Positions 1 through 64,000 of a stretch of DNA of 64,000 nucleotides are shown here, piece by piece (the first letter of the stretch is position 1; each line of letters begins with the position of its first letter). The position numbers and the translations under genes are program-made. The stretch covers positions 4,415,001 to 4,479,000 of the forward strand of contig NZ_CP120683.1 of assembly GCF_030506325.1 (NCBI RefSeq). Direction: 5' to 3'. The notes beneath the pieces are model-generated. The model did no database searches, had not been told where the DNA came from, and saw only the letters and a list, made by a program, of their open reading frames with translations. This stretch comes from Tunicatimonas pelagia. Lineage in GTDB: Bacteria; Bacteroidota; Bacteroidia; Cytophagales; Cyclobacteriaceae.

Positions 1-200
1 TCATCAGTAATATCACCCTTCACGAAATGATAGTTGTCCTGCTCTTCAATATCTTTTAGGTTTTCCAAATTACCGGCGTAGGTAAGCGCATCCAGATTAT
101 AGATTTGGTAATCCGGATATTTAGTAACGAACAAGCGTACTACGTGCGAGCCAATGAAACCCGCTCCGCCCGTAATCAGAATTTTTTTATTTGCTGCCAT
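1..200 (-). CDS. rfbB: dTDP-glucose 4,6-dehydratase, N-terminal part (cut by window edge)
   Basis: Only the first 66 or so codons are in the window; the gene continues beyond base 1. The start is an ATG read on the minus strand at 200. The visible protein opens with a Rossmann nucleotide-binding motif (ITGGAGFIGSH, near residues 8-18), followed by a segment with YNLDALTYAGN, which is characteristic of RfbB/RmlB enzymes of the extended SDR family. These convert dTDP-glucose to dTDP-4-keto-6-deoxyglucose with bound NAD in the cytoplasm, for deoxysugar (rhamnose-type) surface polysaccharide. Another NDP-sugar epimerase of the same family cannot be excluded because the catalytic YxxxK lies outside the window. 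Confidence 0.8.
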   Translation of the reverse strand, partial: MAANKKILITGGAGFIGSHVVRLFVTKYPDYQIYNLDALTYAGNLENLKDIEEQDNYHFVKGDITD

Positions 201-435
201 ATGTGGTTTGTTTTTGGGTATTGGTTAACTTTTTCGCGATTCACTACAATAATCGGTATGTTTGATGAGATATACTAAAGAGGTTTTTAAGAAAACTTAC
301 GGCATGGTGTAAGATTCAATAAATTGAAGTTGTTTTCTCATTTTTACACGAGCATCCTATTTCGTTTTGGTGTTCGTACTTCTGTGAATTGTAACTTTGA
401 GGATTAAACCCTTCGCTCAGCCACATCGAAGTCTC
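201..435. other. Divergent intergenic region between rfbB-like gene and gldD
   Basis: This spacer separates two divergently transcribed genes and should contain both promoters. On the plus strand a TTTG at 366-369 and a TAACTTTG at 392-399 resemble the -33 and -7 boxes of the primary sigma factor of Bacteroidota, although the 22-nt gap is slightly long. Nothing else stands out. Confidence 0.4.
366..399 (+). promoter_or_regulatory. Candidate gldD promoter
   Basis: TTTG at 366-369 and TAACTTTG at 392-399 match the Bacteroidota -33/-7 pattern (TTTG and TAnnTTTG), with a 22-nt gap. Transcription would start just after 400, about 30 bases ahead of the preferred ATG. This is pattern matching only. 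Confidence 0.35.
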
Positions 436-1029
436 ATGATAATGAACGTAAAAAACAGTAGCTTCAGTGTAATAATTTTGGTGGGAATGCTGGCGTGTAC
501 TTCTCCCGACTACGTGCCTAAGCCCCAGGGCTACAATCGTATTGACCTACCGGAGCATAGCTACACCAGCTTACCCGACACTTTACCCTACGATTTTGAG
601 TATTCATCCCACGCGACCATTCGTCCTGATACATCAGCAAATACGGATCGTTACTGGCTCAATATTTATTATCCCGATTTTGTGGCCGATGTGCAGCTTA
701 CTTATAAGCCCGTCAACCAAAGTGAACAGCGGTTGGAAACATTACTGGAAGATTCGTATCAACTGACCGCCAACCATCAGATTCGGGCATCCTCTATTGA
801 TGAAAGTGTCTTGGGTACCCCCAGCGGAAAGAAAGCATTAATTGCTGAACTTAGTGGCGAAGTACCCAGCCAGTTTCAGTTTTATATTACCGATTCTACC
901 AATCATTTTTTACGAGGTGCGTTATACTTTCGTACTGCCACTCAGAATGATTCTTTAGCTCCAGTCATTGAGTTCATAAAAATTGATATGGTGCATCTGC
1001 TGAATACTTTGGAGTGGGAGGGGGAGTAG
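436..1029 (+). CDS. gldD: Gliding motility lipoprotein GldD
   Basis: GldD is an outer-membrane-targeted lipoprotein needed for gliding motility and the associated type IX secretion apparatus in Bacteroidota. The predicted product is about 197 aa. It begins with a short hydrophobic segment and a lipobox ending in MLAC, so the lipidated cysteine would be residue 21. The mature protein has the family's opening, with [12 protein letters not shown] close behind the cysteine and a later run of aromatic residues. An in-frame TTG exists at 397, but it lies inside a promoter-like TAACTTTG box and would place charged residues ahead of the signal peptide, so ATG 436 (or ATG 442) is preferred. The gene is alone here rather than beside gldB or gldC. 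Confidence 0.85.
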
Positions 1030-1090
1030 AGAAGGTTGATATCCTTCTTAATCAACTTTCCCAACATTCGTAAAATAAGTATATTGCAGT

Positions 1091-2269
1091 ATGAAGGATA
1101 AGGCATACGTAACACCTGAACTTATTAAGTGGGCTCGTCTTACTTCTAAATTATCAATTGAAGAAGTAGCAAAGAAACTTGGGGTAAAAAGTGAAAAGAT
1201 AGAATTATGGGAAAAAGGTGAAGATGCACCTACTATCAATCAAGCTGAGAAATTATCCAAGCATTACAGACGTCCTCTAGCAGTTTTCTATTTACCCGAG
1301 CCACCCGAAGATTTTCAAACACTAAGAGACTTTAGAAAAGAGCAAGATAAAAGAGAATATAGTACAGCGCTAACCTTCATGATCCGTGAGATACAAAATA
1401 AGCAAAACTGGCTAAGTAATTTTCTGGAGGATGAAGGTGAAGAAAGACTACCATTTATTGGAAAGTATTATGTGGCTTCTGAAGCTAAAGAGATTGCTCA
1501 GGATATTTTAGATGTTCTTAACGTTAGAAAAGACTATTTTACTAAAATCTCAGCTAATGAGAACATTCTGAATTATTGGATTAAGAAAATAGAAGATCAA
1601 CGAATATTTGTTTCGCTAACAAGTAATATTCATAGTCATTTAACAATCAGTCGTGACGAGGTGAGAGGGTTTGCAATTAGTGATTCGTATGCACCTTTTA
1701 TTTATGTGAACAGTGACGATACCAAGAATGGTCAATTATTTACTCTTATTCATGAGTTAGCTCATTTGTGGGTCGATTCGTCAGGTATTTCTGCTTTTGA
1801 CTCTTTAGTTTTCAGAGACGAATATGACAAGTTTTCCCCTATCGAGAAATTATGTAACGAAGTTGCAGCTGAGATTTTAATGCCGAAAGATAAAATTACA
1901 AGAATCGTGAGTGATGTGAGTGTGGGGATTAATACAATCGAGATCACTGCAAAATACTTTCGTGTAAGCCCTTATGCTGTCGCAGTTCGCCTCCTCAACT
2001 TGAATAAAATACCGACCCAAAATTTTCAGCGTATCCAAAGAACTCTGAAAAAGAAATATGAAGAGTTTTTAGAATTAGAAGAAACAAAACCTAAACCGAC
2101 CGGAGGGCCTAACTACTATGCCCTTCAAATAAGAAAAAATAGCAGGTTATTTACAGAGTATGTGTATTCCTTTTATAAGGGGGGAAGAATCTCTGGGTTT
2201 GATGCAAGTAGCCTTCTCGATATCAAGATTAGTAATTTCAATAAACTAGCCGAGAAGCTATATGTCTAG
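1091..2269 (+). CDS. XRE-family HTH / ImmA-IrrE metallopeptidase fusion (antitoxin-like)
   Basis: This 392-aa protein joins an N-terminal Xre-type helix-turn-helix (about residues 8-62) to a COG2856 ImmA/IrrE-type zinc peptidase domain. The peptidase shows the HExxH motif at residues 221-225 (HELAH), followed about 30 residues later by NEVAAEILMP, which should supply the third zinc ligand. ImmA cleaves a phage-type repressor and IrrE cleaves DdrO; HTH-fused versions are often found as regulatory partners of toxin genes. The next gene, a PIN-domain protein, starts 3 nt after its stop, so the two are almost certainly co-transcribed. Base composition is clearly more AT-rich than flanking gldD and recG, which suggests horizontal acquisition. 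The function as antitoxin is inferred from context. Confidence 0.85.
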   Translation: MKDKAYVTPELIKWARLTSKLSIEEVAKKLGVKSEKIELWEKGEDAPTINQAEKLSKHYRRPLAVFYLPEPPEDFQTLRDFRKEQDKREYSTALTFMIREIQNKQNWLSNFLEDEGEERLPFIGKYYVASEAKEIAQDILDVLNVRKDYFTKISANENILNYWIKKIEDQRIFVSLTSNIHSHLTISRDEVRGFAISDSYAPFIYVNSDDTKNGQLFTLIHELAHLWVDSSGISAFDSLVFRDEYDKFSPIEKLCNEVAAEILMPKDKITRIVSDVSVGINTIEITAKYFRVSPYAVAVRLLNLNKIPTQNFQRIQRTLKKKYEEFLELEETKPKPTGGPNYYALQIRKNSRLFTEYVYSFYKGGRISGFDASSLLDIKISNFNKLAEKLYV

Positions 2270-2272
2270 CCC

Positions 2273-2770
2273 ATGGAAGTTTATTGTTTAGATACAAATT
2301 TTTTTATAGAGGGCTGGAATAAGTATTATTCTCCTAATTTCTGTAGTGATTATTGGGATGTTATCAAAGACCTAGGTGAGAACGGAACAATTTTCGTCCC
2401 ACATGAGGTAAAAAAAGAGATTGATAAGGTCGATGATAGTCTGAAAGAGTGGTTTGTAGATAAAGATTTTTTGGTTAAACAAATTGATGCAAATGTTCAA
2501 AACTGCCTAAAACAGTTATACAGTAATAATAAAGCTCATCAGTATCTTGCCAATAATATAAAAGGGCGATCCTTAGCCGATCCTTGGGTAGTAGCTCATG
2601 CAATGGCCGAAAAAGCAATTGTAGTAACAAAAGAATTCTCTACCAGTAGCAAAGATCAACGCAAAGTTAAAATACCAGATGTTTGTAGGAATATGAATAT
2701 TGAGTGTATTGATGATTTTGAGTTCATTAGAAGACTCAATATTCGCTTTAAGTGTGTGACAGAGAACTAA
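2273..2770 (+). CDS. PIN-domain protein, DUF4411 family (putative toxin)
   Basis: The 165-aa product opens with a beta-strand and the acidic motif CLDTNFFIEGW, typical of PIN-domain ribonucleases in which the first aspartate binds metal. Further acidic positions are in FVPHEVKKEID (about residues 42-52) and SLADPWVVAHA (about residues 100-110), matching the remaining PIN active-site positions. The overall pattern fits DUF4411, a PIN family repeatedly found next to HTH/ImmA-IrrE proteins. It would act as a cytoplasmic RNA-cleaving toxin, controlled by the upstream protein. Its stop at 2770 is one base before the recG start codon, so recG may be translated from the same message. The toxin assignment is by family and context. 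Confidence 0.8.
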   Translation: MEVYCLDTNFFIEGWNKYYSPNFCSDYWDVIKDLGENGTIFVPHEVKKEIDKVDDSLKEWFVDKDFLVKQIDANVQNCLKQLYSNNKAHQYLANNIKGRSLADPWVVAHAMAEKAIVVTKEFSTSSKDQRKVKIPDVCRNMNIECIDDFEFIRRLNIRFKCVTEN

Positions 2771-2771
2771 T

Positions 2772-4883
2772 ATGAACCGCTTCTTCGACACCAAGATTGA
2801 TTACCTCAAGGGCGTAGGCGAACGCACCGGCAATCTGCTGCGCGAAGAACTGAGCATCCATACCTTCGGTGATCTCATTCAGCATTATCCTTTCCGGCAC
2901 GAAGACCGTTCGCAGTTTCATAAGATTGCGGATATTCACGAAGAGATGCCTTATGTGCAGGTGGTGGGGCATATCCGTAAGGCGGAGATTATCGGTAATG
3001 GGCCGAAGAAACGGCTATCTGCCGTATTTGTCGACGATACGGGCGAGATGGAACTGGTTTGGTTTAAGGGAATTCAGTGGCTATCGGGTAAACTCAAACC
3101 TCAGGTGGATTATGTGGCTTTCGGTAAGCCCAGTCGCTTCGGGCAGAAGTTTAATATGGCGCATCCCGAAATGGAGCTGCTAGCAAGTATTGATCGGGAA
3201 AACGGACAACTCTTTCCAGTGTACCACACGACTGAGAAACTCAAACGAGGTCGAATTGATAGTCGGACTATTGCTCGTTTGCAAAAGCGTTTGCTGGAAA
3301 AAGCCTACTCGCACATTCCCGAAACCCTGCCCGAAGCATTGGCGGATCGTTACCGATTAATGGCTAAACCCGATGCCGTAAAAAGTATCCACTTTCCCGA
3401 GTCGATAAACTATCTGGAGAAAGCAACCTTTCGGCTAAAGTTTGAGGAGCTGTTTTATGTGCAGCTTCGCTTGCTCAAGCTCAAGCTTGCTCGTATTGAT
3501 AAATTTCCCGGTCAGGTATTCGGTGATACTAAGCTAGTTCACAAGTTCTACGAAAGCCATTTGCCCTTTGAGCTAACCAATGCCCAAAAACGGGTTATCA
3601 AAGAAATTTACGCCGATCTACATTCGGGTAAGCAGATGAACCGATTATTGCAGGGTGACGTGGGTAGTGGAAAGACTATCGTATCCTTCATTTGTATGCT
3701 CATCGCTATTAGCAGCGGAACTCAGGCAGCCCTAATGGCACCTACCGAGATTCTGGCGGAGCAGCACTACCGCAGTCTTACTCCTTTTGCTAATGCGCTT
3801 GGTTTGGAAATTGCTCTGCTCACCGGCTCTACCCGACGAAAAGGGCGACGCATTATTGATGAAATGTTACAAATGGGTACGTTGCCTATCTTGGTGGGAA
3901 CCCACGCGCTGCTAGAAGATCGGGTACAGTTTAAAAATCTGGGCTTGTCAGTAGTGGATGAGCAGCACCGCTTCGGGGTAGCTCAACGAGCCAAGCTCTG
4001 GAACAAGAATGCTGGTGGCCGGCATTCCGGTAAAACGTACCCGCACGTGCTGGTGATGACCGCTACGCCTATTCCCCGCACGCTGGCGATGACTCTCTAC
4101 GGTGATTTGGATGTTTCGGTAATTGACGAATTGCCCAAGGGACGAAAGCCCATTAAAACACTGCATCGCTTTGAGAATAATCGTTTGCGGGTGTTTGGTT
4201 TTCTGAGGGAGCAAATTCAAGCTGGCCGACAGGTGTATATTGTGTATCCACTCATTGAAGAATCAGAAAAGTTAGACCTGAAGGACTTGGAAGACGGCTA
4301 TGAATCCATTCGTCGCGCCTTTCCAGATGTTCCGGTAAGCTGCGTACACGGGAGGATGAGTGGTTCCGATAAAGACTACGAGATGCATCTTTTCGTTCAG
4401 GGTAAAACTAAAATTATGGTTGCTACCACCGTAATTGAGGTAGGAGTAGACGTACCCAACGCTACAGTGATGGTAGTAGAAAATGCTGACCGGTTCGGGT
4501 TAGCTCAATTGCATCAGTTGCGAGGCCGGGTAGGGCGCGGTGCTGAGCAATCGTACTGTATTCTAATGACTGACTACAAACTCAGCAAAGACAGTAAAGT
4601 GCGACTAGAAACACTGGTACGCACTACCAATGGTTTTGAGATTGCTGAAACTGATCTGAAGCTACGCGGCCCGGGCAACATTGAAGGCACCCAACAAAGC
4701 GGAGTGCTTGATCTACTAGTTGCTGATTTAGGCAAAGACGGTAAAATTCTTCAGGAGGCTCGCCTTTCAGCGGCTGAAATTCTCCAGGATGATCCAGAGC
4801 TACAGTTGCCGCAACATCAGCCAATACGAATGCACATTGATAAAATGCGAGAAAACACGTTTAATTGGAGTAGAATTAGCTAG
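2772..4883 (+). CDS. recG: ATP-dependent DNA helicase RecG
   Basis: RecG is a monomeric superfamily 2 helicase that reverses stalled replication forks and migrates branched DNA. The 703-aa product has the usual length. An N-terminal wedge/OB-fold region (about residues 1-160) precedes the helicase core, where Walker A reads GDVGSGKT near residue 295, the DExH box reads DEQHRFG near residue 396, motif III reads MTATPIPRT, and motif VI includes QLRGRVGRG. The TRG region with FGLAQLHQLRG is present. The ATG is one base after the stop of the PIN-domain gene, an unusually tight junction that makes recG expression depend at least partly on that module unless an internal promoter exists. Confidence 0.97.
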   Translation: MNRFFDTKIDYLKGVGERTGNLLREELSIHTFGDLIQHYPFRHEDRSQFHKIADIHEEMPYVQVVGHIRKAEIIGNGPKKRLSAVFVDDTGEMELVWFKGIQWLSGKLKPQVDYVAFGKPSRFGQKFNMAHPEMELLASIDRENGQLFPVYHTTEKLKRGRIDSRTIARLQKRLLEKAYSHIPETLPEALADRYRLMAKPDAVKSIHFPESINYLEKATFRLKFEELFYVQLRLLKLKLARIDKFPGQVFGDTKLVHKFYESHLPFELTNAQKRVIKEIYADLHSGKQMNRLLQGDVGSGKTIVSFICMLIAISSGTQAALMAPTEILAEQHYRSLTPFANALGLEIALLTGSTRRKGRRIIDEMLQMGTLPILVGTHALLEDRVQFKNLGLSVVDEQHRFGVAQRAKLWNKNAGGRHSGKTYPHVLVMTATPIPRTLAMTLYGDLDVSVIDELPKGRKPIKTLHRFENNRLRVFGFLREQIQAGRQVYIVYPLIEESEKLDLKDLEDGYESIRRAFPDVPVSCVHGRMSGSDKDYEMHLFVQGKTKIMVATTVIEVGVDVPNATVMVVENADRFGLAQLHQLRGRVGRGAEQSYCILMTDYKLSKDSKVRLETLVRTTNGFEIAETDLKLRGPGNIEGTQQSGVLDLLVADLGKDGKILQEARLSAAEILQDDPELQLPQHQPIRMHIDKMRENTFNWSRIS

Positions 4884-5311
4884 AATTAGTAATAATTCAA
4901 TTTTTTTTGAAAAAATTTTAATAAAACCAGTGTTTTGTGAAATTTAACAAAATGTTAATTTTGCATGTAAGATTTGGGCTACAGTTGTAAGATTATTAAC
5001 AAATATATTTTACGGCAGCGAGATTTTCATCGTAATCGTCACTTCCTATCCGTATGGTGGCTAACATTTCATATTCTACCTAAGAGCTGGATTTAAGATG
5101 TGCTAAAAATTAAGTATATTGCTTATTCGCAGAATAAAATTTTGCGAAAAATCAACACCTAATACTTCGTGCGGTTAGTCAGTTATATTCTATCTGAAAG
5201 AGTATAATCAATATAATAAACTGCTTTAAAGTAAAATTCAGGAATTTTATTCTGAATTCCAAATATTAAACTATTATCTATTTGTCGAAGAGATATACTA
5301 AACATTTGCGG
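4884..5311. promoter_or_regulatory. AT-rich gltBD leader and promoter region
   Basis: This 428-base space is much more AT-rich than its neighbours and has no coding sequence I can support. It contains a promoter-like pair at 4934-4963 that would give a leader of about 340 bases, a perfect TTAACA-AAA-TGTTAA dyad at 4944-4958, and a 7-bp inverted repeat (AATTCAG at 5235-5241, CTGAATT at 5252-5258) about 50 bases ahead of the gltB start. Such a long leader suggests RNA-level or multi-promoter control of glutamate synthase, but I do not recognise a known riboswitch. Confidence 0.45.
4934..4963 (+). promoter_or_regulatory. Candidate gltB promoter with overlapping palindrome
   Basis: TTTG at 4934-4937 is followed 18 nt later by TAATTTTG at 4956-4963, an exact TAnnTTTG match. 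The palindrome TTAACA-AAA-TGTTAA (4944-4958) overlaps the -7 box, so a regulator bound there would block or remodel the promoter. Confidence 0.45.
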
Positions 5312-8300
5312 ATGAGAAATAATGAATCCTCCTTATATGATTCCTCATTTGAACACGATGCTTGTGGTATCGGATTTGTAGCCCACTTACAAGGTAAGAA
5401 ATCGCACAGTATTGTAGATGATGCAATTATTATGCTTCAGAATATGGAGCACCGAGGTGCGTGTGGTTGTGAACCGGATTCTGGCGACGGAGCCGGTATT
5501 TTAGTACAGAAACCTCATCGTTTCTTTAAAGAAAAAGGAGACATTGAGCTACCGGAATTTAACGAGTATGGCGTAGCTATGATATTTTTCCCGGCCAACA
5601 CCAAACTGCGTGAAGAATGCCGGGAACGATTTAACCGAGCTATTGATAAACTCGGGTTAGAACTATTAGGGTATCGGCAGGTACCTACTAATAATCAAAG
5701 TCTGGGACGTTCGGCTAAGCAAGTAGAGCACCGTATTGAGCAAGCCTTCATCCGGTGGAAAGAGGCACACTCTGATGATCCTATGACGCTGGAAAGAAGG
5801 CTTTACGTATTCAAGCACTATGTTTTGCATACTGTGCATCGGGAAGTAGCCAATACGGTAGACACGTTCTACATTGCATCTTGCTCGTACAAAACCATTG
5901 TATATAAAGGGCAGCTTACCACCTTCCAGCTACGGCCCTACTACATTGACCTTCAGCACCCCTCATTTGATTCGGCTCTCGCTCTGGTGCATTCCCGTTT
6001 CTCGACCAACACTTTTCCTAAGTGGAAGCTGGCGCAGCCCTTCCGGTTTATTGCCCACAATGGCGAGATCAACACTATTCGGGGTAATGTAAACTGGATG
6101 CGCTCTAAAGAAGCCTTGCTAAAGTCTACGCTATTTACCGACGGAGAATTGGATATGCTGATGCCTATCTGTGACTCGGCTTTTTCGGATTCGGCGAATC
6201 TGGATTTGGCAGTAGAGCTATTGCACATGGGCGGACGTTCACTTCCTCACGTGATGATGATGCTCATTCCGGAGGCTTGGCAGAACAATGAGCTGATGGA
6301 AGAAAGCAAAAAAGCTTTCTACGAATACTACGCCTCCATGATGGAGCCCTGGGATGGTCCCGCTTCCATCTGCTTCACCGATGGCGATTTGGTAGGAGCT
6401 ACTCTTGATCGTAACGGCCTTCGTCCCTCACGTTATCTGCTTACTGAAGATCAAAAATTAGTAATGTCGTCTGAAGCCGGAGCACTGCCGGTTGATGAAT
6501 CTAAAGTACTACTTAAAGGTCGCCTGAAACCCGGACGAATGTTCGTAGCCGACCTATCTGAAGGGCGCATTATTAGCGATAAGGAAATTAAGGAGCGAAT
6601 CTGCTCGGAGCAACCTTATCAAGATTGGCTCAATGAGCATCGGTACTTTCTAGATGAGTTACCCGAGCCATTGCATGTAAATGGGCAAGATACTCAACCA
6701 TCGGATAGCCTTCCGGTACTTACTCGCCAGCAGGCAATGGGCTATACCAGCGAGGATTTAAAAGTTATTCTGGTGCCAATGGTAGACAAAGCCAAGGAGC
6801 CCATTGGTTCTATGGGAGCGGATACTCCCCTGGCGGCTCTCTCCAGCCAAAGCCAGCACATTGCTAACTACTTTAAGCAACTGTTTGCTCAGGTAAGTAA
6901 TCCGCCAATTGATCCTATTCGGGAGAAACTGGTGATGTCACTGTTTACGCAACTCGGAGCTACTAAAAATATTTTAGATGAAACGCCCGAGCACTGCCAG
7001 CAGATTAAACTGAAGCACCCAGTGCTTACTAATCAGGAGCTTAAGCGAATTAAATACTTGCAACACCCGGCATTTAACGTTCACGTGCTAAAGGCGGTGT
7101 TCCCAGCAACGGGTAAAGCTGGTGTTTTAGAAAAAACTATTGAGCAACTGGTGGTTGAAGCTGAGCAGGCAGTGCAAGATGGAGCCAATATTTTGGTTAT
7201 CTCTGATCGTGCCTTTAGCAAAGAGCAAGCACCTATTCCTTCCCTATTAGCAACCGGGGCAGTGCACCATCATCTGATCCGTAATAAACTACGGGCTAAA
7301 ACTAGTCTAGTAGTAGAAGCCGGAGATGTACGGGAAACGCATCATTTAGCAACGCTGATTGGCTACGGTGCCCACGCCATTAATCCGTACTTGGCTTTTG
7401 CTAGTATTGCTGACTTACAGCAGCGCGGACTTGTCCACAGCGAAGAATCGCCAGATACGTTATACACTGCTTTTGCTAAAGCGGTGAATGCCGGACTTCT
7501 GAAGATATTCTCTAAAATGGGTATCTCCACTATTCAATCATACCACGGCGCCCAAATTTTTGAAGCATTAGGCATTAGTCAGTCGGTAGTGGATAAGTGT
7601 TTTGCCGGGACGGTTACCCGCATTGGCGGAGTGGATTTTGACGATTTAGCTGAGGAAGTATTAGTTCGTCATCGTTTGGCTTTTCCTCAAGAAGCAACTT
7701 CACATTCTCACCTGGAAACTGGTGGAGTGTACCAATGGAAGCGCCGGGGCGAATACCACATGCTGAATCCGCAAACCATTCATCTACTCCAGCAAGCCAC
7801 CCGTAAGAATGATTATCAGCTATACAAGCAGTACGCTGACATCATTAACCAACGTTCGGGACAACTGGCTACTCTGCGGGGGCTGATGCAGTTTAAGAAG
7901 AGAAATTCGGTTCCACTAGAAGAAGTAGAACCGAAGGAAAGCATATTTAAGCGGTTTGCTACCGGGGCTATGTCTTTCGGATCACTTTCGCACGAAGCTC
8001 ATTCTACCTTAGCCATTGCCATGAACCGCATTGGGGGCAAAAGTAATAGTGGCGAAGGTGGTGAAGACGAAATCCGCTTTGAACGCAAACCCAATGGCGA
8101 CTGGGAACGGTCGGCTATTAAGCAAGTGGCTTCCGGTAGGTTTGGTGTAACCAGTAACTACCTGACCAATGCTAACGAGCTTCAGATCAAGATGGCTCAG
8201 GGGGCTAAACCGGGTGAAGGTGGGCAATTGCCGGGCCATAAAGTAGATGATTGGATTGGACGGGTACGAAACGCTACTCCCGGAGTAGGTTTAATTTCGC

Positions 8301-9850
8301 CACCGCCTCACCACGATATTTATTCTATTGAAGATTTAGCCCAGCTAATCTACGATTTAAAGAATGCCAATCGTGAAGCGCGCATCAATGTAAAACTAGT
8401 AGCCTCGGCCGGAGTAGGAACCATTGCGGCCGGAGTAGCCAAAGCCCACGCCGATGTAGTACTCATCTCTGGTCACGACGGTGGAACGGGAGCATCACCG
8501 CTTAGTTCAGTACGCCATGCGGGGGTAGCTTGGGAGCTTGGTTTATCCGAGACCCACCAGACTCTAGTAAAAAATAATCTCCGCAGCCGAATCACAGTGC
8601 AAACCGACGGTCAGATCAAGACTGGGCGCGATATTGCGATTGCCATTCTGCTGGGTGCCGAAGAGTTTGGCGTATCTACCGCAGCCTTGGTCACCGAAGG
8701 TTGCATTATGATGCGTAAGTGCCACCTGAATACCTGTCCGGTAGGAGTGGCGACGCAAGACCCTGAATTACGAGCACTATTTAGCGGAACGCCCGAGCAC
8801 GTTATCAATCTGTTCACCTTCCTAGCCGAAGATTTACGGCAGATTATGGCCGAGTTGGGTTTCCGAACCATCAATGAGATGATCGGTCAGGTAGACGTGC
8901 TGGAAAAGCGCAGTGATATTGATCACTGGAAAGCCCAAAAAATTGATCTTTCTCGCATCTTGTACAAGCCCAAAACTGCCCCGAACGTAGGTATCTACAA
9001 GCAACAGGAGCAAGATCATGGTATTGATGAAGTACTGGACTGGGATTTAATTGAAGCAGCGATGCCCGCTTTGGAAGAACTAGAAGCCGTTCAGGCTGAT
9101 TTCCGCTTAATTAATACCAACCGCTCGGTAGGAACGATGCTCTCGAACGAAGTTTCTAAGAAGTTTGGCAGTCCTGGTTTACCTCCGGGTACCATCCATT
9201 TTAAATTTAAGGGTTCCGCTGGTCAGAGCTTTGCGGCATTCACAGCTAAAGGTATTCGGTTCGAGCTAGAAGGCGAAGCCAATGATTATTTTGGGAAAGG
9301 TTTATCCGGCAGTGAGCTAATCATATACCCTCACCGTGAGTCGAAGTACGTGCCCGAAGAAAATATGATTATTGGTAATGTGGCGTTCTACGGGGCTACA
9401 GCGGGTGAAGCCTACATTCGCGGACAAGCTGGTGAGCGATTCTGTGTCCGTAACTCAGGAGTGAAAACGGTAGTAGAAGGCATTGGCGATCACGGTTGTG
9501 AATATATGACGGGTGGAACCGTGGTTGTGCTCGGGCGTACCGGACGCAACTTTGGTGCTGGTATGAGTGGCGGATTGGCATTTGTCTACGATCAAGAAGA
9601 AAGGTTCTCAAAGTACTGTAATCCTGAGCAAGTAGATTTAGAGCGTATGGATGAAGGTGATGCGCGCACGGTATACGCTATGCTTCAAAAGCATATTGAG
9701 TATACGGGCAGCATTGTTGCTCAACGCTTACTTCGCAATTGGGATAATATTCATCACCACTTTGTTAAAGTAATACCTCGGGAGTACAAAGCTGTGCTGA
9801 TGAAGAAAAAGGCTCAGCAGGAAGTGACTGAAGAAAAAGTGAAAGTGTAA
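5312..9850 (+). CDS. gltB: Glutamate synthase large subunit
   Basis: GltB makes glutamate from glutamine and 2-oxoglutarate together with GltD. The product is about 1512 aa, normal for the alpha subunit. The N-terminal class II glutamine amidotransferase domain begins with the nucleophile cysteine in FEHDACGIGF (Cys18 from this start); bacterial GltB is usually processed to expose it. A central domain, the FMN-binding synthase barrel and the 3Fe-4S cysteines in CIMMRKCHLNTCPVG (about residues 1131-1145) follow, and a C-terminal GXGXG beta-helix closes the protein. A TTG at 5282 would add ten basic residues; ATG 5312 is preferred because it gives a propeptide of typical length. gltD follows after 73 bases. 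Confidence 0.96.
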   Translation: MRNNESSLYDSSFEHDACGIGFVAHLQGKKSHSIVDDAIIMLQNMEHRGACGCEPDSGDGAGILVQKPHRFFKEKGDIELPEFNEYGVAMIFFPANTKLREECRERFNRAIDKLGLELLGYRQVPTNNQSLGRSAKQVEHRIEQAFIRWKEAHSDDPMTLERRLYVFKHYVLHTVHREVANTVDTFYIASCSYKTIVYKGQLTTFQLRPYYIDLQHPSFDSALALVHSRFSTNTFPKWKLAQPFRFIAHNGEINTIRGNVNWMRSKEALLKSTLFTDGELDMLMPICDSAFSDSANLDLAVELLHMGGRSLPHVMMMLIPEAWQNNELMEESKKAFYEYYASMMEPWDGPASICFTDGDLVGATLDRNGLRPSRYLLTEDQKLVMSSEAGALPVDESKVLLKGRLKPGRMFVADLSEGRIISDKEIKERICSEQPYQDWLNEHRYFLDELPEPLHVNGQDTQPSDSLPVLTRQQAMGYTSEDLKVILVPMVDKAKEPIGSMGADTPLAALSSQSQHIANYFKQLFAQVSNPPIDPIREKLVMSLFTQLGATKNILDETPEHCQQIKLKHPVLTNQELKRIKYLQHPAFNVHVLKAVFPATGKAGVLEKTIEQLVVEAEQAVQDGANILVISDRAFSKEQAPIPSLLATGAVHHHLIRNKLRAKTSLVVEAGDVRETHHLATLIGYGAHAINPYLAFASIADLQQRGLVHSEESPDTLYTAFAKAVNAGLLKIFSKMGISTIQSYHGAQIFEALGISQSVVDKCFAGTVTRIGGVDFDDLAEEVLVRHRLAFPQEATSHSHLETGGVYQWKRRGEYHMLNPQTIHLLQQATRKNDYQLYKQYADIINQRSGQLATLRGLMQFKKRNSVPLEEVEPKESIFKRFATGAMSFGSLSHEAHSTLAIAMNRIGGKSNSGEGGEDEIRFERKPNGDWERSAIKQVASGRFGVTSNYLTNANELQIKMAQGAKPGEGGQLPGHKVDDWIGRVRNATPGVGLISPPPHHDIYSIEDLAQLIYDLKNANREARINVKLVASAGVGTIAAGVAKAHADVVLISGHDGGTGASPLSSVRHAGVAWELGLSETHQTLVKNNLRSRITVQTDGQIKTGRDIAIAILLGAEEFGVSTAALVTEGCIMMRKCHLNTCPVGVATQDPELRALFSGTPEHVINLFTFLAEDLRQIMAELGFRTINEMIGQVDVLEKRSDIDHWKAQKIDLSRILYKPKTAPNVGIYKQQEQDHGIDEVLDWDLIEAAMPALEELEAVQADFRLINTNRSVGTMLSNEVSKKFGSPGLPPGTIHFKFKGSAGQSFAAFTAKGIRFELEGEANDYFGKGLSGSELIIYPHRESKYVPEENMIIGNVAFYGATAGEAYIRGQAGERFCVRNSGVKTVVEGIGDHGCEYMTGGTVVVLGRTGRNFGAGMSGGLAFVYDQEERFSKYCNPEQVDLERMDEGDARTVYAMLQKHIEYTGSIVAQRLLRNWDNIHHHFVKVIPREYKAVLMKKKAQQEVTEEKVKV

Positions 9851-9883
9851 ATCTGGGAGCTAGAATTTAGAGGATAGGCTCCC

Positions 9884-9918
9884 GCCTAATTCTCAAAGCC
9901 TAACACCCAAAACCTACT
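9884..9918 (+). repeat. Degenerate 7-nt tandem tract in gltB-gltD spacer
   Basis: Five consecutive degenerate heptamers alternate between GCCTAAT-like and ACCCAAA-like units and occupy the spacer up to five bases before the gltD start codon. This is a weak member of the heptamer family seen elsewhere in the window. Confidence 0.4.
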
Positions 9919-9923
9919 ATACC

Positions 9924-11405
9924 ATGGGAAAACCAACTGGATTTAAACAATACAATCGTGAGTTACCTTCAACCCGCGACCCGAAGGAGCGCGTTAAAGA
10001 TTATAAGGAGTTATATCTCGATTTTGACGATAAAAAGACCAAAAAGCAGGCTGCTCGTTGTATGGACTGCGGTATTCCGTTCTGTCATAATGGCTGCCCG
10101 TTAGGCAATGTTATTCCTGAATTCAATGATGCCGTATACGAGGGAAATTGGGAGCTAGCCACTCAAATTCTGCACTCCACCAACAACTTTCCTGAATTTA
10201 CTGGCCGAATTTGCCCGGCTCCTTGTGAGGCTTCTTGTGTACTGGGCATTATTAAACCTCCGGTGGCCATTGAGCATATTGAAAAAGCAATTGCTGAGAA
10301 AGCGTTTGAGCTAGGATTAATTCAACCTCAACTACCGGAAACCCGAACGGGCAAAAAAGTAGCCGTAATTGGTTCCGGTCCGGCCGGGTTAGCTGCTGCT
10401 GCTCAACTAAACCAAGCCGGTCATTGGGTAACTTTGTTTGAGAAAGATCAGCGCATTGGCGGACTACTGCGCTACGGTATTCCTGACTTCAAAATGGAAA
10501 AGTGGGTAATTGATCGCCGACTGAAGGTAATGGAGGAAGAAGGAGTGGTTTTCAAAACCGGAGTACACGTAGGAAAAGACATTACAGCCAAGCAACTAGA
10601 AGCAGCGTTCGACGCTATTGTAGTGAGTACTGGAGCGGGAGTGCCCCGCGACTTACCCATTCCCGGGCGTGAGCTGAAGGGAGTTCATTTTGCGATGGAG
10701 TTTCTCACTCAACAGAACCAGCGGGTTTCGGGCGACCGCCTAACTGACGATTCCGACATTTGGGCAACTGATAAGCACGTAGTAGTAATTGGTGGAGGCG
10801 ATACTGGCTCCGACTGTGTAGGAACATCCAATCGCCACCAAGCTGCTTCAGTTACGCAAATAGAACTGATGCCCCAACCACCCACCGAACGAGGAGAAGA
10901 TAACCCCTGGCCGCAGTGGCCCATGATTCTACGCACTTCCTCTTCGCATGAGGAAGGAGCCGAGCGTAACTGGTCGATCATGACGAAGGAGTTTACCAGC
11001 GACGATCAGGGTAATGTAAAAGGACTTAAACTAGCCAAGCTAGAGTGGAAGGTAAACGAAGAGGGGCGACCGTATTTCGATGAAATTCCTAATAGTGAAT
11101 ACGAGATTCCTTGTGATTTGGCTCTGTTGGCCATTGGCTTTTTGCATACCGAACGGCACGGATTGCTAGAAGACTTGGGAGTGGAGCTAAATGACCGAGG
11201 CAACATCAAAGCCCAGGAGGGTGACTATCAGACTAGCAAGCCGAATGTGTTTGCTGCCGGAGATGCTCGTCGGGGTCAATCGCTAGTAGTTTGGGCCATT
11301 GCTGAAGGGCGAGAAGCGGCCCGAGCGGTAGACATTTACCTGATGGGTGAATCTAAATTGGAGGCTCGCGATGAATCTATGCTACACGTGGCAAATGCGG
11401 GCTAA
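9924..11405 (+). CDS. gltD: Glutamate synthase small subunit
   Basis: GltD (493 aa) oxidises NADPH and passes electrons through FAD and Fe-S clusters to GltB. Near residue 50 it carries the cysteine cluster CMDCGIPFCHNGCP, and a second cysteine set is in CPAPCEASC near residue 93, together forming the 4Fe-4S sites. A FAD-binding glycine motif (VIGSGPAGLAAA, near residue 150) and an NADPH motif (VVIGGGDTGSDC, near residue 290) follow. The C-terminal GDARRGQSLVVWAI segment is typical of the family. The spacing to gltB and shared orientation indicate one operon. Confidence 0.96.
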   Translation: MGKPTGFKQYNRELPSTRDPKERVKDYKELYLDFDDKKTKKQAARCMDCGIPFCHNGCPLGNVIPEFNDAVYEGNWELATQILHSTNNFPEFTGRICPAPCEASCVLGIIKPPVAIEHIEKAIAEKAFELGLIQPQLPETRTGKKVAVIGSGPAGLAAAAQLNQAGHWVTLFEKDQRIGGLLRYGIPDFKMEKWVIDRRLKVMEEEGVVFKTGVHVGKDITAKQLEAAFDAIVVSTGAGVPRDLPIPGRELKGVHFAMEFLTQQNQRVSGDRLTDDSDIWATDKHVVVIGGGDTGSDCVGTSNRHQAASVTQIELMPQPPTERGEDNPWPQWPMILRTSSSHEEGAERNWSIMTKEFTSDDQGNVKGLKLAKLEWKVNEEGRPYFDEIPNSEYEIPCDLALLAIGFLHTERHGLLEDLGVELNDRGNIKAQEGDYQTSKPNVFAAGDARRGQSLVVWAIAEGREAARAVDIYLMGESKLEARDESMLHVANAG

Positions 11406-11472
11406 CAGGTTTTTTATTTACTTTTAGTGTATCGTAATTTTTGTAAAACTATCTAATCTGTTCTATCTGATT

Positions 11473-12606
11473 ATGAAAAGCTGGTGTTTGATTCTATGTA
11501 TGGGCATGGCATCTACCTCCTATGCTCAAAATAAGGAAATATCTCGTGATTGGACATCTTTCTACCAAATTCTAGACGCTAACTTTACAGAAGAAACCAA
11601 GTTTAGACTAACTGCCTCTGTAAAGGTTGTCACCGACGATTCAACTGGGGCAGCATCCTTGTGGGCATACGTAGTAAACAAGAATGGGGAGGAAGGTTTT
11701 TTTGATAATATGTACAATCGCCCAATACAATCAGATGAGTGGTATACGTATGTGATAGAGGGTGAAGCCGATGAGAATGCCGATAAACTATATTTTGGCG
11801 GTATTTGCTTTCAGAACGGACAATTCTACTTTGATAATTTTGCACTTTATGTTGAGAATAAAGAAAAAGAAGGCGAGTTTGATCCAGTAGAAATAGAGAA
11901 TGCCAGTTTTGAGCAAAAAATTGAAAATAATCAAATTTCTGATTGGACTGAAGGCGGGTACTCAGGAGACGTTAGGGTGAAGGAGTTTACCATCTCTTCC
12001 AGCGATAGTAGCTTTCATAAAAATCAATCGCTGCTGGTAGAAGGAAAGGGAATAGAGCCGGACACAACATATATGATTGGACCAGCTAATGGTTTTAGCC
12101 CTCAAATAGGAACACTGGTAACAATGCTTAATAACTTAAGTAGCCGGGTGGAGCAGACGGTTCAACTTTTAGATCAAGAAGAGACCGACTTTCTGCTAGA
12201 TGACAAAGCCAATTCAATTGGTGCGCTAGTAATGCATCTGGCAGCGGCTGAAGCCTACTATCAGGTTTTTACCTTTGAGGGGCGAGGTTTTAATGAAGAA
12301 GAGAAAGAGAAGTGGCAAGTAGCTCTAAACCTAGGACAAAAAGTCCGAAATCAATTTAAAGGTAAAAGTATTGATTATTATTTAGGCATTTACAAAGAAG
12401 TACGTCAGAAAACAATTGAAGAACTACAGAAGCGAGATGATGCTTGGCTCAATAAAGCACAACCAGGACGCGGTACAAATAATCACTTTTCTTGGTTTCA
12501 CGTAATGGAGCATCAATCTAGTCACTTAGGGCAAATTTTGATGCTCAAGAAACGGTTTCCCGAAGAAGATGGAATGGTTCAGCAGGAAATTGATACTGAC
12601 CATTAA
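11473..12606 (+). CDS. Secreted protein with CBM-like domain and C-terminal DinB-fold domain
   Basis: The 377-aa product starts with a signal peptide ending near SYAQ (residue 19). Residues about 20-200 form a beta-rich region with repeated FDNFALYVENK / IENASFEQ signatures that look like a carbohydrate-binding jelly roll, a common pattern for secreted Bacteroidota proteins. From about residue 215 the sequence becomes helical and shows DinB/DUF664-type metal ligands: a histidine in MHLAAAE and the pair in WFHVMEHQSSHLGQ near the end. DinB-fold enzymes are metal-dependent, usually cytoplasmic thiol transferases or hydrolases, so an exported copy joined to a binding domain is unusual. The activity is unknown. 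A clear terminator follows. Confidence 0.65.
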   Translation: MKSWCLILCMGMASTSYAQNKEISRDWTSFYQILDANFTEETKFRLTASVKVVTDDSTGAASLWAYVVNKNGEEGFFDNMYNRPIQSDEWYTYVIEGEADENADKLYFGGICFQNGQFYFDNFALYVENKEKEGEFDPVEIENASFEQKIENNQISDWTEGGYSGDVRVKEFTISSSDSSFHKNQSLLVEGKGIEPDTTYMIGPANGFSPQIGTLVTMLNNLSSRVEQTVQLLDQEETDFLLDDKANSIGALVMHLAAAEAYYQVFTFEGRGFNEEEKEKWQVALNLGQKVRNQFKGKSIDYYLGIYKEVRQKTIEELQKRDDAWLNKAQPGRGTNNHFSWFHVMEHQSSHLGQILMLKKRFPEEDGMVQQEIDTDH

Positions 12607-12649
12607 AGACTCTATTAGCTAAGCAGACATAATTTAAAATATAAAAGAA

Positions 12650-12677
12650 ACGGTTGGCTACTGGCTAACCGTTTTTT
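12650..12677 (+). terminator. Rho-independent terminator
   Basis: A 9-bp stem (ACGGTTGGC pairing with GCTAACCGT, one G-T wobble) with the 5-nt loop TACTG spans 12650-12672 and runs into a T6 tract at 12672-12677. It ends the 11473-12606 transcript. Confidence 0.85.
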
Positions 12678-12766
12678 GTGTTTTACAGCGGAATCTTCAC
12701 AAAATTATAGCCTGACTTATCAGCAAAAAAACTAACTTTCTGACTTATTGGATTATTAAAGTACTC

Positions 12767-15295
12767 ATGAGATATTCTATCGGACTACTACTTTCACTAA
12801 CCACAAGCCTGTTGTTCGGTCAGATACCCACCCCAGCAGATTTTTTAGGATACGAACTAGGAAAGCGATTCACTCGCCACGCTCAGGTTATCAACTATTT
12901 TGAAAGAGTAGCAGAAACCGCAGATCAAGTATCACTGGTTACCTACGGCGAAACCTATGAGCACCGCCCGCTGGTGCTAACCTACGTAACTTCTCCCGAA
13001 AATACGGCTCAACTGGAAGCGATTCAGGCAGCTAACCTAGCCCGTGCCGGACTGCGCGAAGGTGACGATAAAGCGTTTGATAACGTGGCTATTGTGTGGC
13101 TCAGCTACAATGTACACGGAAACGAGGCGGTAGCTACTGAAGCCGCTATGCAGCTGCTGTACGAACTTAGCAGCGGAGACAACTCACAAGCGACAGAATG
13201 GCTGAAAAATACGGTAGTAATTATTGATCCCTGCATTAATCCCGATGGGCGCGACCGCTACGTGAATTGGTATAACCAAAAGGTGAATACGATTACGAAT
13301 GTCCAGCCAGATTCTTGGGAGCACGATGAGCCTTGGCCCGGAGGCCGTATGAACCACTATCTCTTCGATCTAAACCGCGACTGGGCTTGGGCAACCCAAA
13401 CAGAAACTCGCCAGCGATTAACGCTTTACAACCAATGGCTCCCGCACATTCATGCTGATTACCACGAGCAGGGCGTGAACAGTCCGTACTATTTTGCGCC
13501 TGCAGCCGAACCCTACCACGCGATTATCACCGAATGGCAGCGTGAGCTACAAACCATGATTGGGAAAAATAACGCTCGCTACTTTGATGAGGCTGGTTGG
13601 CTGTATTTTACCCGAGAGCGGTTCGATCTGCTGTACCCAAGCTACGGTGATACGTATCCTATGTTCAGTGGGGCGATTGGCATGACCTATGAGCAAGGTG
13701 GTTCGGGACGAGCGGGTTTGGCAGTGCTTACCGAAGAGGGCGATACCCTCACTTTAAAAGATCGTATCGCTCATCACGTGACCACGAGCCTGTCTACCAT
13801 TGAAGTGGCTTCACAAAATGCCGAACGTATTGTGCGGGAGTTCTCAGATTTTTATCAGCAATCGCAGCAAGGTAAGATTGGAAACTACCAGAGCTATGTG
13901 GTGAAGGACAGTAATCCCGAAAAAATAGCAGCATTACGCTCGTTGCTGGACACCCACGAAATTCAGTACGGTGAAAGCACTACTTCGCGCAATTTGTCAG
14001 GGTTTAGCTATCAGCAGAATGGAGAGCGTGATTTTCGAGTAGAGCAAGGTGATTTGATTATTTCTACTAGTCAACCCAAGTCAGTACTACTGCAAACACT
14101 CTTTGAGCCAGAGGCGGAACTAACCGATTCTATCACCTACGATATTACGGCTTGGACCATTCCCTACGCCTACGACTTGGATGCTTATGCGCTGACGGCT
14201 GATATTAATTCTGCTCAAGAATTTCCCGAAGCTACTTTTACTCCCCAGTCGGTAGAAGAACCAGCCTACGCTTACGTGAGTAAGTGGGACGGCGTTCAAG
14301 ATGCTCGATTTCTGTCTCAACTTATTCGGCAGGGTATTAAAGTCCGCTATTCCGCGCGCGATTTTTCGGTTGCTGGTCAAGCCTTTGATGCCGGAACCCT
14401 CATTATTACTCGAGCCAATAATCAAGCATTAGGTGAGGAGTTTGATCAAAAGGTTGTATTGCTCGCCAACAGTTTGCAACAGGAAGTTACTCCGATTCGG
14501 ACAGGCTACGTAGAAAGTGGTTTTGATCTGGGGTCAGGTGAAATTCACTACATAGAACCACCTAAAGTGCTACTGGCGGCTGGCGAAGATGTATCGCCCT
14601 ACGGACTAGGGGAAATATGGTATTTCTTTGAACAAGAGATTACGTATCCAGTATCGGTGATTAATGCGGAAAGTCTAAAAGAAGCGGATCTGTCAGATTA
14701 TAATACACTGATTTTACCCGATGGACGCTACGCTCAAATACTAGAAAATATTGATTTAAAGAATTGGATTCAGCAGGGTGGAAAGGTAATTGCCCTGGAA
14801 AGTGCGCTAACCTCTTTTAAGAGAAAAGAAGAATACCAACTATCAGAGTATTCTAGCATTCAGGAGAAAGATAGATTAGAGCAACAGGGAGATGCTTACC
14901 AAGCGCAACACCAACTTTCACCCTACGAAGATCAGGAGCGTCGTAACATAAGCAACTATATCTCCGGCAGTATTTTTAAATTACGGCTTGACAACACCCA
15001 CCCACTCGGTTTGGGTTACCCTGAGCACTACTTCACACTTAAGCGGGGGAGCAGTCGCTACGGCTACCTTGAGGAGGGAGAAAATGTGGCGACACTAGAA
15101 AGCATGGCAGCTCCAATAAGCGGGTTTGCCGGAGCCGAAATTCAGAAGAGGCTCCCCAACTCGCTGATCTTTGGCGTAGAAGAAGTGGGAGATGGCACTA
15201 TAGTTTACCTAGTTGATAACCCACTGTTCCGGGCTTTTTGGCAAAATGGAAAACTGCTGTTCAGTAATGCATTGTTTCTGGTGGGGCAGGATTAA
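12767..15295 (+). CDS. Secreted M14-family zinc carboxypeptidase
   Basis: The 842-aa product has a signal peptide (cleavage probably after FGQ, residue 19) and a catalytic M14 domain over roughly residues 25-350. The first zinc ligands are His117 and Glu120 in NVHGNEAV, and the third is in the HADYHEQG segment near residue 230. The glutamate of MTYEQGGSGRAG near residue 308 is the likely catalytic residue. The C-terminal half (about 400-840) contains a glutamine-amidotransferase-like region common in this large Bacteroidota subgroup. It probably trims peptides in the periplasm or at the cell surface. It sits between a terminator and a convergent esterase gene, so it appears monocistronic. Confidence 0.9.
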   Translation: MRYSIGLLLSLTTSLLFGQIPTPADFLGYELGKRFTRHAQVINYFERVAETADQVSLVTYGETYEHRPLVLTYVTSPENTAQLEAIQAANLARAGLREGDDKAFDNVAIVWLSYNVHGNEAVATEAAMQLLYELSSGDNSQATEWLKNTVVIIDPCINPDGRDRYVNWYNQKVNTITNVQPDSWEHDEPWPGGRMNHYLFDLNRDWAWATQTETRQRLTLYNQWLPHIHADYHEQGVNSPYYFAPAAEPYHAIITEWQRELQTMIGKNNARYFDEAGWLYFTRERFDLLYPSYGDTYPMFSGAIGMTYEQGGSGRAGLAVLTEEGDTLTLKDRIAHHVTTSLSTIEVASQNAERIVREFSDFYQQSQQGKIGNYQSYVVKDSNPEKIAALRSLLDTHEIQYGESTTSRNLSGFSYQQNGERDFRVEQGDLIISTSQPKSVLLQTLFEPEAELTDSITYDITAWTIPYAYDLDAYALTADINSAQEFPEATFTPQSVEEPAYAYVSKWDGVQDARFLSQLIRQGIKVRYSARDFSVAGQAFDAGTLIITRANNQALGEEFDQKVVLLANSLQQEVTPIRTGYVESGFDLGSGEIHYIEPPKVLLAAGEDVSPYGLGEIWYFFEQEITYPVSVINAESLKEADLSDYNTLILPDGRYAQILENIDLKNWIQQGGKVIALESALTSFKRKEEYQLSEYSSIQEKDRLEQQGDAYQAQHQLSPYEDQERRNISNYISGSIFKLRLDNTHPLGLGYPEHYFTLKRGSSRYGYLEEGENVATLESMAAPISGFAGAEIQKRLPNSLIFGVEEVGDGTIVYLVDNPLFRAFWQNGKLLFSNALFLVGQD

Positions 15296-15305
15296 ACCTT
15301 ATCTC

Positions 15306-16190
15306 CTACGGATTTGACACCAGCAGCCCTCGCTCTAGCATCCAGGCTTCGCAGAGCTCAGGCCAAGCAGAGAATGCTGAGTAGCGACTGCCCATGCCTA
15401 AGCCATGACGGCCTTTCTCAAATACGTGTAACTCCGCTGGAATATTGTTCTCTCGCAGGGCTAAATAAAAGTAAATACTATTTTCCGGAGGTACTCCGGT
15501 ATCTTCGTTGGTATGTACTAGGAAGGTCGGTGGCGTATCGGCTTTCACCTGCCGTTCGTTAGAAAGAGAAGCAATTAACTCAGCATCTGCGTTATCCCCC
15601 AATAGCGACCGTCGGGAACCCGCATGCTGATAATCTTCGGTAAAAGAAATTACCGGATATAGTAGAACCATAAAATCGGGGCGGCTGCTTTGCTGTTCAA
15701 TCATATTGTTGGCACTGGCATCTCCGGCATCAAAGTGCGTACCAAGGGTAGAGGCCATATGCCCTCCGGCAGAAAAGCCCAGTACGCCAATTCGGTTGGG
15801 GTCAATACTCCATTTTTCGGCATGAGCCCGTACGGTACGAATAGCTCGTTTGCCATCGTTCATCGGGATAGGATGCTTATAGCCATTTTTTCCTAAACGG
15901 TAGGTCAGAATATAGGCTGAGACTCCAAAAGAATTGAGCCACTTAGCAATCTGGTGCCCTTCATGATCCATCGCTAACATGTTGTAACCACCACCGGGAC
16001 AGACTACTACAGCGGCTCCAGTAGCTATTTCTTCAGGGGCTGGATAGCGAATGAGCGAGGGCTGATCTTTTGCTTCAGATCCGGTAGCTCCGGGAGCACT
16101 GTCGGACCACAGTTGCAAGGTATCCGGGGTAGATTGGGCGAAGGCATTTATGAGCATGAAGCAGCTTAGCAGAGTAAGAATAAGTTTCAT
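15306..16190 (-). CDS. Secreted alpha/beta-hydrolase, acetyl-esterase type
   Basis: The product is 294 aa with a signal peptide ending near AFAQ (residue 19). It has the oxyanion-hole motif CPGGGYNMLA (residues 64-73) and the nucleophile elbow GFSAGG with Ser140, followed by an aspartate in HTNEDTGVP and a histidine in KGRHGLG that complete the triad. This is the BD-FAE / xylan-esterase-like group common in polysaccharide utilisation. It probably removes acyl groups from plant or algal polysaccharide in the periplasm. The next minus-strand gene upstream is the apionate-lactonase-like gene, 55 bases away, so they likely form one operon concerned with plant cell-wall sugars. Confidence 0.85.
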   Translation of the reverse strand: MKLILTLLSCFMLINAFAQSTPDTLQLWSDSAPGATGSEAKDQPSLIRYPAPEEIATGAAVVVCPGGGYNMLAMDHEGHQIAKWLNSFGVSAYILTYRLGKNGYKHPIPMNDGKRAIRTVRAHAEKWSIDPNRIGVLGFSAGGHMASTLGTHFDAGDASANNMIEQQSSRPDFMVLLYPVISFTEDYQHAGSRRSLLGDNADAELIASLSNERQVKADTPPTFLVHTNEDTGVPPENSIYFYLALRENNIPAELHVFEKGRHGLGMGSRYSAFSAWPELCEAWMLERGLLVSNP

Positions 16191-16245
16191 CTAATAGGTT
16201 GTTTAAGGTAGTGTTTCAAGTACAACAGCAAATTTTTGCGGTATT

Positions 16246-18162
16246 TTACTTAGTAGTTTCTGTTGAGGTTAAAAATACTAAAGCATACGGAGGCAGTGAG
16301 ATAGTATTATGGCATTTCTTGTAATCAGTCGCTAAAAACTCTTCGGGTTGCTGAGTGGCTACCTCAAAACTTGTTTCGTCTAGTAGTTTCATTCGGGTAA
16401 ATAAATTTTTGGAAAGTTCTACATCCACTGCTTTGGGCTGAAGGTTCGCCAAAATAGCGCGGAACTCATTGCCACTGCGAAACGCTAGCACTTCTATCTG
16501 CCATGGGTTGCTCACCGTAGTCGGCAGTACCAAACAGTTTTCTCTTTCCAGTAAAAACCGAAATACTAAATACATTGAATAGACGGCACCCGGTTGGGCA
16601 GGAAATAACTCAGAAGAAGCCGTTACTTTGCTTAAAATACCTTTACGTCCAACAGTCTCGAAGTAAGTGATCGCCTCCGCGCCAGCCTGAATTAAATTAC
16701 GTAAACTCCCCACTGTCCATCCCGCTCCAAATAAAGATAGTTGACGAGTGTCTACAGATGGTGGTAAAGCATCAGAGGCAGGCAGCGAAGTGGCATCGGT
16801 AGCGTTAGGGTTACGTCGCATCTTTAGCGTAATCGGAGATACTCTAATCGGAATGTTTTTGGCAAACTGCTTAGCACTGGCTATGGTATAAGCCTGAGCT
16901 TGCAGAGTTTCTACCAGTGATTGATTGTCGAAGTGATGCACTTGTGGATTGATCGAGTATGACAGGAAGTCCAGGTTGTCGGCTGATAACCGTTCCCGGT
17001 TCAATTCGGTAAAGAAATGATCGGTGCCGCTGCCGATTTTTGTAGTAGGGAAGTGCTGACGAAGCTTAGGTAGTACCTGATTAAGTATTTCTTGTGAAGT
17101 AACTTTACGCGACTGCTCAAAAATAAGAATGGCATCAATGGTGGCTGCCGTAGCTATTTCCACAAACTCTGAGATTTGCTCTGGAACGTCAATGTGAAGA
17201 GCTACCTCTAACGGCCATTTTAATGTACCTGCTTTAGCCACTGCCCGTCGCCATTTCTTCGGCCAATCAGGGTTGTACAACTGAAGATCTATCCGGTAGT
17301 GGTCAAAAGGTACTGCTTTTAGCAAATCAATATCCCGAGAGGCTAAGTCTTCAATCTCCGTTGATTGTCCGATGCCGATAGCAGGCAGTGGAATAAGCGT
17401 TTCTGATAGCGTGAAGTGCAATGGTTGCTTATCAACAATGATGCTGGGGAAAGTTTGTTCCAATCGTAGTACTACTTCCTGACGAATTTTCTCTCCGGTT
17501 TGTACCGTAACCGGAAAAGGTAAATCCAGTGGAGTACAGTAGGTTTTAAATGAATCATCTGTCCAGTTACGCTGGTCTTCCATCTCGAAAACATCTCCGG
17601 TAAACTCTAGCGAAGCAGTGATTTTATCAGCAGGTGACCACTGCATCTGGCGAATATTTCTGAACGGTTGATGAGGGCTGATGTTGGCAGGAAATCGCCC
17701 CTCAGATTTTGTGCCACCAGCGTGTTCAATTTGGCAAGCAGCTCCGGCTACACTGGCCGGATGTAATACGCAAAATCCTATCCGGTTGCGCTGAAAAGTG
17801 CTGAGTACTTCACCAGACATTGTAAAGCGTACGCTGCCGTCGGCGTTGCCTTGAATAGCGTACTGGGCTAAAAAATCAATCTCACCCTGTTGATAGCGGC
17901 AGGTATAAGTAACCGTGAAATGGTTATTATGATTTATAATCTTTTCCTGACTGATTACTGGGGCAATCGTATCCCAATTATGATCGCGCACCGCTGAGTA
18001 AATCATGCGTATTATTTCCGCATCGCCTATTCTGATGTACCGCAAATTTCCTTCTTCGTACTGGCACCCAACCTTACCTGCTACCAGTTCAACCGCCGTG
18101 GGAGGACGATGGGCTGCGCCGCCGTAATACATTACTTCTTGTAGCGAAGAAAAATAATACAT
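16246..18162 (-). CDS. D-apionate lactonase-like protein
   Basis: The 638-aa product has no signal peptide. Its N-terminal beta-rich part contains RYIRIGDAEIIRMIYSAVRD and, further on, STFQRNRIGFCVLHP and GRFPANISPHQPF, all of which I associate with the D-apionate lactonase (ApnL) family. A middle segment looks like a TIM barrel (about residues 270-520) and a small beta domain ends the protein. ApnL opens D-apionolactone in the catabolism of apiose, the branched sugar of rhamnogalacturonan II and of apiogalacturonan in aquatic plants. The neighbouring esterase fits that theme. No other apiose genes are visible, so the substrate is inferred from family memory only. Confidence 0.6.
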   Translation of the reverse strand: MYYFSSLQEVMYYGGAAHRPPTAVELVAGKVGCQYEEGNLRYIRIGDAEIIRMIYSAVRDHNWDTIAPVISQEKIINHNNHFTVTYTCRYQQGEIDFLAQYAIQGNADGSVRFTMSGEVLSTFQRNRIGFCVLHPASVAGAACQIEHAGGTKSEGRFPANISPHQPFRNIRQMQWSPADKITASLEFTGDVFEMEDQRNWTDDSFKTYCTPLDLPFPVTVQTGEKIRQEVVLRLEQTFPSIIVDKQPLHFTLSETLIPLPAIGIGQSTEIEDLASRDIDLLKAVPFDHYRIDLQLYNPDWPKKWRRAVAKAGTLKWPLEVALHIDVPEQISEFVEIATAATIDAILIFEQSRKVTSQEILNQVLPKLRQHFPTTKIGSGTDHFFTELNRERLSADNLDFLSYSINPQVHHFDNQSLVETLQAQAYTIASAKQFAKNIPIRVSPITLKMRRNPNATDATSLPASDALPPSVDTRQLSLFGAGWTVGSLRNLIQAGAEAITYFETVGRKGILSKVTASSELFPAQPGAVYSMYLVFRFLLERENCLVLPTTVSNPWQIEVLAFRSGNEFRAILANLQPKAVDVELSKNLFTRMKLLDETSFEVATQQPEEFLATDYKKCHNTISLPPYALVFLTSTETTK

Positions 18163-18476
18163 AGCCTCGAAAGGTTGTTGTCAGTGGTAACTTACAAAAT
18201 TTTGAGAAATTACGACCTACCTGACTCATTGCTTTTTGTCAGGCTTTCTAGCATTCAAACGGGGGAGAGAAATAACGGAAATAAAAAAAGTACCTATGAG
18301 AAATCGTAAGTGCTTAGTGGTTCGGAGATATGCTTAGCCATACCAATCATGAGGTGGCGGCTAATCTGAGCTGTAGATCATGAGAACATAAGCACTCTGA
18401 TGGTGTGATGCTGTCCTAAGACGCTCGTCCGAAGCTACTTAAAGAAACAAATATTCCTACGGCTCCTCTTTCACAT
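18163..18476. other. Intergenic region upstream of the apionate-lactonase-like gene
   Basis: This 314-base region lies between the start of the minus-strand lactonase-like gene and the end of hemN. The only structure I see is a perfect 6-bp inverted repeat CCTGAC...GTCAGG at 18220-18243 with a 12-nt loop. No coding potential is evident. Confidence 0.5.
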
Positions 18477-19874
18477 TTAAATAGTACTGCTAAACAAGTT
18501 AGTTTCGGGCCGTCGGCGCCATAGGCGAGCATCTAGCGACATACAGACGTTGCGGACGAAGGGTTTGCCTTCGGGAAGTACCAGGATGGTACCCTCGCCT
18601 AACTTCACCAAACCATCGCGCTCCATCTCCAGCAGGCGTTGCACACCTTGTTGAAGTACTTCCTGTTCAGCGCACTGCCGGTTCCACTGGGTACGGCCCC
18701 GGCACATCAGGTTGAGAATATGTTCACGCAACTGCAAATCTTCATCGGTCAGTACGTGGCCCCGCTGTACCGCCAGTGATTCTTTGGTGGATGCGATATA
18801 GGCCTCAACGATTTTAGCGTTCTGCCCGAAGGCTGTCCAGGTGTCGCTAATCGCTGAAGCACCCAGTCCAATGAGCAGGCGCGTAGCTTGGGTGGTGTAG
18901 CCCATAAAGTTGCGATGTAGTCTACCCGCTTGACTAGCTTGGCTTAGCGCATCGGTATCTAGCGCGAAGTGATCCATACCAATTTCCCGATAGTTGGCCG
19001 TTTGTAGCGTCTGTTTGCCCTGCTCGTATAGTTGTCGTTTCACGTCGGAGGAGGGCAAGTAGGGTTCCAGCGACCGTTGGGCGGGTTTCATCCAAGGCAC
19101 GTGGGCGTAGCTGTAGAAGGCGATTCGGTCGGGCTGAATCTGTAAGGTTTTCTCGATCGTGTCCTGTACCGTCTCGATCGTTTGCTTGGGCAAGCCATAG
19201 ATCAGATCAAAGTTTACTGATGTAAAACCAATGTGTCGAGCTAGGGTCACCACCTGCTCTACCTGCTGGTAGGTTTGCCGTCGGTTGATGATTTGTTGCA
19301 CCTCCGGACCAAAATCTTGGATACCCAAGCTCAGCCGTCGGAAGCCCAGATCGTAGAGTGTCTGGAGATGTTGCGCGCTAGTACTGTTAGGATGAGCCTC
19401 CAAACTTAGTTCGGTCTTCTCATCCACTTGTCCGCTTTGCAGAATACTTAGTATGAGTTTACGTAGGTTCAACGGGCTGAAAAAGGTAGGAGTACCTCCG
19501 CCCAAGTGCAGCTCCCGAATAAGGGGCGGCTCGCCCAGCAGATCGCGGTACTGCTTCCATTCGCGCAATAGGGCTTCAATGTAGGGTGCCTCTACTCGGT
19601 GATTCACGGTGATGCGCGTAGTACAGCCGCAGTAGGTACATAGACTTTCGCAAAATGGCAAGTGTATGTACAGGCTGATACCTCGCTGCCGGGTTTTTTG
19701 GTAGGTCTGCTGCACCTGGGTGCGCCAGATTGCTTTGCTCGGCGGAGTTTCGTCCCAATAGGGCACGGTGGGGTAGCTGGTATAGCGGGGTCCCGGTACG
19801 TTGTATTTTCTGATTAGTTCTTGGTTCAATGGTTCAATGGTTCGATTGTTTTTTAGTCCATAGTCCGCAGTCAT
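18477..19874 (-). CDS. hemN: Oxygen-independent coproporphyrinogen III oxidase
   Basis: HemN is a radical-SAM enzyme that decarboxylates coproporphyrinogen III for haem synthesis under low oxygen. The 465-aa product has the N-terminal PGPRYTSYPT motif (residues 27-36) and the iron-sulfur signature CESLCTYCGC (Cys75, Cys79, Cys82, Cys84), both diagnostic of HemN. It closes the cbb3 oxidase operon, where haem supply and microaerobic respiration are logically linked. The start codon is embedded in a 7-nt repeat tract, and codons for about residues 11-18 consist of an 8-nt direct repeat. Homology to HemN probably begins at about residue 20, so the first 19 residues may be a recent addition or the true start may be a later non-ATG codon. 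Confidence 0.92.
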   Translation of the reverse strand: MTADYGLKNNRTIEPLNQELIRKYNVPGPRYTSYPTVPYWDETPPSKAIWRTQVQQTYQKTRQRGISLYIHLPFCESLCTYCGCTTRITVNHRVEAPYIEALLREWKQYRDLLGEPPLIRELHLGGGTPTFFSPLNLRKLILSILQSGQVDEKTELSLEAHPNSTSAQHLQTLYDLGFRRLSLGIQDFGPEVQQIINRRQTYQQVEQVVTLARHIGFTSVNFDLIYGLPKQTIETVQDTIEKTLQIQPDRIAFYSYAHVPWMKPAQRSLEPYLPSSDVKRQLYEQGKQTLQTANYREIGMDHFALDTDALSQASQAGRLHRNFMGYTTQATRLLIGLGASAISDTWTAFGQNAKIVEAYIASTKESLAVQRGHVLTDEDLQLREHILNLMCRGRTQWNRQCAEQEVLQQGVQRLLEMERDGLVKLGEGTILVLPEGKPFVRNVCMSLDARLWRRRPETNLFSSTI

Positions 19875-19905
19875 TACTCATTATTCATCAATCATTATCC
19901 ATTAT
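19871..19905 (-). repeat. Heptamer tract filling the safE-hemN spacer
   Basis: Five units of a degenerate TCATTAT heptamer (plus-strand reading) run without a break from the hemN start codon to the stop codon of the upstream gene. The entire spacer is therefore repeat, and the hemN start codon lies inside the first unit. Confidence 0.65.
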
Positions 19906-20612
19906 CAACGGCAGATGGTAATTATTTCACCTACGGTCATTTCTCCGGCTAGTACTGGGCTAACGTAGGGGATGTCGAGGGATAGGCCGCGTAGAATGAA
20001 TAATATTCCTACAGCACTTACTAGCACGGGTACCGCTTTCCTCACTTTGTTGCGCAGTGGCACGCTGATCCACTGGCCTAAAAAGCTGACCCCTAGCATC
20101 ATTGGTAATGTGCCTAGCCCAAAAGCAGCCATATACACGGCACCTTCGGTGGCGTAACCCGTGGCAATAGCGCCCGCCAAACCAACGTAAACTAAACCGC
20201 AGGGCAACAGGCCATTCAAGGTGCCTAGCCCAAACATAGCAGGGTAGGTGCGAACAGCAAATAACCGCTGCATTGATTTTTTTACCCGCCCAATCATTCG
20301 GGCGATGTAGTGATTCGGGCTTACTCGAAGTAGTAGCGTAGTGGGTAATGCTACGCCCAAAACAATCAGTATGCCTAACGCCACCGAAAGGGTTTGTTGC
20401 AAACCGGCCATCGCTAGGCTCTGTCCTAATAATCCGAATAGTCCACCGAGGAAAGCGTAGGTAGTGATGCGTCCTAAATTATACGCTAACCGGCCTAACC
20501 AGCGACGCAGACTTGCCTGATCTCGAACGGGTAAGGCTAGCGCAATGGGGCCACACATACCGAGACAGTGAAAGCTTCCTAATAATCCGATGGCGAAGGC
20601 GGTGACAATCAT
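19905..20612 (-). CDS. Sulfite exporter TauE/SafE-family membrane protein of the cco operon
   Basis: This about 235-aa polytopic membrane protein has roughly six hydrophobic helices and the conserved opening GLLGSFHCLGMCGPIALALP, typical of the TauE/SafE-like proteins that follow ccoH in Bacteroidota cbb3 operons. The FHCxxMCGP motif, with two cysteines in the first helix, suggests metal (copper) transport into the oxidase assembly pathway rather than sulfite export, a role discussed for CcoS/CcoI/CcoH neighbours. A longer reading from 20666 is possible, but ATG 20612 is preferred because it overlaps the ccoH stop by one base (TAATG), the usual sign of translational coupling. Confidence 0.85.
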   Translation of the reverse strand: MIVTAFAIGLLGSFHCLGMCGPIALALPVRDQASLRRWLGRLAYNLGRITTYAFLGGLFGLLGQSLAMAGLQQTLSVALGILIVLGVALPTTLLLRVSPNHYIARMIGRVKKSMQRLFAVRTYPAMFGLGTLNGLLPCGLVYVGLAGAIATGYATEGAVYMAAFGLGTLPMMLGVSFLGQWISVPLRNKVRKAVPVLVSAVGILFILRGLSLDIPYVSPVLAGEMTVGEIITICR

Positions 20613-21046
20613 TACTGAATAAAAATAGATTCTTCGGTGAAGTAGGCCGCATCGCCACTTACCCAATCAACCTTGACCTTATAATAGCCTTTAGCTAGTT
20701 TATTCGTTGGAATAATCTGCTGCTGATCTGAATTTAGGGCGATCGCTACGGTGCGATCGTTTCGCATATCGGAAGGGCAGAATAGTTGAATGTTCCCTTC
20801 TACGTTAGCCGTTAGATCATCGGGAAACTGCACCACCAATTGTTGAGCCTGCTGAGCAAAAGTAAGCGGTGAGTCAAGGGACTGGCTATTAGCAATTTTA
20901 TCAATTCGCTCTTGGTACCCTAACTCCTGCTGATAGTAATCTTCCGATACCAAGTCAATCGTTTGCTGAAAGCTACGAAATACCAGCACCCCGATAAAGA
21001 TACCGAACAGACTAAATGCCACTACTATTTTCCATCCCCAGTTCAT
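20612..21046 (-). CDS. ccoH: FixH/CcoH family cbb3 oxidase assembly protein
   Basis: The 144-aa protein has one N-terminal membrane helix (about residues 4-24) and a periplasmic domain with the SEDYYQQELGYQERIDK segment typical of FixH. CcoH associates with the cbb3 oxidase and helps its maturation. It overlaps the next gene by one base and follows ccoG in the usual order. The 68-base gap between ccoG and ccoH is occupied by a strong hairpin built from heptamer repeats, which could lower downstream expression. Confidence 0.85.
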   Translation of the reverse strand: MNWGWKIVVAFSLFGIFIGVLVFRSFQQTIDLVSEDYYQQELGYQERIDKIANSQSLDSPLTFAQQAQQLVVQFPDDLTANVEGNIQLFCPSDMRNDRTVAIALNSDQQQIIPTNKLAKGYYKVKVDWVSGDAAYFTEESIFIQ

Positions 21047-21053
21047 ACCTTTA

Positions 21054-21120
21054 TTATTTGATGATTAATGATTGATGAGTAATGATTAATTAGATGAGAA
21101 TTAATCATTACTCATTATTG
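21054..21120 (-). repeat. Heptamer tract with perfect 17-bp hairpin between ccoG and ccoH
   Basis: The gap holds degenerate ATTAATG/ATTGATG-type heptamers. Two halves are head-to-head and give a perfect inverted repeat: ATGAGTAATGATTAATT at 21075-21091 pairs with 21099-21115, with a 7-nt loop. The 3' arm reaches the ccoG stop codon. No T-run follows on the minus strand, so RNA processing or partial attenuation is more likely than full termination. Confidence 0.8.
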
Positions 21121-22533
21121 ATTTGGTCCTAGAAACGAAGTTTCTACCGTTTCCAGTAGCTCATCTCCGGCGTATACTCCTACCTTTATATCGGTTTTCA
21201 TCTGTTGAATATCGTCACGATTTAGTATGACAAACACCGCACTTTGAGCCGTGCCCTGCTGCGCTAACTCTAGATATTCCTGACCAACCATCCGCAGCTC
21301 GCCTCGCTCGTCCATCAGACGAAGGTGAATTGACAGGTCTTCATTCGTCTTGTTAATAATCTTTATGTTGTACAGATTGCTAATTTGGCCGTTGTCTTGC
21401 TCTTGGTACATCATGCCGGGAGTGCGGAGTATACTGGTTTCTACATCAGTACGTATTAGTAGTAAACTGGTCATGACTACCGTCAGTACGAACAGCACTA
21501 CGGTGTAGGCGATACTTCGGGTAGTCCAGTGTAGTTTTTTGCCTTCGGCAATTCCTTCTTCCGAGGCGTAGCGCACCAGCCCCTTTGGCAGCCCTACTTT
21601 CTCCATAATGTCATCGCAGGCATCAATACAAGCGGTGCAGTTGATGCATTCCAGCTGGGTGCCATTGCGAATGTCAATTCCGGTGGGGCACACGTGAACG
21701 CACTGCTGGCACTCAATACAATCGCCTTTTCCAGCTTCGTCCCGATCTTCGTTTTTGCGGAACTTACCGCGAGGTTCGCCCCGCTGATGATCGTAAGCTA
21801 CTACCACCGACTGCCGGTCAAGTAATACTCCCTGCAAGCGACCGTAGGGACAGATGCTGGTGCATACCTGCTCGCGTAGTCGGGCAAAAACAAAGTAGAA
21901 GACTGCGGTAAATATCAGAATAGCTCCTAAACCCGCCAAGTGCTCGCTAGGTGGATCAGTCACAATCTCAATCAACGCTTCGCTACCGATGATGTAGGCC
22001 AGAAAAGTGTTGGCAATGAGAAAAGAAATGGCGAAGAAAATTGAATGCTTGCCCACTCTCTTAATGATCTTGTCCTGATCCCAATCGCGACGGTCTAAGG
22101 CCCTTTGGGCGGTATAGTCTCCTTCAATCCAGTATTCTATTCGGCGAAAGACCATCTCCATAAAGATAGTTTGTGGGCACACCCAACCACAAAATAATCG
22201 TCCGTACACGGCGGTAAAGAGCACAATGAAAATTACGAGCGTGATCATAGCCAGCACGAACAGGTAAAAATCTTGGGGCCAGAACACCTGTCCAAAGATG
22301 ACGAACTTTCGTTCTAATACATTGAGTAACAGCAGTGGCTCTCCGCCAATCCGTATAAATGGGCCAGCGAAGAGAAAAGCTAACAAAGCAACGCTAACCC
22401 AGATGCGAGCCGAGTAGAATTTCCCTTTCGGTTTTTTAGGATAAATCCAAATTCGCTTGCCCTGCTCGTCTACCGTGGATACTTTATCTCTGAATGACGG
22501 CTGGTCAGGTTCTATGGTTGTTTGATCGCTCAT
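21115..22533 (-). CDS. ccoG: Cytochrome c oxidase accessory protein CcoG
   Basis: CcoG (472 aa) is a polytopic membrane Fe-S protein that reduces Cu(II) to Cu(I) for insertion into the cbb3 haem-copper site. The N-terminal half carries about four membrane helices. Two ferredoxin-type cysteine clusters are visible: CIECQQCVHVCPTG and CINCTACIDACD (about residues 270-310). A further cysteine pair lies in the membrane part (RLFCGWVCPQ). The C-terminal region after another helix is a periplasmic Ig-like fold (FixG C-terminal domain). It sits between ccoP and ccoH, in standard order. Confidence 0.95.
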   Translation of the reverse strand: MSDQTTIEPDQPSFRDKVSTVDEQGKRIWIYPKKPKGKFYSARIWVSVALLAFLFAGPFIRIGGEPLLLLNVLERKFVIFGQVFWPQDFYLFVLAMITLVIFIVLFTAVYGRLFCGWVCPQTIFMEMVFRRIEYWIEGDYTAQRALDRRDWDQDKIIKRVGKHSIFFAISFLIANTFLAYIIGSEALIEIVTDPPSEHLAGLGAILIFTAVFYFVFARLREQVCTSICPYGRLQGVLLDRQSVVVAYDHQRGEPRGKFRKNEDRDEAGKGDCIECQQCVHVCPTGIDIRNGTQLECINCTACIDACDDIMEKVGLPKGLVRYASEEGIAEGKKLHWTTRSIAYTVVLFVLTVVMTSLLLIRTDVETSILRTPGMMYQEQDNGQISNLYNIKIINKTNEDLSIHLRLMDERGELRMVGQEYLELAQQGTAQSAVFVILNRDDIQQMKTDIKVGVYAGDELLETVETSFLGPNQ

Positions 22534-22539
22534 ATTTTT

Positions 22540-22577
22540 AGCGGGGTTCTGGGGGCAAGGGGCAGGGTGTTCTGCTC
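22540..22577. repeat. G-rich degenerate heptamer tract between ccoP and ccoG
   Basis: Four to five 7-nt units resembling GGCAGGG and TTCTGGG lie in the 47-base spacer. It shows the same 7-nt period as the other tracts in the operon but a different unit sequence. Confidence 0.4.
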
Positions 22578-22580
22578 CCT

Positions 22581-23492
22581 TTAGTTTAAGGCCAACTCTT
22601 CGTCTCGTTCGTACGGCTCGCCCTGAGGTTCTTTGGCATTCGGTGGCTCAGTGCCCTCCAGGGTAATAATGTAGCTAGATAAATCTTGCATCTCCACGGG
22701 ACTCAACTGCGACTTCCAGGGAATCATACCTTTTTCTGGTACCCCATTCTTGATTATTCTGAAAATATCTTTCACGTCACCTCCGTGAATCCAGTAGGTA
22801 TCAGTGAGATTGGGACCAACCCCGCCTTCGCCCGCCATACCGTGACAAGCCGAGCATTTTTGGGCGAACATTTTCTGTGCAGCATCCAGTCGGCCGGCAT
22901 CACTGATGAAGGTTACATTAGTTTCATCTACACTGTTGCCCGCGGTGGCTAGGTAAGCGTCTACTTCTAGTTTAGCCTGCGCCATCTCCTGCTCATATTC
23001 CTCCTCCTGAAACGAGCCTAAACTAAATACGTGGAAGTAGAGCAGGTACACTACGGCAAATACAATGGTAACGTAAAACATGGCCTTCCACCAGGGCGGT
23101 AGGTTGTTGTCTAGTTCGTAGATACCGTCGTACTCGTGGGTAGTCATCACCTCCGCTTCCCGCTCAATCGGTACCGCATCGTTTACTTGGGTTAAAAACT
23201 TCTGATACCAAGGTTTGTCCGGTTCTACTAATTCACCACTCGGACTTACTTTCGAAGTAGGGAACAGTACATTGCTCATCATTTTGATGACTACCAATAA
23301 AATAACCACCACTATGAGTAGTACCACCTCCAGTCCCATCAGTCCCCAGACAATGTACTGCTCAATGTTGCTCATGCCCATGTTTGAAGCAGGAGCAGCC
23401 TCCTGAGCAGTAGCGATTACGGGCAAGAAAGGAAGCAATGCTCCAATTAGCCAGGGTAGTATTCTTTTACGATGGTTGATAAAACGCTTCAT
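22581..23492 (-). CDS. ccoP: cbb3-type cytochrome c oxidase subunit III (single haem)
   Basis: CcoP takes electrons from soluble cytochromes and passes them to CcoO. The 303-aa product has a probable signal sequence or first helix (residues 10-28), a second hydrophobic helix (about 45-72), a third (about 137-157) and one periplasmic cytochrome c domain. Only one haem-binding motif is present, CSACH at about residues 212-216, with the distal methionine probably in GMIPW. Proteobacterial CcoP normally has two haems, so this is the reduced form reported for Bacteroidota. Its start overlaps the ccoQ stop by four bases. Confidence 0.92.
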   Translation of the reverse strand: MKRFINHRKRILPWLIGALLPFLPVIATAQEAAPASNMGMSNIEQYIVWGLMGLEVVLLIVVVILLVVIKMMSNVLFPTSKVSPSGELVEPDKPWYQKFLTQVNDAVPIEREAEVMTTHEYDGIYELDNNLPPWWKAMFYVTIVFAVVYLLYFHVFSLGSFQEEEYEQEMAQAKLEVDAYLATAGNSVDETNVTFISDAGRLDAAQKMFAQKCSACHGMAGEGGVGPNLTDTYWIHGGDVKDIFRIIKNGVPEKGMIPWKSQLSPVEMQDLSSYIITLEGTEPPNAKEPQGEPYERDEELALN

Positions 23493-23677
23493 AGTGAGTC
23501 GGTCTGAGGTTCTTGGTCGAGAGGAAGTTGTTCTACTTCGGCAATGTATTCCTTACTAGAGCGGAATACCCAAATGAGCAGCACAACAAAGAAAGCAAAG
23601 AAGATAAGAAACGAGATCAGCGGAAAAATCTCAATCCCGGTAATCGTTTCCATATGGTGTTTAATGAATTTGAGCAT
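23489..23677 (-). CDS. ccoQ: Small cbb3 oxidase subunit CcoQ-like
   Basis: This 62-aa protein has a single membrane helix (about residues 16-38) followed by a short charged tail containing RSSKEYIAEVEQLPLD. Its size, topology and position between ccoNO and ccoP mark it as CcoQ, which stabilises the oxidase complex. A start at the internal methionine (residue 9) is equally possible. It overlaps ccoP by four bases. Confidence 0.8.
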   Translation of the reverse strand: MLKFIKHHMETITGIEIFPLISFLIFFAFFVVLLIWVFRSSKEYIAEVEQLPLDQEPQTDSL

Positions 23678-23682
23678 AACTG

Positions 23683-23773
23683 TAATGATTGATGACTAAT
23701 GATTGACGATTGATGAGTAATGACTGTTAGCTTAGTGGTTCATTAATCATTACTCACTATTCATCAGTCATTA
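23683..23773 (-). repeat. Head-to-head heptamer tract between ccoNO and ccoQ
   Basis: Thirteen consecutive 7-nt units stay in one register across the whole spacer and into the ccoNO stop codon. The first six are of the TAATGAT/TGATGAC type and the last five are their reverse complements (ATCATTA/TTCATCA type), so the transcript can fold into a long hairpin between the two cistrons. Confidence 0.75.
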
Positions 23774-25938
23774 TTTTTTACTTGTATATCGGTTCCCAAT
23801 CGTTGTAGGTAAGCAATTAGGGCGATTATTTCTTTTTCGGGGCTTACCTCAACTCCGCTTTCTTTCAGGCGCGCCACAATTTCTGCTGATTGTTGGTTCA
23901 GGTCAGCTAGGGCTTGATCTTCGTAACCCGGTTCGTAGGGAACGCCTAGCGTCCGCATGGCATTGATAATATCGGCGGTATTGCTAGCATCTAGGTCGTC
24001 TTCCAGCAGCCAGGGGTACGGTGGCATAATGGAGCCGGGCGACATGGATTCGGGATCGTACATATGGTGGTAGTGCCAAGAATCCGGGTATTTACCCCCT
24101 ACGCGCAGCAAATCAGGGCCAGTACGTTTAGAACCCCACAAGAACGGATGATCGTACACAAACTCACCAGCTTTAGCGTATTCCCCATAACGCTCAGTCT
24201 CGGAGCGGAACGGACGAATCATCTGCGAATGGCAGTTGTTGCAGCCTTCACGAATGTACAGGTCACGCCCCTGAAGCTCTAGTGGAGTATAGGGTTGCAC
24301 ACTACTGATAGTTGGTACATTTGACTTCACCAGGAAGGTAGGAACCAGTTCAACTAGCCCTCCGATAAGAATAACGATCAGGCTGCCCACAAGCATAACT
24401 ATCGGACGGTGCTCAAACAACTTGCGGTGCCAATGCTCGTTCTTCGGACTTTGGTATTTTTTAGTCAACGGCATAGCCTGAGCGGTCTCTTCTCGCTGGA
24501 AAGAACCACTGTAGGCCGTTTTAATCAGATTGTAGGCCATAATAAGTGCCCCAGTGATATACAAAGCACCGCCACCGGCTCGTAACATATACATGGGACG
24601 AATCTGCTCTACAGTTTCTAAGAAGTTAGGGTACGCTAGTAAACCTTCCTGAGTAAATTCTTTCCACATTAAGCTCTGGGTAAAACCGGCCCAGTACATT
24701 GGTAGGGCGTAAAAGATAATCCCCATCGTTCCCAGCCAGAAGTGCATATTGGCCAGCTTACTAGAATACAATTTAGTTTGGTACAGCCGGGGAATTAGGT
24801 AGTAGAGCATCCCGAAGGTTAAGAAACCGTTCCAGCCTAATCCACCAACGTGTACGTGGGCTACAATCCAGTCGGTGAAGTGAGCGATAGCATTCACGTT
24901 CTTCAGCGAGAGCATCGGGCCCTCAAAAGTGGCCATGCCGTAGCAGGTAATAGCGACTACCATAAATTTGAGTACCGCATCTTCGCGCACCCGATCCCAG
25001 GCACCGCGTAAGGTGAACAGACCGTTAAGCATTCCGCCCCAGGAGGGGGCAATCAGCATAATTGAGAAAACTACGCCCAGCGACTGCGCCCAGTTAGGTA
25101 ATGTGTTGTAGAGTAAGTGGTGCGGCCCGGCCCAAATGTAGATAAAGATCAACGCCCAGAAGTGAATGATTGATAGGCGGTAGGAGTACACCGGGCGATT
25201 AGCCGCTTTAGGTACGAAGTAATACATCAGCCCCAGGTAGGGAGTGGTTAGAAAGAACGCTACGGCATTGTGGCCGTACCACCACTGCACTAGGGCATCT
25301 TGCACCCCGGCGTACCAAGAGTAGCTCTTGAACAGAGCAATCGGTAGCTCGAAGGAGTTAACAATGTGCAGTACCGCCACGGTAACGAAGGTGGCAATGT
25401 AGAACCAAATAGCCACGTACAGGTGTCGTTCGCGCCTTTTCAGGATAGTTCCGAACATATTCCAGCCAAATACTACCCACAGCAGCGTGATGGCGATATC
25501 GATGGGCCACTCTAGCTCAGCGTATTCCTTACTAGTAGTAATACCCAATGGCAGCGTAAGCACTGCCGACAGAATGATAAGTTGCCAACCCCAGAAGTTG
25601 ATACGACTCAGGGTATCGCTAAACATGCGGGTTTTACAAAGTCGCTGTAGGGAGTAGTATACTCCGGCAAAAATACCATTGCCCACAAAAGCAAAGATCA
25701 CCGCATTGGTATGCAGTGGTCGAATCCGTCCGAACGTTAGGAAAGGCAAATCAAAGCTCAGGGCGGGGTACACAAACTGCAACGCTACCAGTAGGCCGAC
25801 AGTCATGCCAATAATGCCCCACACGGTGGTTGCAATTAAAAACAGCCGGACGATGGTGTTGTCGTAGCGAAACGTTTCTAGTTGTTGAGAAGGCTCTATC
25901 GGGGGGCGATCCGACGTCCGTACAGTAGTAGTAGACAT
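23764..25938 (-). CDS. ccoNO: Fused cbb3 oxidase subunits I and II (CcoN-CcoO)
   Basis: The 724-aa protein combines the catalytic haem-copper subunit CcoN with the monohaem cytochrome CcoO. Residues about 30-480 hold twelve or so membrane helices with conserved histidines (for example in WWYGHNAVAFFL and IVAHVHVGGLGWNG) that bind the b haems and CuB. After a linker and one more helix, the CcoO part begins with GRDLYIREGCNNCHSQMIRP, whose haem c motif CNNCH is near residue 565, and continues with a GTMPPYPWL-like methionine ligand segment (SIMPPYPWL). The fusion is typical of Bacteroidota. With a single-haem CcoP, the complex would carry two c-type haems instead of three. Confidence 0.96.
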   Translation of the reverse strand: MSTTTVRTSDRPPIEPSQQLETFRYDNTIVRLFLIATTVWGIIGMTVGLLVALQFVYPALSFDLPFLTFGRIRPLHTNAVIFAFVGNGIFAGVYYSLQRLCKTRMFSDTLSRINFWGWQLIILSAVLTLPLGITTSKEYAELEWPIDIAITLLWVVFGWNMFGTILKRRERHLYVAIWFYIATFVTVAVLHIVNSFELPIALFKSYSWYAGVQDALVQWWYGHNAVAFFLTTPYLGLMYYFVPKAANRPVYSYRLSIIHFWALIFIYIWAGPHHLLYNTLPNWAQSLGVVFSIMLIAPSWGGMLNGLFTLRGAWDRVREDAVLKFMVVAITCYGMATFEGPMLSLKNVNAIAHFTDWIVAHVHVGGLGWNGFLTFGMLYYLIPRLYQTKLYSSKLANMHFWLGTMGIIFYALPMYWAGFTQSLMWKEFTQEGLLAYPNFLETVEQIRPMYMLRAGGGALYITGALIMAYNLIKTAYSGSFQREETAQAMPLTKKYQSPKNEHWHRKLFEHRPIVMLVGSLIVILIGGLVELVPTFLVKSNVPTISSVQPYTPLELQGRDLYIREGCNNCHSQMIRPFRSETERYGEYAKAGEFVYDHPFLWGSKRTGPDLLRVGGKYPDSWHYHHMYDPESMSPGSIMPPYPWLLEDDLDASNTADIINAMRTLGVPYEPGYEDQALADLNQQSAEIVARLKESGVEVSPEKEIIALIAYLQRLGTDIQVKNND

Positions 25939-25941
25939 AGG

Positions 25942-26130
25942 CTATTTCTTTGAAGGGGTAGGAGAACTGGATTTTTTTTGTTTGGTGGGTAAATTGTCGT
26001 CAAACAGCATTCGCACCGAAGGAGTGTAGTCGTCTTCGTACTGCCCGCTGGTGCTGGCCCACAAAAAAGCCAGCAAAAATACCAAGGCTACGGTCAAACT
26101 CACTCCGATCAATAGAATCAATACACTCAT
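25942..26130 (-). CDS. ccoS: cbb3 oxidase maturation protein CcoS
   Basis: This 62-aa protein has one N-terminal membrane helix and the conserved GQYEDDYTPSVRMLFDD tail of CcoS, which is needed for cofactor insertion into CcoN. It is the first gene of the operon and lies 3 bases upstream of ccoNO. An FNR-type operator is 72-85 bases upstream. Confidence 0.9.
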   Translation of the reverse strand: MSVLILLIGVSLTVALVFLLAFLWASTSGQYEDDYTPSVRMLFDDNLPTKQKKSSSPTPSKK

Positions 26131-26201
26131 TCAGGCTGCATTTTCCCTACAAAGAAAGAGTAAGAAAGAGAGGCAGAGAATGATGCGGATCAGCTAAAAA
26201 C

Positions 26202-26215
26202 TTGACTTTCGTCAG
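26202..26215 (-). promoter_or_regulatory. FNR-type operator upstream of ccoS
   Basis: TTGACTTTCGTCAG is an FNR/DNR-like inverted repeat with 4-nt spacer. Its 12-base core TGACTTTCGTCA recurs exactly upstream of the Usp-like gene at 34829-34840, strongly suggesting a shared regulator, probably the FNR-like protein at 34069. Confidence 0.65.
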
Positions 26216-26221
26216 GTTTTT

Positions 26222-27379
26222 TTAGGAGAATAGATCAGTGCATTTGTTCCAGGGAAGTACAGTGTAGTTTGATCTGTTTTGCGAGGCATTGCCGCCGTAA
26301 ATCAGGTATGAGGAAGCTTCGGTAGAGGCAATTTTTTGGTAGAAATCTAATCCTCGGAAAAATTCAGGACGAATGGTTTTGCCTGATTTTATTTCGGCGA
26401 TTCTAACCCGCTCGCTATCTTCAGAAAGAAAGTCTACTTCATGGCCAGTGTTGTCGCGCCAAAAGTAGTCAGTAGGCCGTTGTCCTCGATTATACTGGTG
26501 CTTTTGCAGTTCAGCGATAATGAGAGACTCAAATAGTTCACCTTTCAGATAGTGACTACTTAGCTGATCAGAACTTTTAATTCCTAGTAATGAGCAAGCC
26601 AAGCCAGTATCGTAAAAGTAAATTTTGGGCGTTTTAACTAGTCGCTTCCCATAATTCCGGTAGTGCGGACGCAACAAGAAAACAATATAGCTGGCCTCTA
26701 ATACAGACACCCACGACTTGATTGTTTTAGTATCAACTCCGGTTTCATTAGCTAGCGATGCCATATTAAGTAACTGTCCGGTACGTCCGGCGCATAATTT
26801 CAGAAAGATTTGAAATGTAGTAAGATCTTTCACTTGGGTAATCTGCCGTACATCTCGTTCCAGGTAGCTTTGGATATAGTCAGGAAGCCAATCCTGGGGG
26901 GCTAAATTCTGGTCGTATAAGCGAGGGTAGAAACCTTGGTATAGCCAAGGTAGATAGTCATCAACGGTGTAGCCTTCAGCTTGCAATTCATTTATTGACA
27001 GTGGTAACAAATGAAAGATCGCACTGCGCCCCGCTAAGCTCTGTGATACTGATTGGGCCAACGAAAAATTCTGTGACCCCGTGAGTACAAACTGTCCCGC
27101 CCTTTTTTCTTCATCCACCATTCCTTGCATGTATGATGTGAGGTTGGGCACGTGCTGTACTTCATCAATAATCATCCGCGGGGCTAATTGCAGAAATCCC
27201 CGGGGGTCAGTAGAGGCATATTCCCGGGTATCAGGATACTCCAGATTATAGTAGCTATGTTCGGAAAAAACTGACCGTACTAAGGTTGTTTTGCCCGACT
27301 GCCGGGGGCCGGTAACGGTAATTACCGGTAGCTTTTCTGCCGCTTTCTGTACTGCCTGCGATAATGTACGATGTATCAT
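26222..27379 (-). CDS. AAA+ ATPase with C-terminal DUF4143
   Basis: The product is about 385 aa. Walker A is GPRQSGKTT (about residues 24-32) and Walker B is RMIIDEVQH (near residues 67-75); sensor-type LTGSQN and the Arg in LAGRSAIF follow. The C-terminal half has the DUF4143 restriction-endonuclease-like region with TPKIYFYDTGLACSLLG and DFLSEDSERVRIAEIKSG. Members are widespread, often mobile singletons with proposed roles as toxin-linked or DNA-processing ATPases, but no established function. ATG 27379 is preferred over the upstream start at 27454 because MIHRTL begins the conserved domain. It lies between ccoS and the rest of the oxidase locus, as if inserted. Confidence 0.88.
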   Translation of the reverse strand: MIHRTLSQAVQKAAEKLPVITVTGPRQSGKTTLVRSVFSEHSYYNLEYPDTREYASTDPRGFLQLAPRMIIDEVQHVPNLTSYMQGMVDEEKRAGQFVLTGSQNFSLAQSVSQSLAGRSAIFHLLPLSINELQAEGYTVDDYLPWLYQGFYPRLYDQNLAPQDWLPDYIQSYLERDVRQITQVKDLTTFQIFLKLCAGRTGQLLNMASLANETGVDTKTIKSWVSVLEASYIVFLLRPHYRNYGKRLVKTPKIYFYDTGLACSLLGIKSSDQLSSHYLKGELFESLIIAELQKHQYNRGQRPTDYFWRDNTGHEVDFLSEDSERVRIAEIKSGKTIRPEFFRGLDFYQKIASTEASSYLIYGGNASQNRSNYTVLPWNKCTDLFS

Positions 27380-27556
27380 AGAGCAATATACGCTTTTCTT
27401 ACAAATATGGAGTTGAATTCCATATTTGTAAATTACGTAAACGCTTTTGATCAATATGTTTTCATCAATTGAGAAGCTTAGTTGAAATGAATTTACTATA
27501 AAATAGGAAGTATAACTTGAGTTTTCTATATTATCGTCATTTACGAAACATATCTG

Positions 27557-27889
27557 ATGAAAGGAACAAACCTTGGTGAATTTCAGGAACTGGTCATGCT
27601 CACGGTCGGACTATTGTACGACAAGGCGTACGGGGTGAGTATCAAAGATGAAGTAAAACGGCAAACTGGAAGAACGGTGACGCTCAGCACGGTACATGCG
27701 GCGCTGAATCGGCTGGAAGATAAAGGCTTTCTGGTTTCGTGGATGGGAGAAGCTACAGAAGAGCGAGGCGGGCGTCCCAAACGATTATTTAGAATTACTG
27801 CCTACGGCAAGCAAGCCCTAGAAGAAAGTCGCCAAGTACGCAACCGGATGTGGGAATTGATTCCGAAAGTAGCCTGGGACCACATTTAA
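27557..27889 (+). CDS. PadR-family transcriptional regulator
   Basis: The 110-aa protein is one winged helix domain with GEFQELVMLTVGLLYDKAYGVSI at its start, the usual PadR opening, and a recognition helix near STVHAALNRLEDKG. It has a short C-terminal dimerisation helix. Bacteroidota commonly place such a small PadR protein directly before a large MacB-like permease, as here (35-base gap), and the regulator probably represses that gene in response to an unknown ligand. Confidence 0.9.
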   Translation: MKGTNLGEFQELVMLTVGLLYDKAYGVSIKDEVKRQTGRTVTLSTVHAALNRLEDKGFLVSWMGEATEERGGRPKRLFRITAYGKQALEESRQVRNRMWELIPKVAWDHI

Positions 27890-27924
27890 TTCGGTAGTAA
27901 TCGTTCTAATCGACCAACCTAAGT

Positions 27925-30597
27925 ATGAAGCAAAAGACACCTAAACCTCCTAAGTTTGCTAACCGGCTACTTGCCTGGTTTTGCCGAGCAGAACTGCTAC
28001 CCGAAATTCAAGGCGATTTACATGAACTGTACGTGCGCTGGGTAAAGCGGTACGGTTTACGAAAAGCGCAAGCACTGTATTTTTTCAATATTCTATTTTT
28101 CTTCCGTCTGTTCGCTATCAAGCGGAAAGGCTATGTTTTACCCATTACTTCCCGAGCTATGCTTCGCAACTATTTTTTAACCGCCTGGCGTCAGGTACAA
28201 AAGAGTAAACTTCACACCGCCATTAACGTGTTCGGCCTAGCGGTAGGAATCGCTGCCTGTTTGGTCATTGCGCTAACTGTGCAACATGAGTTTAGCTACG
28301 ATCGCCACCATCCTGACCTTGAGCGTATTTATCGGGTGACGACCCATACTAAATTTACCGACGAGTGGTTTCCGAATGGAGGAATACCGGCTCCGGTTCC
28401 TCAAGCTATCCGAGAGGATTTTTCGGGATGGGAAGCGTTAACTGCCGCTCATACCGTACACACTACTAACGTAAAACTTCCTGACGATAGCAGTCTGGGT
28501 GAGCAAAAGCATATCGTTATTGCCGAGCCAGACTATTTCAAAGTATTATCTGGCTATCAATGGAAGATAGGTAACCCTGAACAATCACTGACTAAACCTT
28601 ACCAGGTGGTACTTACCGAAAGTCAGGCGAATAAATACTTTGGCCATCAAGAAGCAGTAGGAAAAACTGTCGTCTATTTTGATTCAATAGATTTTGTGGT
28701 ATCAGGAATTTTAGAGGATAATTCGTCCAACACCGATCTTCCGTTTACCGACTATCTTTCTTACACCACACTATATTCCAACGAACAGTTGGCTGGAAAC
28801 TACGGGCTGGAAAGTTGGCGAAGCACAAACAGTAGTTCCCTAGCCTTTTTAAAGCTTTCTGAAGAAACTTCTCCCCAAGATATTGAACAGAAATTTCCGT
28901 TACTAATCGAGAAATATATGATGAAAGAAGGGGATGATACTACGTGGAAGTTCGGTTTGCAACCCCTCACAGAAATGCACTTTGATGCGGACTATCGTCT
29001 TGATCAACAACAGATTGCACATAAACCCACGCTCTACGGATTAGCCTTAGTAGCACTGTTTTTATTGCTGATCGCTTCGGTGAATTTCATTAATCTGGAA
29101 ACGGCTCGGTCGGTACTACGCTCTAGGGAGGTAGGAGTTCGAAAGGTGCTGGGTAGCAGTCGAGTACAGCTTGTTCAACAGTTTCTGGGCGAAACTTTTC
29201 TAATCACTTTGCTATCAGCAGTATTAGCTATTCTGGTAGCCAAATTAGGCATGAACTATTTCGCCGAAAGTTTACCCACTGACTTATCACTTAGCGTACT
29301 GTGGAAAGGTCAGGGATGGCTGGCGTTGTTAACAATTATTATCGTAGTAAGCTTTTTAGCCGGTACCTATCCGGCTTGGGTACTATCTGCTTATTCTCCG
29401 GTTTCAGCACTAAAAAGTCAGGTAGTTAGAACTTCCAGAGCAACCAGAAAAGCCTATTTTAGGAAAGCCCTGATTATTTTTCAGTTTGCCGTTGCCCAGG
29501 CATTTATTTTGGGAACGCTCATCATTGATAGTCAACTGCACTATCTGCTTAACAAAGACATGGGCTTCAAAAAAGATGCGGTCATCCATTATCGTCCGGA
29601 GAACTGGTGGCGAGATACTACGGAAAACCGCTTCTTAGTGGCCAATGAACTTCGTACACTTAGCAGTGTATCAGCAGTAAGTCTCAGTGGTCGCTTACCA
29701 GCCTCTACTGGTTGGAGCACCCGAACGGTTTCTTATGTTGATGATACGATAAAGACCGAGGTTAGCATCACTATCAAAGAAGCGGATACTAGTTTTCTTC
29801 GCGTATACGGCATCGATTTGTTAGCCGGGCGCAACTATTTTCCGAGTGACACGACCAATGAACTGCTGCTCAATGAGACTGCCGTTAAGGCTTTCGGGTT
29901 TGAGCATCCTAATGATGCAGTGGGTGAGCTAATCCGAATTAACGAAAATAAGGAGCTTCCGGTAGTGGGAATTGTACGAGATTTTCACGATGGGCCGTTG
30001 CATAAGAAGATTAGTCCGGTGATGATGGGTAGCAATCGGCATAACTCTGGAAGCACGAGCATTCTGTTGGCTACTAAGGGCAAAGATGCTTCAGATGTAC
30101 AATATGCCTTAGCCCAGATTGAAGAAATCTACAGTAAGTTCTATCCCGATCAGTCGCTCAATTACGAGTTCTATGACGAAACAATCGCTAACTTCTATGC
30201 CACTGAACAGCGAACAGCCAAATTGATCAACGTAACCACTGGTCTTGCCATTTTTATTAGCTGTCTGGGTTTACTCGGCTTAGTTTCCTTTGCTACCCAC
30301 CAGCGGGTGAAGGAAATTGGCATTCGGAAGGTGCTGGGTGCAACGGTTGCCCAGCTAATTGCTCTTTTCTCTCAGGAATTTGTGAAGCTGGTGTTAATCA
30401 GTTTTATCATTGCTGCACCTTTAGCTTGGTATTTTGCCCAGGAGTGGCTTGCGGGTTTTGCCTATCGTACCGACTTGGGAGTGTTCACTTTTCTGCTGAC
30501 CATCCTTTCGGCGTTGGGCTTAGCCTTGCTTACCGTTGGCTTGCGGTCTTGGCGAGCGGCTATGGCTAATCCAGCTGATTCGTTGAGGAATGAGTAA
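27925..30597 (+). CDS. ABC transporter permease, FtsX/MacB type with N-terminal prefix domain
   Basis: The 890-aa product starts with a short soluble prefix domain (about residues 10-80) with the LLPEIQGDLHELYVRW motif, which occurs in permeases next to PadR regulators. The remainder is a doubled MacB/FtsX permease: a first membrane helix near residue 95, a large periplasmic MacB-PCD domain, three FtsX helices (about residues 370-500), then a second copy ending with three helices (about 770-880). No ATPase subunit is encoded nearby, so it would need one from elsewhere. Family members export peptides or antimicrobials or transmit mechanical force; the substrate is unknown here. Confidence 0.9.
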   Translation: MKQKTPKPPKFANRLLAWFCRAELLPEIQGDLHELYVRWVKRYGLRKAQALYFFNILFFFRLFAIKRKGYVLPITSRAMLRNYFLTAWRQVQKSKLHTAINVFGLAVGIAACLVIALTVQHEFSYDRHHPDLERIYRVTTHTKFTDEWFPNGGIPAPVPQAIREDFSGWEALTAAHTVHTTNVKLPDDSSLGEQKHIVIAEPDYFKVLSGYQWKIGNPEQSLTKPYQVVLTESQANKYFGHQEAVGKTVVYFDSIDFVVSGILEDNSSNTDLPFTDYLSYTTLYSNEQLAGNYGLESWRSTNSSSLAFLKLSEETSPQDIEQKFPLLIEKYMMKEGDDTTWKFGLQPLTEMHFDADYRLDQQQIAHKPTLYGLALVALFLLLIASVNFINLETARSVLRSREVGVRKVLGSSRVQLVQQFLGETFLITLLSAVLAILVAKLGMNYFAESLPTDLSLSVLWKGQGWLALLTIIIVVSFLAGTYPAWVLSAYSPVSALKSQVVRTSRATRKAYFRKALIIFQFAVAQAFILGTLIIDSQLHYLLNKDMGFKKDAVIHYRPENWWRDTTENRFLVANELRTLSSVSAVSLSGRLPASTGWSTRTVSYVDDTIKTEVSITIKEADTSFLRVYGIDLLAGRNYFPSDTTNELLLNETAVKAFGFEHPNDAVGELIRINENKELPVVGIVRDFHDGPLHKKISPVMMGSNRHNSGSTSILLATKGKDASDVQYALAQIEEIYSKFYPDQSLNYEFYDETIANFYATEQRTAKLINVTTGLAIFISCLGLLGLVSFATHQRVKEIGIRKVLGATVAQLIALFSQEFVKLVLISFIIAAPLAWYFAQEWLAGFAYRTDLGVFTFLLTILSALGLALLTVGLRSWRAAMANPADSLRNE

Positions 30598-30637
30598 GTA
30601 GAAATAACTTCAGTATCCGCTAGAAAACAAATGGCAG

Positions 30638-31462
30638 CTATTCCTCCGAGTGTCGTACGTAATCCAGCTTTTTCGATTTGTCTTTTCTGAAATCAAAGGT
30701 GCCGTAGAAGAATAGGCGAAACGTGTGATTGAGGTTATACTCAAAGCCGGAGTTTCGCTGCTGAAACACCATCATATAACCGGTGTCTAAGCTCCACTGA
30801 GGACTCATTCGGTACTTAATTCCGACGGTAAGGCGGTTTTGGTTGAAGGTGTTAAACACCACTTTTTTGCCGAAATTGAGGTGCATTTCATCAGCAAGCA
30901 AAAACTGGGTGCGTCCTCCTTCCCGAAAAGGAATGCTGGCGCTGAGGAGCATTCGTACCCGATGAATTATGTAGTGGTCGTTTAGTGATTCTCCGTTAAC
31001 TCGAGTGTTGAAAATGCGCTGCTCGTTACGAACCCGAAACAGGGTGTTTACTCCTGGGTAACGGTGCGAGAAGCTCACTTGCTGGTAAATACGGTTTTCG
31101 TTGAGATAGTTTTCCCAAGGCTCTTCATTCAACGAAGCAAGCCACAGATGAGCGTAACCACCGGCCACTCGTAAGTTTCGCTTAATTGAGTATTGCACTC
31201 CCCCCCTTATAAAATAGAAGCTGGGAGCGCCGATAAAATTGGTGCGCCGAATGTGCGTATCGCTGAGTACTCCCCAACGATTGGTCAGTTGATAAAGGTT
31301 GTTCACCGATATCCAGGCATGGTCGTTCTGAATAATTTGCTTTTCGGTTTGCGCCTGAGCAACCAGACTTAACATTAAAAGACTGAGGGTGATAATAACT
31401 GCTTTCAAGATGGTAGGTTTGGTGGTATAACTTTTCACTAATCCGCGTAAGGCAATCGCCAA
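30638..31462 (-). CDS. DUF2490 outer-membrane-type protein
   Basis: The 274-aa reading begins with a polar stretch followed by a signal peptide ending SLVAQAQ (near residue 38), so the true start may be internal; no later methionine precedes the hydrophobic core, and an alternative start codon is possible. The mature part consists of alternating beta strands rich in aromatic residues (for example FYFIRGGVQYSIKRNLRVAGGYAHLW) and ends with RLFFYGTFDFRK, typical of the DUF2490 beta-barrel family. Function is unknown. It is 18 bases downstream of ccoI and likely co-transcribed with it. Confidence 0.75.
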   Translation of the reverse strand: MAIALRGLVKSYTTKPTILKAVIITLSLLMLSLVAQAQTEKQIIQNDHAWISVNNLYQLTNRWGVLSDTHIRRTNFIGAPSFYFIRGGVQYSIKRNLRVAGGYAHLWLASLNEEPWENYLNENRIYQQVSFSHRYPGVNTLFRVRNEQRIFNTRVNGESLNDHYIIHRVRMLLSASIPFREGGRTQFLLADEMHLNFGKKVVFNTFNQNRLTVGIKYRMSPQWSLDTGYMMVFQQRNSGFEYNLNHTFRLFFYGTFDFRKDKSKKLDYVRHSEE

Positions 31463-31480
31463 GTCGGTTGTTACCGAGTG

Positions 31481-33907
31481 TTAGCGACGTAGTATCATCT
31501 TCCCCCACCCGTTCACTGCCAAGGTAATGAAGCCCACTACAGTTACTGAGCTGAGTGGCATTAAAATAGCGGCAATCAGGGGGGTTAACAACCCACTTAT
31601 CGCAAACGATAGACCGACTAGGTTATAAAGAAAAGATAGTACAAAGGCCCATTTTACGATTCGTAAACTAACCTGCGAAAAGCGTAGGAAGCGGCTGAGA
31701 TTTGGCAATTGATTGGCATCCAGAATGGCATCACAAGCCGGAGAAAATTGATACACATTATCGGCTACCGCAATGCCCACGTGGCTTTGTTTGAGGGCAC
31801 CGGCATCATTCAAACCGTCGCCTACCATTAGCGCGCGATTGTCGTTTTCTTCCAGCGTTTTTAGATAGTTTAGTTTGTCCATCGGCGACTGCTGAAAATG
31901 TAACTCCTGAAAGTACGGCGCCAGATTAGCTCGTTCTCGATCTTGATCGCCCGATAGTAAATGAGTAGGATACTGCTTTCGTAATTGCTGCATTAGTGCA
32001 GTAAAGCCCGGACGATAATGATTAGCAAAGCGATAATAACCGCGTATTTGGTTGCCAATGCGGACGTATACCTGAGTTGTGTTGGTATCTGCTTCTGATG
32101 AATGGCCGACCCAAGAAGCTGATCCAAGCCGTATTTCTACGCCAGCCACTTCGGCAGTTATTCCCTGCCCGGCTTGTTCTTGAAACTGGGTGAGAGGCTG
32201 TAGAGGCAAATGATTGGGCAAGCTGCGGTAGATCGCCTGGCTGAGCGGATGAGTGGAAGTACGCGCTACGGTGCGAATCCACGATTGCTCTTCTAAGCTG
32301 AGGGGTTCGCCGACAAACGGTATTTTTGAGGGCTGAGCTTGCGTAATTGTTCCGGTCTTATCAAAGACAACATGATCGATACTGGCTAACTTTTCTAACG
32401 TTTCAGTATTCTTTAGATACAATCCTCGCTTACCCAACAGACGTTGGGCGTGCCCGAAGGTGAATGGAATGGATAGTGCTAACGCACAGGGGCAGGCTAC
32501 GATGAGTACGGAGGTTACTGCGTTCATCATCATGCTACTATCGTGAAGGTACCAGTACCCTGCCGTAGCTACACTGATTACTAGAATAACCCAAGTAAAG
32601 TACCTTCCTACCTGATTTGCCAGTGGGCTTAGACTGGCATTCATAGGTTGGGTAAACACTCGCTGGTTCCACAGATCAGTTAGGTAGCTGTTCGTAACGG
32701 GCTTGCGTAGCTCAATAGTCAGTGGGCCGCCCTGTTGCCTTCCTCCGGCGTACAGATAATCACCACTTACTTTCTCAACTGGTTCAGACTCACCCGTTAC
32801 AAAGCTATAATCAATACGAGCCTCACCCCGAAGTAAAATAGCATCCGCCGGAATAAGCTCTTGGTGGCGAATTAGTAATTGGTCGCCCACTTCAATGCCT
32901 TTTAGCGGAGTAGTTACTTCCTGCTGATTAACTAGCCGAGTGACCGCAATGGGAAAATACGAGGCATAATCGCGGTCGTAAGACAGTGCCTGGTAGGTTT
33001 TGTTCTGGTACCATTTGCCGATGAGCAGAAAAAACACCAGCCCGGTAAGTGAATCAAAGTAGCCAGTGCCCGTCTGGGTAATCACTTCGTAACTACTTCG
33101 TCCGAAGAGGGTGAGCAATCCTAGCACAATCGGTACATCTAGCGTTAACATCCGGTGGCGTAGTCCCTTAGCGGCTCCAGAGAAATAAGAAGATGCGGAA
33201 TAGAAAAAAACGGGTAAGGATAATAGGAGAGTCAAGTAGCTAAAGAGCGTGCGATAGGTCGGACTTAGTGAAAAGTCGGCATCCAGGTAATCGGGTAAGC
33301 TCAGCAGCATTACATTGCCGAAGCAAAACCCGGCAATCCCGATTTTTAAGATCAGATCGTTACGCGTACTTGCTTTTTTTTCGGTTGGTGCAGCTAACGA
33401 AATATCGGCGGTATATCCTACCGATTGCAGCAGCTCCACCAACGAGCGCAACGAAAGATCTTCGTGGCGAAAGGTGATGCTTACTTTTTTCTTCAGAAAG
33501 TGAACCCGAGCCTGCATAATATTAGCATTGAGCTGGGGTAAGCGTTCCAATAACCAAATACAGGCACTACAATGAATGGCTGGCAAGAACAGCGTAACTC
33601 GGCTAATTTCGCCCTCCTGAAAATCGAGCAGCGAAGTTTGTACTTCCGGCAAATCTAAAGAAGCCCATTGGGTAGACACTACTGACTGCTTTTGCGAAGC
33701 TCCAGGAGTGTTTTCTAAAGCATAGTAAGTATCCAGTCCGCTACTCTGAAGAATATCGTGAACCGTTTGGCAACCCCGGCAACAAAAACTTTTATTATCT
33801 TGTATAACAACCTCATCGGTGCAATCCTCTCCGCAGTGAAAACAGGCTGGGGATGCCTTAACCGGGGGCGCCTCAGCCGGGGGTGTCATACTTATTGTCT
33901 CTGCCAT
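31481..33907 (-). CDS. ccoI: Copper-transporting P-type ATPase of the cbb3 locus
   Basis: CcoI/FixI (808 aa) exports Cu(I) for cbb3 oxidase assembly. An N-terminal cysteine-rich metal-binding region (Cys22, Cys25, Cys29, Cys42, Cys43, Cys46) is followed by an HMA-like domain with CSACIWLLERLP near residue 112. The membrane metal site CPCALALS is near residue 470, the phosphorylation motif DKTGTIT near residue 515, and the hinge motif GDGLNDAGALKQ near residue 695. This is the Bacteroidota CcoI architecture. It diverges from the FNR-like regulator, with a perfect FNR-type site in the shared 161-base spacer. It is separated from ccoS by about 5.3 kb of unrelated genes. Confidence 0.93.
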   Translation of the reverse strand: MAETISMTPPAEAPPVKASPACFHCGEDCTDEVVIQDNKSFCCRGCQTVHDILQSSGLDTYYALENTPGASQKQSVVSTQWASLDLPEVQTSLLDFQEGEISRVTLFLPAIHCSACIWLLERLPQLNANIMQARVHFLKKKVSITFRHEDLSLRSLVELLQSVGYTADISLAAPTEKKASTRNDLILKIGIAGFCFGNVMLLSLPDYLDADFSLSPTYRTLFSYLTLLLSLPVFFYSASSYFSGAAKGLRHRMLTLDVPIVLGLLTLFGRSSYEVITQTGTGYFDSLTGLVFFLLIGKWYQNKTYQALSYDRDYASYFPIAVTRLVNQQEVTTPLKGIEVGDQLLIRHQELIPADAILLRGEARIDYSFVTGESEPVEKVSGDYLYAGGRQQGGPLTIELRKPVTNSYLTDLWNQRVFTQPMNASLSPLANQVGRYFTWVILVISVATAGYWYLHDSSMMMNAVTSVLIVACPCALALSIPFTFGHAQRLLGKRGLYLKNTETLEKLASIDHVVFDKTGTITQAQPSKIPFVGEPLSLEEQSWIRTVARTSTHPLSQAIYRSLPNHLPLQPLTQFQEQAGQGITAEVAGVEIRLGSASWVGHSSEADTNTTQVYVRIGNQIRGYYRFANHYRPGFTALMQQLRKQYPTHLLSGDQDRERANLAPYFQELHFQQSPMDKLNYLKTLEENDNRALMVGDGLNDAGALKQSHVGIAVADNVYQFSPACDAILDANQLPNLSRFLRFSQVSLRIVKWAFVLSFLYNLVGLSFAISGLLTPLIAAILMPLSSVTVVGFITLAVNGWGKMILRR

Positions 33908-33980
33908 TTCTCAATGCCTTATGCGAAGTAAAATTGCATAAGAATTAGCGGTTACTGTGTGACGATAATCATACTAAAAA

Positions 33981-33994
33981 TTGATTTATATCAG
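33981..33994. promoter_or_regulatory. FNR box between ccoI and the FNR-like gene
   Basis: TTGATTTATATCAG is nearly the canonical FNR consensus (TTGAT-N4-ATCAA). It lies 73 bases from the ccoI start and 74 from the regulator's start. An AACTTCG at 34016-34022 sits about 29 bases past the site centre, at the distance seen for the Usp promoter, so autoregulation at a class II position is plausible. Confidence 0.7.
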
Positions 33995-34068
33995 CTTTTG
34001 TAGGTAGTTTTCATCAACTTCGCTATCTTCTATTTCGTTTGATATAGTAGAAACTAACACTACTGACC

Positions 34069-34785
34069 ATGAAAAATAATGCTCGTCATCCTTCTATCGC
34101 TTGTGAGGCTTGTGGTTCTCGAGGCAACTCTTTGTTTGGGGCACTATGCAGCCACCAACTCACTAATATATCCGATAATAAATCGTGTACGCTGTACAAA
34201 AAAGGGCAGGTGCTATTTCACGAAGGCACGCGCCCACTCGGGGTATTTTGTATTAACCGGGGCAAGGTAAAGGTTTATAAGCTGGGCTACGATGGCAAAG
34301 AACAGATTACTCACATTGCTAATGATGGTGGCTTGCTAGGTTACAAAGCGTTGTTGGCTGAAGAAACGTATCAGGTATCAGCCGAAACACTGGAAGATTG
34401 TACCATCTGCTTTCTGCCCAAATCTACTTTCTTACAAACACTGCAAGAATCTTCCGATTTTAATCAGCAGATTATGAAGCAGGTGTGTCACGAGTTAGGA
34501 CTAATGACCGAAAACCTTACTAATCAGGCGCAACGCACGGTGCGGGAACGCTTGGCTATTACCCTGCTTAAACTCAAAGACACCTACGGAATGGATGCTC
34601 AGGACGATGGGCCAATTGAGATCAATCTCACCCGCGACGATTTAGCCAATATGGTAGGCACCGCCACCGAAACACTAATTCGCTTGCTGCACGAATTCAA
34701 GGAGGACGGTTTGGTCTCTACACAAGGACGTAAGATTCGGGTAGAAGATTCTCAAGGTTTGGTGCGAACCGCTAATTTGTACTAG
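34069..34785 (+). CDS. fnr: FNR-like Crp-family transcriptional regulator
   Basis: The 238-aa protein has a cyclic-nucleotide-type beta-roll (about residues 45-150), a dimer helix and a C-terminal winged HTH (about 165-230) with TRDDLANMVGTATETLIRLL. Three N-terminal cysteines, Cys12, Cys15 and Cys27, and two more in DCTICFL (about residues 108-112) resemble the Fe-S ligands of oxygen-sensing FNR, although the spacing differs from the E. coli protein. It probably senses oxygen and controls the cbb3 operons through the FNR boxes nearby. The Usp-like gene downstream is read separately. Confidence 0.87.
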   Translation: MKNNARHPSIACEACGSRGNSLFGALCSHQLTNISDNKSCTLYKKGQVLFHEGTRPLGVFCINRGKVKVYKLGYDGKEQITHIANDGGLLGYKALLAEETYQVSAETLEDCTICFLPKSTFLQTLQESSDFNQQIMKQVCHELGLMTENLTNQAQRTVRERLAITLLKLKDTYGMDAQDDGPIEINLTRDDLANMVGTATETLIRLLHEFKEDGLVSTQGRKIRVEDSQGLVRTANLY

Positions 34786-34827
34786 GCGGTAAATCTTTGA
34801 AAAAGCTGGGTATTATCTGTCTTTAGT

Positions 34828-34841
34828 CTGACTTTCGTCAT
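34828..34841 (+). promoter_or_regulatory. FNR-type operator upstream of Usp-like gene
   Basis: CTGACTTTCGTCAT contains the same 12-base core as the ccoS site. A -7-like TACTTTG lies at 34864-34870, putting the operator centre about 41 bases from the expected transcription start, the classical activating position for FNR. Confidence 0.65.
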
Positions 34842-34892
34842 TTTTCGTAAGTAGCATTCTCGGTACTTTGGCAGAAGATTAAATTTTTTGCT

Positions 34893-35645
34893 ATGAACCG
34901 AAAAAGAATTCTACTGTGCCGAAACCAGACTGAAGGCCTTGACCCTCTGCTAGGTTTTACCTCTTATTATTTCAACTCGAACAATAACATATTGGTAGAT
35001 CTACGATTGAAGTCAAGTCCACTACTGTCGGAGGAAGTATCATCTACCGCCATTATTAGCCCTACACGCAGGCGCACTCGTTCGGTGGTAAGTCAAGCAA
35101 CAAGATCTAAAAGTTCAATTCGAGGCTACGAGGCTACTTTTAGAGACATTCGGCGAGAGTCACTGTTCTCAGACGTACTGGTGATAGATGAATCTTATTA
35201 TCACCAGCTCTACGATGAATATGGTACCAAAAAGTCAGCCTACTCATCCTTGTTTTCTTGCCCGGTTTTGGTTATTCCTACAGCGGAGGATCGAGTAGAG
35301 CAAGTTATTTTAGTAGACGATGGCGAACCTAGCACCTATCAGCAAATTAAGCGAATGGCCTGTTTTCTGCCTAGGCTTTGTTTAGCCACTCCTACCACTT
35401 TACTTATTGCTCGCTCGTCAGATAAGTATGTGTCTGCCCAGGAAGAAAAGCTCTGGATAGAATACTTAAAATTGCACTTTGCCCACCTAGCAGTTTACCG
35501 AGTCGATCACCAATCTATGCATATGCTACCAGTTATGGTAGACTACAGCAAAAATGCGTTACTAATAAGCCCAGCCAAGATGCCCTCAGCTTCCTTGTAC
35601 CAAGCATTGGCTCCCATAACGCAGTTTAAGCTTATTGTTAATTAG
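34893..35645 (+). CDS. Universal-stress-protein-like protein
   Basis: This 250-aa protein has a split appearance: an N-terminal half with degenerate Usp strands and a C-terminal half with FSCPVLVIPTAEDRVEQVILVDDGEPS, which resembles the junction of tandem UspA domains. The usual ATP-binding glycine motif (GxxGxxxxG) is not visible, so nucleotide binding is doubtful. Position next to an FNR regulator and the CcoI gene, with an FNR operator upstream, fits Usp proteins of the microaerobic regulon in other Bacteroidota. Stress function is inferred. Confidence 0.65.
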   Translation: MNRKRILLCRNQTEGLDPLLGFTSYYFNSNNNILVDLRLKSSPLLSEEVSSTAIISPTRRRTRSVVSQATRSKSSIRGYEATFRDIRRESLFSDVLVIDESYYHQLYDEYGTKKSAYSSLFSCPVLVIPTAEDRVEQVILVDDGEPSTYQQIKRMACFLPRLCLATPTTLLIARSSDKYVSAQEEKLWIEYLKLHFAHLAVYRVDHQSMHMLPVMVDYSKNALLISPAKMPSASLYQALAPITQFKLIVN

Positions 35646-35728
35646 AGCGTTTGAGCTGAAGGTTTCTCCAACTGCAACGGATGAAGTACGCGGAAGGTCG
35701 GTAAATGTGGGCGTAAGGTATATTATCT

Positions 35729-36601
35729 TCAAACGGCTATCTGCAAATGGTTAGGTAAAACGTAGGCTTCTACTTGGTCTACCTCACCGTAGTATTCCCC
35801 ATCTATTTGAAACGGAATCGCCTGCTTGCAGCGTATCTTAACGCGAGTGGTAGCAACAAACTCCATAAAGTCAGCATCGGGTTCGTTTTCAGGCTGAAGA
35901 GTTTGGGCAATATCAATCACATCAAACTTTTTAAAGATTAAAACCTCAAATTTACCATCGTTGATCTTTCCATCGGGGTTTACCCGGGCTCCGGTGCCAT
36001 AGTGCGAGGCATTAGCTATTCCTAACAGAATACCTTCTTGATGTATCGTTCCTTCATCGGTGGTTATCTCAAATGAGAAGGGCATTTTGCTGTTTATTAA
36101 GGTCGGAACCGCCTGGAGTGCGTAGCCTATTTTCCCCCGAATCTGGCCGTTTTCGTAGTTTTTAATCAGCTCAGCATTAAGACCTAAGTCGGCTATGTGC
36201 AGACAAAGATCATTGTCAATGCAAATGGCATCTATTTCTTGCAGCCTATCGCCTAAGGCGGTTTCAATGGCTTCGTCCAGTATTTCACTAATTCCCAAGT
36301 TATGCGCCAGACCATTAGCCGAGCCGGTGGGCAGAATACCAAGTGGAATGTTCTGGTCGCGCAAGGTTTCGGCTAACATTTTAATAGTACCATCGCCCCC
36401 TGCTACCAAAACCCGATGGGCCTCAAAGGAGTTAAGTAGTTCAGTAATCTTTTCCACGTCGCCCTTGCCGGTGGTATGGTACTTTTTAAGGTGGATGTTT
36501 TTCTGAGCCACACGGCTTTCTATTTTTTGAATGAGGTCGCCTTTATCAGTATTGCCAGAGATAGGGTTAACGACTAGTAATATGTTACTAAGTTGGTTCA
36601 T
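35729..36601 (-). CDS. Diacylglycerol/lipid kinase family protein (YegS-like)
   Basis: The 290-aa product has the glycine-rich nucleotide motif GGDGT at residues 68-72, preceded by VNPISGN near residue 11, both diagnostic of the DAGK catalytic domain. Later features include LGILPTGSANGLAHNLG and a C-terminal beta-sandwich ending with FQIDGEYYGEV. It phosphorylates diacylglycerol, ceramide or a related lipid at the inner membrane surface. It is divergent from the APP1-type phosphatase gene, 36 bases apart, so the two lipid enzymes probably share a regulatory region. Confidence 0.9.
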   Translation of the reverse strand: MNQLSNILLVVNPISGNTDKGDLIQKIESRVAQKNIHLKKYHTTGKGDVEKITELLNSFEAHRVLVAGGDGTIKMLAETLRDQNIPLGILPTGSANGLAHNLGISEILDEAIETALGDRLQEIDAICIDNDLCLHIADLGLNAELIKNYENGQIRGKIGYALQAVPTLINSKMPFSFEITTDEGTIHQEGILLGIANASHYGTGARVNPDGKINDGKFEVLIFKKFDVIDIAQTLQPENEPDADFMEFVATTRVKIRCKQAIPFQIDGEYYGEVDQVEAYVLPNHLQIAV

Positions 36602-36637
36602 AGTAAGTAAAAAATATTCACCTAACGATTAATAGCA

Positions 36638-37606
36638 TTGAAAGAAATACAACTAAAGCTGTATCGCGGCTACGCCAACGACCAAGAGGTGATTGTCTTC
36701 GGTCATATTTTCCGCTCTCATACACCTACTACTTCTACAATGGAGAACGGCAAACTCAGCTACGCCTTGGCGATGATCCGTATGTTTCGTCTTAACCCCT
36801 TAAACAACGTAAAAGTTACGTTTGAGCTTAACGATTGGGAAGTTTCTTCTAAAACGACGAAGGACGGATATTTTCGGTTCAATCTCCCACTCAAAGAATC
36901 ACTACCCAGCGGTTGGCATCCGTTTAAAATTTGTTGTCAAATAGATGGGCACCAGCTAGAAGAGCAGGGAGAGTTATTGAAACCCTATCCAAGTCAGCTT
37001 GGAATTATTTCGGATATTGACGATACCTTCTTGATCTCTTACAGCAATAAGGTTTTCAAAAAACTATACGTCATGTTGTTTCGCAATGTGAACCGCCGTA
37101 AAATCTTTGATGACGTAGTAGACCATTATCGAGCGTTGAGTAAAGCCGGACAAGATAGTGCAGAAGCGTCCAATGCTTTTTTTTATGTATCCAGTAGTGA
37201 ATGGAATCTTTATTCGTTCATCACTCGCTTTGCGGAGATTCATCATCTACCCAAGGCTGTGATTAAACTGAAGAAAATTAAAACGAGTTTAACTGATTTT
37301 CTGATGACCGGCCGGGGTAACCACGATCATAAATTCATCAAGATTAAAGATATTATCACCTTTTACCCTCATCTGGATTACGTGCTATTGGGTGATGACT
37401 CTCAGCACGATCCTTATCTGTACGAGCGGGTGAGCAAGCATTTTCCACTGAATGTACGAGCCATCTACATTCGCCAAACGGGGCATCGCCCCAAGAAAAA
37501 GGTAGAGAAAGTGCTTGCTAACATTCAAGATTTAGACGTAGCAACTTGCTACTTCAAAAATAGCCAAGAGGCTATTGCTCACTCTAAAAAAATTGGAATC
37601 GTTTAA
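36638..37606 (+). CDS. APP1-type phosphatidate phosphatase (DUF2183)
   Basis: The 322-aa protein has the HAD-like nucleophile motif DIDDT at residues 126-130 (DxDxT), followed by VSSSEWNLYSF and LLGDDSQHDPYLYERV, all characteristic of the App1/DUF2183 phosphatidate phosphatase catalytic domain. An N-terminal beta domain (about residues 8-105) precedes it. It would dephosphorylate phosphatidate to diacylglycerol, the reverse of the kinase encoded divergently next door. The start is a TTG at 36638 because an in-frame stop lies just upstream and no ATG comes before the N-terminal domain. Its stop is one base from the stop of the convergent PhyH gene. Confidence 0.85.
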   Translation: MKEIQLKLYRGYANDQEVIVFGHIFRSHTPTTSTMENGKLSYALAMIRMFRLNPLNNVKVTFELNDWEVSSKTTKDGYFRFNLPLKESLPSGWHPFKICCQIDGHQLEEQGELLKPYPSQLGIISDIDDTFLISYSNKVFKKLYVMLFRNVNRRKIFDDVVDHYRALSKAGQDSAEASNAFFYVSSSEWNLYSFITRFAEIHHLPKAVIKLKKIKTSLTDFLMTGRGNHDHKFIKIKDIITFYPHLDYVLLGDDSQHDPYLYERVSKHFPLNVRAIYIRQTGHRPKKKVEKVLANIQDLDVATCYFKNSQEAIAHSKKIGIV

Positions 37607-37607
37607 A

Positions 37608-38492
37608 TTACGCTCGATAGAGCAAAGGAAAGAATTGGCTTTGCATCTTTTCCCCTTTCCTGACCGGAGGTACCCCGGCTAGTAATTCCTCGTCAGTATC
37701 TGACTGGGTGCCGTCGGCGAATACGTTCAGCACAAACGCTCGCCGAGATCTTTCCGAATGGTTAGCGTAGGAGCCATGTACTGTCAGTGGATGGTGGAAC
37801 GAGCCATGACCTCGCTTCATCTCTATCGGCACTGGCTTAAATTCACCTTTCTGTTCTTCCGTGAGGTAATCCATCAAGCCCTCCATATCTCCGGCCAGCT
37901 CGGGTTTATCTAGTAGGCCCCAGCGATGACTACCCGGCACATAATATAAGCAACCGTTTTCAGTAGAAGCATCGTCCAGCCCTACCCAGCAGGTGAGATG
38001 TTGCATCGGAATGGTGCGGGTCCAGTAGGAATAATCCTGGTGCCAAGCTACCACTCCCCCGTGGCGGGCGGGCTTACAGAACAATTGATCGTGCCAGAAG
38101 CGCACTGAGTTGTTACCTAGCAATTGACTGGCGGTCATAACAAAAGCTGGGTTCCACAAAATATCGTGAAAACCTGGTTTGATTCGCCAGTGACCCAACG
38201 AATGAAACAGCGTGGTATTTGGGTCGGCCGATTCGTTAGAATGAAACTCGTAAAATAGCGAGTGCCCCGGATGATTGGGGTCGGTAAGCTCTTCCAGTTC
38301 ATCCCTAAGCGCATCTACTTGCCAATCTTCTAGCAGTTTGATATTAGATAAATAGCCATTTTCCTGAAAGAACGCTACCTGCTCATCGCTCAACCGATAC
38401 TGTTCCCACTCTTCGGGAGTTTGAGGCTGGTTGAATAGATCAGATACTAAATGGTGAACGTTAGATAGGTCTTGAACAGTAGTGGCTGGCAT
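37608..38492 (-). CDS. Phytanoyl-CoA dioxygenase (PhyH) family protein
   Basis: The 294-aa product belongs to the Fe(II)/2-oxoglutarate dioxygenases. The iron ligands are His151 and Asp153 in AWHQDYSYW and His239 in [12 protein letters not shown]; Arg251 a little further on should bind 2-oxoglutarate. It likely hydroxylates a small molecule or lipid. PhyH genes often sit beside DUF1501 and planctomycete-type cytochrome genes, as here, with the DUF1501 gene 47 bases upstream on the same strand, which implies one operon. Confidence 0.88.
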
Positions 38493-38539
38493 AGCATTGA
38501 TTATTTATCAAGTTGAAGATACCAATACTTCCTAAGAAA

Positions 38540-39985
38540 TCAAGCCAAAATATCTTTCACCACGTGTCCGTGAACGTCCGTTAGGCGATAACGTCGTCCC
38601 TGATGCTTAAAAGTAAGCTGTTCGTGGTCAATACCCATTAAGTGCAGTAGGGTAGCCTGGAAATCGTGGACATGAACGCCGTTGCTGGCTACGTTGTAGC
38701 TAAATTCATCGGTTTCGCCGTAGACCATTCCGGGTTTTACCCCAGCACCCGCCATCCACATGGTAAAGCAACCCGGATGGTGATCGCGCCCGTAGTTATC
38801 TTTGGTCAACCGCCCCTGCGAGAAGCTGGTTCGCCCAAATTCTCCTCCCCACACAACTAGGGTGTCTTCTAATAAACCACGCTGCTTTAAATCTTTAATT
38901 AATCCGGCGGTAGCCTGATCGGTACTTAACGCCTGACGTTTGATACCTTTCGGAAGTTCGCCATGTTGATCCCAGCCCATGTGGTAGAGCTGAATGAATT
39001 TCACATCTCGTTCGGCTAGTCGGCGCGCCAGAAGGCAGTTAGCGGCGTAGGTGCCGGGTTTACGCGCATCCTCTCCGTACAATTCGTAAACGTGATCGGG
39101 TTCCTTGCCTACTTCCACTGCTTCAGGTACCGAGGTTTGCATCCGATACGCCATTTCGTACTGAGTAATCTTGGAGTGGATCTCCGGGTCGCCCCATAGA
39201 CCGTACTGATGCTCGTTCATCTCCTTAATGTAATCCAGTGCTCGGCGACGATCGTCTTGATGCACTCCGTAGGGATTGTTGAGATAAAGAACCGGGTCTT
39301 TACCCGAGCGAAACTGTACACCTTGGTGGTGAGAAGCCAAAAAACCATTGCCCCAGGCAGCCGAACTCAGCGGTTGGGCTCCGCCTCCCTTAGAAATAAG
39401 AACAATAAAGTGAGGCAGATTTTCATTATCTGAACCCAAACCGTAGCTTAGCCAGGAACCAATGCTGGGACGACCACTAAGCTGAGAACCCGTTTGCACA
39501 AACATGACCGCTGGCTCGTGATTAATGGCTTCGGTGTACATAGATTTGATAATGCACATCTCATCTACCACTTGCGAAGTGTACGGAAATAACTCACTCA
39601 CCCAAGCTCCCGACTGACCGTACTGCTTAAAATCGTAGATTGATTTTACCAACGGAAAGGTAGACTGTCCAGTAACCATTCCCGAATTACGCTGAGTGCC
39701 TTTTACCGAATCGGGAATCTCCTGTCCGTGCCACTTGGCTAATTCTGGTTTATAGTCGAAAGTCTCAATTTGAGATGGTCCACCACTTTGAAACAGGTAG
39801 ATCACCCGTTTGGCTTTCGCTGGAAAATGTGGCCCGGGAATGATGCCGCCGGAGGTAGCTGATTTAGCTAATGCGTCAGCGGGGTTTAATAAGTTTCCTA
39901 ACGCTAGAGCACCAAACCCTAAGCTACCTTGCTTCAAAAAATCTCGGCGGGATTGCCGTTGTTGTATGCGCTTTATTTCTTCCAT
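38540..39985 (-). CDS. DUF1501 protein with Tat signal (copy A)
   Basis: The 481-aa product starts with a twin-arginine signal (RRDFLKQG at residues 13-20 followed by GALALGNLL), so it is exported folded. The body has the sulfatase-like alkaline-phosphatase-superfamily fold of DUF1501, with [22 protein letters not shown] and [17 protein letters not shown]. Family members nearly always pair with a DUF1549/DUF1553 cytochrome protein; here that gene is 4 bases upstream. The pair probably acts on a sulfated or otherwise modified polymer outside the cytoplasm, but no activity is established. Copy B at 47699 is about as long and very similar. Confidence 0.9.
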   Translation of the reverse strand: MEEIKRIQQRQSRRDFLKQGSLGFGALALGNLLNPADALAKSATSGGIIPGPHFPAKAKRVIYLFQSGGPSQIETFDYKPELAKWHGQEIPDSVKGTQRNSGMVTGQSTFPLVKSIYDFKQYGQSGAWVSELFPYTSQVVDEMCIIKSMYTEAINHEPAVMFVQTGSQLSGRPSIGSWLSYGLGSDNENLPHFIVLISKGGGAQPLSSAAWGNGFLASHHQGVQFRSGKDPVLYLNNPYGVHQDDRRRALDYIKEMNEHQYGLWGDPEIHSKITQYEMAYRMQTSVPEAVEVGKEPDHVYELYGEDARKPGTYAANCLLARRLAERDVKFIQLYHMGWDQHGELPKGIKRQALSTDQATAGLIKDLKQRGLLEDTLVVWGGEFGRTSFSQGRLTKDNYGRDHHPGCFTMWMAGAGVKPGMVYGETDEFSYNVASNGVHVHDFQATLLHLMGIDHEQLTFKHQGRRYRLTDVHGHVVKDILA

Positions 39986-39989
39986 AATG

Positions 39990-42900
39990 CTATTGTCGGG
40001 TATACGCCTCGTTAGTATTCATAATAGCGTTAGAAACCGTAGCCAACGCTGCCACCTGAACGTTAGGTAAGGACTGGTTTCGCTCGTACTCTCCTATGCT
40101 CAAATAAGCCTGGGCATCCTGCGGATCATCTTCAAATCGGTTAACTTCCTTTTGGTAAAACTCCGTAAGCATACTCATTTCCTGCTCGTCGGGACTTCGT
40201 CCGGTAATTAGCCGGAATGCTTGCTCCAGTTGTTGGGTTGAGCCTTGCTGGTTCTTCTCGATCAATCGTTCGGCTAACACACGGGAGGCTTCTAAGTACT
40301 GAGGGGCATTTAGTAAAACCAAGGCTTGCAACGGAGTACTAGTGGTACGTCGACGTACCGTACAAACGCCGCGTTCGGGAGCATCAAAAATTAGCATGGA
40401 CGGTGGCGGAGCTGTTCTCTTCCAAATAGTGTATAAGCTACGTCGGTATAGTCCGTCACCTGGTTCTTGTAAGTACTGATAGCGCCAACCTTTGTTGCTT
40501 AGCTCATCCCACAATCCGGCGGGTTGGTAAGGGTAGACGCTGGTGCCACCAATGGTATCTACCAATAGCCCACTAATTGCCAAAGCATTGTCGCGGATCA
40601 TCTCGGCCGAAAGACGGAAGCGAGGACCTCGTGCCAGTAGTACGTTTTCTTTATCCATCTCAGCTAACTCAGGAGTGACGACCGAACTTTGACGGTAGGT
40701 TGATGACATCACTATCTGCTTGTGTAATGCTTTAGTATCCCAACCCGATTCCACAAAGGTGACCGCTAACCAGTCCAGTAGTTCTGGGTGAGAAGGCAAA
40801 TCGCCCTGATTACCGAAGTCTTCAGCACTTTTAACTAGCCCCTGTCCAAAGTGCATTTGCCAGATACGATTTACGTACACCCGGGCAGTGAGCGGATTTT
40901 CTTCATCAAACAGCCACTTGGTAAGTCCCAGGCGATTTTTGGGAAACTCCTCATCGTAAGATAGTACCGCTTCGGGTATACCCGGTTCTACTTCGGTAGA
41001 GCGGGCATCGTATAACCCTCGATCCAAAATATAAGTGGGGCGAGGTTCTTCTAAGTCCCCCATTACCATAATCTCAGGGATCTCATTTACCACAGTGTTA
41101 ATCCTCACTCGGTGTTGGTGCAAACTATCTCGCAGCATTTCGGCTTGCTCGTCTAACTGCGCCCAGTAGTATTCCTGCACAAGCGACTCTTCTTGATTTA
41201 TCGCCTCCGTAGCATCATCAGGACTGTGCGAGTACAATACTTCCAGCCTGGTGAGTGCTCGATCGTACACTTTGATCTCATCAATACCGCCATTCTTGAA
41301 GGGAATAATGTGGGTTCGTTGTCCTAAAGTAAATCCATTAAAACCGTAAGTATGGATATTAGGCTCGTAGAGAATACCTTTGTACAGATTGTCTTGGTCA
41401 ATACTGGCTGAAACAGGTTGTCCGTTTATGTAGAGATTAACTCCTTCCGCCTGACTGGAACCATCGTAAGTAATTGTTACCTGTGACCATTCTTTGGCGG
41501 GCAATGCCTCCTGAGTGGTGAGCTGAATGCTGTTGTAAGGCCAAGAGTGAGCCATGATAAATTGCAAGCGATTATCGGTCAGGTGAAGCGAGTAACCTTT
41601 GTAACCCAGCCGTAAATCTTCGCAGTGGTAGAACACTCCTATTTCTTTATAAGTCGTATCAGGATGTAGCCAAAGTGAGACAGAGAACGGCTCAGTGCGT
41701 TCGTACCAACCTACTTTTTCGCCTAGTTGTACGGAGTTATAATCACTGATGAAAAAAGCGTTTCCTTTTTTTCCTTCCTTGATGATAGGTTCTTTCAAAG
41801 TAGCGGGTTTACTTCTATCAACTAGGTTAGGCGAAGTGAATGCATCATCGTTGGGCTGAATCTGATCAAACGGATAGTGGGCTACTAAACCCTGATTAAT
41901 TCGTCGCCGCAAGCCAGCTTTGGTGAGCTTAGTATTTGCTTTCCAGTTTTGGTACTGCTCGTCAGGCGATGTTTTTCGTTGATCCAATTTGGTCTCGAAG
42001 TGCTCAATTTTCTGGCTGACGAATTGAATGATGTCTTCTTGTTCTTCATTGCTAAGCAGTAACGAGGGACCAGGGGTTTGGTCAGGCCCATATACCGGAG
42101 TGCCGATCTCGCGGGTACTGTTAAAAAAACCTGAAACTTCGTAGAAGTCCTGCTGACTAATGGGGTCGTACTTGTGATCGTGGCAGCGGGCGCATTCCAG
42201 CGAAAGCCCCATAAAAACCTGCCCAACTGTTCCCACCCGGTCGGCAATATACTCCTGTCGGTATTCTTCAAATACAATGCCCGCCTCAGAGTTTTTCTTA
42301 TGCAGACGGTTGAAGGCAGTAGCCAGAATACTTTCCTGCGTAGGATTGGGAATAAGGTCACCCGCCAATTGCCAGGTAGCAAACTGATTGTAAGGCATAT
42401 TTTCGTTGAAGACTTTAATTACCCAATCGCGCCAGGGTGAAAAGTTCCGGTGCTTATCGTCTAGGTAGCCGTCGCTATCGGCGTAGCGGGCAGCATCCAT
42501 CCAGTTGGCTGCCATTCGTTCTCCGTAAGCGGGTGATTGCAGTAGTCGGTCAACTACTTTTTCGTAGGAATCAGGCGAGTCGTCAGCCAGAAAATGGTCA
42601 ATTTCTTCTAGCGTCGGTGGCAATCCAGTCAGGTCGAAGCTTAACCGTCGGATGAGTGTTTCTTTATCTGCTTTCTGAGATGGAGTAAGCTTCTCCCGCT
42701 CTAATCGAGCCAGCACAAAATGATCGATGGGGGAGCTAGGCCATTCTTCATTCTCAATAGTCGGTAGCTCCGGTTTCTCTGGTTTGATAAATGCCCAATG
42801 CGGTTTATAGTCGGCTCCCTGCTCAATCCACTTGGTAAGAATAGCTTTTTCCTCTATCGTAAGTTGTAGGTGAGATTCGGGAGGAGGCATTACAAAGTCG

Positions 42901-43241
42901 GGATCATCGGAAATGATACGGTGATAAACTGCACTTTTTCCCAGTTTGCCTGGTACAATCGCGTGTCCTTCGCCCGATGCCAAGGCAGCAAATGCTGCTT
43001 TGGGAGTATCTAGTCGTAAATCAGCTTCTTGATTTTCCTTGTCGGGGCCGTGGCAGGCGTAGCAACGGTCGGAAAGAATAGGTTTGACGTGAAAATTAAA
43101 ATCAACTACATCTGGTAGTTTCCTCTCAGCCTCTACAATCTGCGCTGGCTTGTCCGCACCGCAGCGAACGAACAGCATCGCGAACAAGCCGAATGTGAGA
43201 AATAATAGTGGAGTATATAAACGTAGTTTGAGTAAGTGCAT
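39990..43241 (-). CDS. Cytochrome-c / DUF1549 / LamG / DUF1553 protein (copy A)
   Basis: This 1083-aa exported protein has an N-terminal signal ending near Cys27 (LFVRC, not a perfect lipobox). A planctomycete-type cytochrome c segment carries the haem motif CYACH with Cys60, Cys63 and His64. DUF1549 covers about residues 155-370, a concanavalin-A-like LamG domain about 470-690, and DUF1553 about 790-1060 with PLTARVYVNRIWQMHFGQG and RRTTSTPLQALVLLN. Proteins of this type were first noted in Planctomycetes and are proposed to take part in surface polymer degradation with their DUF1501 partner. It starts the operon with DUF1501 and PhyH and is divergent from the WYL regulator. Confidence 0.92.
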   Translation of the reverse strand: MHLLKLRLYTPLLFLTFGLFAMLFVRCGADKPAQIVEAERKLPDVVDFNFHVKPILSDRCYACHGPDKENQEADLRLDTPKAAFAALASGEGHAIVPGKLGKSAVYHRIISDDPDFVMPPPESHLQLTIEEKAILTKWIEQGADYKPHWAFIKPEKPELPTIENEEWPSSPIDHFVLARLEREKLTPSQKADKETLIRRLSFDLTGLPPTLEEIDHFLADDSPDSYEKVVDRLLQSPAYGERMAANWMDAARYADSDGYLDDKHRNFSPWRDWVIKVFNENMPYNQFATWQLAGDLIPNPTQESILATAFNRLHKKNSEAGIVFEEYRQEYIADRVGTVGQVFMGLSLECARCHDHKYDPISQQDFYEVSGFFNSTREIGTPVYGPDQTPGPSLLLSNEEQEDIIQFVSQKIEHFETKLDQRKTSPDEQYQNWKANTKLTKAGLRRRINQGLVAHYPFDQIQPNDDAFTSPNLVDRSKPATLKEPIIKEGKKGNAFFISDYNSVQLGEKVGWYERTEPFSVSLWLHPDTTYKEIGVFYHCEDLRLGYKGYSLHLTDNRLQFIMAHSWPYNSIQLTTQEALPAKEWSQVTITYDGSSQAEGVNLYINGQPVSASIDQDNLYKGILYEPNIHTYGFNGFTLGQRTHIIPFKNGGIDEIKVYDRALTRLEVLYSHSPDDATEAINQEESLVQEYYWAQLDEQAEMLRDSLHQHRVRINTVVNEIPEIMVMGDLEEPRPTYILDRGLYDARSTEVEPGIPEAVLSYDEEFPKNRLGLTKWLFDEENPLTARVYVNRIWQMHFGQGLVKSAEDFGNQGDLPSHPELLDWLAVTFVESGWDTKALHKQIVMSSTYRQSSVVTPELAEMDKENVLLARGPRFRLSAEMIRDNALAISGLLVDTIGGTSVYPYQPAGLWDELSNKGWRYQYLQEPGDGLYRRSLYTIWKRTAPPPSMLIFDAPERGVCTVRRRTTSTPLQALVLLNAPQYLEASRVLAERLIEKNQQGSTQQLEQAFRLITGRSPDEQEMSMLTEFYQKEVNRFEDDPQDAQAYLSIGEYERNQSLPNVQVAALATVSNAIMNTNEAYTRQ

Positions 43242-43250
43242 AGTCTTTCT

Positions 43251-43263
43251 TTCACCCTTGCAA
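43251..43263 (-). promoter_or_regulatory. 13-bp element TTCACCCTTGCAA, left copy
   Basis: This element lies in the 5' untranslated region of copy A, 10 bases ahead of its start codon. Its exact inverse is at 43396-43408. Read on each gene's own strand, both are TTGCAAGGGTGAA, so the two divergent genes carry the same element in the same orientation. It is a good candidate operator for the WYL regulator. Confidence 0.55.
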
Positions 43264-43395
43264 AAAACGGGGTTACGCTAATATAATAAACTCTGATGGC
43301 AGATGGTAGGTTGAAAAAACCGTTTTATTAACTGTTAACAGAACGAACCTTTCATTTTACCTATTTGGTTGATTGGTTTTAGCTATTTTATGATA

Positions 43396-43408
43396 TTGCA
43401 AGGGTGAA
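43396..43408 (+). promoter_or_regulatory. 13-bp element TTGCAAGGGTGAA, right copy
   Basis: The exact inverse of the element at 43251-43263. It overlaps the GTG start codon of the WYL regulator gene, so a protein bound here could repress translation or transcription of its own gene. Confidence 0.55.
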
Positions 43409-44294
43409 TGAGCAACAACGCCTACTCCGATTACTCAAGCTGATTGCCCTGCTATCTTCCCCCTTGCGACGGACGGTGCGGCAGTATGCTGACCTACTGG
43501 AAGTAAATAAAACTACTATTTACCGCTACTTTCGCACGATTGAGGAAGCGGGCTACGCGCTGCTGTTAGACGATCAAAACCAATACTACTTAGATCGGAG
43601 TACAGTTCGCAGTCGTCATCCTGAATTACACTTTAGTGAAGAAGAGGCACAAGTACTGGGCGACTTAGTGCGGAGCTACGACTCGCCTATTCAGCAGGAT
43701 TTGCTCAACAAGATTTACACGCACTCTACTTTAACCGAACTGGCTGATAGCCTAGCCGATGCTCAGCAATCGGTGCGTTACCGCATTCTCAAAGAAGCTA
43801 TTCGGGAAGAACGGCAGGTAATTTTGCGGCAATACGTCTCCATGAATAGCCAGCAAATTGGTGACCGCCGGGTAGAGCCCATCGGCTTTCTGCATCGGGA
43901 TACTTTGGTGGAAGCGTATGATGTGGAGAAAAAAGCAATGCGCCACTTTCGGATCGAACGAATTGCCGAAGTAAAGCGTTGCCAAACCTACTTCCAGCAT
44001 AAAGGTGAGCACCGTCATAGTCAGACCGACCCTTTCCGGGTGGCTAACTTACAGTCTGTTGACGTTACCGTAAAACTTACTCCCACCGCTGCTCAGCAAA
44101 TGAAGGAGCTATACCCGGCTACCGAGCCCTATTTACAGCAGCAAGGTGATTCAACCATTTTTTCAGCACCTGTCAATCGTGAATTCAAACTAATTGATCG
44201 CTTGCTTTTGAGCTTATGCGATGAAGTGCAAGTTGTATCCCCACCCCAGCTCCGCGAGCATTTGCAGACTTTCTGGAAGCGTAATACTATCTGA
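43404..44294 (+). CDS. HTH and WYL-domain transcriptional regulator
   Basis: The 296-aa product has an N-terminal winged helix-turn-helix (about residues 8-65, with LEVNKTTIYRYFRTIEEAG) and a C-terminal WYL domain with VEAYDVEKKAMRHFRIERIAEVK (about residues 168-190) followed by a WCX-like tail. WYL domains bind nucleic-acid-type ligands and these proteins often repress stress or defence genes. The start codon is GTG 43404. It is divergent from the cytochrome copy A gene, and both carry the same 13-bp element. Ten GGAGACC repeats begin directly after its stop. Confidence 0.88.
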   Translation: MNEQQRLLRLLKLIALLSSPLRRTVRQYADLLEVNKTTIYRYFRTIEEAGYALLLDDQNQYYLDRSTVRSRHPELHFSEEEAQVLGDLVRSYDSPIQQDLLNKIYTHSTLTELADSLADAQQSVRYRILKEAIREERQVILRQYVSMNSQQIGDRRVEPIGFLHRDTLVEAYDVEKKAMRHFRIERIAEVKRCQTYFQHKGEHRHSQTDPFRVANLQSVDVTVKLTPTAAQQMKELYPATEPYLQQQGDSTIFSAPVNREFKLIDRLLLSLCDEVQVVSPPQLREHLQTFWKRNTI

Positions 44295-44367
<73 letters not shown>

Positions 44368-44468
44368 ATTTCAAGATTGAAAGCTAGAGGTCAAAATGAT
44401 AGTAGATTTTTTTTGATTATGCTTCCTAGTATCATCCAATACGATACTCGAGTTCCTTAATTTCGGAT

Positions 44469-44508
44469 TCCGGTTTCCCGTCTCCGGTCTCCATAAAAAG
44501 TTTTTTTC
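44469..44508 (+). terminator. Inverted heptamer tract plus T-run, terminator-like
   Basis: Bases 44469-44492 contain about three units of the reverse complement of the GGAGACC repeat (for example GTCTCCGGTCTCC at 44480-44492). The RNA can form a stem of 13 perfect pairs with any of several registers of the upstream tract. AAAAAG and a T7 run follow. It looks like a slippable intrinsic terminator, though the loop of about 115 bases is long. Confidence 0.5.
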
Positions 44509-44572
44509 CAGTTGCAGAGGGTGCAACTCCGGGGTCGTATTCTTGTCATAGATTGATTTAACAGAACATATT

Positions 44573-44965
44573 ATGCAGAAATTAACAATTTATGACCGCA
44601 CATTTTTCGGAGAGCAGGTAGGAGAGGTTCAGATTATTGTAGGTAACAAAGTCACTACCGTGCGAGAGATTATCAACGCTCGGGTAGAAGCAGAAGTAAG
44701 TAGCTACAACCAACGCCAAGCCCATTATTTTCAGGGGTTAGTGCAGCCTACCGGAGCCGAGCAAACTCTTAACGGTTTTCGGCTTAAGAGATGTCAAAAA
44801 ATTGACCCTGAACAGCATACCTATTTAGCGCTAGATAGCTTTCTGAAAAACCAGTACTTCGTTCTGATTGACGACGTACAGGCTGAATCGCTCGACCAGG
44901 AAGTTACCCTTCATTCCGAAACCAAGATTAGCTTTTTAAAACTGACTCCTTTAGTCGGCGGATAA
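44573..44965 (+). CDS. Conserved-looking hypothetical protein beside DUF4132 gene
   Basis: I do not recognise this 130-aa protein. It opens with a beta strand and FFGEQVGEVQIIVGNKVTTVREIINARVE, continues with a helix containing SYNQRQAHYFQGLVQP, and ends with strands including YFVLIDDVQAESLDQEV. No signal peptide or membrane helix is present, and no metal or catalytic motif is clear. It precedes the DUF4132 gene by 68 bases on the same strand, and the spacer holds a heptamer tract. It may be a small partner of the DUF4132 protein. Confidence 0.7.
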   Translation: MQKLTIYDRTFFGEQVGEVQIIVGNKVTTVREIINARVEAEVSSYNQRQAHYFQGLVQPTGAEQTLNGFRLKRCQKIDPEQHTYLALDSFLKNQYFVLIDDVQAESLDQEVTLHSETKISFLKLTPLVGG

Positions 44966-44995
44966 TTTTATAGAACACTGATAGACAGAGCTTTC

Positions 44996-45023
44996 TTCAT
45001 TATCCACTATCCATTTTCAATTA
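44996..45023 (+). repeat. Degenerate heptamer tract before the DUF4132 gene
   Basis: Four consecutive units of the TTCATTA/TCCATTT type sit just before an A9 run and the start codon of the DUF4132 gene. Confidence 0.5.
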
Positions 45024-45033
45024 AAAAAAAATC

Positions 45034-47634
45034 ATGGCAATACAGACTTTACGTAAGATATTCTTTGGTAACTTTATACTTAAAGGCCACTCAGAACTAC
45101 AATCATTACTGAATCAGATAGATCAGGAAAAGCGGACGAAGACTGATTACGGGTGGATGTGGATAGACCGAGATCTTTCAGAAACCTCTACTTATCAGCA
45201 GATAAAGGCGAAAAACCCGGCTGAGAAGCGAGAGTTAGTATTAGAACTAGTGGCTATGCTGCCTAAGCTGAAAAGCCGACTGGCCCGACGGAGCTCTTAT
45301 AGATCTAGTGATCCGGATATTAGCTTGGAAAGGATGGGAAGTCTACTGCTAGAACGGCTTATCCGGCAGAAATTAGATTTACGGGAAGATGATTTTATCT
45401 TTCTACTTAATACCTACGCTAACGTTCCAGACCGAGCCTACTATCACTTGAATTGTTGGCCGGTAGGGTATACTGTAAAACAGTTAGAACGTTTCGCATC
45501 TAACAATCTACTCAGCCCTGACTTTCAAGCTTTCCTTACTCAATATATTCAGCAAGCGGATTTTGACCAAAAGCGGTACTACTGGGGGTCTAACTTACCG
45601 CAAGTTAAACTAAAGATAGAAACATTATTGCATCGAGCTCGAAGCGGTAATGCCACAGTTCCTCCATTAGTATTGAGCGAACAAGACAGCTTTGGGAGGT
45701 TAGTCAACCAATCGGTAAACAGCCTTTCTGGCAAAATGCGTCCCCACTATTACGAACTACTTCACTTGGCGGCGACGGCTTCGGGTGCTAAGCCTACCAA
45801 AAAATATAGTAAAGCGATAGAGAAAATTGTGGAAGCAACCGGGGCAATTCACCTTCGGGAGACAGTAAGAACGTGGCTGGCTTTTTTGATTAGCATGGAT
45901 AATATTGAAGAAGAATATCATCAGACTTGGCAAAACCGAACATATACTTACACTACCCATATTTTTCTTCAGCACCAGAACGCTACCATTGCCAAAGGGC
46001 TGGTTTGGTCATTAGTACAAGTTAGCAATCCGATAACGTTGGTGACGATTGGGCAATTGGCTGAGCGGGCTTTTCGGAAGATACCGGGAGTCGGGGCAAC
46101 GGCGATGGCGTTAGGTAATGCCTGCCTTTATCTGCTGGCGCATTCTGAAGGTACCGAAGGAGTAGCCTACCTTTCAGGCTTGAAGACTAAAATGTCACAA
46201 AATAATATCCGCCAACGGATACAGCAGTGTATTGAACAGAAATCAGTGCAGTTGGGAATTAGTCCGCATGAAGTAGAGGAAATGGTGGTGCCTCATTACG
46301 ACCTTACAGCGGGTAGAAAAGAGATTATATTCGATGATTATACACTAGAGGTTTCTATTCAGGGCATTGGTAAGATTAACCAAGTTTGGCGGAAGTCTGA
46401 TGGTTCAACGCAAAAATCAGTACCCAGTTTTGTGAAGCAATCTACAGTGCATCAGTCCCGCCTAACTGCCGTCCGGGCTGAAATCAAGGAAATCAAAAAG
46501 AATTTGACAACGCAGCGAGACCGGATTGATCGATCGTATGTGCAGAACCGGAGTTGGGCTTACGAAAAATTCTGCCAGTACTACCTTCACCACGGGTTAG
46601 TGGGTTGGCTAGCCCAACGACTTATTTGGTCATTTGAACTTGGCGAACAAACTATTCCGGCTATCTGGCGCAATAACCATTGGGAAGATGTGGATGGGAA
46701 TCCATTGAACGGAATCAATGATATTACTCGGGTTACTCTTTGGCACCCAATTCAATCTAAAACGGAGGAGGTATTGGCGTGGCGTGAGCGACTGGAGCAT
46801 TTAGAGATACAGCAGCCTCTGAAGCAGGCTTACCGAGAGATTTACTTGCTAACCGATGCTGAAGTAAATACCCGCTTCTACAGCAACCGGATGGCGGCGC
46901 ATATTCTGAAGCAACACCAACTTAATGCCCTGGCGGGAGTTAGAGGTTGGAAGTACAGTTTAATGGGAGCTTTTGACGACGGGCGCGACCGGGCTGAAGT
47001 AGCTATTAATCTACCAGATCATAACCTGCAAGCTTCTTTCTGGATTAACGAAATGCTGAGTGAAGAGGCCATGAACGATACGGGAATCTGGCTTTACGTG
47101 GCTACCGATCAGGTACGCTTCACCCAAGATGATAAAGTGCTCAATCTCATTGATGTTCCTCCTTTGATCTTTTCCGAGATTATGCGGGATGTGGATTTAT
47201 TCGTGGGGGTAACCAGCGTAGGTAATGATCCGCAGTGGCAAGACAATGGAGGTACTCCTCAGTTTCGCGAGTACTGGACAACCTATTCATTTGGTAACCT
47301 GAGTGAGGTAGCCAAAACCCGTAAGGCAGTTTTGGAGAAAGTATTACCTCGGTTGAAGATCAGTAAAGTAGCCAGCATTGATGGGAAGTTCTTGAAGGTA
47401 AAAGGAACGTATAAGACCTACAAAATTCACATTGGTAGCACCAATATTTTGATGGAGCCTAACGATCAGTATCTGTGCATTGTCCCGTCGCGTGGTTCGG
47501 CTTCCAGTGCTGATAAGTTGTTTTTACCCTTTGAAGGTGACCGAGGCTTCGCGATTTTACTCAGTAAGGCATTTTTACTAGCTGAAGATCATAAGATTAC
47601 CGATCCGACGATCCTCAGCCAGTTAGGAAAATAA
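45034..47634 (+). CDS. DUF4132 domain-containing protein
   Basis: The 866-aa protein is largely alpha-helical and repeat-like in its first 400 residues. The C-terminal 250 residues match DUF4132, with EIYLLTDAEVNTRFYSNRMAAHILKQHQ and GDRGFAILLSKAFLLAEDHKITDPT. DUF4132 occurs in E. coli MolR/YehI-type proteins of unknown biochemical role, sometimes with WGR domains. There is no signal peptide. It follows a WYL regulator and a small unknown gene, and a terminator ends the group; WYL plus DUF4132 combinations could belong to a stress or defence response, which is speculation. Confidence 0.88.
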   Translation: MAIQTLRKIFFGNFILKGHSELQSLLNQIDQEKRTKTDYGWMWIDRDLSETSTYQQIKAKNPAEKRELVLELVAMLPKLKSRLARRSSYRSSDPDISLERMGSLLLERLIRQKLDLREDDFIFLLNTYANVPDRAYYHLNCWPVGYTVKQLERFASNNLLSPDFQAFLTQYIQQADFDQKRYYWGSNLPQVKLKIETLLHRARSGNATVPPLVLSEQDSFGRLVNQSVNSLSGKMRPHYYELLHLAATASGAKPTKKYSKAIEKIVEATGAIHLRETVRTWLAFLISMDNIEEEYHQTWQNRTYTYTTHIFLQHQNATIAKGLVWSLVQVSNPITLVTIGQLAERAFRKIPGVGATAMALGNACLYLLAHSEGTEGVAYLSGLKTKMSQNNIRQRIQQCIEQKSVQLGISPHEVEEMVVPHYDLTAGRKEIIFDDYTLEVSIQGIGKINQVWRKSDGSTQKSVPSFVKQSTVHQSRLTAVRAEIKEIKKNLTTQRDRIDRSYVQNRSWAYEKFCQYYLHHGLVGWLAQRLIWSFELGEQTIPAIWRNNHWEDVDGNPLNGINDITRVTLWHPIQSKTEEVLAWRERLEHLEIQQPLKQAYREIYLLTDAEVNTRFYSNRMAAHILKQHQLNALAGVRGWKYSLMGAFDDGRDRAEVAINLPDHNLQASFWINEMLSEEAMNDTGIWLYVATDQVRFTQDDKVLNLIDVPPLIFSEIMRDVDLFVGVTSVGNDPQWQDNGGTPQFREYWTTYSFGNLSEVAKTRKAVLEKVLPRLKISKVASIDGKFLKVKGTYKTYKIHIGSTNILMEPNDQYLCIVPSRGSASSADKLFLPFEGDRGFAILLSKAFLLAEDHKITDPTILSQLGK

Positions 47635-47657
47635 ATACTGCCCCTCACTTCTTAATC

Positions 47658-47690
47658 AAGCCCTGCCTAAGGAATTAGACAGGGCTTTTC
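47658..47690 (+). terminator. Rho-independent terminator after DUF4132 gene
   Basis: AAGCCCTG at 47658-47665 pairs with CAGGGCTT at 47680-47687. Inside, CTAA and TTAG pair around a GGAA tetraloop, and TTTTC follows. It separates this transcript from the convergent DUF1501 gene. Confidence 0.8.
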
Positions 47691-47698
47691 TCATTCTT

Positions 47699-49147
47699 TT
47701 AGGCTAAAATATCCTTTACTATGTGACCGTGAACATCGGTTAACCGAAATCTTCTTCCCTGATGTTTGAACGTTAAGCGCTCGTGGTCGATACCCATCAG
47801 GTGCAGCAGCGTAGCCTGAAAATCGTGCACGTGTACGGGATCTTTGACGATATTATAGCCAAACTCATCAGTTTCACCGTAGCTGAAACCAGATTTTACT
47901 CCGCCCCCGGCCATCCAGACAGTGAAGCAGCGCGGATGGTGATCGCGCCCGTAGTTGTCCTTGGTTAGTTTTCCTTGAGAGTAGTTGGTTCGTCCGAATT
48001 CACCGCCCCAAACCACCAGCGTATCTTCTAAGAGTCCTCGTTGTTTTAAGTCCTTCACCAGAGCGGCCGAAGCCTGATCGGTATTTTTACATTGATGCTT
48101 AATACCGCCCGGAAGGTTTCCGTGCTGGTCCCAACCCTGGTGGTAGAGTTGGACGAACTTGACATCGCGCTCAATTAGCCTTCTCGCCAACAGGCAGTTG
48201 GCGGCATACGTACCGGGGTCTCGAGCATCTGGGCCGTACATATCAAATACCCAATCAGGTTCATCGCGCATGTCGGTCACTTCCGGTACGGAGGTTTGCA
48301 TCCGAAACGCCATTTCGTACTGGGCAATCCGATTAAGAATTTCGGGATCGCCGTAGGCTTCATACTGCAATTCGTTTAGCTGATGCAAATAGTCTAACAT
48401 TTGCGCCCGATCTTGGTGATGAAATCCGTTAGGGTCGTTAAGAAACAATACCGGGTCTTTTCCCGAACGGAACTGTACCCCTTGGTGGGTTGACGGCAAA
48501 AAAGCATTGCCCCACAGTCGGGCGTACAGCGGTTGCCCCCCGGCATTTTTAGAAACTAGTACGATGAACGCCGGAAGGTTCTCATTATCGGACCCTAAAC
48601 CGTAGCTCAGCCACGAACCAATACTGGGCCGTCCGGCCTGCTGCGAACCGGTCTGAAAAAAAGTAATAGCCGGATCGTGGTTGATGGCTTCGGTATGCAG
48701 CGACCGAATAAAACAAAGGTCGTCTACCACCTCCGCCGTATACGGCATCAGCTCACTTACGGGGGCACCGCTGTTGCCGTACTGAGAGAATGTAAATTGA
48801 GAACCAGCCAACGGGAGCGATGACTGTCCGGCACTCATCCCGGTGAGTCGCTGCCCTTTTCGCACGCTATCGGGCAATTCTTCACCATTCATCTTTTCTA
48901 GCAGTGGCTTATGGTCGAAGGTCTCAAACTGGGAGGGACCACCACTTTGAAAGAGGTAAATCACCCGCTTGGCTTTAGGCGCAAAATGGGGGGCACCCAA
49001 CACTCCGCCCGAAACCTGCGGGGAAGCTGAGAAGCCACTCGTTGGGTTGAGCATCGCTCCTAAGGCGAAAGCACCCAATCCCATACCGGACTTGCGGAGA
49101 AACTCCCTTCGGTTAAAATGATCGGATATTTTATCTAAATGATTCAT
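47699..49147 (-). CDS. DUF1501 protein with Tat signal (copy B)
   Basis: A 482-aa paralogue of the protein at 38540, with the twin-arginine signal RREFLRKSG (residues 13-21) and the same [10 protein letters not shown] and [11 protein letters not shown] signatures. The two proteins share most residues over their full length, so the gene pair arose by duplication. It lies 3 bases downstream of the copy B cytochrome gene. No PhyH gene accompanies it. Its substrate may differ from that of copy A. Confidence 0.9.
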
Positions 49148-49150
49148 GGT

Positions 49151-52100
49151 TTATCGTTTCATAACGGTGGCATCCGCATTCATTACAGTACTCGCTACCA
49201 CCGTATACGCTGCCAATGCTTGCTTATCGATGCATGGTTCCGCTTCAAACTCCCCGGTGGCTAGCCAGCCCGTCATTTTCTCAGGACTTTCCTGAAAATC
49301 GTTCTTCTGTTTGCGGTAGAAAGTGTTTAGCACGGTCAATTCTTGTTCGCTAGGAAACTTCGCCGTAAGGCTCCGGTATAGATTCGTAAGTCGGGTCTTG
49401 TGATTGCTTTCTGTCGTCAGCACCTTCGCAGCTAGTGCCCGGCTGGCTTCTACAAACTGCGGATCATTCAACAGTACTAATGATTGCAGCGGAGTGCTGG
49501 TTTTCTGGCGGGTAACTTCGCAGTAACTGCGGGTGGGAGCGTCAAAGGTGTTCATAGACGGTGGAGGTACGGTTCTCTTCCACAACGTATACAGGCTACG
49601 GCGGTACAGTTTCTCTCCGGTGTCGGGCACGTAGCTGGCTCCACTAATTTTCCATAGCCCATCGGGCTGATAAGGTTTTACGCTTTCTCCTCCGATTTTA
49701 TCAACCAGCAAACCGCTAGCGTGTAGCACATTGTCGCGTAGCATTTCGGCGGTAAGCCGAAGAGAAGGCCCGCGGGATATAAGTTTATTGTCATAATCTT
49801 TCTCCAATAGCTCTTGTGGGGTTTGAGAAGATTGCCGATAGGTCGCTGATAGTACAATCATCTTCTGCATCGCCTTAATGTCCCAGCCCGATTCCACAAA
49901 ACGAATAGCCAGCCAGTCGAGCAGTTCAGGATGGGTAGGCAGTTCGCCCTGATTACCAAAATCGGCTGCCGAGCTTACAATACCTCGGCCAAAGTAGGAT
50001 TGCCAGTAGCGGTTTACAATTACCCGGGCGGTGAGCGGGTTGTGCTCAGAAAATAGCCATTGGGCTAATCCCAATCGGTTTTGGGGCAAAGTGTCAGGAA
50101 AAGTTAGTATGCTCTCGGGAGTTGCCGGGTGCACCTCTTCACTCGGAGCATCGTAGGCACCACGATCCAGGAGGAAAGTAGGGCGAGGCTCTTCTAACTC
50201 ATCCATCACCATAATTTCGGGCACGGATTCTACCAACGCGTTTTGCTCAGTTCTCAACTTTTGCAGTTCCTTCTTCTTCTGCCAGTAACCCAGATTAGCG
50301 TGTACTGATGCCAGTGCTTGCTGGGTCTGCTGGTCTAGCTCCTTTTTTCCCGACCAAGCTGCAACTTCGGCGGGTAATAGTTCTCGGTCGTATACTTTGA
50401 TTTCATCCAGCAAAGCGTTTTTAGTTCCGGTTCCGCGCCACAGTGCGCCGAAACTCAGGCCGGGTTCTTCATCTACCGCAGAAAGCAAAATATCTTTGTA
50501 AAGATTGTCTTTCTCTGCCTCCATTTCCATCGCTTCGCCGTTCAGGTATACTTTCAGTCCTTGGGCTTTACTGGAACCATCGTAAGTGAGAGCCAGATGA
50601 AACCATTCGTCCTTGGGTATTTCAATAGTAGAATGCTTGGAAATATTATTGTACGGCCAAGTGTGGGCCATTAACGCATCTATTTTATTGTCTTTAATCG
50701 ACAGATAGTAGCCGCGAAAGTTATAGATAATTTTTCCTTGGCCTTTGTGGAAAATGGTACCATTTTTCAATGCAGTGGGTACTTGCATCCACAGGCCAAT
50801 GGTGAAAGGCTGCGCCCGGTCAAAGGCACCAATAGAACCCAAAGAAAGGGGATCATCCCCGTTGGAAAGCAACGCCTGACCGAATTTTCCTTCTTCTAGA
50901 CTGGGTTCTAATGCCTCCGGGTTTTTACGGGGTTCGGCTAAGATGATTTGTGCTTTCTGACTGGGGCGGGCTACGTTAGCAAATTGATTATTAACTGCGG
51001 TTTCAAAGTCAAAGTGGGCGATCAGTCCATCGTTCAAATACTTCTCGATGTTGACAGGCTGTTCAAATTTGATGCTTTCACTTTTGTGGGTTACCAGCGC
51101 ACTGATTTCACGCTTTTTTTGATCAATTTGCTCGTCAAGAAACTGCATGATGCTGTCTTGCTTTTCATCGGTTAGCAGTAGAGTAGGTACGGGCATCGCA
51201 TCGTCCCAAGAGATCTGCCCGGCTTCGTCTATGTTGTTGAAGAAGCTGAACATCTGAAAGTATTCCTTCTGGGAGATGGGGTCAAATTTATGATCGTGGC
51301 AGCGAGCGCATTCTAGAGTCATGGCCATTAGCGATTTTCCTAGGGTATTGGTGCGGTCAGCTACGTATTCTATTCGGAATTCTTCATTGACGATACCGCC
51401 TTCCATATTTTGAGCATGGTTTCGGTTGAAGGCCGTTGCCAGAATCTGCTCCCGAGTAGGCTCGGGCATCAAATCTCCGGCCAGTTGCCAAGTAACAAAC
51501 TGGTTGAAGGGTTTATTTTCGTTAAAGGCTTTAATTACCCAATCGCGCCAAGGCCACATAGGGCGGTAACGGTCTACCGAGTAACCGTGGGTATCGGCGT
51601 AGCGGGAGGCATCCATCCAGTCGGTAGCCATCTTCTCGCCGTAGTGGGGCGAGGCTAGTAAACGATTAACTACTTTTTCGTAGGCACCTTCCGAATCATC
51701 TGTCAGGAAAGCATCTATTTCCTCCAGGGTAGGTGGTAGTCCGGTGAGATCAAAGCTTACTCGTCGGATTAGCGTTTCTTTGTCTGCCTCAGCCTGGGGT
51801 TGTAAATCATTTCGTTCCAGGGTACGGAAAATGAAATGGTCAATCTCATTCATCGCTTGGGTCTGATGAAAGGTTTCGGGTACTTCCGGCTTCTCGGGGG
51901 GAATAAACGCCCAATGCTTCTTGTATTCTGCTCCTTCTTCTACCCACCGAATTAGCACCGCTTTTTCGTAATCCGTTAGGGTCAGATTAGATTCGGGTGG
52001 AGGCATTAGTTCCTCTTTATCCTCCGAAAGAATACGGTGGACCAATTCGCTTCGGGCTGCTTCACCGGGAACAATGGCGGTGTTACCACTTTCTTCCAGA

Positions 52101-52336
52101 GCCGTAAAAGCTCCTTCGGGAGTATCTAATCGTAATCCGGCTTTTTGGTTAGCTAAATCCGGGCCGTGGCAGGCGTAACAACGATCCGAAAGGATAGGCT
52201 TAACGTGAAGGTTGAAGTCAACACTCTTGGGCAAAGACTTTTCGGCCTGAACAACTTCTTCTGGTTTATCTATTCCACAGCCAGATACCAGCAATCCTGA
52301 TAATCCTAAAATAAGCCAAGCCGTTTTTGAATTCAT
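49151..52336 (-). CDS. Cytochrome-c / DUF1549 / LamG / DUF1553 lipoprotein (copy B)
   Basis: This 1061-aa paralogue of the copy A protein has a clear lipobox (LVSGC, Cys20), so it is anchored to a membrane, probably on the periplasmic or outer side. The haem motif CYACH uses Cys53, Cys56 and His57. DUF1549, LamG and DUF1553 domains follow in the same order. Copy A has an imperfect lipobox instead, which may mean the two copies sit in different places. The 13-bp element found before copy A is absent here, so regulation differs. Confidence 0.92.
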   Translation of the reverse strand: MNSKTAWLILGLSGLLVSGCGIDKPEEVVQAEKSLPKSVDFNLHVKPILSDRCYACHGPDLANQKAGLRLDTPEGAFTALEESGNTAIVPGEAARSELVHRILSEDKEELMPPPESNLTLTDYEKAVLIRWVEEGAEYKKHWAFIPPEKPEVPETFHQTQAMNEIDHFIFRTLERNDLQPQAEADKETLIRRVSFDLTGLPPTLEEIDAFLTDDSEGAYEKVVNRLLASPHYGEKMATDWMDASRYADTHGYSVDRYRPMWPWRDWVIKAFNENKPFNQFVTWQLAGDLMPEPTREQILATAFNRNHAQNMEGGIVNEEFRIEYVADRTNTLGKSLMAMTLECARCHDHKFDPISQKEYFQMFSFFNNIDEAGQISWDDAMPVPTLLLTDEKQDSIMQFLDEQIDQKKREISALVTHKSESIKFEQPVNIEKYLNDGLIAHFDFETAVNNQFANVARPSQKAQIILAEPRKNPEALEPSLEEGKFGQALLSNGDDPLSLGSIGAFDRAQPFTIGLWMQVPTALKNGTIFHKGQGKIIYNFRGYYLSIKDNKIDALMAHTWPYNNISKHSTIEIPKDEWFHLALTYDGSSKAQGLKVYLNGEAMEMEAEKDNLYKDILLSAVDEEPGLSFGALWRGTGTKNALLDEIKVYDRELLPAEVAAWSGKKELDQQTQQALASVHANLGYWQKKKELQKLRTEQNALVESVPEIMVMDELEEPRPTFLLDRGAYDAPSEEVHPATPESILTFPDTLPQNRLGLAQWLFSEHNPLTARVIVNRYWQSYFGRGIVSSAADFGNQGELPTHPELLDWLAIRFVESGWDIKAMQKMIVLSATYRQSSQTPQELLEKDYDNKLISRGPSLRLTAEMLRDNVLHASGLLVDKIGGESVKPYQPDGLWKISGASYVPDTGEKLYRRSLYTLWKRTVPPPSMNTFDAPTRSYCEVTRQKTSTPLQSLVLLNDPQFVEASRALAAKVLTTESNHKTRLTNLYRSLTAKFPSEQELTVLNTFYRKQKNDFQESPEKMTGWLATGEFEAEPCIDKQALAAYTVVASTVMNADATVMKR

Positions 52337-52477
52337 GTAGAGAGATTCTAGATTTACCTATAAAAATAAGCATAATTATCAGTAAACGTACTGTACCATT
52401 AAGCTAAAGACGCTCACGTGTAATCTGGGCGAAACCCACGGGTACTATTTTTAATCTAAGAAGACTGATAGAATACT

Positions 52478-53497
52478 ATGAAAACAATAGTGCTGGAAGA
52501 ACCCGGTAGGTTTAAGTATGCTGATACCAACCCAGCTGAAAATTTGCAACCGAACGAAGCATTGGTGAAAGTACACCGAATTGGTATTTGTGGTACCGAT
52601 TTTCATGCCTACCGGGGCAATCAGCCCTTTTTCACCTATCCACGAATATTAGGGCACGAACTGGGAGTAGAGGTACTGAGCGTGGGCGAGGAGGTAACCA
52701 ACGTAGCCGTAGGTGATAAGTGTTCGGTAGAGCCTTATCTAAACAAAACGCAAGATCAGGCAGTACGCCGAGGGTATACTAACTGTGGCGAGAATTTATC
52801 CGTACTGGGTGTTCACCAAGATGGGGGAATGCGGGAGCGGTTTAAGTTACCAGCTAAGTACTTGCATACATCGGAAAAGCTTACTTATGAACAGTTGGCG
52901 GTGGTTGAACCTTTGGGCATCGGTTGCCACGCCGTAAACCGAGCTAATATTCAGTCGGATGATCTGGTATTGGTAGTAGGAGCCGGACCGATTGGCTTGG
53001 CAACAGTAATCTTCGCCACGGCGCAGGGAGCAAAAACCGTAGTGATGGATGTTAACCAAGACCGTCTCAGCTTTGCTCAAGAAGTCACCAACATTCACGG
53101 AACAGTGGTTGCCGGGCGTGATGATACCATTGATAAGTTACAAGAGCAATTTAACGGAGATTTACCAACGGTGGTGTTGGATGCTACCGGAAATCAGTAT
53201 TCTATGGCGAAGGCACTAGAGTACGCCGCTCCGGCAGGACGAATTGTGTTCGTCGGTTTGTTCCGAGGGGATTTTTCTTTTCACGACCCCTACTTTCACA
53301 AGAAAGAACTTACGCTGATGGCTAGCCGTAATGCGCTATCGTCTGATTTTAAGCAGATTATCCGCATGATGGAAGAAGAGCAAATTGACGTGAGCCAATG
53401 GATTACCCACCGTAGCTCCTTCGAGGAAATGGTAAATGAGTTTGACGACTGGCTTAAACCTGAAACCGGAGTGATTAAAGCGGTGGTATCGTTTTAG
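52478..53497 (+). CDS. Zinc-type alcohol dehydrogenase family protein
   Basis: The 339-aa product belongs to the medium-chain dehydrogenases. The catalytic zinc ligands are Cys38 (GICGTDFHA) and His60-Glu61 (ILGHELGVEV), and the Rossmann motif is GAGPIGLATV near residue 165. The structural zinc loop is unusual: of the four cysteines expected around residues 82-110 only Cys103 is in place, with Cys82 outside the usual spacing, so the second zinc site is probably lost. It resembles sugar or sugar-acid dehydrogenases such as the L-galactonate/L-gulonate type, but the substrate cannot be read from the sequence. A heptamer tract follows the stop codon. Confidence 0.85.
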   Translation: MKTIVLEEPGRFKYADTNPAENLQPNEALVKVHRIGICGTDFHAYRGNQPFFTYPRILGHELGVEVLSVGEEVTNVAVGDKCSVEPYLNKTQDQAVRRGYTNCGENLSVLGVHQDGGMRERFKLPAKYLHTSEKLTYEQLAVVEPLGIGCHAVNRANIQSDDLVLVVGAGPIGLATVIFATAQGAKTVVMDVNQDRLSFAQEVTNIHGTVVAGRDDTIDKLQEQFNGDLPTVVLDATGNQYSMAKALEYAAPAGRIVFVGLFRGDFSFHDPYFHKKELTLMASRNALSSDFKQIIRMMEEEQIDVSQWITHRSSFEEMVNEFDDWLKPETGVIKAVVSF

Positions 53498-53514
53498 GAG
53501 CGCGGAAGTTTGGA

Positions 53515-53598
53515 AACAATGAGCGACAGACAGTTGAGAACTGACAACTGAAAGTGGATAGTGACCAATGTCTAATTCATAGTACCCAATTCCAATGA
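53515..53598. repeat. Degenerate 12-unit heptamer tract
   Basis: Twelve 7-nt units keep one register across the spacer between the dehydrogenase and the next (minus-strand) gene; typical units are GACAACT, GAGAACT and GATAGTG. Sequence is poorly conserved between units, but the period is clear. Confidence 0.5.
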
Positions 53599-53615
53599 CC
53601 AGCGAATATTTAGCT

Positions 53616-53954
53616 TTATTGCGATTTTATCTGTCTCTCCAAGCTTTTCCAGGTACGTTTTAGATAGTTCTCCAACTGATTAGCGTCCTGACAGAACCCC
53701 AGCATTAGTACTAAGTCATCTCGTTCCCACGATTTCGCATCCTCTAGCTGGTCGAGTTGCTGACCGCGGCTGCCTGTTTCGTACTTACGCAGAAAAGCTC
53801 TCCCTCTTTGGTTACTCAGGGTAGTTGCCACCAGTTGCATAGCCTCTCGGAAGCGACAAAAACGATGCGACAAACCTTCTGGTGCTGAGTAGGGATAGTT
53901 CTGCTTGCTATCTAATTCAGTAATAATCTCAGTAAGTTCAGTGTATAGTGCCAT
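53616..53954 (-). CDS. Small helical hypothetical protein
   Basis: I do not recognise this 112-aa protein. It appears entirely alpha-helical, with segments such as LYTELTEIITELDSKQ, FREAMQLVATTLSNQRG and NQLENYLKRTWKSLERQ, and no signal peptide. The ATG at 53954 is preferred over a TTG at 53969. Its message would read into the spacer with the heptamer tract. It is alone between a convergent dehydrogenase gene and a divergent amidase gene. Function unknown. Confidence 0.7.
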   Translation of the reverse strand: MALYTELTEIITELDSKQNYPYSAPEGLSHRFCRFREAMQLVATTLSNQRGRAFLRKYETGSRGQQLDQLEDAKSWERDDLVLMLGFCQDANQLENYLKRTWKSLERQIKSQ

Positions 53955-54110
53955 ATAGTAAAAGTACAAATATTTATTTAAAGTTTCTTAGCCCAAACTT
54001 CATCAAAATCACTTTTTTACTGGCTTTTGATGGGCGTATCTCCGCATAATTCCCAATAGATTGGGTAACTTGGAAAAAATTAGCGTTGCTACTATCTAAT
54101 CTGTCTTTCT

Positions 54111-55799
54111 GTGAAATATTTGTTTATTGTTATTACTACAGCGGTCATTACCGCTTTAGTTTGTTTTCTTTGGTTTAAGGCGGTATCCGGAAAAATTTCA
54201 GATAACGATGTACAAGCAGCTCAAAAGCTACTGAGCCTTGATTTGACCGATCAAGAGATTGATACGCTACTGGCTGATGTTCAGGGAAATGCGGAGAACT
54301 ACGCTCTTATGCATCAGTACACACTGAAGAATGAAGTCCCGCCTGCCCTATTATTTGATCCTGTTCCGCACAATTTCACAATTGACACAGCTTCTTTTTC
54401 ACCTGAGTGGAATATTCCCGAAGATGTGGCCCTGCCGATCAACCAGGATGAACTAGCCTTCTACAGCGTGCTAGAACTAGCTTCCTTACTAAAAAATCAA
54501 AAAATTACGTCCACTGAGCTTACTCAGCTTTATTTGGATCGCATTCACCGCTACGATGACACGCTACTCAGTGTCATTACCGTCACCGAAGAATTAGCAC
54601 TGGAGCAAGCTCGCCGAGCCGATGAAGAAATTCAGCAAGGAAAATACCGAGGACCTCTGCACGGTATTCCCTACGGCGTGAAGGACTTACTGGCGGTAGA
54701 AGGTTACAAAACCACCTGGGGAGCTAATTCTCACAAAAACCAAACGATTGACCAGACGGCTACCGTCGTAAAAAAACTGGAAGCAGCGGGAGCCGTGCTT
54801 ATTGCCAAGCTCACTTCCGGGGCACTAGCCCGGGGCGATGTGTGGTTTGGTGGTACCACCAAAAGTCCGTGGGATTTGACACAGGGGGCGAGTGGTTCGT
54901 CAGCAGGTTCAGCTTCAGCCGTAGTGGCTGGACTGGTTGGTTTTGCGATTGGTACCGAAACAATGGGTTCGATCAGCTCGCCTTCTACCCGATGCGGAGC
55001 GAGTGGTTTGCGACCTACCTTCGGACGAGTGAGCCGCCACGGGGTAATGACTCTTAGCTGGAGTCTGGATAAAGCCGGTCCGATTTGCCGATCCGCCGAA
55101 GATGCTGCTTTAGTTTTTGATGCCATTCGCGGAGCTGATCCCAAAGATAGAACTACTGTAGAGGCTTCTTTCGACTACGACGGCAAAGTAGATGTATCCG
55201 CACTAAGCATTGGAATAGTAGAAAAATACTTTGAAGACGATACAACCAACCAGGAACATAATGAACAAACGCTAGAAGTACTAAGAAAGCTAGGCGCAAA
55301 CTTTCAGCCTGTTAGTTTACCCGATAGTACTACGCTTCCGGTAAAGGTACTTTCCCTAATTATGTTTGCTGAAGCCGGAGCGGCATTTGATGATCTCACT
55401 CGCAGTAATCTCGATGATTCTTTAGTGCGCCAAGACGAACGCTCACGACCGAACGCCCTACGTCAGTCCCGCTTTATTCCAGCGGTGGAATATATTCAAG
55501 CTAATCGCTACCGCTACCAACTTATTCAGGCAATGGACTCGCTGATGCAACAGTACGACGTAATTGTAACCCCCACCCGAGGCGGTAATCAGTTGCTGAT
55601 TACCAACATGACCGGTCATCCAGTGGTAGTTGTTCCGAATGGATTTGACGAAGATGGGCATCCCCAAAGTATCACCTTCATTGGTAATCTCTACGACGAA
55701 GCCTCCATCCTGGAAGTGGCCCACGCTTACCAGCAAGCCACCGAATTTGAAGATCAGCACCCGGATTTTTTCTTACCGAAGGCGGTTGCGGAGAACTAA
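54111..55799 (+). CDS. Membrane-anchored amidase (amidase signature family)
   Basis: The 562-aa product has an N-terminal membrane helix (residues 3-22) and a short helical region (about 30-85) before the amidase signature domain. The catalytic lysine is in HGIPYGVKDLLAVEG, and the Ser-rich stretch GASGSSAGSASAVVAGL with the nucleophile in ETMGSISSPS completes the Ser-Ser-Lys triad. Unlike GatA it is exported or membrane-tethered, so the substrate is probably a peptide or amide outside the cytoplasm. The GTG start at 54111 is used because the membrane helix begins there. Its stop overlaps the stop of the convergent glycosidase-like gene. Confidence 0.9.
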   Translation: MKYLFIVITTAVITALVCFLWFKAVSGKISDNDVQAAQKLLSLDLTDQEIDTLLADVQGNAENYALMHQYTLKNEVPPALLFDPVPHNFTIDTASFSPEWNIPEDVALPINQDELAFYSVLELASLLKNQKITSTELTQLYLDRIHRYDDTLLSVITVTEELALEQARRADEEIQQGKYRGPLHGIPYGVKDLLAVEGYKTTWGANSHKNQTIDQTATVVKKLEAAGAVLIAKLTSGALARGDVWFGGTTKSPWDLTQGASGSSAGSASAVVAGLVGFAIGTETMGSISSPSTRCGASGLRPTFGRVSRHGVMTLSWSLDKAGPICRSAEDAALVFDAIRGADPKDRTTVEASFDYDGKVDVSALSIGIVEKYFEDDTTNQEHNEQTLEVLRKLGANFQPVSLPDSTTLPVKVLSLIMFAEAGAAFDDLTRSNLDDSLVRQDERSRPNALRQSRFIPAVEYIQANRYRYQLIQAMDSLMQQYDVIVTPTRGGNQLLITNMTGHPVVVVPNGFDEDGHPQSITFIGNLYDEASILEVAHAYQQATEFEDQHPDFFLPKAVAEN

Positions 55800-56770
55800 G
55801 GCTGCGTCGCCCAACCTAACTTAGCTACGCGGATTCCTTGTAAATCTGGTAACAAAGCTGCAATGTGCCACTGTCCTTGATGCTGGAAAATTTCGGGAGC
55901 AGCAACGGGCAGGGTACCGACGAGGTACTGGTCATCATCCACACCGAAGTCATACAGGTTTTTAGAACGGTACACACTGGTTTTGGGTACAGTTTCGGTC
56001 ACCCCATCTACTACTTTTCCGTAAGATTGGGTGCGGAACAGATAGTAATAACCCGAAGGATGTTTCACGACAAACGGGCATTCGGCTAGCCAGAATTTAT
56101 CGCCGCCAGCTTGTCCACCGTAAGCTACTTTAGTAGATTCACTCCAGGTTGTAAGGTCGGTTGAAGTACGCAGATAAACCGCTCCAATCTGATTGGGATG
56201 AGCGGTGTAATAGACATAAAAAGTATCATTTTCGTGCAATACCATCGCATCGCGGGTATTGGTTTCTGCCGGATCGCCAAACAAAGCCGGGGAGCCATCG
56301 CGCAGTTTTCGTTCAAAAGTAATTCCGTCGGGACTGGTTGCCAGACAGATTCGGTTCCAGTCACCATAGAACATCTGATACATATTGTCAATACGGGTAA
56401 CGTAAGGAGCTTGCATTCCGCCGGGCACTTCTCCTAAACTTGGATCAGCCTGCATCGCGATTCCCATCGGAGTCCAGTCCCGGTCAGTAAGGTTGGCGGC
56501 TTGCCAGCGATGAAATAAGCGAGTTTTACCCGGGGCTTTGGTTTTACGGATGCACGACCACAGTTGCCAAGTGCTATCCGCCGCTTGCCAGATACCGAAA
56601 TCAACGGGTTGCTGCTCATCCGAAGTCAGTTCGCCCAAATCAGGGTTTCCAGCAATTGTCCACCAATCTCCCTCAATTACCGGAACTAGGGCTGGGTTGG
56701 GCTGAGAATTTACCACAGTAGCTAAGCTGATTAACCACAGAAAGAGAAAAATCTGAATAGAATTATTCAT
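55796..56770 (-). CDS. Secreted five-bladed beta-propeller glycosidase-like protein
   Basis: The 324-aa product has a signal peptide ending near VVNSQP. The sequence repeats short blades with aromatic motifs and acidic residues at likely active-site positions: VDFGIWQAADSTWQLWS near the start, APYVTRIDNMYQMFYGD in the middle and ECPFVVKHPSGYYYLFRTQ later. This resembles GH43/GH32/GH117-like propellers that cleave plant or algal glycans. The exact family cannot be stated. ATG 56770 is preferred because it starts the signal peptide. It converges with the amidase gene; the two stop codons overlap. Confidence 0.7.
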   Translation of the reverse strand: MNNSIQIFLFLWLISLATVVNSQPNPALVPVIEGDWWTIAGNPDLGELTSDEQQPVDFGIWQAADSTWQLWSCIRKTKAPGKTRLFHRWQAANLTDRDWTPMGIAMQADPSLGEVPGGMQAPYVTRIDNMYQMFYGDWNRICLATSPDGITFERKLRDGSPALFGDPAETNTRDAMVLHENDTFYVYYTAHPNQIGAVYLRTSTDLTTWSESTKVAYGGQAGGDKFWLAECPFVVKHPSGYYYLFRTQSYGKVVDGVTETVPKTSVYRSKNLYDFGVDDDQYLVGTLPVAAPEIFQHQGQWHIAALLPDLQGIRVAKLGWATQP

Positions 56771-56832
56771 ATACAAACGAATAGGTTTAGTGAGCATGTC
56801 CTTGCAAATCACCTTTAAGTTCATAGCTCAGA

Positions 56833-57720
56833 TCATCTGCAATCATCAAGACGCTTATTGGCATAATTTACAGCTTCTTGCTCGAAAAAATTACACGAAG
56901 TTGAGTTTTCAATTGTGTAGGCAAGCCAAAATACTGGTCCGTTCAAATCTAAGTAAATGTACTTTGAAAGGCTCTTATAAAACGTTGAAGACTCTCGCCA
57001 TTTTGTATCAATATTCTTCATCAGAGCATTTCCGCCAACTTTACGATCGTATTGCATGATGTGAGCTACTTCTTCGGCAAACGTATCATAGAATTCGGCA
57101 CCTTCCAGGTCAGACCTTATACCTATAGAACTCACTTGACCCGTTGCTCGTCCACTGCCTATTGAAGAAGAAAATCTCCCATCGGATTCAAAATACATAA
57201 TTCCTGATAATAAGGTCTTCCCCAAATCAAACCTCGCACCTTTTCCTACCACCAGCAATCCGTAAACAGAAGAAGTGAAGAGCCTTGCTTTGAATTTCTT
57301 CTGACTTTGATAAGGAAAAAATTCAAGCCTTGTCAGGTATAAGTTGAAGTGTAATCTCTCAAACATTCTCTTATCTTCGGCAGCATTTTGAATGATAGAA
57401 CTGCCTAAGGAGTTAACCATTCTAACGGGCCAAGCTAGTGCCATACTCTGTTGCTTGTCTATTTGGTGAGCCATGGAAAGACCGATATGGCTGATGCCAC
57501 CACCAATAGCACCTTTGTAAAACCCCCTCGCGAAAGTCCGAAAGTTAGCTTGACCATCATTGTTATTAATTAAACTTCCTACCCCGCCTATCAATCCGTT
57601 TAGACCAATATTGAATACGGCTAACTGCGCTCTTTGTGTTTTGAATTCACTTGATTGTGCAATAGAACTAGTTGCAATAAAAATGAATATTACAAAAACT
57701 AGTAGAGCTTTCTTACTCAT
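56833..57720 (-). CDS. Secreted hypothetical protein with degenerate HExxH-like motif
   Basis: I do not recognise this 295-aa protein. It has a signal peptide (SKKALLVFVIFIFIATSSIAQ, cleaved near residue 22), a glycine-rich region (GLNGLIGGVGSLINN, KGAIGGGISHIGL) that may insert in a membrane, and beta-rich parts. The segment TFAEEVAHIMQYDRK near residue 225 looks like the zinc-binding motif of HExxH peptidases, but the first residue of the motif is glutamate (EEVAH), so metal binding is doubtful. It is 62 bases upstream of the propeller-protein start on the same strand. Confidence 0.6.
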   Translation of the reverse strand: MSKKALLVFVIFIFIATSSIAQSSEFKTQRAQLAVFNIGLNGLIGGVGSLINNNDGQANFRTFARGFYKGAIGGGISHIGLSMAHQIDKQQSMALAWPVRMVNSLGSSIIQNAAEDKRMFERLHFNLYLTRLEFFPYQSQKKFKARLFTSSVYGLLVVGKGARFDLGKTLLSGIMYFESDGRFSSSIGSGRATGQVSSIGIRSDLEGAEFYDTFAEEVAHIMQYDRKVGGNALMKNIDTKWRESSTFYKSLSKYIYLDLNGPVFWLAYTIENSTSCNFFEQEAVNYANKRLDDCR

Positions 57721-57800
57721 AGAAAATGATAGTATTGAGAAATGCAATTACGAATGAATTAACATCAGTGCAAAGAGTAAATAGGAATACATCTGTATTG

Positions 57801-58955
57801 TTATGATAACCACCCGGCAATCAAAAAACCCAGATACGTACCTAATCCGTTGCCTAAAGCTCCGACTAGAATTCCCGGCAAATACAAATCCATCCGGTTC
57901 AAGCTCTTAGCTAAGGCGAGTGCCGATGAAGAACCCCCAATATTGGCTTGGGAGGCAACCGCCGCCACATCCCAATCCAATTTCCCAATAGCGGTTGTCC
58001 CGAATGTAAAAAGCCCGTGAACCAGTACGATAGTAACGACTAACACCAGTAACCGCCACGCCAAATCACCAATCTGACTGAGGGCAGCAAACTCGCAGTA
58101 CGCTCCGATTACTGCCAGGAATAGATAGACGCTGAATAAACTCAGCAAATGCCCTCCGGGTAACTGGTGCAACGCTGAAATTTGCGCTAGCAGCAAGGCG
58201 ATAGTCGTTAGAATAAGAATGGAGGGAATTACGATTCCCAATGTTGCTAACCACTCAGCTAATAGGTTGGAAATTAGCAAGCTAAAAAAGCCCAGGCTCA
58301 GTAAAATACTTAGTGATATGATGCCAACCGTTTCTTTCTCCCGTTCGGGATGAATGGTTTCAGTAGCTTGATTGGTGATATTTGTTACGGGACGATTAGC
58401 GTTCTTACGGAACAGCGTTGGAACCAGTAGGGTAACTACCATCCACAACGCGGTAATAATATTATCAACCGCCGCCATTCCGGCGTATAGCACTCCCTCT
58501 TCCATCACGTTGTAATGAAGAGCAATTGCGTTAAAGTTAACACTACCTCCGGTGTAGGTACCGACAAACATCCCGCTAATGGCTGGGTATAGCTCCCCAA
58601 ACTGCTCGCTTCCGCCAATCAAGTACATCCCAGTCAGTACGCCCAACACTGTACCGACGATGCCTACTCCAAACAAAGTCAGCATCGGTGCTCCCGCCCG
58701 ACGGATACTTTCCAAATTGATATCCAGTAGCAAAAAGAAAATTGATAGCGGTGCCACGTAAGTGAAAATACCTGAATAAACGGGTGAACCCTGTGAGGCC
58801 GAAGGCATAATTCCTAAGTTTGCCAGTAAAGCTACAAACAGAATAACCAACAAGGCCGTACTCAGATGTCTCAAGAAAGTGGTACGCACCAGCCACTCAC
58901 AAATGAGCACACTCAGGCAAAGCATCGCTAGCACGTACAGCGGTTGGTCGGGCAT
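57801..58955 (-). CDS. DUF819 family integral membrane protein (YjcL-like)
   Basis: The 384-aa product has about ten to eleven hydrophobic helices and the family motifs GMFVGTYTGGSVNFNAIAL and the C-terminal ANIGGSSSALALAKSLN, which mark DUF819/YjcL proteins. They are related to sodium- or proton-coupled transporters, but substrates are unknown. The gene is monocistronic and divergent from the Crp/Fnr regulator at 59129. Confidence 0.88.
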   Translation of the reverse strand: MPDQPLYVLAMLCLSVLICEWLVRTTFLRHLSTALLVILFVALLANLGIMPSASQGSPVYSGIFTYVAPLSIFFLLLDINLESIRRAGAPMLTLFGVGIVGTVLGVLTGMYLIGGSEQFGELYPAISGMFVGTYTGGSVNFNAIALHYNVMEEGVLYAGMAAVDNIITALWMVVTLLVPTLFRKNANRPVTNITNQATETIHPEREKETVGIISLSILLSLGFFSLLISNLLAEWLATLGIVIPSILILTTIALLLAQISALHQLPGGHLLSLFSVYLFLAVIGAYCEFAALSQIGDLAWRLLVLVVTIVLVHGLFTFGTTAIGKLDWDVAAVASQANIGGSSSALALAKSLNRMDLYLPGILVGALGNGLGTYLGFLIAGWLS

Positions 58956-59128
58956 TGTATAATTTTAGTCCGATGATAAAATAAGCAAAACTTAGCGAAC
59001 GAGAGTCAGCCGACTGCTGATTGTTACCAATTCTGGAAGAAATCTAGTAAATGCTTAGTTTTACCAGTCGGCAACAAGGGGAATAAGTAACTATAAGCTA
59101 CCCCCGGTATAAAAATACTTCTCCACCT

Positions 59129-59695
59129 ATGCTTCAGCATTTTTCCAAGATCGAGCAGCTTATTAACTCGTTTGACAAGCCTACAAAACGGGTTTTAGAA
59201 GAAATAGCCGTGGTTAAGCATTTTAAAAAAGGGGATATTCTGCTTGCGGAGGGGGAAATATGCCGTAGGAGTTTTCATTTAACTCGCGGTATTGCCCGAA
59301 AGTACTACTTGAAGGATGGCAAAGAAGTAACTACAGAATTCTATTTTGAAGATGACCTGGCAGTGGCATTTAGTAGCTATGCCTTTCAAGAACCAAGTCG
59401 AGAGTATATCGATTGCTTGTCCGACCTTTCAGCGAGCGTGACCGACTACCGGGCATTTCAACAAGCAAAACAACGTTTTCCTAAGCTGATGGAGCTAGAC
59501 TTACTGCTTACTGAGGTGTATGCCGGTTGGCTAGAAGAAAGCCTGTTTGACCATCACTCTCTTTCAGCCACCGAGCGGTACGAGAAGTTGCTAGAACAAA
59601 CTCCTTATCTATTGCAACACATCAAGCTAACGCACATTGCATCTTATCTGGGTATTTCGTTGGAAACACTGAGTCGCATCCGGGCAAAAAAGTAA
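59129..59695 (+). CDS. Crp/Fnr-family transcriptional regulator
   Basis: This 188-aa protein has a beta-roll sensor domain (about residues 20-115) and a short C-terminal HTH with HIKLTHIASYLGISLETLSRIRAK. The beta-roll lacks the cysteines of FNR and the conserved arginine of cAMP binding is unclear, so the signal is unknown. Small Crp-like proteins of this type are very common in Bacteroidota and usually regulate the adjacent gene. Here a perfect 18-bp palindrome with a Crp/Fnr half-site lies 3 bases after its stop and upstream of the next gene. Confidence 0.88.
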   Translation: MLQHFSKIEQLINSFDKPTKRVLEEIAVVKHFKKGDILLAEGEICRRSFHLTRGIARKYYLKDGKEVTTEFYFEDDLAVAFSSYAFQEPSREYIDCLSDLSASVTDYRAFQQAKQRFPKLMELDLLLTEVYAGWLEESLFDHHSLSATERYEKLLEQTPYLLQHIKLTHIASYLGISLETLSRIRAKK

Positions 59696-59697
59696 TT

Positions 59698-59715
59698 ATT
59701 TGACGTAGGTCAAAT
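59698..59715 (+). promoter_or_regulatory. Perfect Crp/Fnr-type palindrome
   Basis: ATTTGACGTAGGTCAAAT consists of two 7-bp arms and a 4-nt spacer, the architecture of Crp/Fnr sites. A TACTTCG at 59737-59743 lies 30 bases past its centre, the same geometry as the Usp promoter, so it probably activates the gene at 59768. Confidence 0.75.
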
Positions 59716-59767
59716 GTTTTGATTTCGCTTTGTAGGTACTTCGTGGTAAGCAAAATGCCTACCAGCG

Positions 59768-60331
59768 ATGAAGCATATAAAAAGCAGTTCTGTTTTCCTG
59801 ACCATTACCCTCGTTATTGCCCCCTTTTTAGCCAAAGCCCAAACGTCTTTGGATTCAGCGACGGTTGACAACATACACATGCTTACCTACACCAAAACTT
59901 TTAGTAAACACTACCAAGGGTGGTCTATCCAGTACCGGGAATTTGATGGTAGTACCGATGAGTTTGTCATTCCCATTACGCTCAGCTTTGGAAGTGCCCG
60001 TATTGACCAGGCCCTGCTGGAAAAGAAAGACATTGCCTCGCTAGATACCTATTCTTTAGGATTGGGTTTTGACGGGTATGAAAGATTGGGTAAAGGCACT
60101 TATTTGAATCTCGGACTGGGCACAATAGTCGGTCTAGAGTCTATCGAAACGACTAAGCAACAAAGGATAGATCGGTTTCTAATTGGTGGCACCTCAAAGA
60201 TAGGCCTGCTGTTTGTCCCCTTCCAGGAACTAGGGTTGGTGTTTGGTGCCAACGCCCTAGGGCGACTCTCTAACTCCAGAGCCGTTCGTTATGATCTGGG
60301 ACTGAGCCTAGAGGTAGGTGTCAACTTTTAA
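59768..60331 (+). CDS. Secreted/outer-membrane-type hypothetical protein
   Basis: The 187-aa protein has a signal peptide ending at AKAQ (residue 25). The mature part alternates strands and turns (YSLGLGFDGYERLGKGTYLNLGLG and YDLGLSLEVGVNF), as in small outer-membrane beta-barrels. Function is unknown. It is 5 bases before the DUF418 gene and probably under control of the palindrome upstream. Confidence 0.7.
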   Translation: MKHIKSSSVFLTITLVIAPFLAKAQTSLDSATVDNIHMLTYTKTFSKHYQGWSIQYREFDGSTDEFVIPITLSFGSARIDQALLEKKDIASLDTYSLGLGFDGYERLGKGTYLNLGLGTIVGLESIETTKQQRIDRFLIGGTSKIGLLFVPFQELGLVFGANALGRLSNSRAVRYDLGLSLEVGVNF

Positions 60332-60336
60332 TTATC

Positions 60337-61434
60337 ATGGTGACGAATCAGACTTCAGCACGAAAAAGAATCATTGGTGTTGACCTTGCCCGGGCGTTAG
60401 CCGTTATCGGAATGATCATCGTTAACTTTAAATTAGTTTTCGGTGATGATGGAGCACCGTGGTTACAACGTACAGTAAGTGTATTGGATGGAAAAGCGGC
60501 GGCGACTTTTGTAGTATTGGCCGGGGTAGGAATGGCTTTTATGACTAATACTGCCTTACGAAACAACGATAAAGTAAGGCTGCGCGTAGCTCGCAAAAGG
60601 ATCATGAAAAGAGCAGTCTTCTTATTCGTATTGGGCTTATCCTACTTGTTGATTTGGCCCGCGGATATTCTTCACTTTTACGGAGTATATATGCTTATCA
60701 TCTTGTTACTATTGAGGAGTCGTGCGAGCATAATTTTATTCGTTAGTCTTTTACTCATTGTAGTTTACCCCTTGTTAATGATACTGTGGCCTTACGAGAC
60801 TGGCTGGGACTTTAAAGCATTGGAGTACGAAGGGTTCTGGACATTCAGCGGGTTTATGCGAAACCTCTTTTTCAACGGGTTTCACCCAGTCATTCCTTGG
60901 GCATCCTTTATGCTGGTGGGCTACTGGTTGGGTAAGCAAGATTTACATAACGATAGAGTAGTCAAGAAGATATTTTGGATTTCTTTAGGCGTTTTCCTCG
61001 CTATTCAAGGCTTGTCCTACGGAGCGATCGCCGTACTCTCCGCGGGAACCCCGCAAGTAGCTCAAGAGTTAACCGAAATTATAGGCACCAGCCCGATGCC
61101 ACCTTTACCAATATATATGTTCAATGGTATTGCCATTGCTTCCACTGTGATTTCAGGTTGTATCTTGCTGGCCAAATCTTATGAAAATAATAGGTTAGTG
61201 AAAGCATTAAGAAAAACGGGTAAACTAGCTTTAACGTTTTATGTTGCCCATGTGGTGGTAGGAATGGGAGTAGTGGAACTGGTCAATCCCGCTAAGATGG
61301 TACATTACTCGATGCTGTTTTCAATCATATACGCTATTTTATTCACTATAGGTTGCGTACTTTTTGCTGTTTATTGGCTGAAGTTTAATCAAACTGGGCC
61401 ACTAGAGGGAGCAATGAGAAAGCTAACAGGTTGA
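60337..61434 (+). CDS. DUF418-family integral membrane protein
   Basis: The 365-aa product opens with RIIGVDLARALAVIGMIIVNFK, the hallmark of DUF418/acyltransferase-3-like membrane proteins, followed by about ten hydrophobic helices. A C-terminal TGKLALTFYVAHVVVGMG segment is also typical. Members are presumed to move or attach acyl groups at the membrane, but no reaction is known. It shares an operon with the beta-barrel-like gene. Confidence 0.85.
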   Translation: MVTNQTSARKRIIGVDLARALAVIGMIIVNFKLVFGDDGAPWLQRTVSVLDGKAAATFVVLAGVGMAFMTNTALRNNDKVRLRVARKRIMKRAVFLFVLGLSYLLIWPADILHFYGVYMLIILLLLRSRASIILFVSLLLIVVYPLLMILWPYETGWDFKALEYEGFWTFSGFMRNLFFNGFHPVIPWASFMLVGYWLGKQDLHNDRVVKKIFWISLGVFLAIQGLSYGAIAVLSAGTPQVAQELTEIIGTSPMPPLPIYMFNGIAIASTVISGCILLAKSYENNRLVKALRKTGKLALTFYVAHVVVGMGVVELVNPAKMVHYSMLFSIIYAILFTIGCVLFAVYWLKFNQTGPLEGAMRKLTG

Positions 61435-61459
61435 AAAAAGCGAATTTTTAACTCTATCG

Positions 61460-61487
61460 TACATTGTTCATTGCGAACTGTTCATTA
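61460..61487. repeat. Heptamer tract upstream of trpB
   Basis: Four 7-nt units of the TTCATTG/TTCATTA type. On the opposite strand they read AATGAAC-like, related to the AATGAGC-type units of the tract after trpB, so the two tracts flank trpB in inverted orientation. Confidence 0.55.
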
Positions 61488-61529
61488 TAAAAACGTTTTC
61501 GTAAATTTCAGGCTTAACTCAGAGGACTT

Positions 61530-62738
61530 ATGAACGAGGTACAAGAACAGACAAAAACACTATTTCAAGTAAGCGATAATGGCTACTACGGCCAGTTTGG
61601 TGGAGCGTTTATTCCCGAAATGCTGCATCCGAATATCGAGGAGTTACGGGAAAACTATCTGGCCATTACACGAAGCGAAGAATTTCAGCAGGAATTTCAG
61701 CAGTTACTGAAAGATTTCGTAGGTCGACCAACCCCACTCTATTTTGCGGAGCGGCTTTCACAAGAATACGGGGCAAATATCTATTTAAAACGGGAGGATT
61801 TATGCCATACCGGAGCGCATAAAGTCAATAATACTATTGGGCAAATACTTTTAGCCAAGCGGCTGAATAAGAAGTACATCATTGCCGAAACCGGAGCGGG
61901 ACAGCATGGTGTAGCCACGGCTACCGTTTGTGCCCTGATGGGGATGGAGTGCAAAGTATTTATGGGGGCACTAGATACTGAACGACAAAAACCCAACGTA
62001 GAGCGTATGCGGATTCTGGGTGCCGAAGTGGTTCCTGCCCACAGTGGTAGCAAAACGCTGAAGGATGCCACCAACGAAGCCATGCGTCACTGGATTAATA
62101 ACCCCATTGATAGCCACTATATTATTGGTTCAGTTGTTGGTCCCCACCCCTACCCCGACATGGTAACTCGCTTCCAATCGGTCATTAGTGAGGAAACCAA
62201 GTGGCAACTCAAAGAAAAAACGGGATCGGAAGACCCGGATTACGTGGTAGCCTGTGTAGGTGGAGGCAGCAATGCAGCCGGGGCATATTACCATTATCTA
62301 GATCGACCTAATGTTGAACTGATTGCGGTAGAAGCGGGCGGATTAGGAGTTGCTTCAGGAAGGTCAGCCGCTACCACTGCGCTGGGGAAAGCCGGTATTT
62401 TGCACGGCAGCCGCTCGCTGGTGATGCAAACCGAAGACGGTCAGGTGGTAGAACCGCACTCTATATCGGCCGGACTGGATTACCCGGGCATTGGTCCGCT
62501 ACACGCTCACTTGTTTGATAGCGGACGAGCTAAATTCTACAGTGTAACCGACGATGAAGCTATGCAAGCGGGTATTCAACTCAGCCGACTGGAAGGCATT
62601 ATTCCGGCTATCGAAACGGCTCACGCCATCAGCGTTCTTGCCCAAATGGATCTAAAATCCAGCGATGTAGTTATTATCAATCTATCGGGTCGGGGTGACA
62701 AAGATTTGGAAACCTACATTAAGTGGGGAAAATATTAG
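61530..62738 (+). CDS. trpB: Tryptophan synthase beta subunit
   Basis: TrpB (402 aa) joins indole and serine to make tryptophan with PLP. The PLP lysine is Lys98 in [10 protein letters not shown], the phosphate-binding loop is [10 protein letters not shown] near residue 240, and [11 protein letters not shown] near residue 22 marks the start of the catalytic domain. It is a canonical TrpB1. No trpA or other trp gene is next to it, which is unusual because trpB and trpA normally neighbour each other. The gene is bracketed by related heptamer tracts. Confidence 0.96.
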
Positions 62739-62739
62739 G

Positions 62740-62788
62740 TTCAATGAGCAATGAGCAATGAGCAGATTGCAGTGAACAATTGAGCAGT
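62740..62788 (+). repeat. Heptamer tract downstream of trpB
   Basis: Seven 7-nt units start within the trpB stop codon region; the first three are nearly exact AGCAATG/TTCAATG units and the rest diverge. The 7-nt period is exact in the first three units. Confidence 0.7.
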
Positions 62789-62821
62789 GCTTGATAACCA
62801 GTTGGTAGAGGACAAGTAACG

Positions 62822-62980
62822 ATGACGGTACGGGAGTTTGATACCTATCGTGGAATTTACAGCTTTTCAGCATCGCTAACTTGCGGATTTTATGACCAAG
62901 CCCACTTTAGCAAGACCTTCAAAGAAAGGTTAGGCATAAGTCCGTCCGAAGCGTATAATAGCAGAATGTTACAAGATTAG
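62822..62980 (+). pseudogene. AraC-family regulator, C-terminal remnant
   Basis: A 52-codon reading frame encodes the second helix-turn-helix of an AraC regulator: SFSASLTCGFYDQAHFSKTF followed by KERLGISPSEA, which is the signature end of the family (normally about 270-300 aa). The N-terminal sensor domain and first HTH are absent, and no frame upstream supplies them. It is almost certainly a decayed gene left by a deletion. Confidence 0.75.
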
Positions 62981-63027
62981 TTGAGTAAAAAGTAAGAATT
63001 TTGTGCAAACAAAAATACCTACTCCAG

Positions 63028-63495
63028 ATGAACTCAACCATCAGAAACATTAGCCCAGCTGACGTACCAGGTTTGAAGGCAGTTATAGATTCTAGCGAAC
63101 TATTTCCTTCGGAACTACTGGATGATATGATCGCCGATTACTTCAATACCCCATCATCAGAAGATATTTGGCTCACGAAAGATGAAGAAAACACTCCCGT
63201 GGCCGTAGCTTATTGCGCCCCCGAAAAAATGACGGAAGGAACGTATAATCTGTACTTAATTGCCGTTCGTAAAGAGTATCAGGGCAAGGGCATTGGTGCC
63301 GAAATGATGCGCTATATTGAAGAGCACCTGCGAACAAATGGGCACAGAGTATTGATTGTAGAAACTTCCGGCTTGCCCGAGTTCAAGCCTACTAGAAAAT
63401 TTTACGATAACTGCGGTTACGTTCGGGAAGCCATCATTCGCGATTTTTATCAGGAAGGAGAAGATAAGGTGGTCTTTTGGAAGAAGTTAAACTGA
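63028..63495 (+). CDS. GNAT-family N-acetyltransferase
   Basis: The 155-aa protein has the GNAT fold with the acetyl-CoA pyrophosphate loop RKEYQGKGIGAEMM (about residues 85-98) and the C-terminal DNCGYVREAIIRDFY segment. It acetylates an amine on an unknown small molecule or peptide. ATG 63028 is preferred over a TTG at 63001 because NSTIRNISPAD begins the domain. It is in a degraded neighbourhood (AraC remnant before, broken vapC after). Confidence 0.88.
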   Translation: MNSTIRNISPADVPGLKAVIDSSELFPSELLDDMIADYFNTPSSEDIWLTKDEENTPVAVAYCAPEKMTEGTYNLYLIAVRKEYQGKGIGAEMMRYIEEHLRTNGHRVLIVETSGLPEFKPTRKFYDNCGYVREAIIRDFYQEGEDKVVFWKKLN

Positions 63496-63547
63496 GAAAC
63501 TGAAGCGGTACAAAGTTCGTTTTTAGGAAAAATGGCTATCTTGGAAT

Positions 63548-63736
63548 ATGAGAACGAATATTGACATAGATGATACCCTGCTACGGCAGGCAATGAAATT
63601 TAGTAAGGCCAAATCCAAAAAGGCTGTTGTAGACGAAGCTTTGCGGATATACGTCAAACTATCTCAACAGAAAAGTATATTGGAACTTAAAGGAAAAATT
63701 TGCTGGGAAGGTGACCTAGATGAAATGCGCAGCTAA
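63548..63736 (+). CDS. vapB: VapB-type antitoxin
   Basis: This 62-aa protein begins MRTNIDIDDTLLRQAMKFS, a classic ribbon-helix-helix opening of the VapB/DUF2191 antitoxins, with a C-terminal toxin-binding tail KGKICWEGDLDEMRS. The cognate vapC begins 3 bases downstream but is broken, so the antitoxin appears to be an orphan in this copy. Confidence 0.88.
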   Translation: MRTNIDIDDTLLRQAMKFSKAKSKKAVVDEALRIYVKLSQQKSILELKGKICWEGDLDEMRS

Positions 63737-63739
63737 ATT

Positions 63740-63784
63740 ATGTTGATTGATACATCTGCATGGGCAGAATACTTTTTATTCTAA
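63740..63784 (+). pseudogene. vapC: Truncated vapC (PIN toxin) start
   Basis: ATG 63740 begins MLIDTSAWAEYFLF and then hits a TAA at 63782. This is the first strand of a PIN-domain VapC (usual form is close to MILVDTSVWIDF), including the metal-binding aspartate. The remaining 115 or so residues are missing in all frames that follow, so it is a deletion or frameshift remnant. Confidence 0.8.
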
Positions 63785-63844
63785 GCAACTCCTCAAATAA
63801 AGAAGCAAGCTTAGTTGTTAATAGATTTATCCTATTTGTTCATA

Positions 63845-64000
63845 ATGGATCTCTTTGACAAAGGAAACTATAAAATCCCCCCTGATAATTTTACAACTTC
63901 TGGCGAAAAGGCATTAGATGAGCTTACTAAATTTCAAGAAGAGTTCGGAGAATACGATACGGACACTACTGTTAATACTATAAGAGACTCTATCGTAGCT
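63845..64000 (+). CDS. Unknown protein, N-terminal part (cut by window edge)
   Basis: ATG 63845 opens a frame that continues past base 64000, with 52 codons visible. It encodes a hydrophilic, acidic segment with GEKALDELTKFQEEFGEYDTD. No family is recognisable from this much. It may be the start of a longer gene or a chance frame. Confidence 0.4.
   Translation, partial: MDLFDKGNYKIPPDNFTTSGEKALDELTKFQEEFGEYDTDTTVNTIRDSIVA

Follow-up and report, generated by a model that had tools for sequence, protein, structure and literature searches.

The STRR sequences of cyanobacteria are described as direct tandem repeats with few unit types. The REP/BIME palindromes, which are intergenic hairpins like the cassettes described here, are associated with a RAYT transposase; a conserved sequence or tag marks the REPs, which are not known to have a heptad period. 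The closest precedent for the present tracts is the P6b stem-loop of the trnL intron in Nostoc and Calothrix, which is built of Class I (TDNGATT) or Class II (NNTGAGT) heptads, gains and loses single units, and has repeatedly had one class swapped for the other in place with the structure remaining similar (PMC4476775). Intergenic TAACTGA heptads were described in Beggiatoaceae, cyanobacteria and five Bacteroidetes, and the indels between two Cyanothece strains were mostly of 7 nt (MacGregor 2015, PMC4679880). The same paper quotes Mrazek 2007 for heptamers as the commonest unit of long simple sequence repeats in most genomes, and for the proposal that they arise by slippage, perhaps via a 7-nt polymerase contact (PMC4679880). 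With these two heptad systems in print, the statement of the first-pass annotation that it was aware of no matching description was too strong.

The window analysed here is a stretch of 64,000 nt from Tunicatimonas pelagia, and the source of its heptad tracts is a member of the Bacteroidota, not a cyanobacterium. The tracts consisted of tandem units exactly 7 nt in length, of several types and dispersed in intergenic spaces, as in the STRR/heptanucleotide repeats. As in P6b, the arms were composed of 7-nt units and their complements, with unit gain and loss and class replacement in place. The P6b hairpin is a single locus of cyanobacteria with two classes, whereas in this genome two complementary heptad arms were found outside any group I intron P6b loop, at many junctions between protein genes, with nine named dialects and with the arm order counted genome-wide. 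The likeness to the TAACTGA repeats lies in the intergenic position, often beside start or stop codons, the species specificity and the mixing with other heptamers. That family is, however, described as one unit in direct repeats (with one indirect repeat in BOGUAY), mostly forward and just upstream of the start (PMC4679880), unlike the inverted arm pairs, fixed arm order and dialect exchange observed here. The TAACTGA direct-repeat unit was absent from the listed tracts, in which TRRTGAN was commonest and related TAACTGC/AACTGAC tracts also occurred.

Ten intergenic spans with a 7-nt period had been proposed in the window, and in all ten lag 7 was the highest of lags 4-10 and exceeded dinucleotide shuffles of the span (1000 each). 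The p-values, which are flattering because the spans had been picked by the earlier reader, were below 0.001 for the spans starting at 19871, 21054, 23683, 44295, 44996, 53515 and 62740, and were 0.009, 0.031 and 0.041 for those at 61460, 9884 and 22540. Scanning programs run blind recovered five of the ten (19871, 21054, 23683, 44295 and 62740). The reverse complementarity between left and right halves, which had been claimed for several tracts, was clear on DNA folding in two (21047-21114, z -8.6; 23675-23780, z -3.0), weaker in 22534-22580 (z -2.2), 62739-62830 (z -1.8) and 53498-53615 (z -1.75), and absent in 44966-45033 (z +0.5) and 61435-61529 (z +0.8). The region 9851-9923 gave z -1.15 folded as DNA and -2.9 as RNA; the span first reported there, 9884-9918, is the 3' arm of a longer hairpin (Table 1). 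Tracts were frequent in the cbb3 gene cluster, in which CcoG, CcoP, a fused CcoN/O and HemN were identified and the intervening 253-aa and 144-aa genes had no NCBIfam match; the single operon to which four tracts had been assigned is suggested by strand and spacing.

Table 1. Heptad tracts of the window and the corresponding sites in related genomes (G001, G002, G003, G015).
Feature	Position	Strand	Location and remarks	Site in relatives
TTGGGAN/CCTAANN-type hairpin	9854..9920	+	Spacer from gene ending 9850 to glutamate synthase small subunit gene (9924)	Same dialect in G001 and G003 (by eye)
TRRTGAN single arm	19871..19905	-	Between 253-aa gene (stop at 19905) and hemN	12 nt in G003; 3 nt in G015; CAATGAN-like array in G002
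TRRTGAN hairpin cassette	21054..21120	-	Between ccoG and 144-aa gene; ccoG stop (21115-21117) within arm	CAATGAN-like in G001 and G002
G-rich/C-rich heptad spacer	22534..22580	-	Between ccoP and ccoG	11 nt in G003
TRRTGAN hairpin cassette	23683..23773	-	At ccoN/O stop; stop codon within arm	GGGATTN-like in G001, GGGGNGC-like in G002 (by eye)
(GGAGACC)10.4, homogeneous 5' arm, perfect copies	44295..44367	+	Directly 3' of called gene 43404-44294	Short degenerate GGAAACC arm in G003
Degenerate 3' partner arm of 44295 array	44459..44492	+	About 100 nt downstream; can pair with 44295	
TCCAYTATC-like array	44996..45023	+	5' of gene 45034; lag 7 p < 0.001; no hairpin	Similar array in G003
Mosaic CAATGAN/AACTGAN heptads	53515..53598	.	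Between called convergent genes ending 53497 and 53616; weak fold	
TTCATTG-type array	61460..61487	+	Upstream of trpB (61530); no hairpin	
CAATGAG array	62740..62788	+	Directly after trpB stop	

The heptad period extended beyond the window. In a sample of 2.06 of 7.29 Mb (28% of the genome; crude ORF-based gene calls, 5 shuffles, binomial z), intergenic DNA gave z values of 21.2, 15.2 and 17.7 at lags 7, 14 and 21, above the shuffles and above lags 6 (3.2) and 8 (9.0), which was the check set in the first-pass annotation. Lags 3 (z 24.2) and 4 (z 13.3) were likewise raised, and in coding DNA the values were 0.2467 for lag 7 and 0.2458 for lag 8, without shuffling. The proposed dispersed family with varied unit sequence was borne out by 53 intergenic lag-7 tracts of several unit types, compared with 6 in coding DNA and 0.3 in shuffled spacers. 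Seventy-four co-directional stems lacking the main dialect, ordinary terminators among them, also showed the period, with 0.346, 0.366 and 0.332 at lags 7, 14 and 21 and 0.265-0.320 at other lags. This genome and those of its relatives yielded nine named dialects, and dialects could grade into one another inside a single tract.

Heptad hairpin cassettes, each comprising a 7-nt array, a loop and an inverted array, accounted for 38 of the 66 clusters of the commonest dialect, TRRTGAN. In many gene gaps a fold-back of imperfect heptads takes up the space, often reaching from the stop signal to the edge of the next gene; of 49 cassettes, 25 (co-directional 15/33, convergent 10/16) had both edges within 22 nt of the neighbouring start or stop codons. 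Non-stop TGG units were fewer than expected (10 versus 17.1, p 0.03), a small deficit that hints at selection for stop codons. The order of the arms, on which the first-pass annotation was silent, as it was on the placement at stops and starts and on the dialect change at orthologous junctions, was absolute for the main dialect: TRRTGA preceded TCAYYA ('><') at 203 places in four congeneric genomes (registers overlapping; 106 in this genome, 21 in G001, 21 in G002 and 55 in G003), and the reverse order ('<>') occurred at none. With at most one mismatch the ratio of '><' to '<>' for TRRTGAN was 40:0 in the sample of this genome and 14:0 at the loci of relatives. The rarer dialects GAGTTCN, GGGGNGC, GGGTANA, GGGATTN, AGTCCAN and CAATGAN gave 4, 4, 5, 5, 3 and 2 '><' cases in this genome and relatives together, with no '<>' listed for these few cases in the one-mismatch scan. 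Counted exceptions came from CAATKNN, the loosest unit at one mismatch (51:11 in this genome's sample, 10:3 in relatives); the wrong-order cases displayed were short or chance-like. A two-mismatch scan, too loose for R-degenerate units, gave 64:38 for TRRTGAN, 18:6 for CARTGAN, 16:11 for CARTTAN and 0:4 for AACTGNT in the sample, and 21:14, 11:2 and 7:3 for the first three in relatives. Both arm orders were held by 2 of the 66 clusters, which were complex. A purine-rich 5' arm is not put forward as a general rule, with 15/19 in the main dialect and 20 versus 7 in convergent stems, and only 42 versus 32 in other co-directional stems.

The arm order fixed within dialects, the abundance of the TRRTGA '><' pattern in only this genus among the genomes searched (9 others of 148 order members had 1 to 6 places), and the presence or absence of whole cassettes, such as at L058 junction 12, where this genome has 20 nt and G001 has 139 nt with palindromic ends, are consistent with a REP/MITE-like mobile hairpin, each dialect being a lineage of copied cassettes put at gene ends by a trans-acting transposase. 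Such an origin is unlikely, since arm lengths and loops were variable, no similarity was found among the 33 loops that were 12 nt or longer, dialects intergraded within one tract and no target duplication was noticed at the cassettes by eye. With several dialects and unrelated loops, the cassettes lacked the conserved palindrome sequence or tag of REP/BIME elements.

Hairpins selected in the mRNA, serving operon punctuation, 3'-end protection or translational coupling between a stop and the next start, would agree with the codon-hugging edges, with arms that stay complementary through dialect change, and with a higher frequency of fold excess (z < -3) among co-directional (11% of 606) and convergent (19% of 150) than among divergent spacers (4% of 171), ordinary terminators included. 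Nevertheless, an RNA role, raised by the earlier reader, was not borne out for the dialect tested and seems rather doubtful overall. In co-directional cassettes the sense strand carried 61 G.T and 71 A.C oppositions (p 0.43), and among 36 elements the own arms barely surpassed swapped arms (duplex energy p 0.046, ungapped score p 0.15); an earlier run of only 13 elements had leaned to own arms (-19.3 versus -16.7 permuted, sd 1.0). The G.T/A.C symmetry and the weak arm-swap result point to the DNA rather than the RNA level. Furthermore, the cassette was absent from the same junction in some relatives, and several tracts of the window were single arms without a hairpin. Terminator-like sites in window positions 9000-27000 showed no excess (20 versus 16.6 in shuffles, sd 5.4). 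The cbb3-cluster tracts carried two of these sites (21073 and 22559), both antisense to the genes, and no stem followed by a sense-strand T-run was found on these tracts in that range, the rest being judged by eye. A strand test is needed before such hairpins are taken for RNA regulators.

At orthologous junctions the relatives had the same dialect, a different dialect in both arms, or none, the dialects being assigned partly by eye; the wording of the repeat often differs between related species at one place, with repeat length and layout kept. At equal protein identity, the alignment z was lower for cassette spacers than for other spacers (median 4.9 versus 10.6, p 0.008; 17 versus 21 pairs, labelled by eye), and 5 of the 21 non-cassette spacers also aligned poorly. 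Some cassettes were highly conserved, an example being L063 junction 4, 92% identical between this genome and G001. Arrays also changed in length between relatives, as in the 10-copy GGAGACC array (Table 1), which agrees with the earlier suggestion of replication slippage as one source. Arrayed binding sites of a protein recognising 7-bp units would suit the constant core positions and free seventh base of the main dialect, a constancy partly built in because unit selection allowed no more than one mismatch in every two units, as well as the symmetry at the DNA level; the nine differing dialects and the switching of dialect at orthologous sites make this reading highly improbable.

We give an even chance to the reading in which the tracts belong with the STRR/TAACTGA type of heptad repeats, act at the level of DNA, are arranged in hairpin cassettes and are tolerated at gene junctions. 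An array of one 7-nt dialect would grow and shrink by replication slippage, as suggested by homogeneous expansion and by length change between relatives, and template switching or fold-back in replication would be the most probable source of the inverted copy next to it. The arm pair would then drift one unit at a time, with exact pairing between the arms not maintained, as seen for one dialect, and the cassette may now and then be lost or swapped for another dialect, a pattern observed by eye at orthologous junctions. Cassettes may persist between a stop and the next start or stop because arrays elsewhere break genes and a 7-nt period breaks frames. The data are explicable without any selected function. 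Slippage alone leaves the fixed polarity unexplained, and the joint dialect change of both arms needs either whole replacement or strong arm-to-arm copying, the latter being weak in the dialect tested. The deficit of TGG units, the well-conserved cassettes and the poorly aligning non-cassette spacers likewise count against this reading. A self-renewing element defined by its form, in which a polar pair of 7-nt arrays has the vocabulary of both arms rewritten at once by a dedicated 7-nt-step activity (a polymerase, a reverse transcriptase or a fold-back repair route) common to distant phyla, appears quite improbable; the sharing is suggested because heptads of similar wording (CAATGAN, GGGATTN-like, TRRTGA/NNTGAGT) were met again in other Bacteroidota and are published for Nostoc.

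Compared with the precedents, the many junctions, the fixed polarity and the dialect change in both arms are new. Replacement of a heptad class, hitherto reported from one Nostoc intron, now appears at junction after junction in one genus, and such many-junction replacement with fixed order makes the question of why seven predominates in bacterial long repeats testable by strain comparison. A strand or replichore bias, suggested among the matches listed, was rejected on the whole counts (303 forward versus 339 reverse) and on block sampling, in which the two orientations occurred next to each other, many tracts being palindromic. An all-versus-all blastn of the spacers also revealed larger dispersed repeats with heptads inside.

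In all ten intergenic tracts that the first-pass annotation had picked for a 7-nt period, and that were then tested against dinucleotide shuffles, lag 7 exceeded the other lags from 4 to 10 and lay above the shuffles, seven tracts at p < 0.001 and the remaining three at 0.009, 0.031, and 0.041. Blind repeat programs recovered five of the ten. The autocorrelation that the first-pass annotation had proposed as a check extended the period beyond the window (C1:4415001-4479000), in a sample made up of the window and 100 evenly spaced 20-kb stretches (2.064 Mb in total, or 28% of a genome of 7.29 Mb in four contigs). With rough gene calls, in which the longest ORFs of 80 aa or more were taken without overlap, the 238 kb of intergenic DNA showed a lag-7 identity of 0.2876 against 0.2686 when shuffled (five shuffles; binomial z 21.2), with lags 14 and 21 raised (z 15.2 and 17.7) and lags 6 and 8 weaker (z 3.2 and 9.0); lags 3 and 4 were likewise raised (z 24.2 and 13.3). 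In coding DNA, lag 7 (0.2467) was close to lag 8 (0.2458). A local tract finder located 53 intergenic and 6 coding tracts at lag 7, where shuffled spacers gave 0.3. The corresponding numbers were 38 and 7 for lag 14 and 12 and 1 for lag 8, and no more than two intergenic tracts appeared at any of lags 6 and 9-12. The 8-nt period formed a minor class, present in the window and in 12 intergenic tracts of the sample; one example, TGGTTCAA x 2.8, adjoins the 19871 tract. A dispersed repeat of about 190-300 bp, about 80% identical between copies, was also observed, which includes GGAGACC or other heptad arrays.

The commonest unit was TRRTGAN. In 469 units from 54 cassettes (array, loop, and inverted array), the positions held T 391; A 311 or G 146; A 401 or G 55; T 445; G 424; and A 421, with the seventh free, a constancy partly imposed by the unit search itself. 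The 66 TRRTGAN clusters with at least three matches in the sample comprised 36 with a forward array followed by an inverted one, 28 single arms, and 2 complex cases, and none with the plain reversed order. Genome-wide, exact gap-limited TRRTGA patterns, which count overlapping registers of one cassette repeatedly, found the forward-then-inverted order at 106 places in T. pelagia and at 21, 21, and 55 in the same-genus genomes G001, G002, and G003, and the reversed order at none in these four. The median arm of TRRTGA cassettes was about four units, and the loop ranged from -3 (overlapping) to 67 nt. The same form occurred in the dialects CAATGAN, GGGGNGC, GGGTANA, GGGATTN, GAGTTCN, GTGTTAN, AGTCCAN, and GGAGACC, with GTGTTAN and GGAGACC standing outside the plain count by dialect. 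Stems without the main dialect retained the signal at lags 7, 14, and 21.

Comparison within the genus (CcoG identity 92% in G001, 78% in G003, and 72% in G002) showed that conservation in place held only in part: some junctions kept the dialect, and others carried another dialect or no tract. Neighbouring tblastn matches defined the orthologous junctions (one set of 52 lines; a second, differently filtered set of 76 pairs over 52 junctions). With dialects classed by eye wherever one or more of the genomes had a heptad cassette, the dialect was the same at 4, different at 4, in one genome only at 1, and unclear at 1 of 10 junctions with G001, and the same at 9, different at 6, and in one genome only at 5 of 20 with G003. 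Downstream of ccoN/O, TRRTGA of T. pelagia corresponded to GGGATTN-like arms in G001 and GGGGNGC-like arms in G002; at junctions 5 and 6 of locus L062, TRRTGA and CAATGAN-like cassettes corresponded to GGGGNGC-like ones in G003; and at junction 4 of L063 a CAATTAG-like dialect was common to all three genomes, 92% identical between T. pelagia and G001. Slippage-type expansion was also observed, and the 44295 site held 10.4 perfect GGAGACC units in T. pelagia and one or two degenerate GGAAACC units in G003. Cassette-labelled spacers aligned worse than others (median z 4.9 in 17 pairs vs 10.6 in 21; Mann-Whitney p 0.008) in pairs of limited length, labelled by us, with a mean protein identity of 87% in both groups; alignment was likewise poor (z < 5) in 5 of the 21 non-cassette pairs, and one cassette pair reached z 21.8.

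In our reading the tracts belong to a known class of heptad repeat (STRR, TAACTGA repeats) and differ from it in being specially arranged. MacGregor 2015 (PMC4679880) describes TAACTGA repeats as direct repeats, indels at them between two Cyanothece strains as mostly 7 nt, and mixed heptamers in Bacteroidetes. The cyanobacterial parallel is one of repeat type, not of kinship. In the same paper, repeats between stop codons in a small Microcystis sample are reported to share one chromosomal orientation throughout; this is a question separate from arm order, and orientation is balanced in T. pelagia. According to Kaasalainen 2015 (PMC4476775), the Nostoc trnL P6b hairpin is built from either of two heptad motifs, and Class I has repeatedly replaced Class II; PMC4692102 deals with a heptameric G-quadruplex repeat of Xanthomonas and Nostoc, and PMC3733652 with REPs. 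Literature searches, mostly outside subscription journals, turned up no description of heptad hairpins across a genome in which dialects replace one another at orthologous sites. The second arm would arise by fold-back or template switching, and the dialect would change by replacement of the whole cassette. The fixed polarity is the point worst explained by the heptad-repeat account; it would follow if the cassettes of a dialect all descend from one ancestor, or alternatively if the mechanism always starts from one side.

In 22 of 33 co-directional TRRTGA cassettes (sample plus relatives' loci), the upstream arm edge and the upstream stop codon were at most 20 nt apart; 15 of these edges were at offset -3 or -10, positions at which the array itself supplies the stop codon as one of its TRR triplets. 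The final A of the array doubled as the first base of the next called ATG (offset -1) in 8 of the 33. The closeness to stop codons is partly automatic, because any frame entering a TRRTGA array terminates there, but the gene ends of tandem paralogues (...NE-stop) looked conserved by eye with other dialects behind them, which counts against a merely automatic placement. These paralogues, about 2.4 kb each, have their own cassettes between them, of differing dialects in L062. Cassettes with both edges no more than 22 nt from a codon made up 15 of the 33 co-directional and 10 of the 16 convergent ones; divergent spacers held 4 of 54 cassettes. Fold z fell below -3, ordinary terminators included, in 11% of co-directional (n = 606), 19% of convergent (n = 150), and 4% of divergent spacers (n = 171). 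Junction placement may reflect tolerance rather than function. The called hemN start falls within heptads, seemingly continuing into TGCGGAC TATGGAC, and the true start may lie further downstream.

The RNA-level role first suggested gained no backing from the TRRTGA dialect, the one so analyzed. A selected transcript hairpin should tolerate sense G opposite T and refuse A opposite C. Oppositions in co-directional cassettes, taken in a purine/pyrimidine-symmetric register, were 572 Watson-Crick, 61 G.T, 71 A.C, and 47 of other types (p 0.43 by binomial test), and those in convergent ones 267, 27, 26, and 28. Own arms paired only slightly better than swapped arms in 36 cassettes, with p 0.046 for duplex energy (-20.9 vs -19.9) and p 0.15 for the ungapped score, so that arms are nearly interchangeable within the dialect; the transcript is thus unmarked as the level of selection. 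Terminator-like sites in window 9000-27000 showed no excess (20 vs 16.6, sd 5.4, in shuffles), and the two on cbb3-cluster tracts were both on the antisense strand. Some palindromes of other order members, such as those in G138, G110, and G147, have exactly matched arms, which would be in keeping with inverted copying in the recent past.

In the loci fetched for comparison, intergenic z at lag 7 was 9.6, 6.1, and 4.8 in G003, G001, and G002, and 2.3, 1.3, and -0.2 in G016, G015, and Flexithrix outside the genus, with few bases each. Tracts in relatives' loci (0.53 Mb) numbered 12 at lag 7, 2 at lag 6, and 1 at lag 8. Pooling 80 named loci gave z 8.8, yet lags 3, 6, 9, 12, and 15 were equal or higher; these loci (1.42 Mb) held 14 tracts at lag 7 against 9 and 11 at lags 8 and 9, a slight heptad excess outside the genus. 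Of 148 genomes searched in the order, 10 carried forward-then-inverted TRRTGA (T. pelagia 106 places, nine others 1-6) and 12 a CAATGAN-like pattern (T. pelagia 1 place; maximum 9). The window encodes fused CcoN/O, CcoG, and CcoP; the nearest CcoG among the matches listed for named genomes, where very close records may be missing, was 66% identical (Flexithrix dorotheae). These genes and the genomes bearing the nearest CcoG point to Bacteroidota and, by our reading, to the order Cytophagales. By our gene reading, some of the 14 tracts lie directly 3' of ccoG (Tamlana, Christiangramia) or further along the same cluster before another gene (Aequorivita, Sphingobacteriales), and the ccoG cluster may thus be a favoured heptad host. 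In the order member G069, a well-conserved short palindrome, CAATGAACAATG..CATTGTTCATTG, accounted for 8 of 9 CAATGAN-like places and looked like an ordinary REP-type family.

Coordinates of heptad-associated features in T. pelagia and other genomes
Feature	Locus or contig	Position	Remark
Heptad tract near ccoG	L146	4087-4151	Sphingobacteriales; other dialect
Heptad tract near ccoG	L166	11932-11986	Aequorivita; other dialect
Heptad tract near ccoG	L172	11417-11441	Tamlana; other dialect
Heptad tract near ccoG	L179	11434-11466	Christiangramia; other dialect
Dispersed repeat copy	L086	2842-3542	
Dispersed repeat copy	L075	5843-6222	
Dispersed repeat copy	L020	17782-18219	
Dispersed repeat copy	L090	1742-3138	
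Dispersed repeat copy	L099	1873-2361	
Tandem paralogues with cassettes	L087	7293-9924	own genome 6167294-6169925
Tandem paralogues with cassettes	L062	7811-13210	own genome 4277812-4283211
8-nt-period tract	window	19822-19843	
Called hemN start	window	19850-19874	
Palindrome, example	G069 C7	111822-111875
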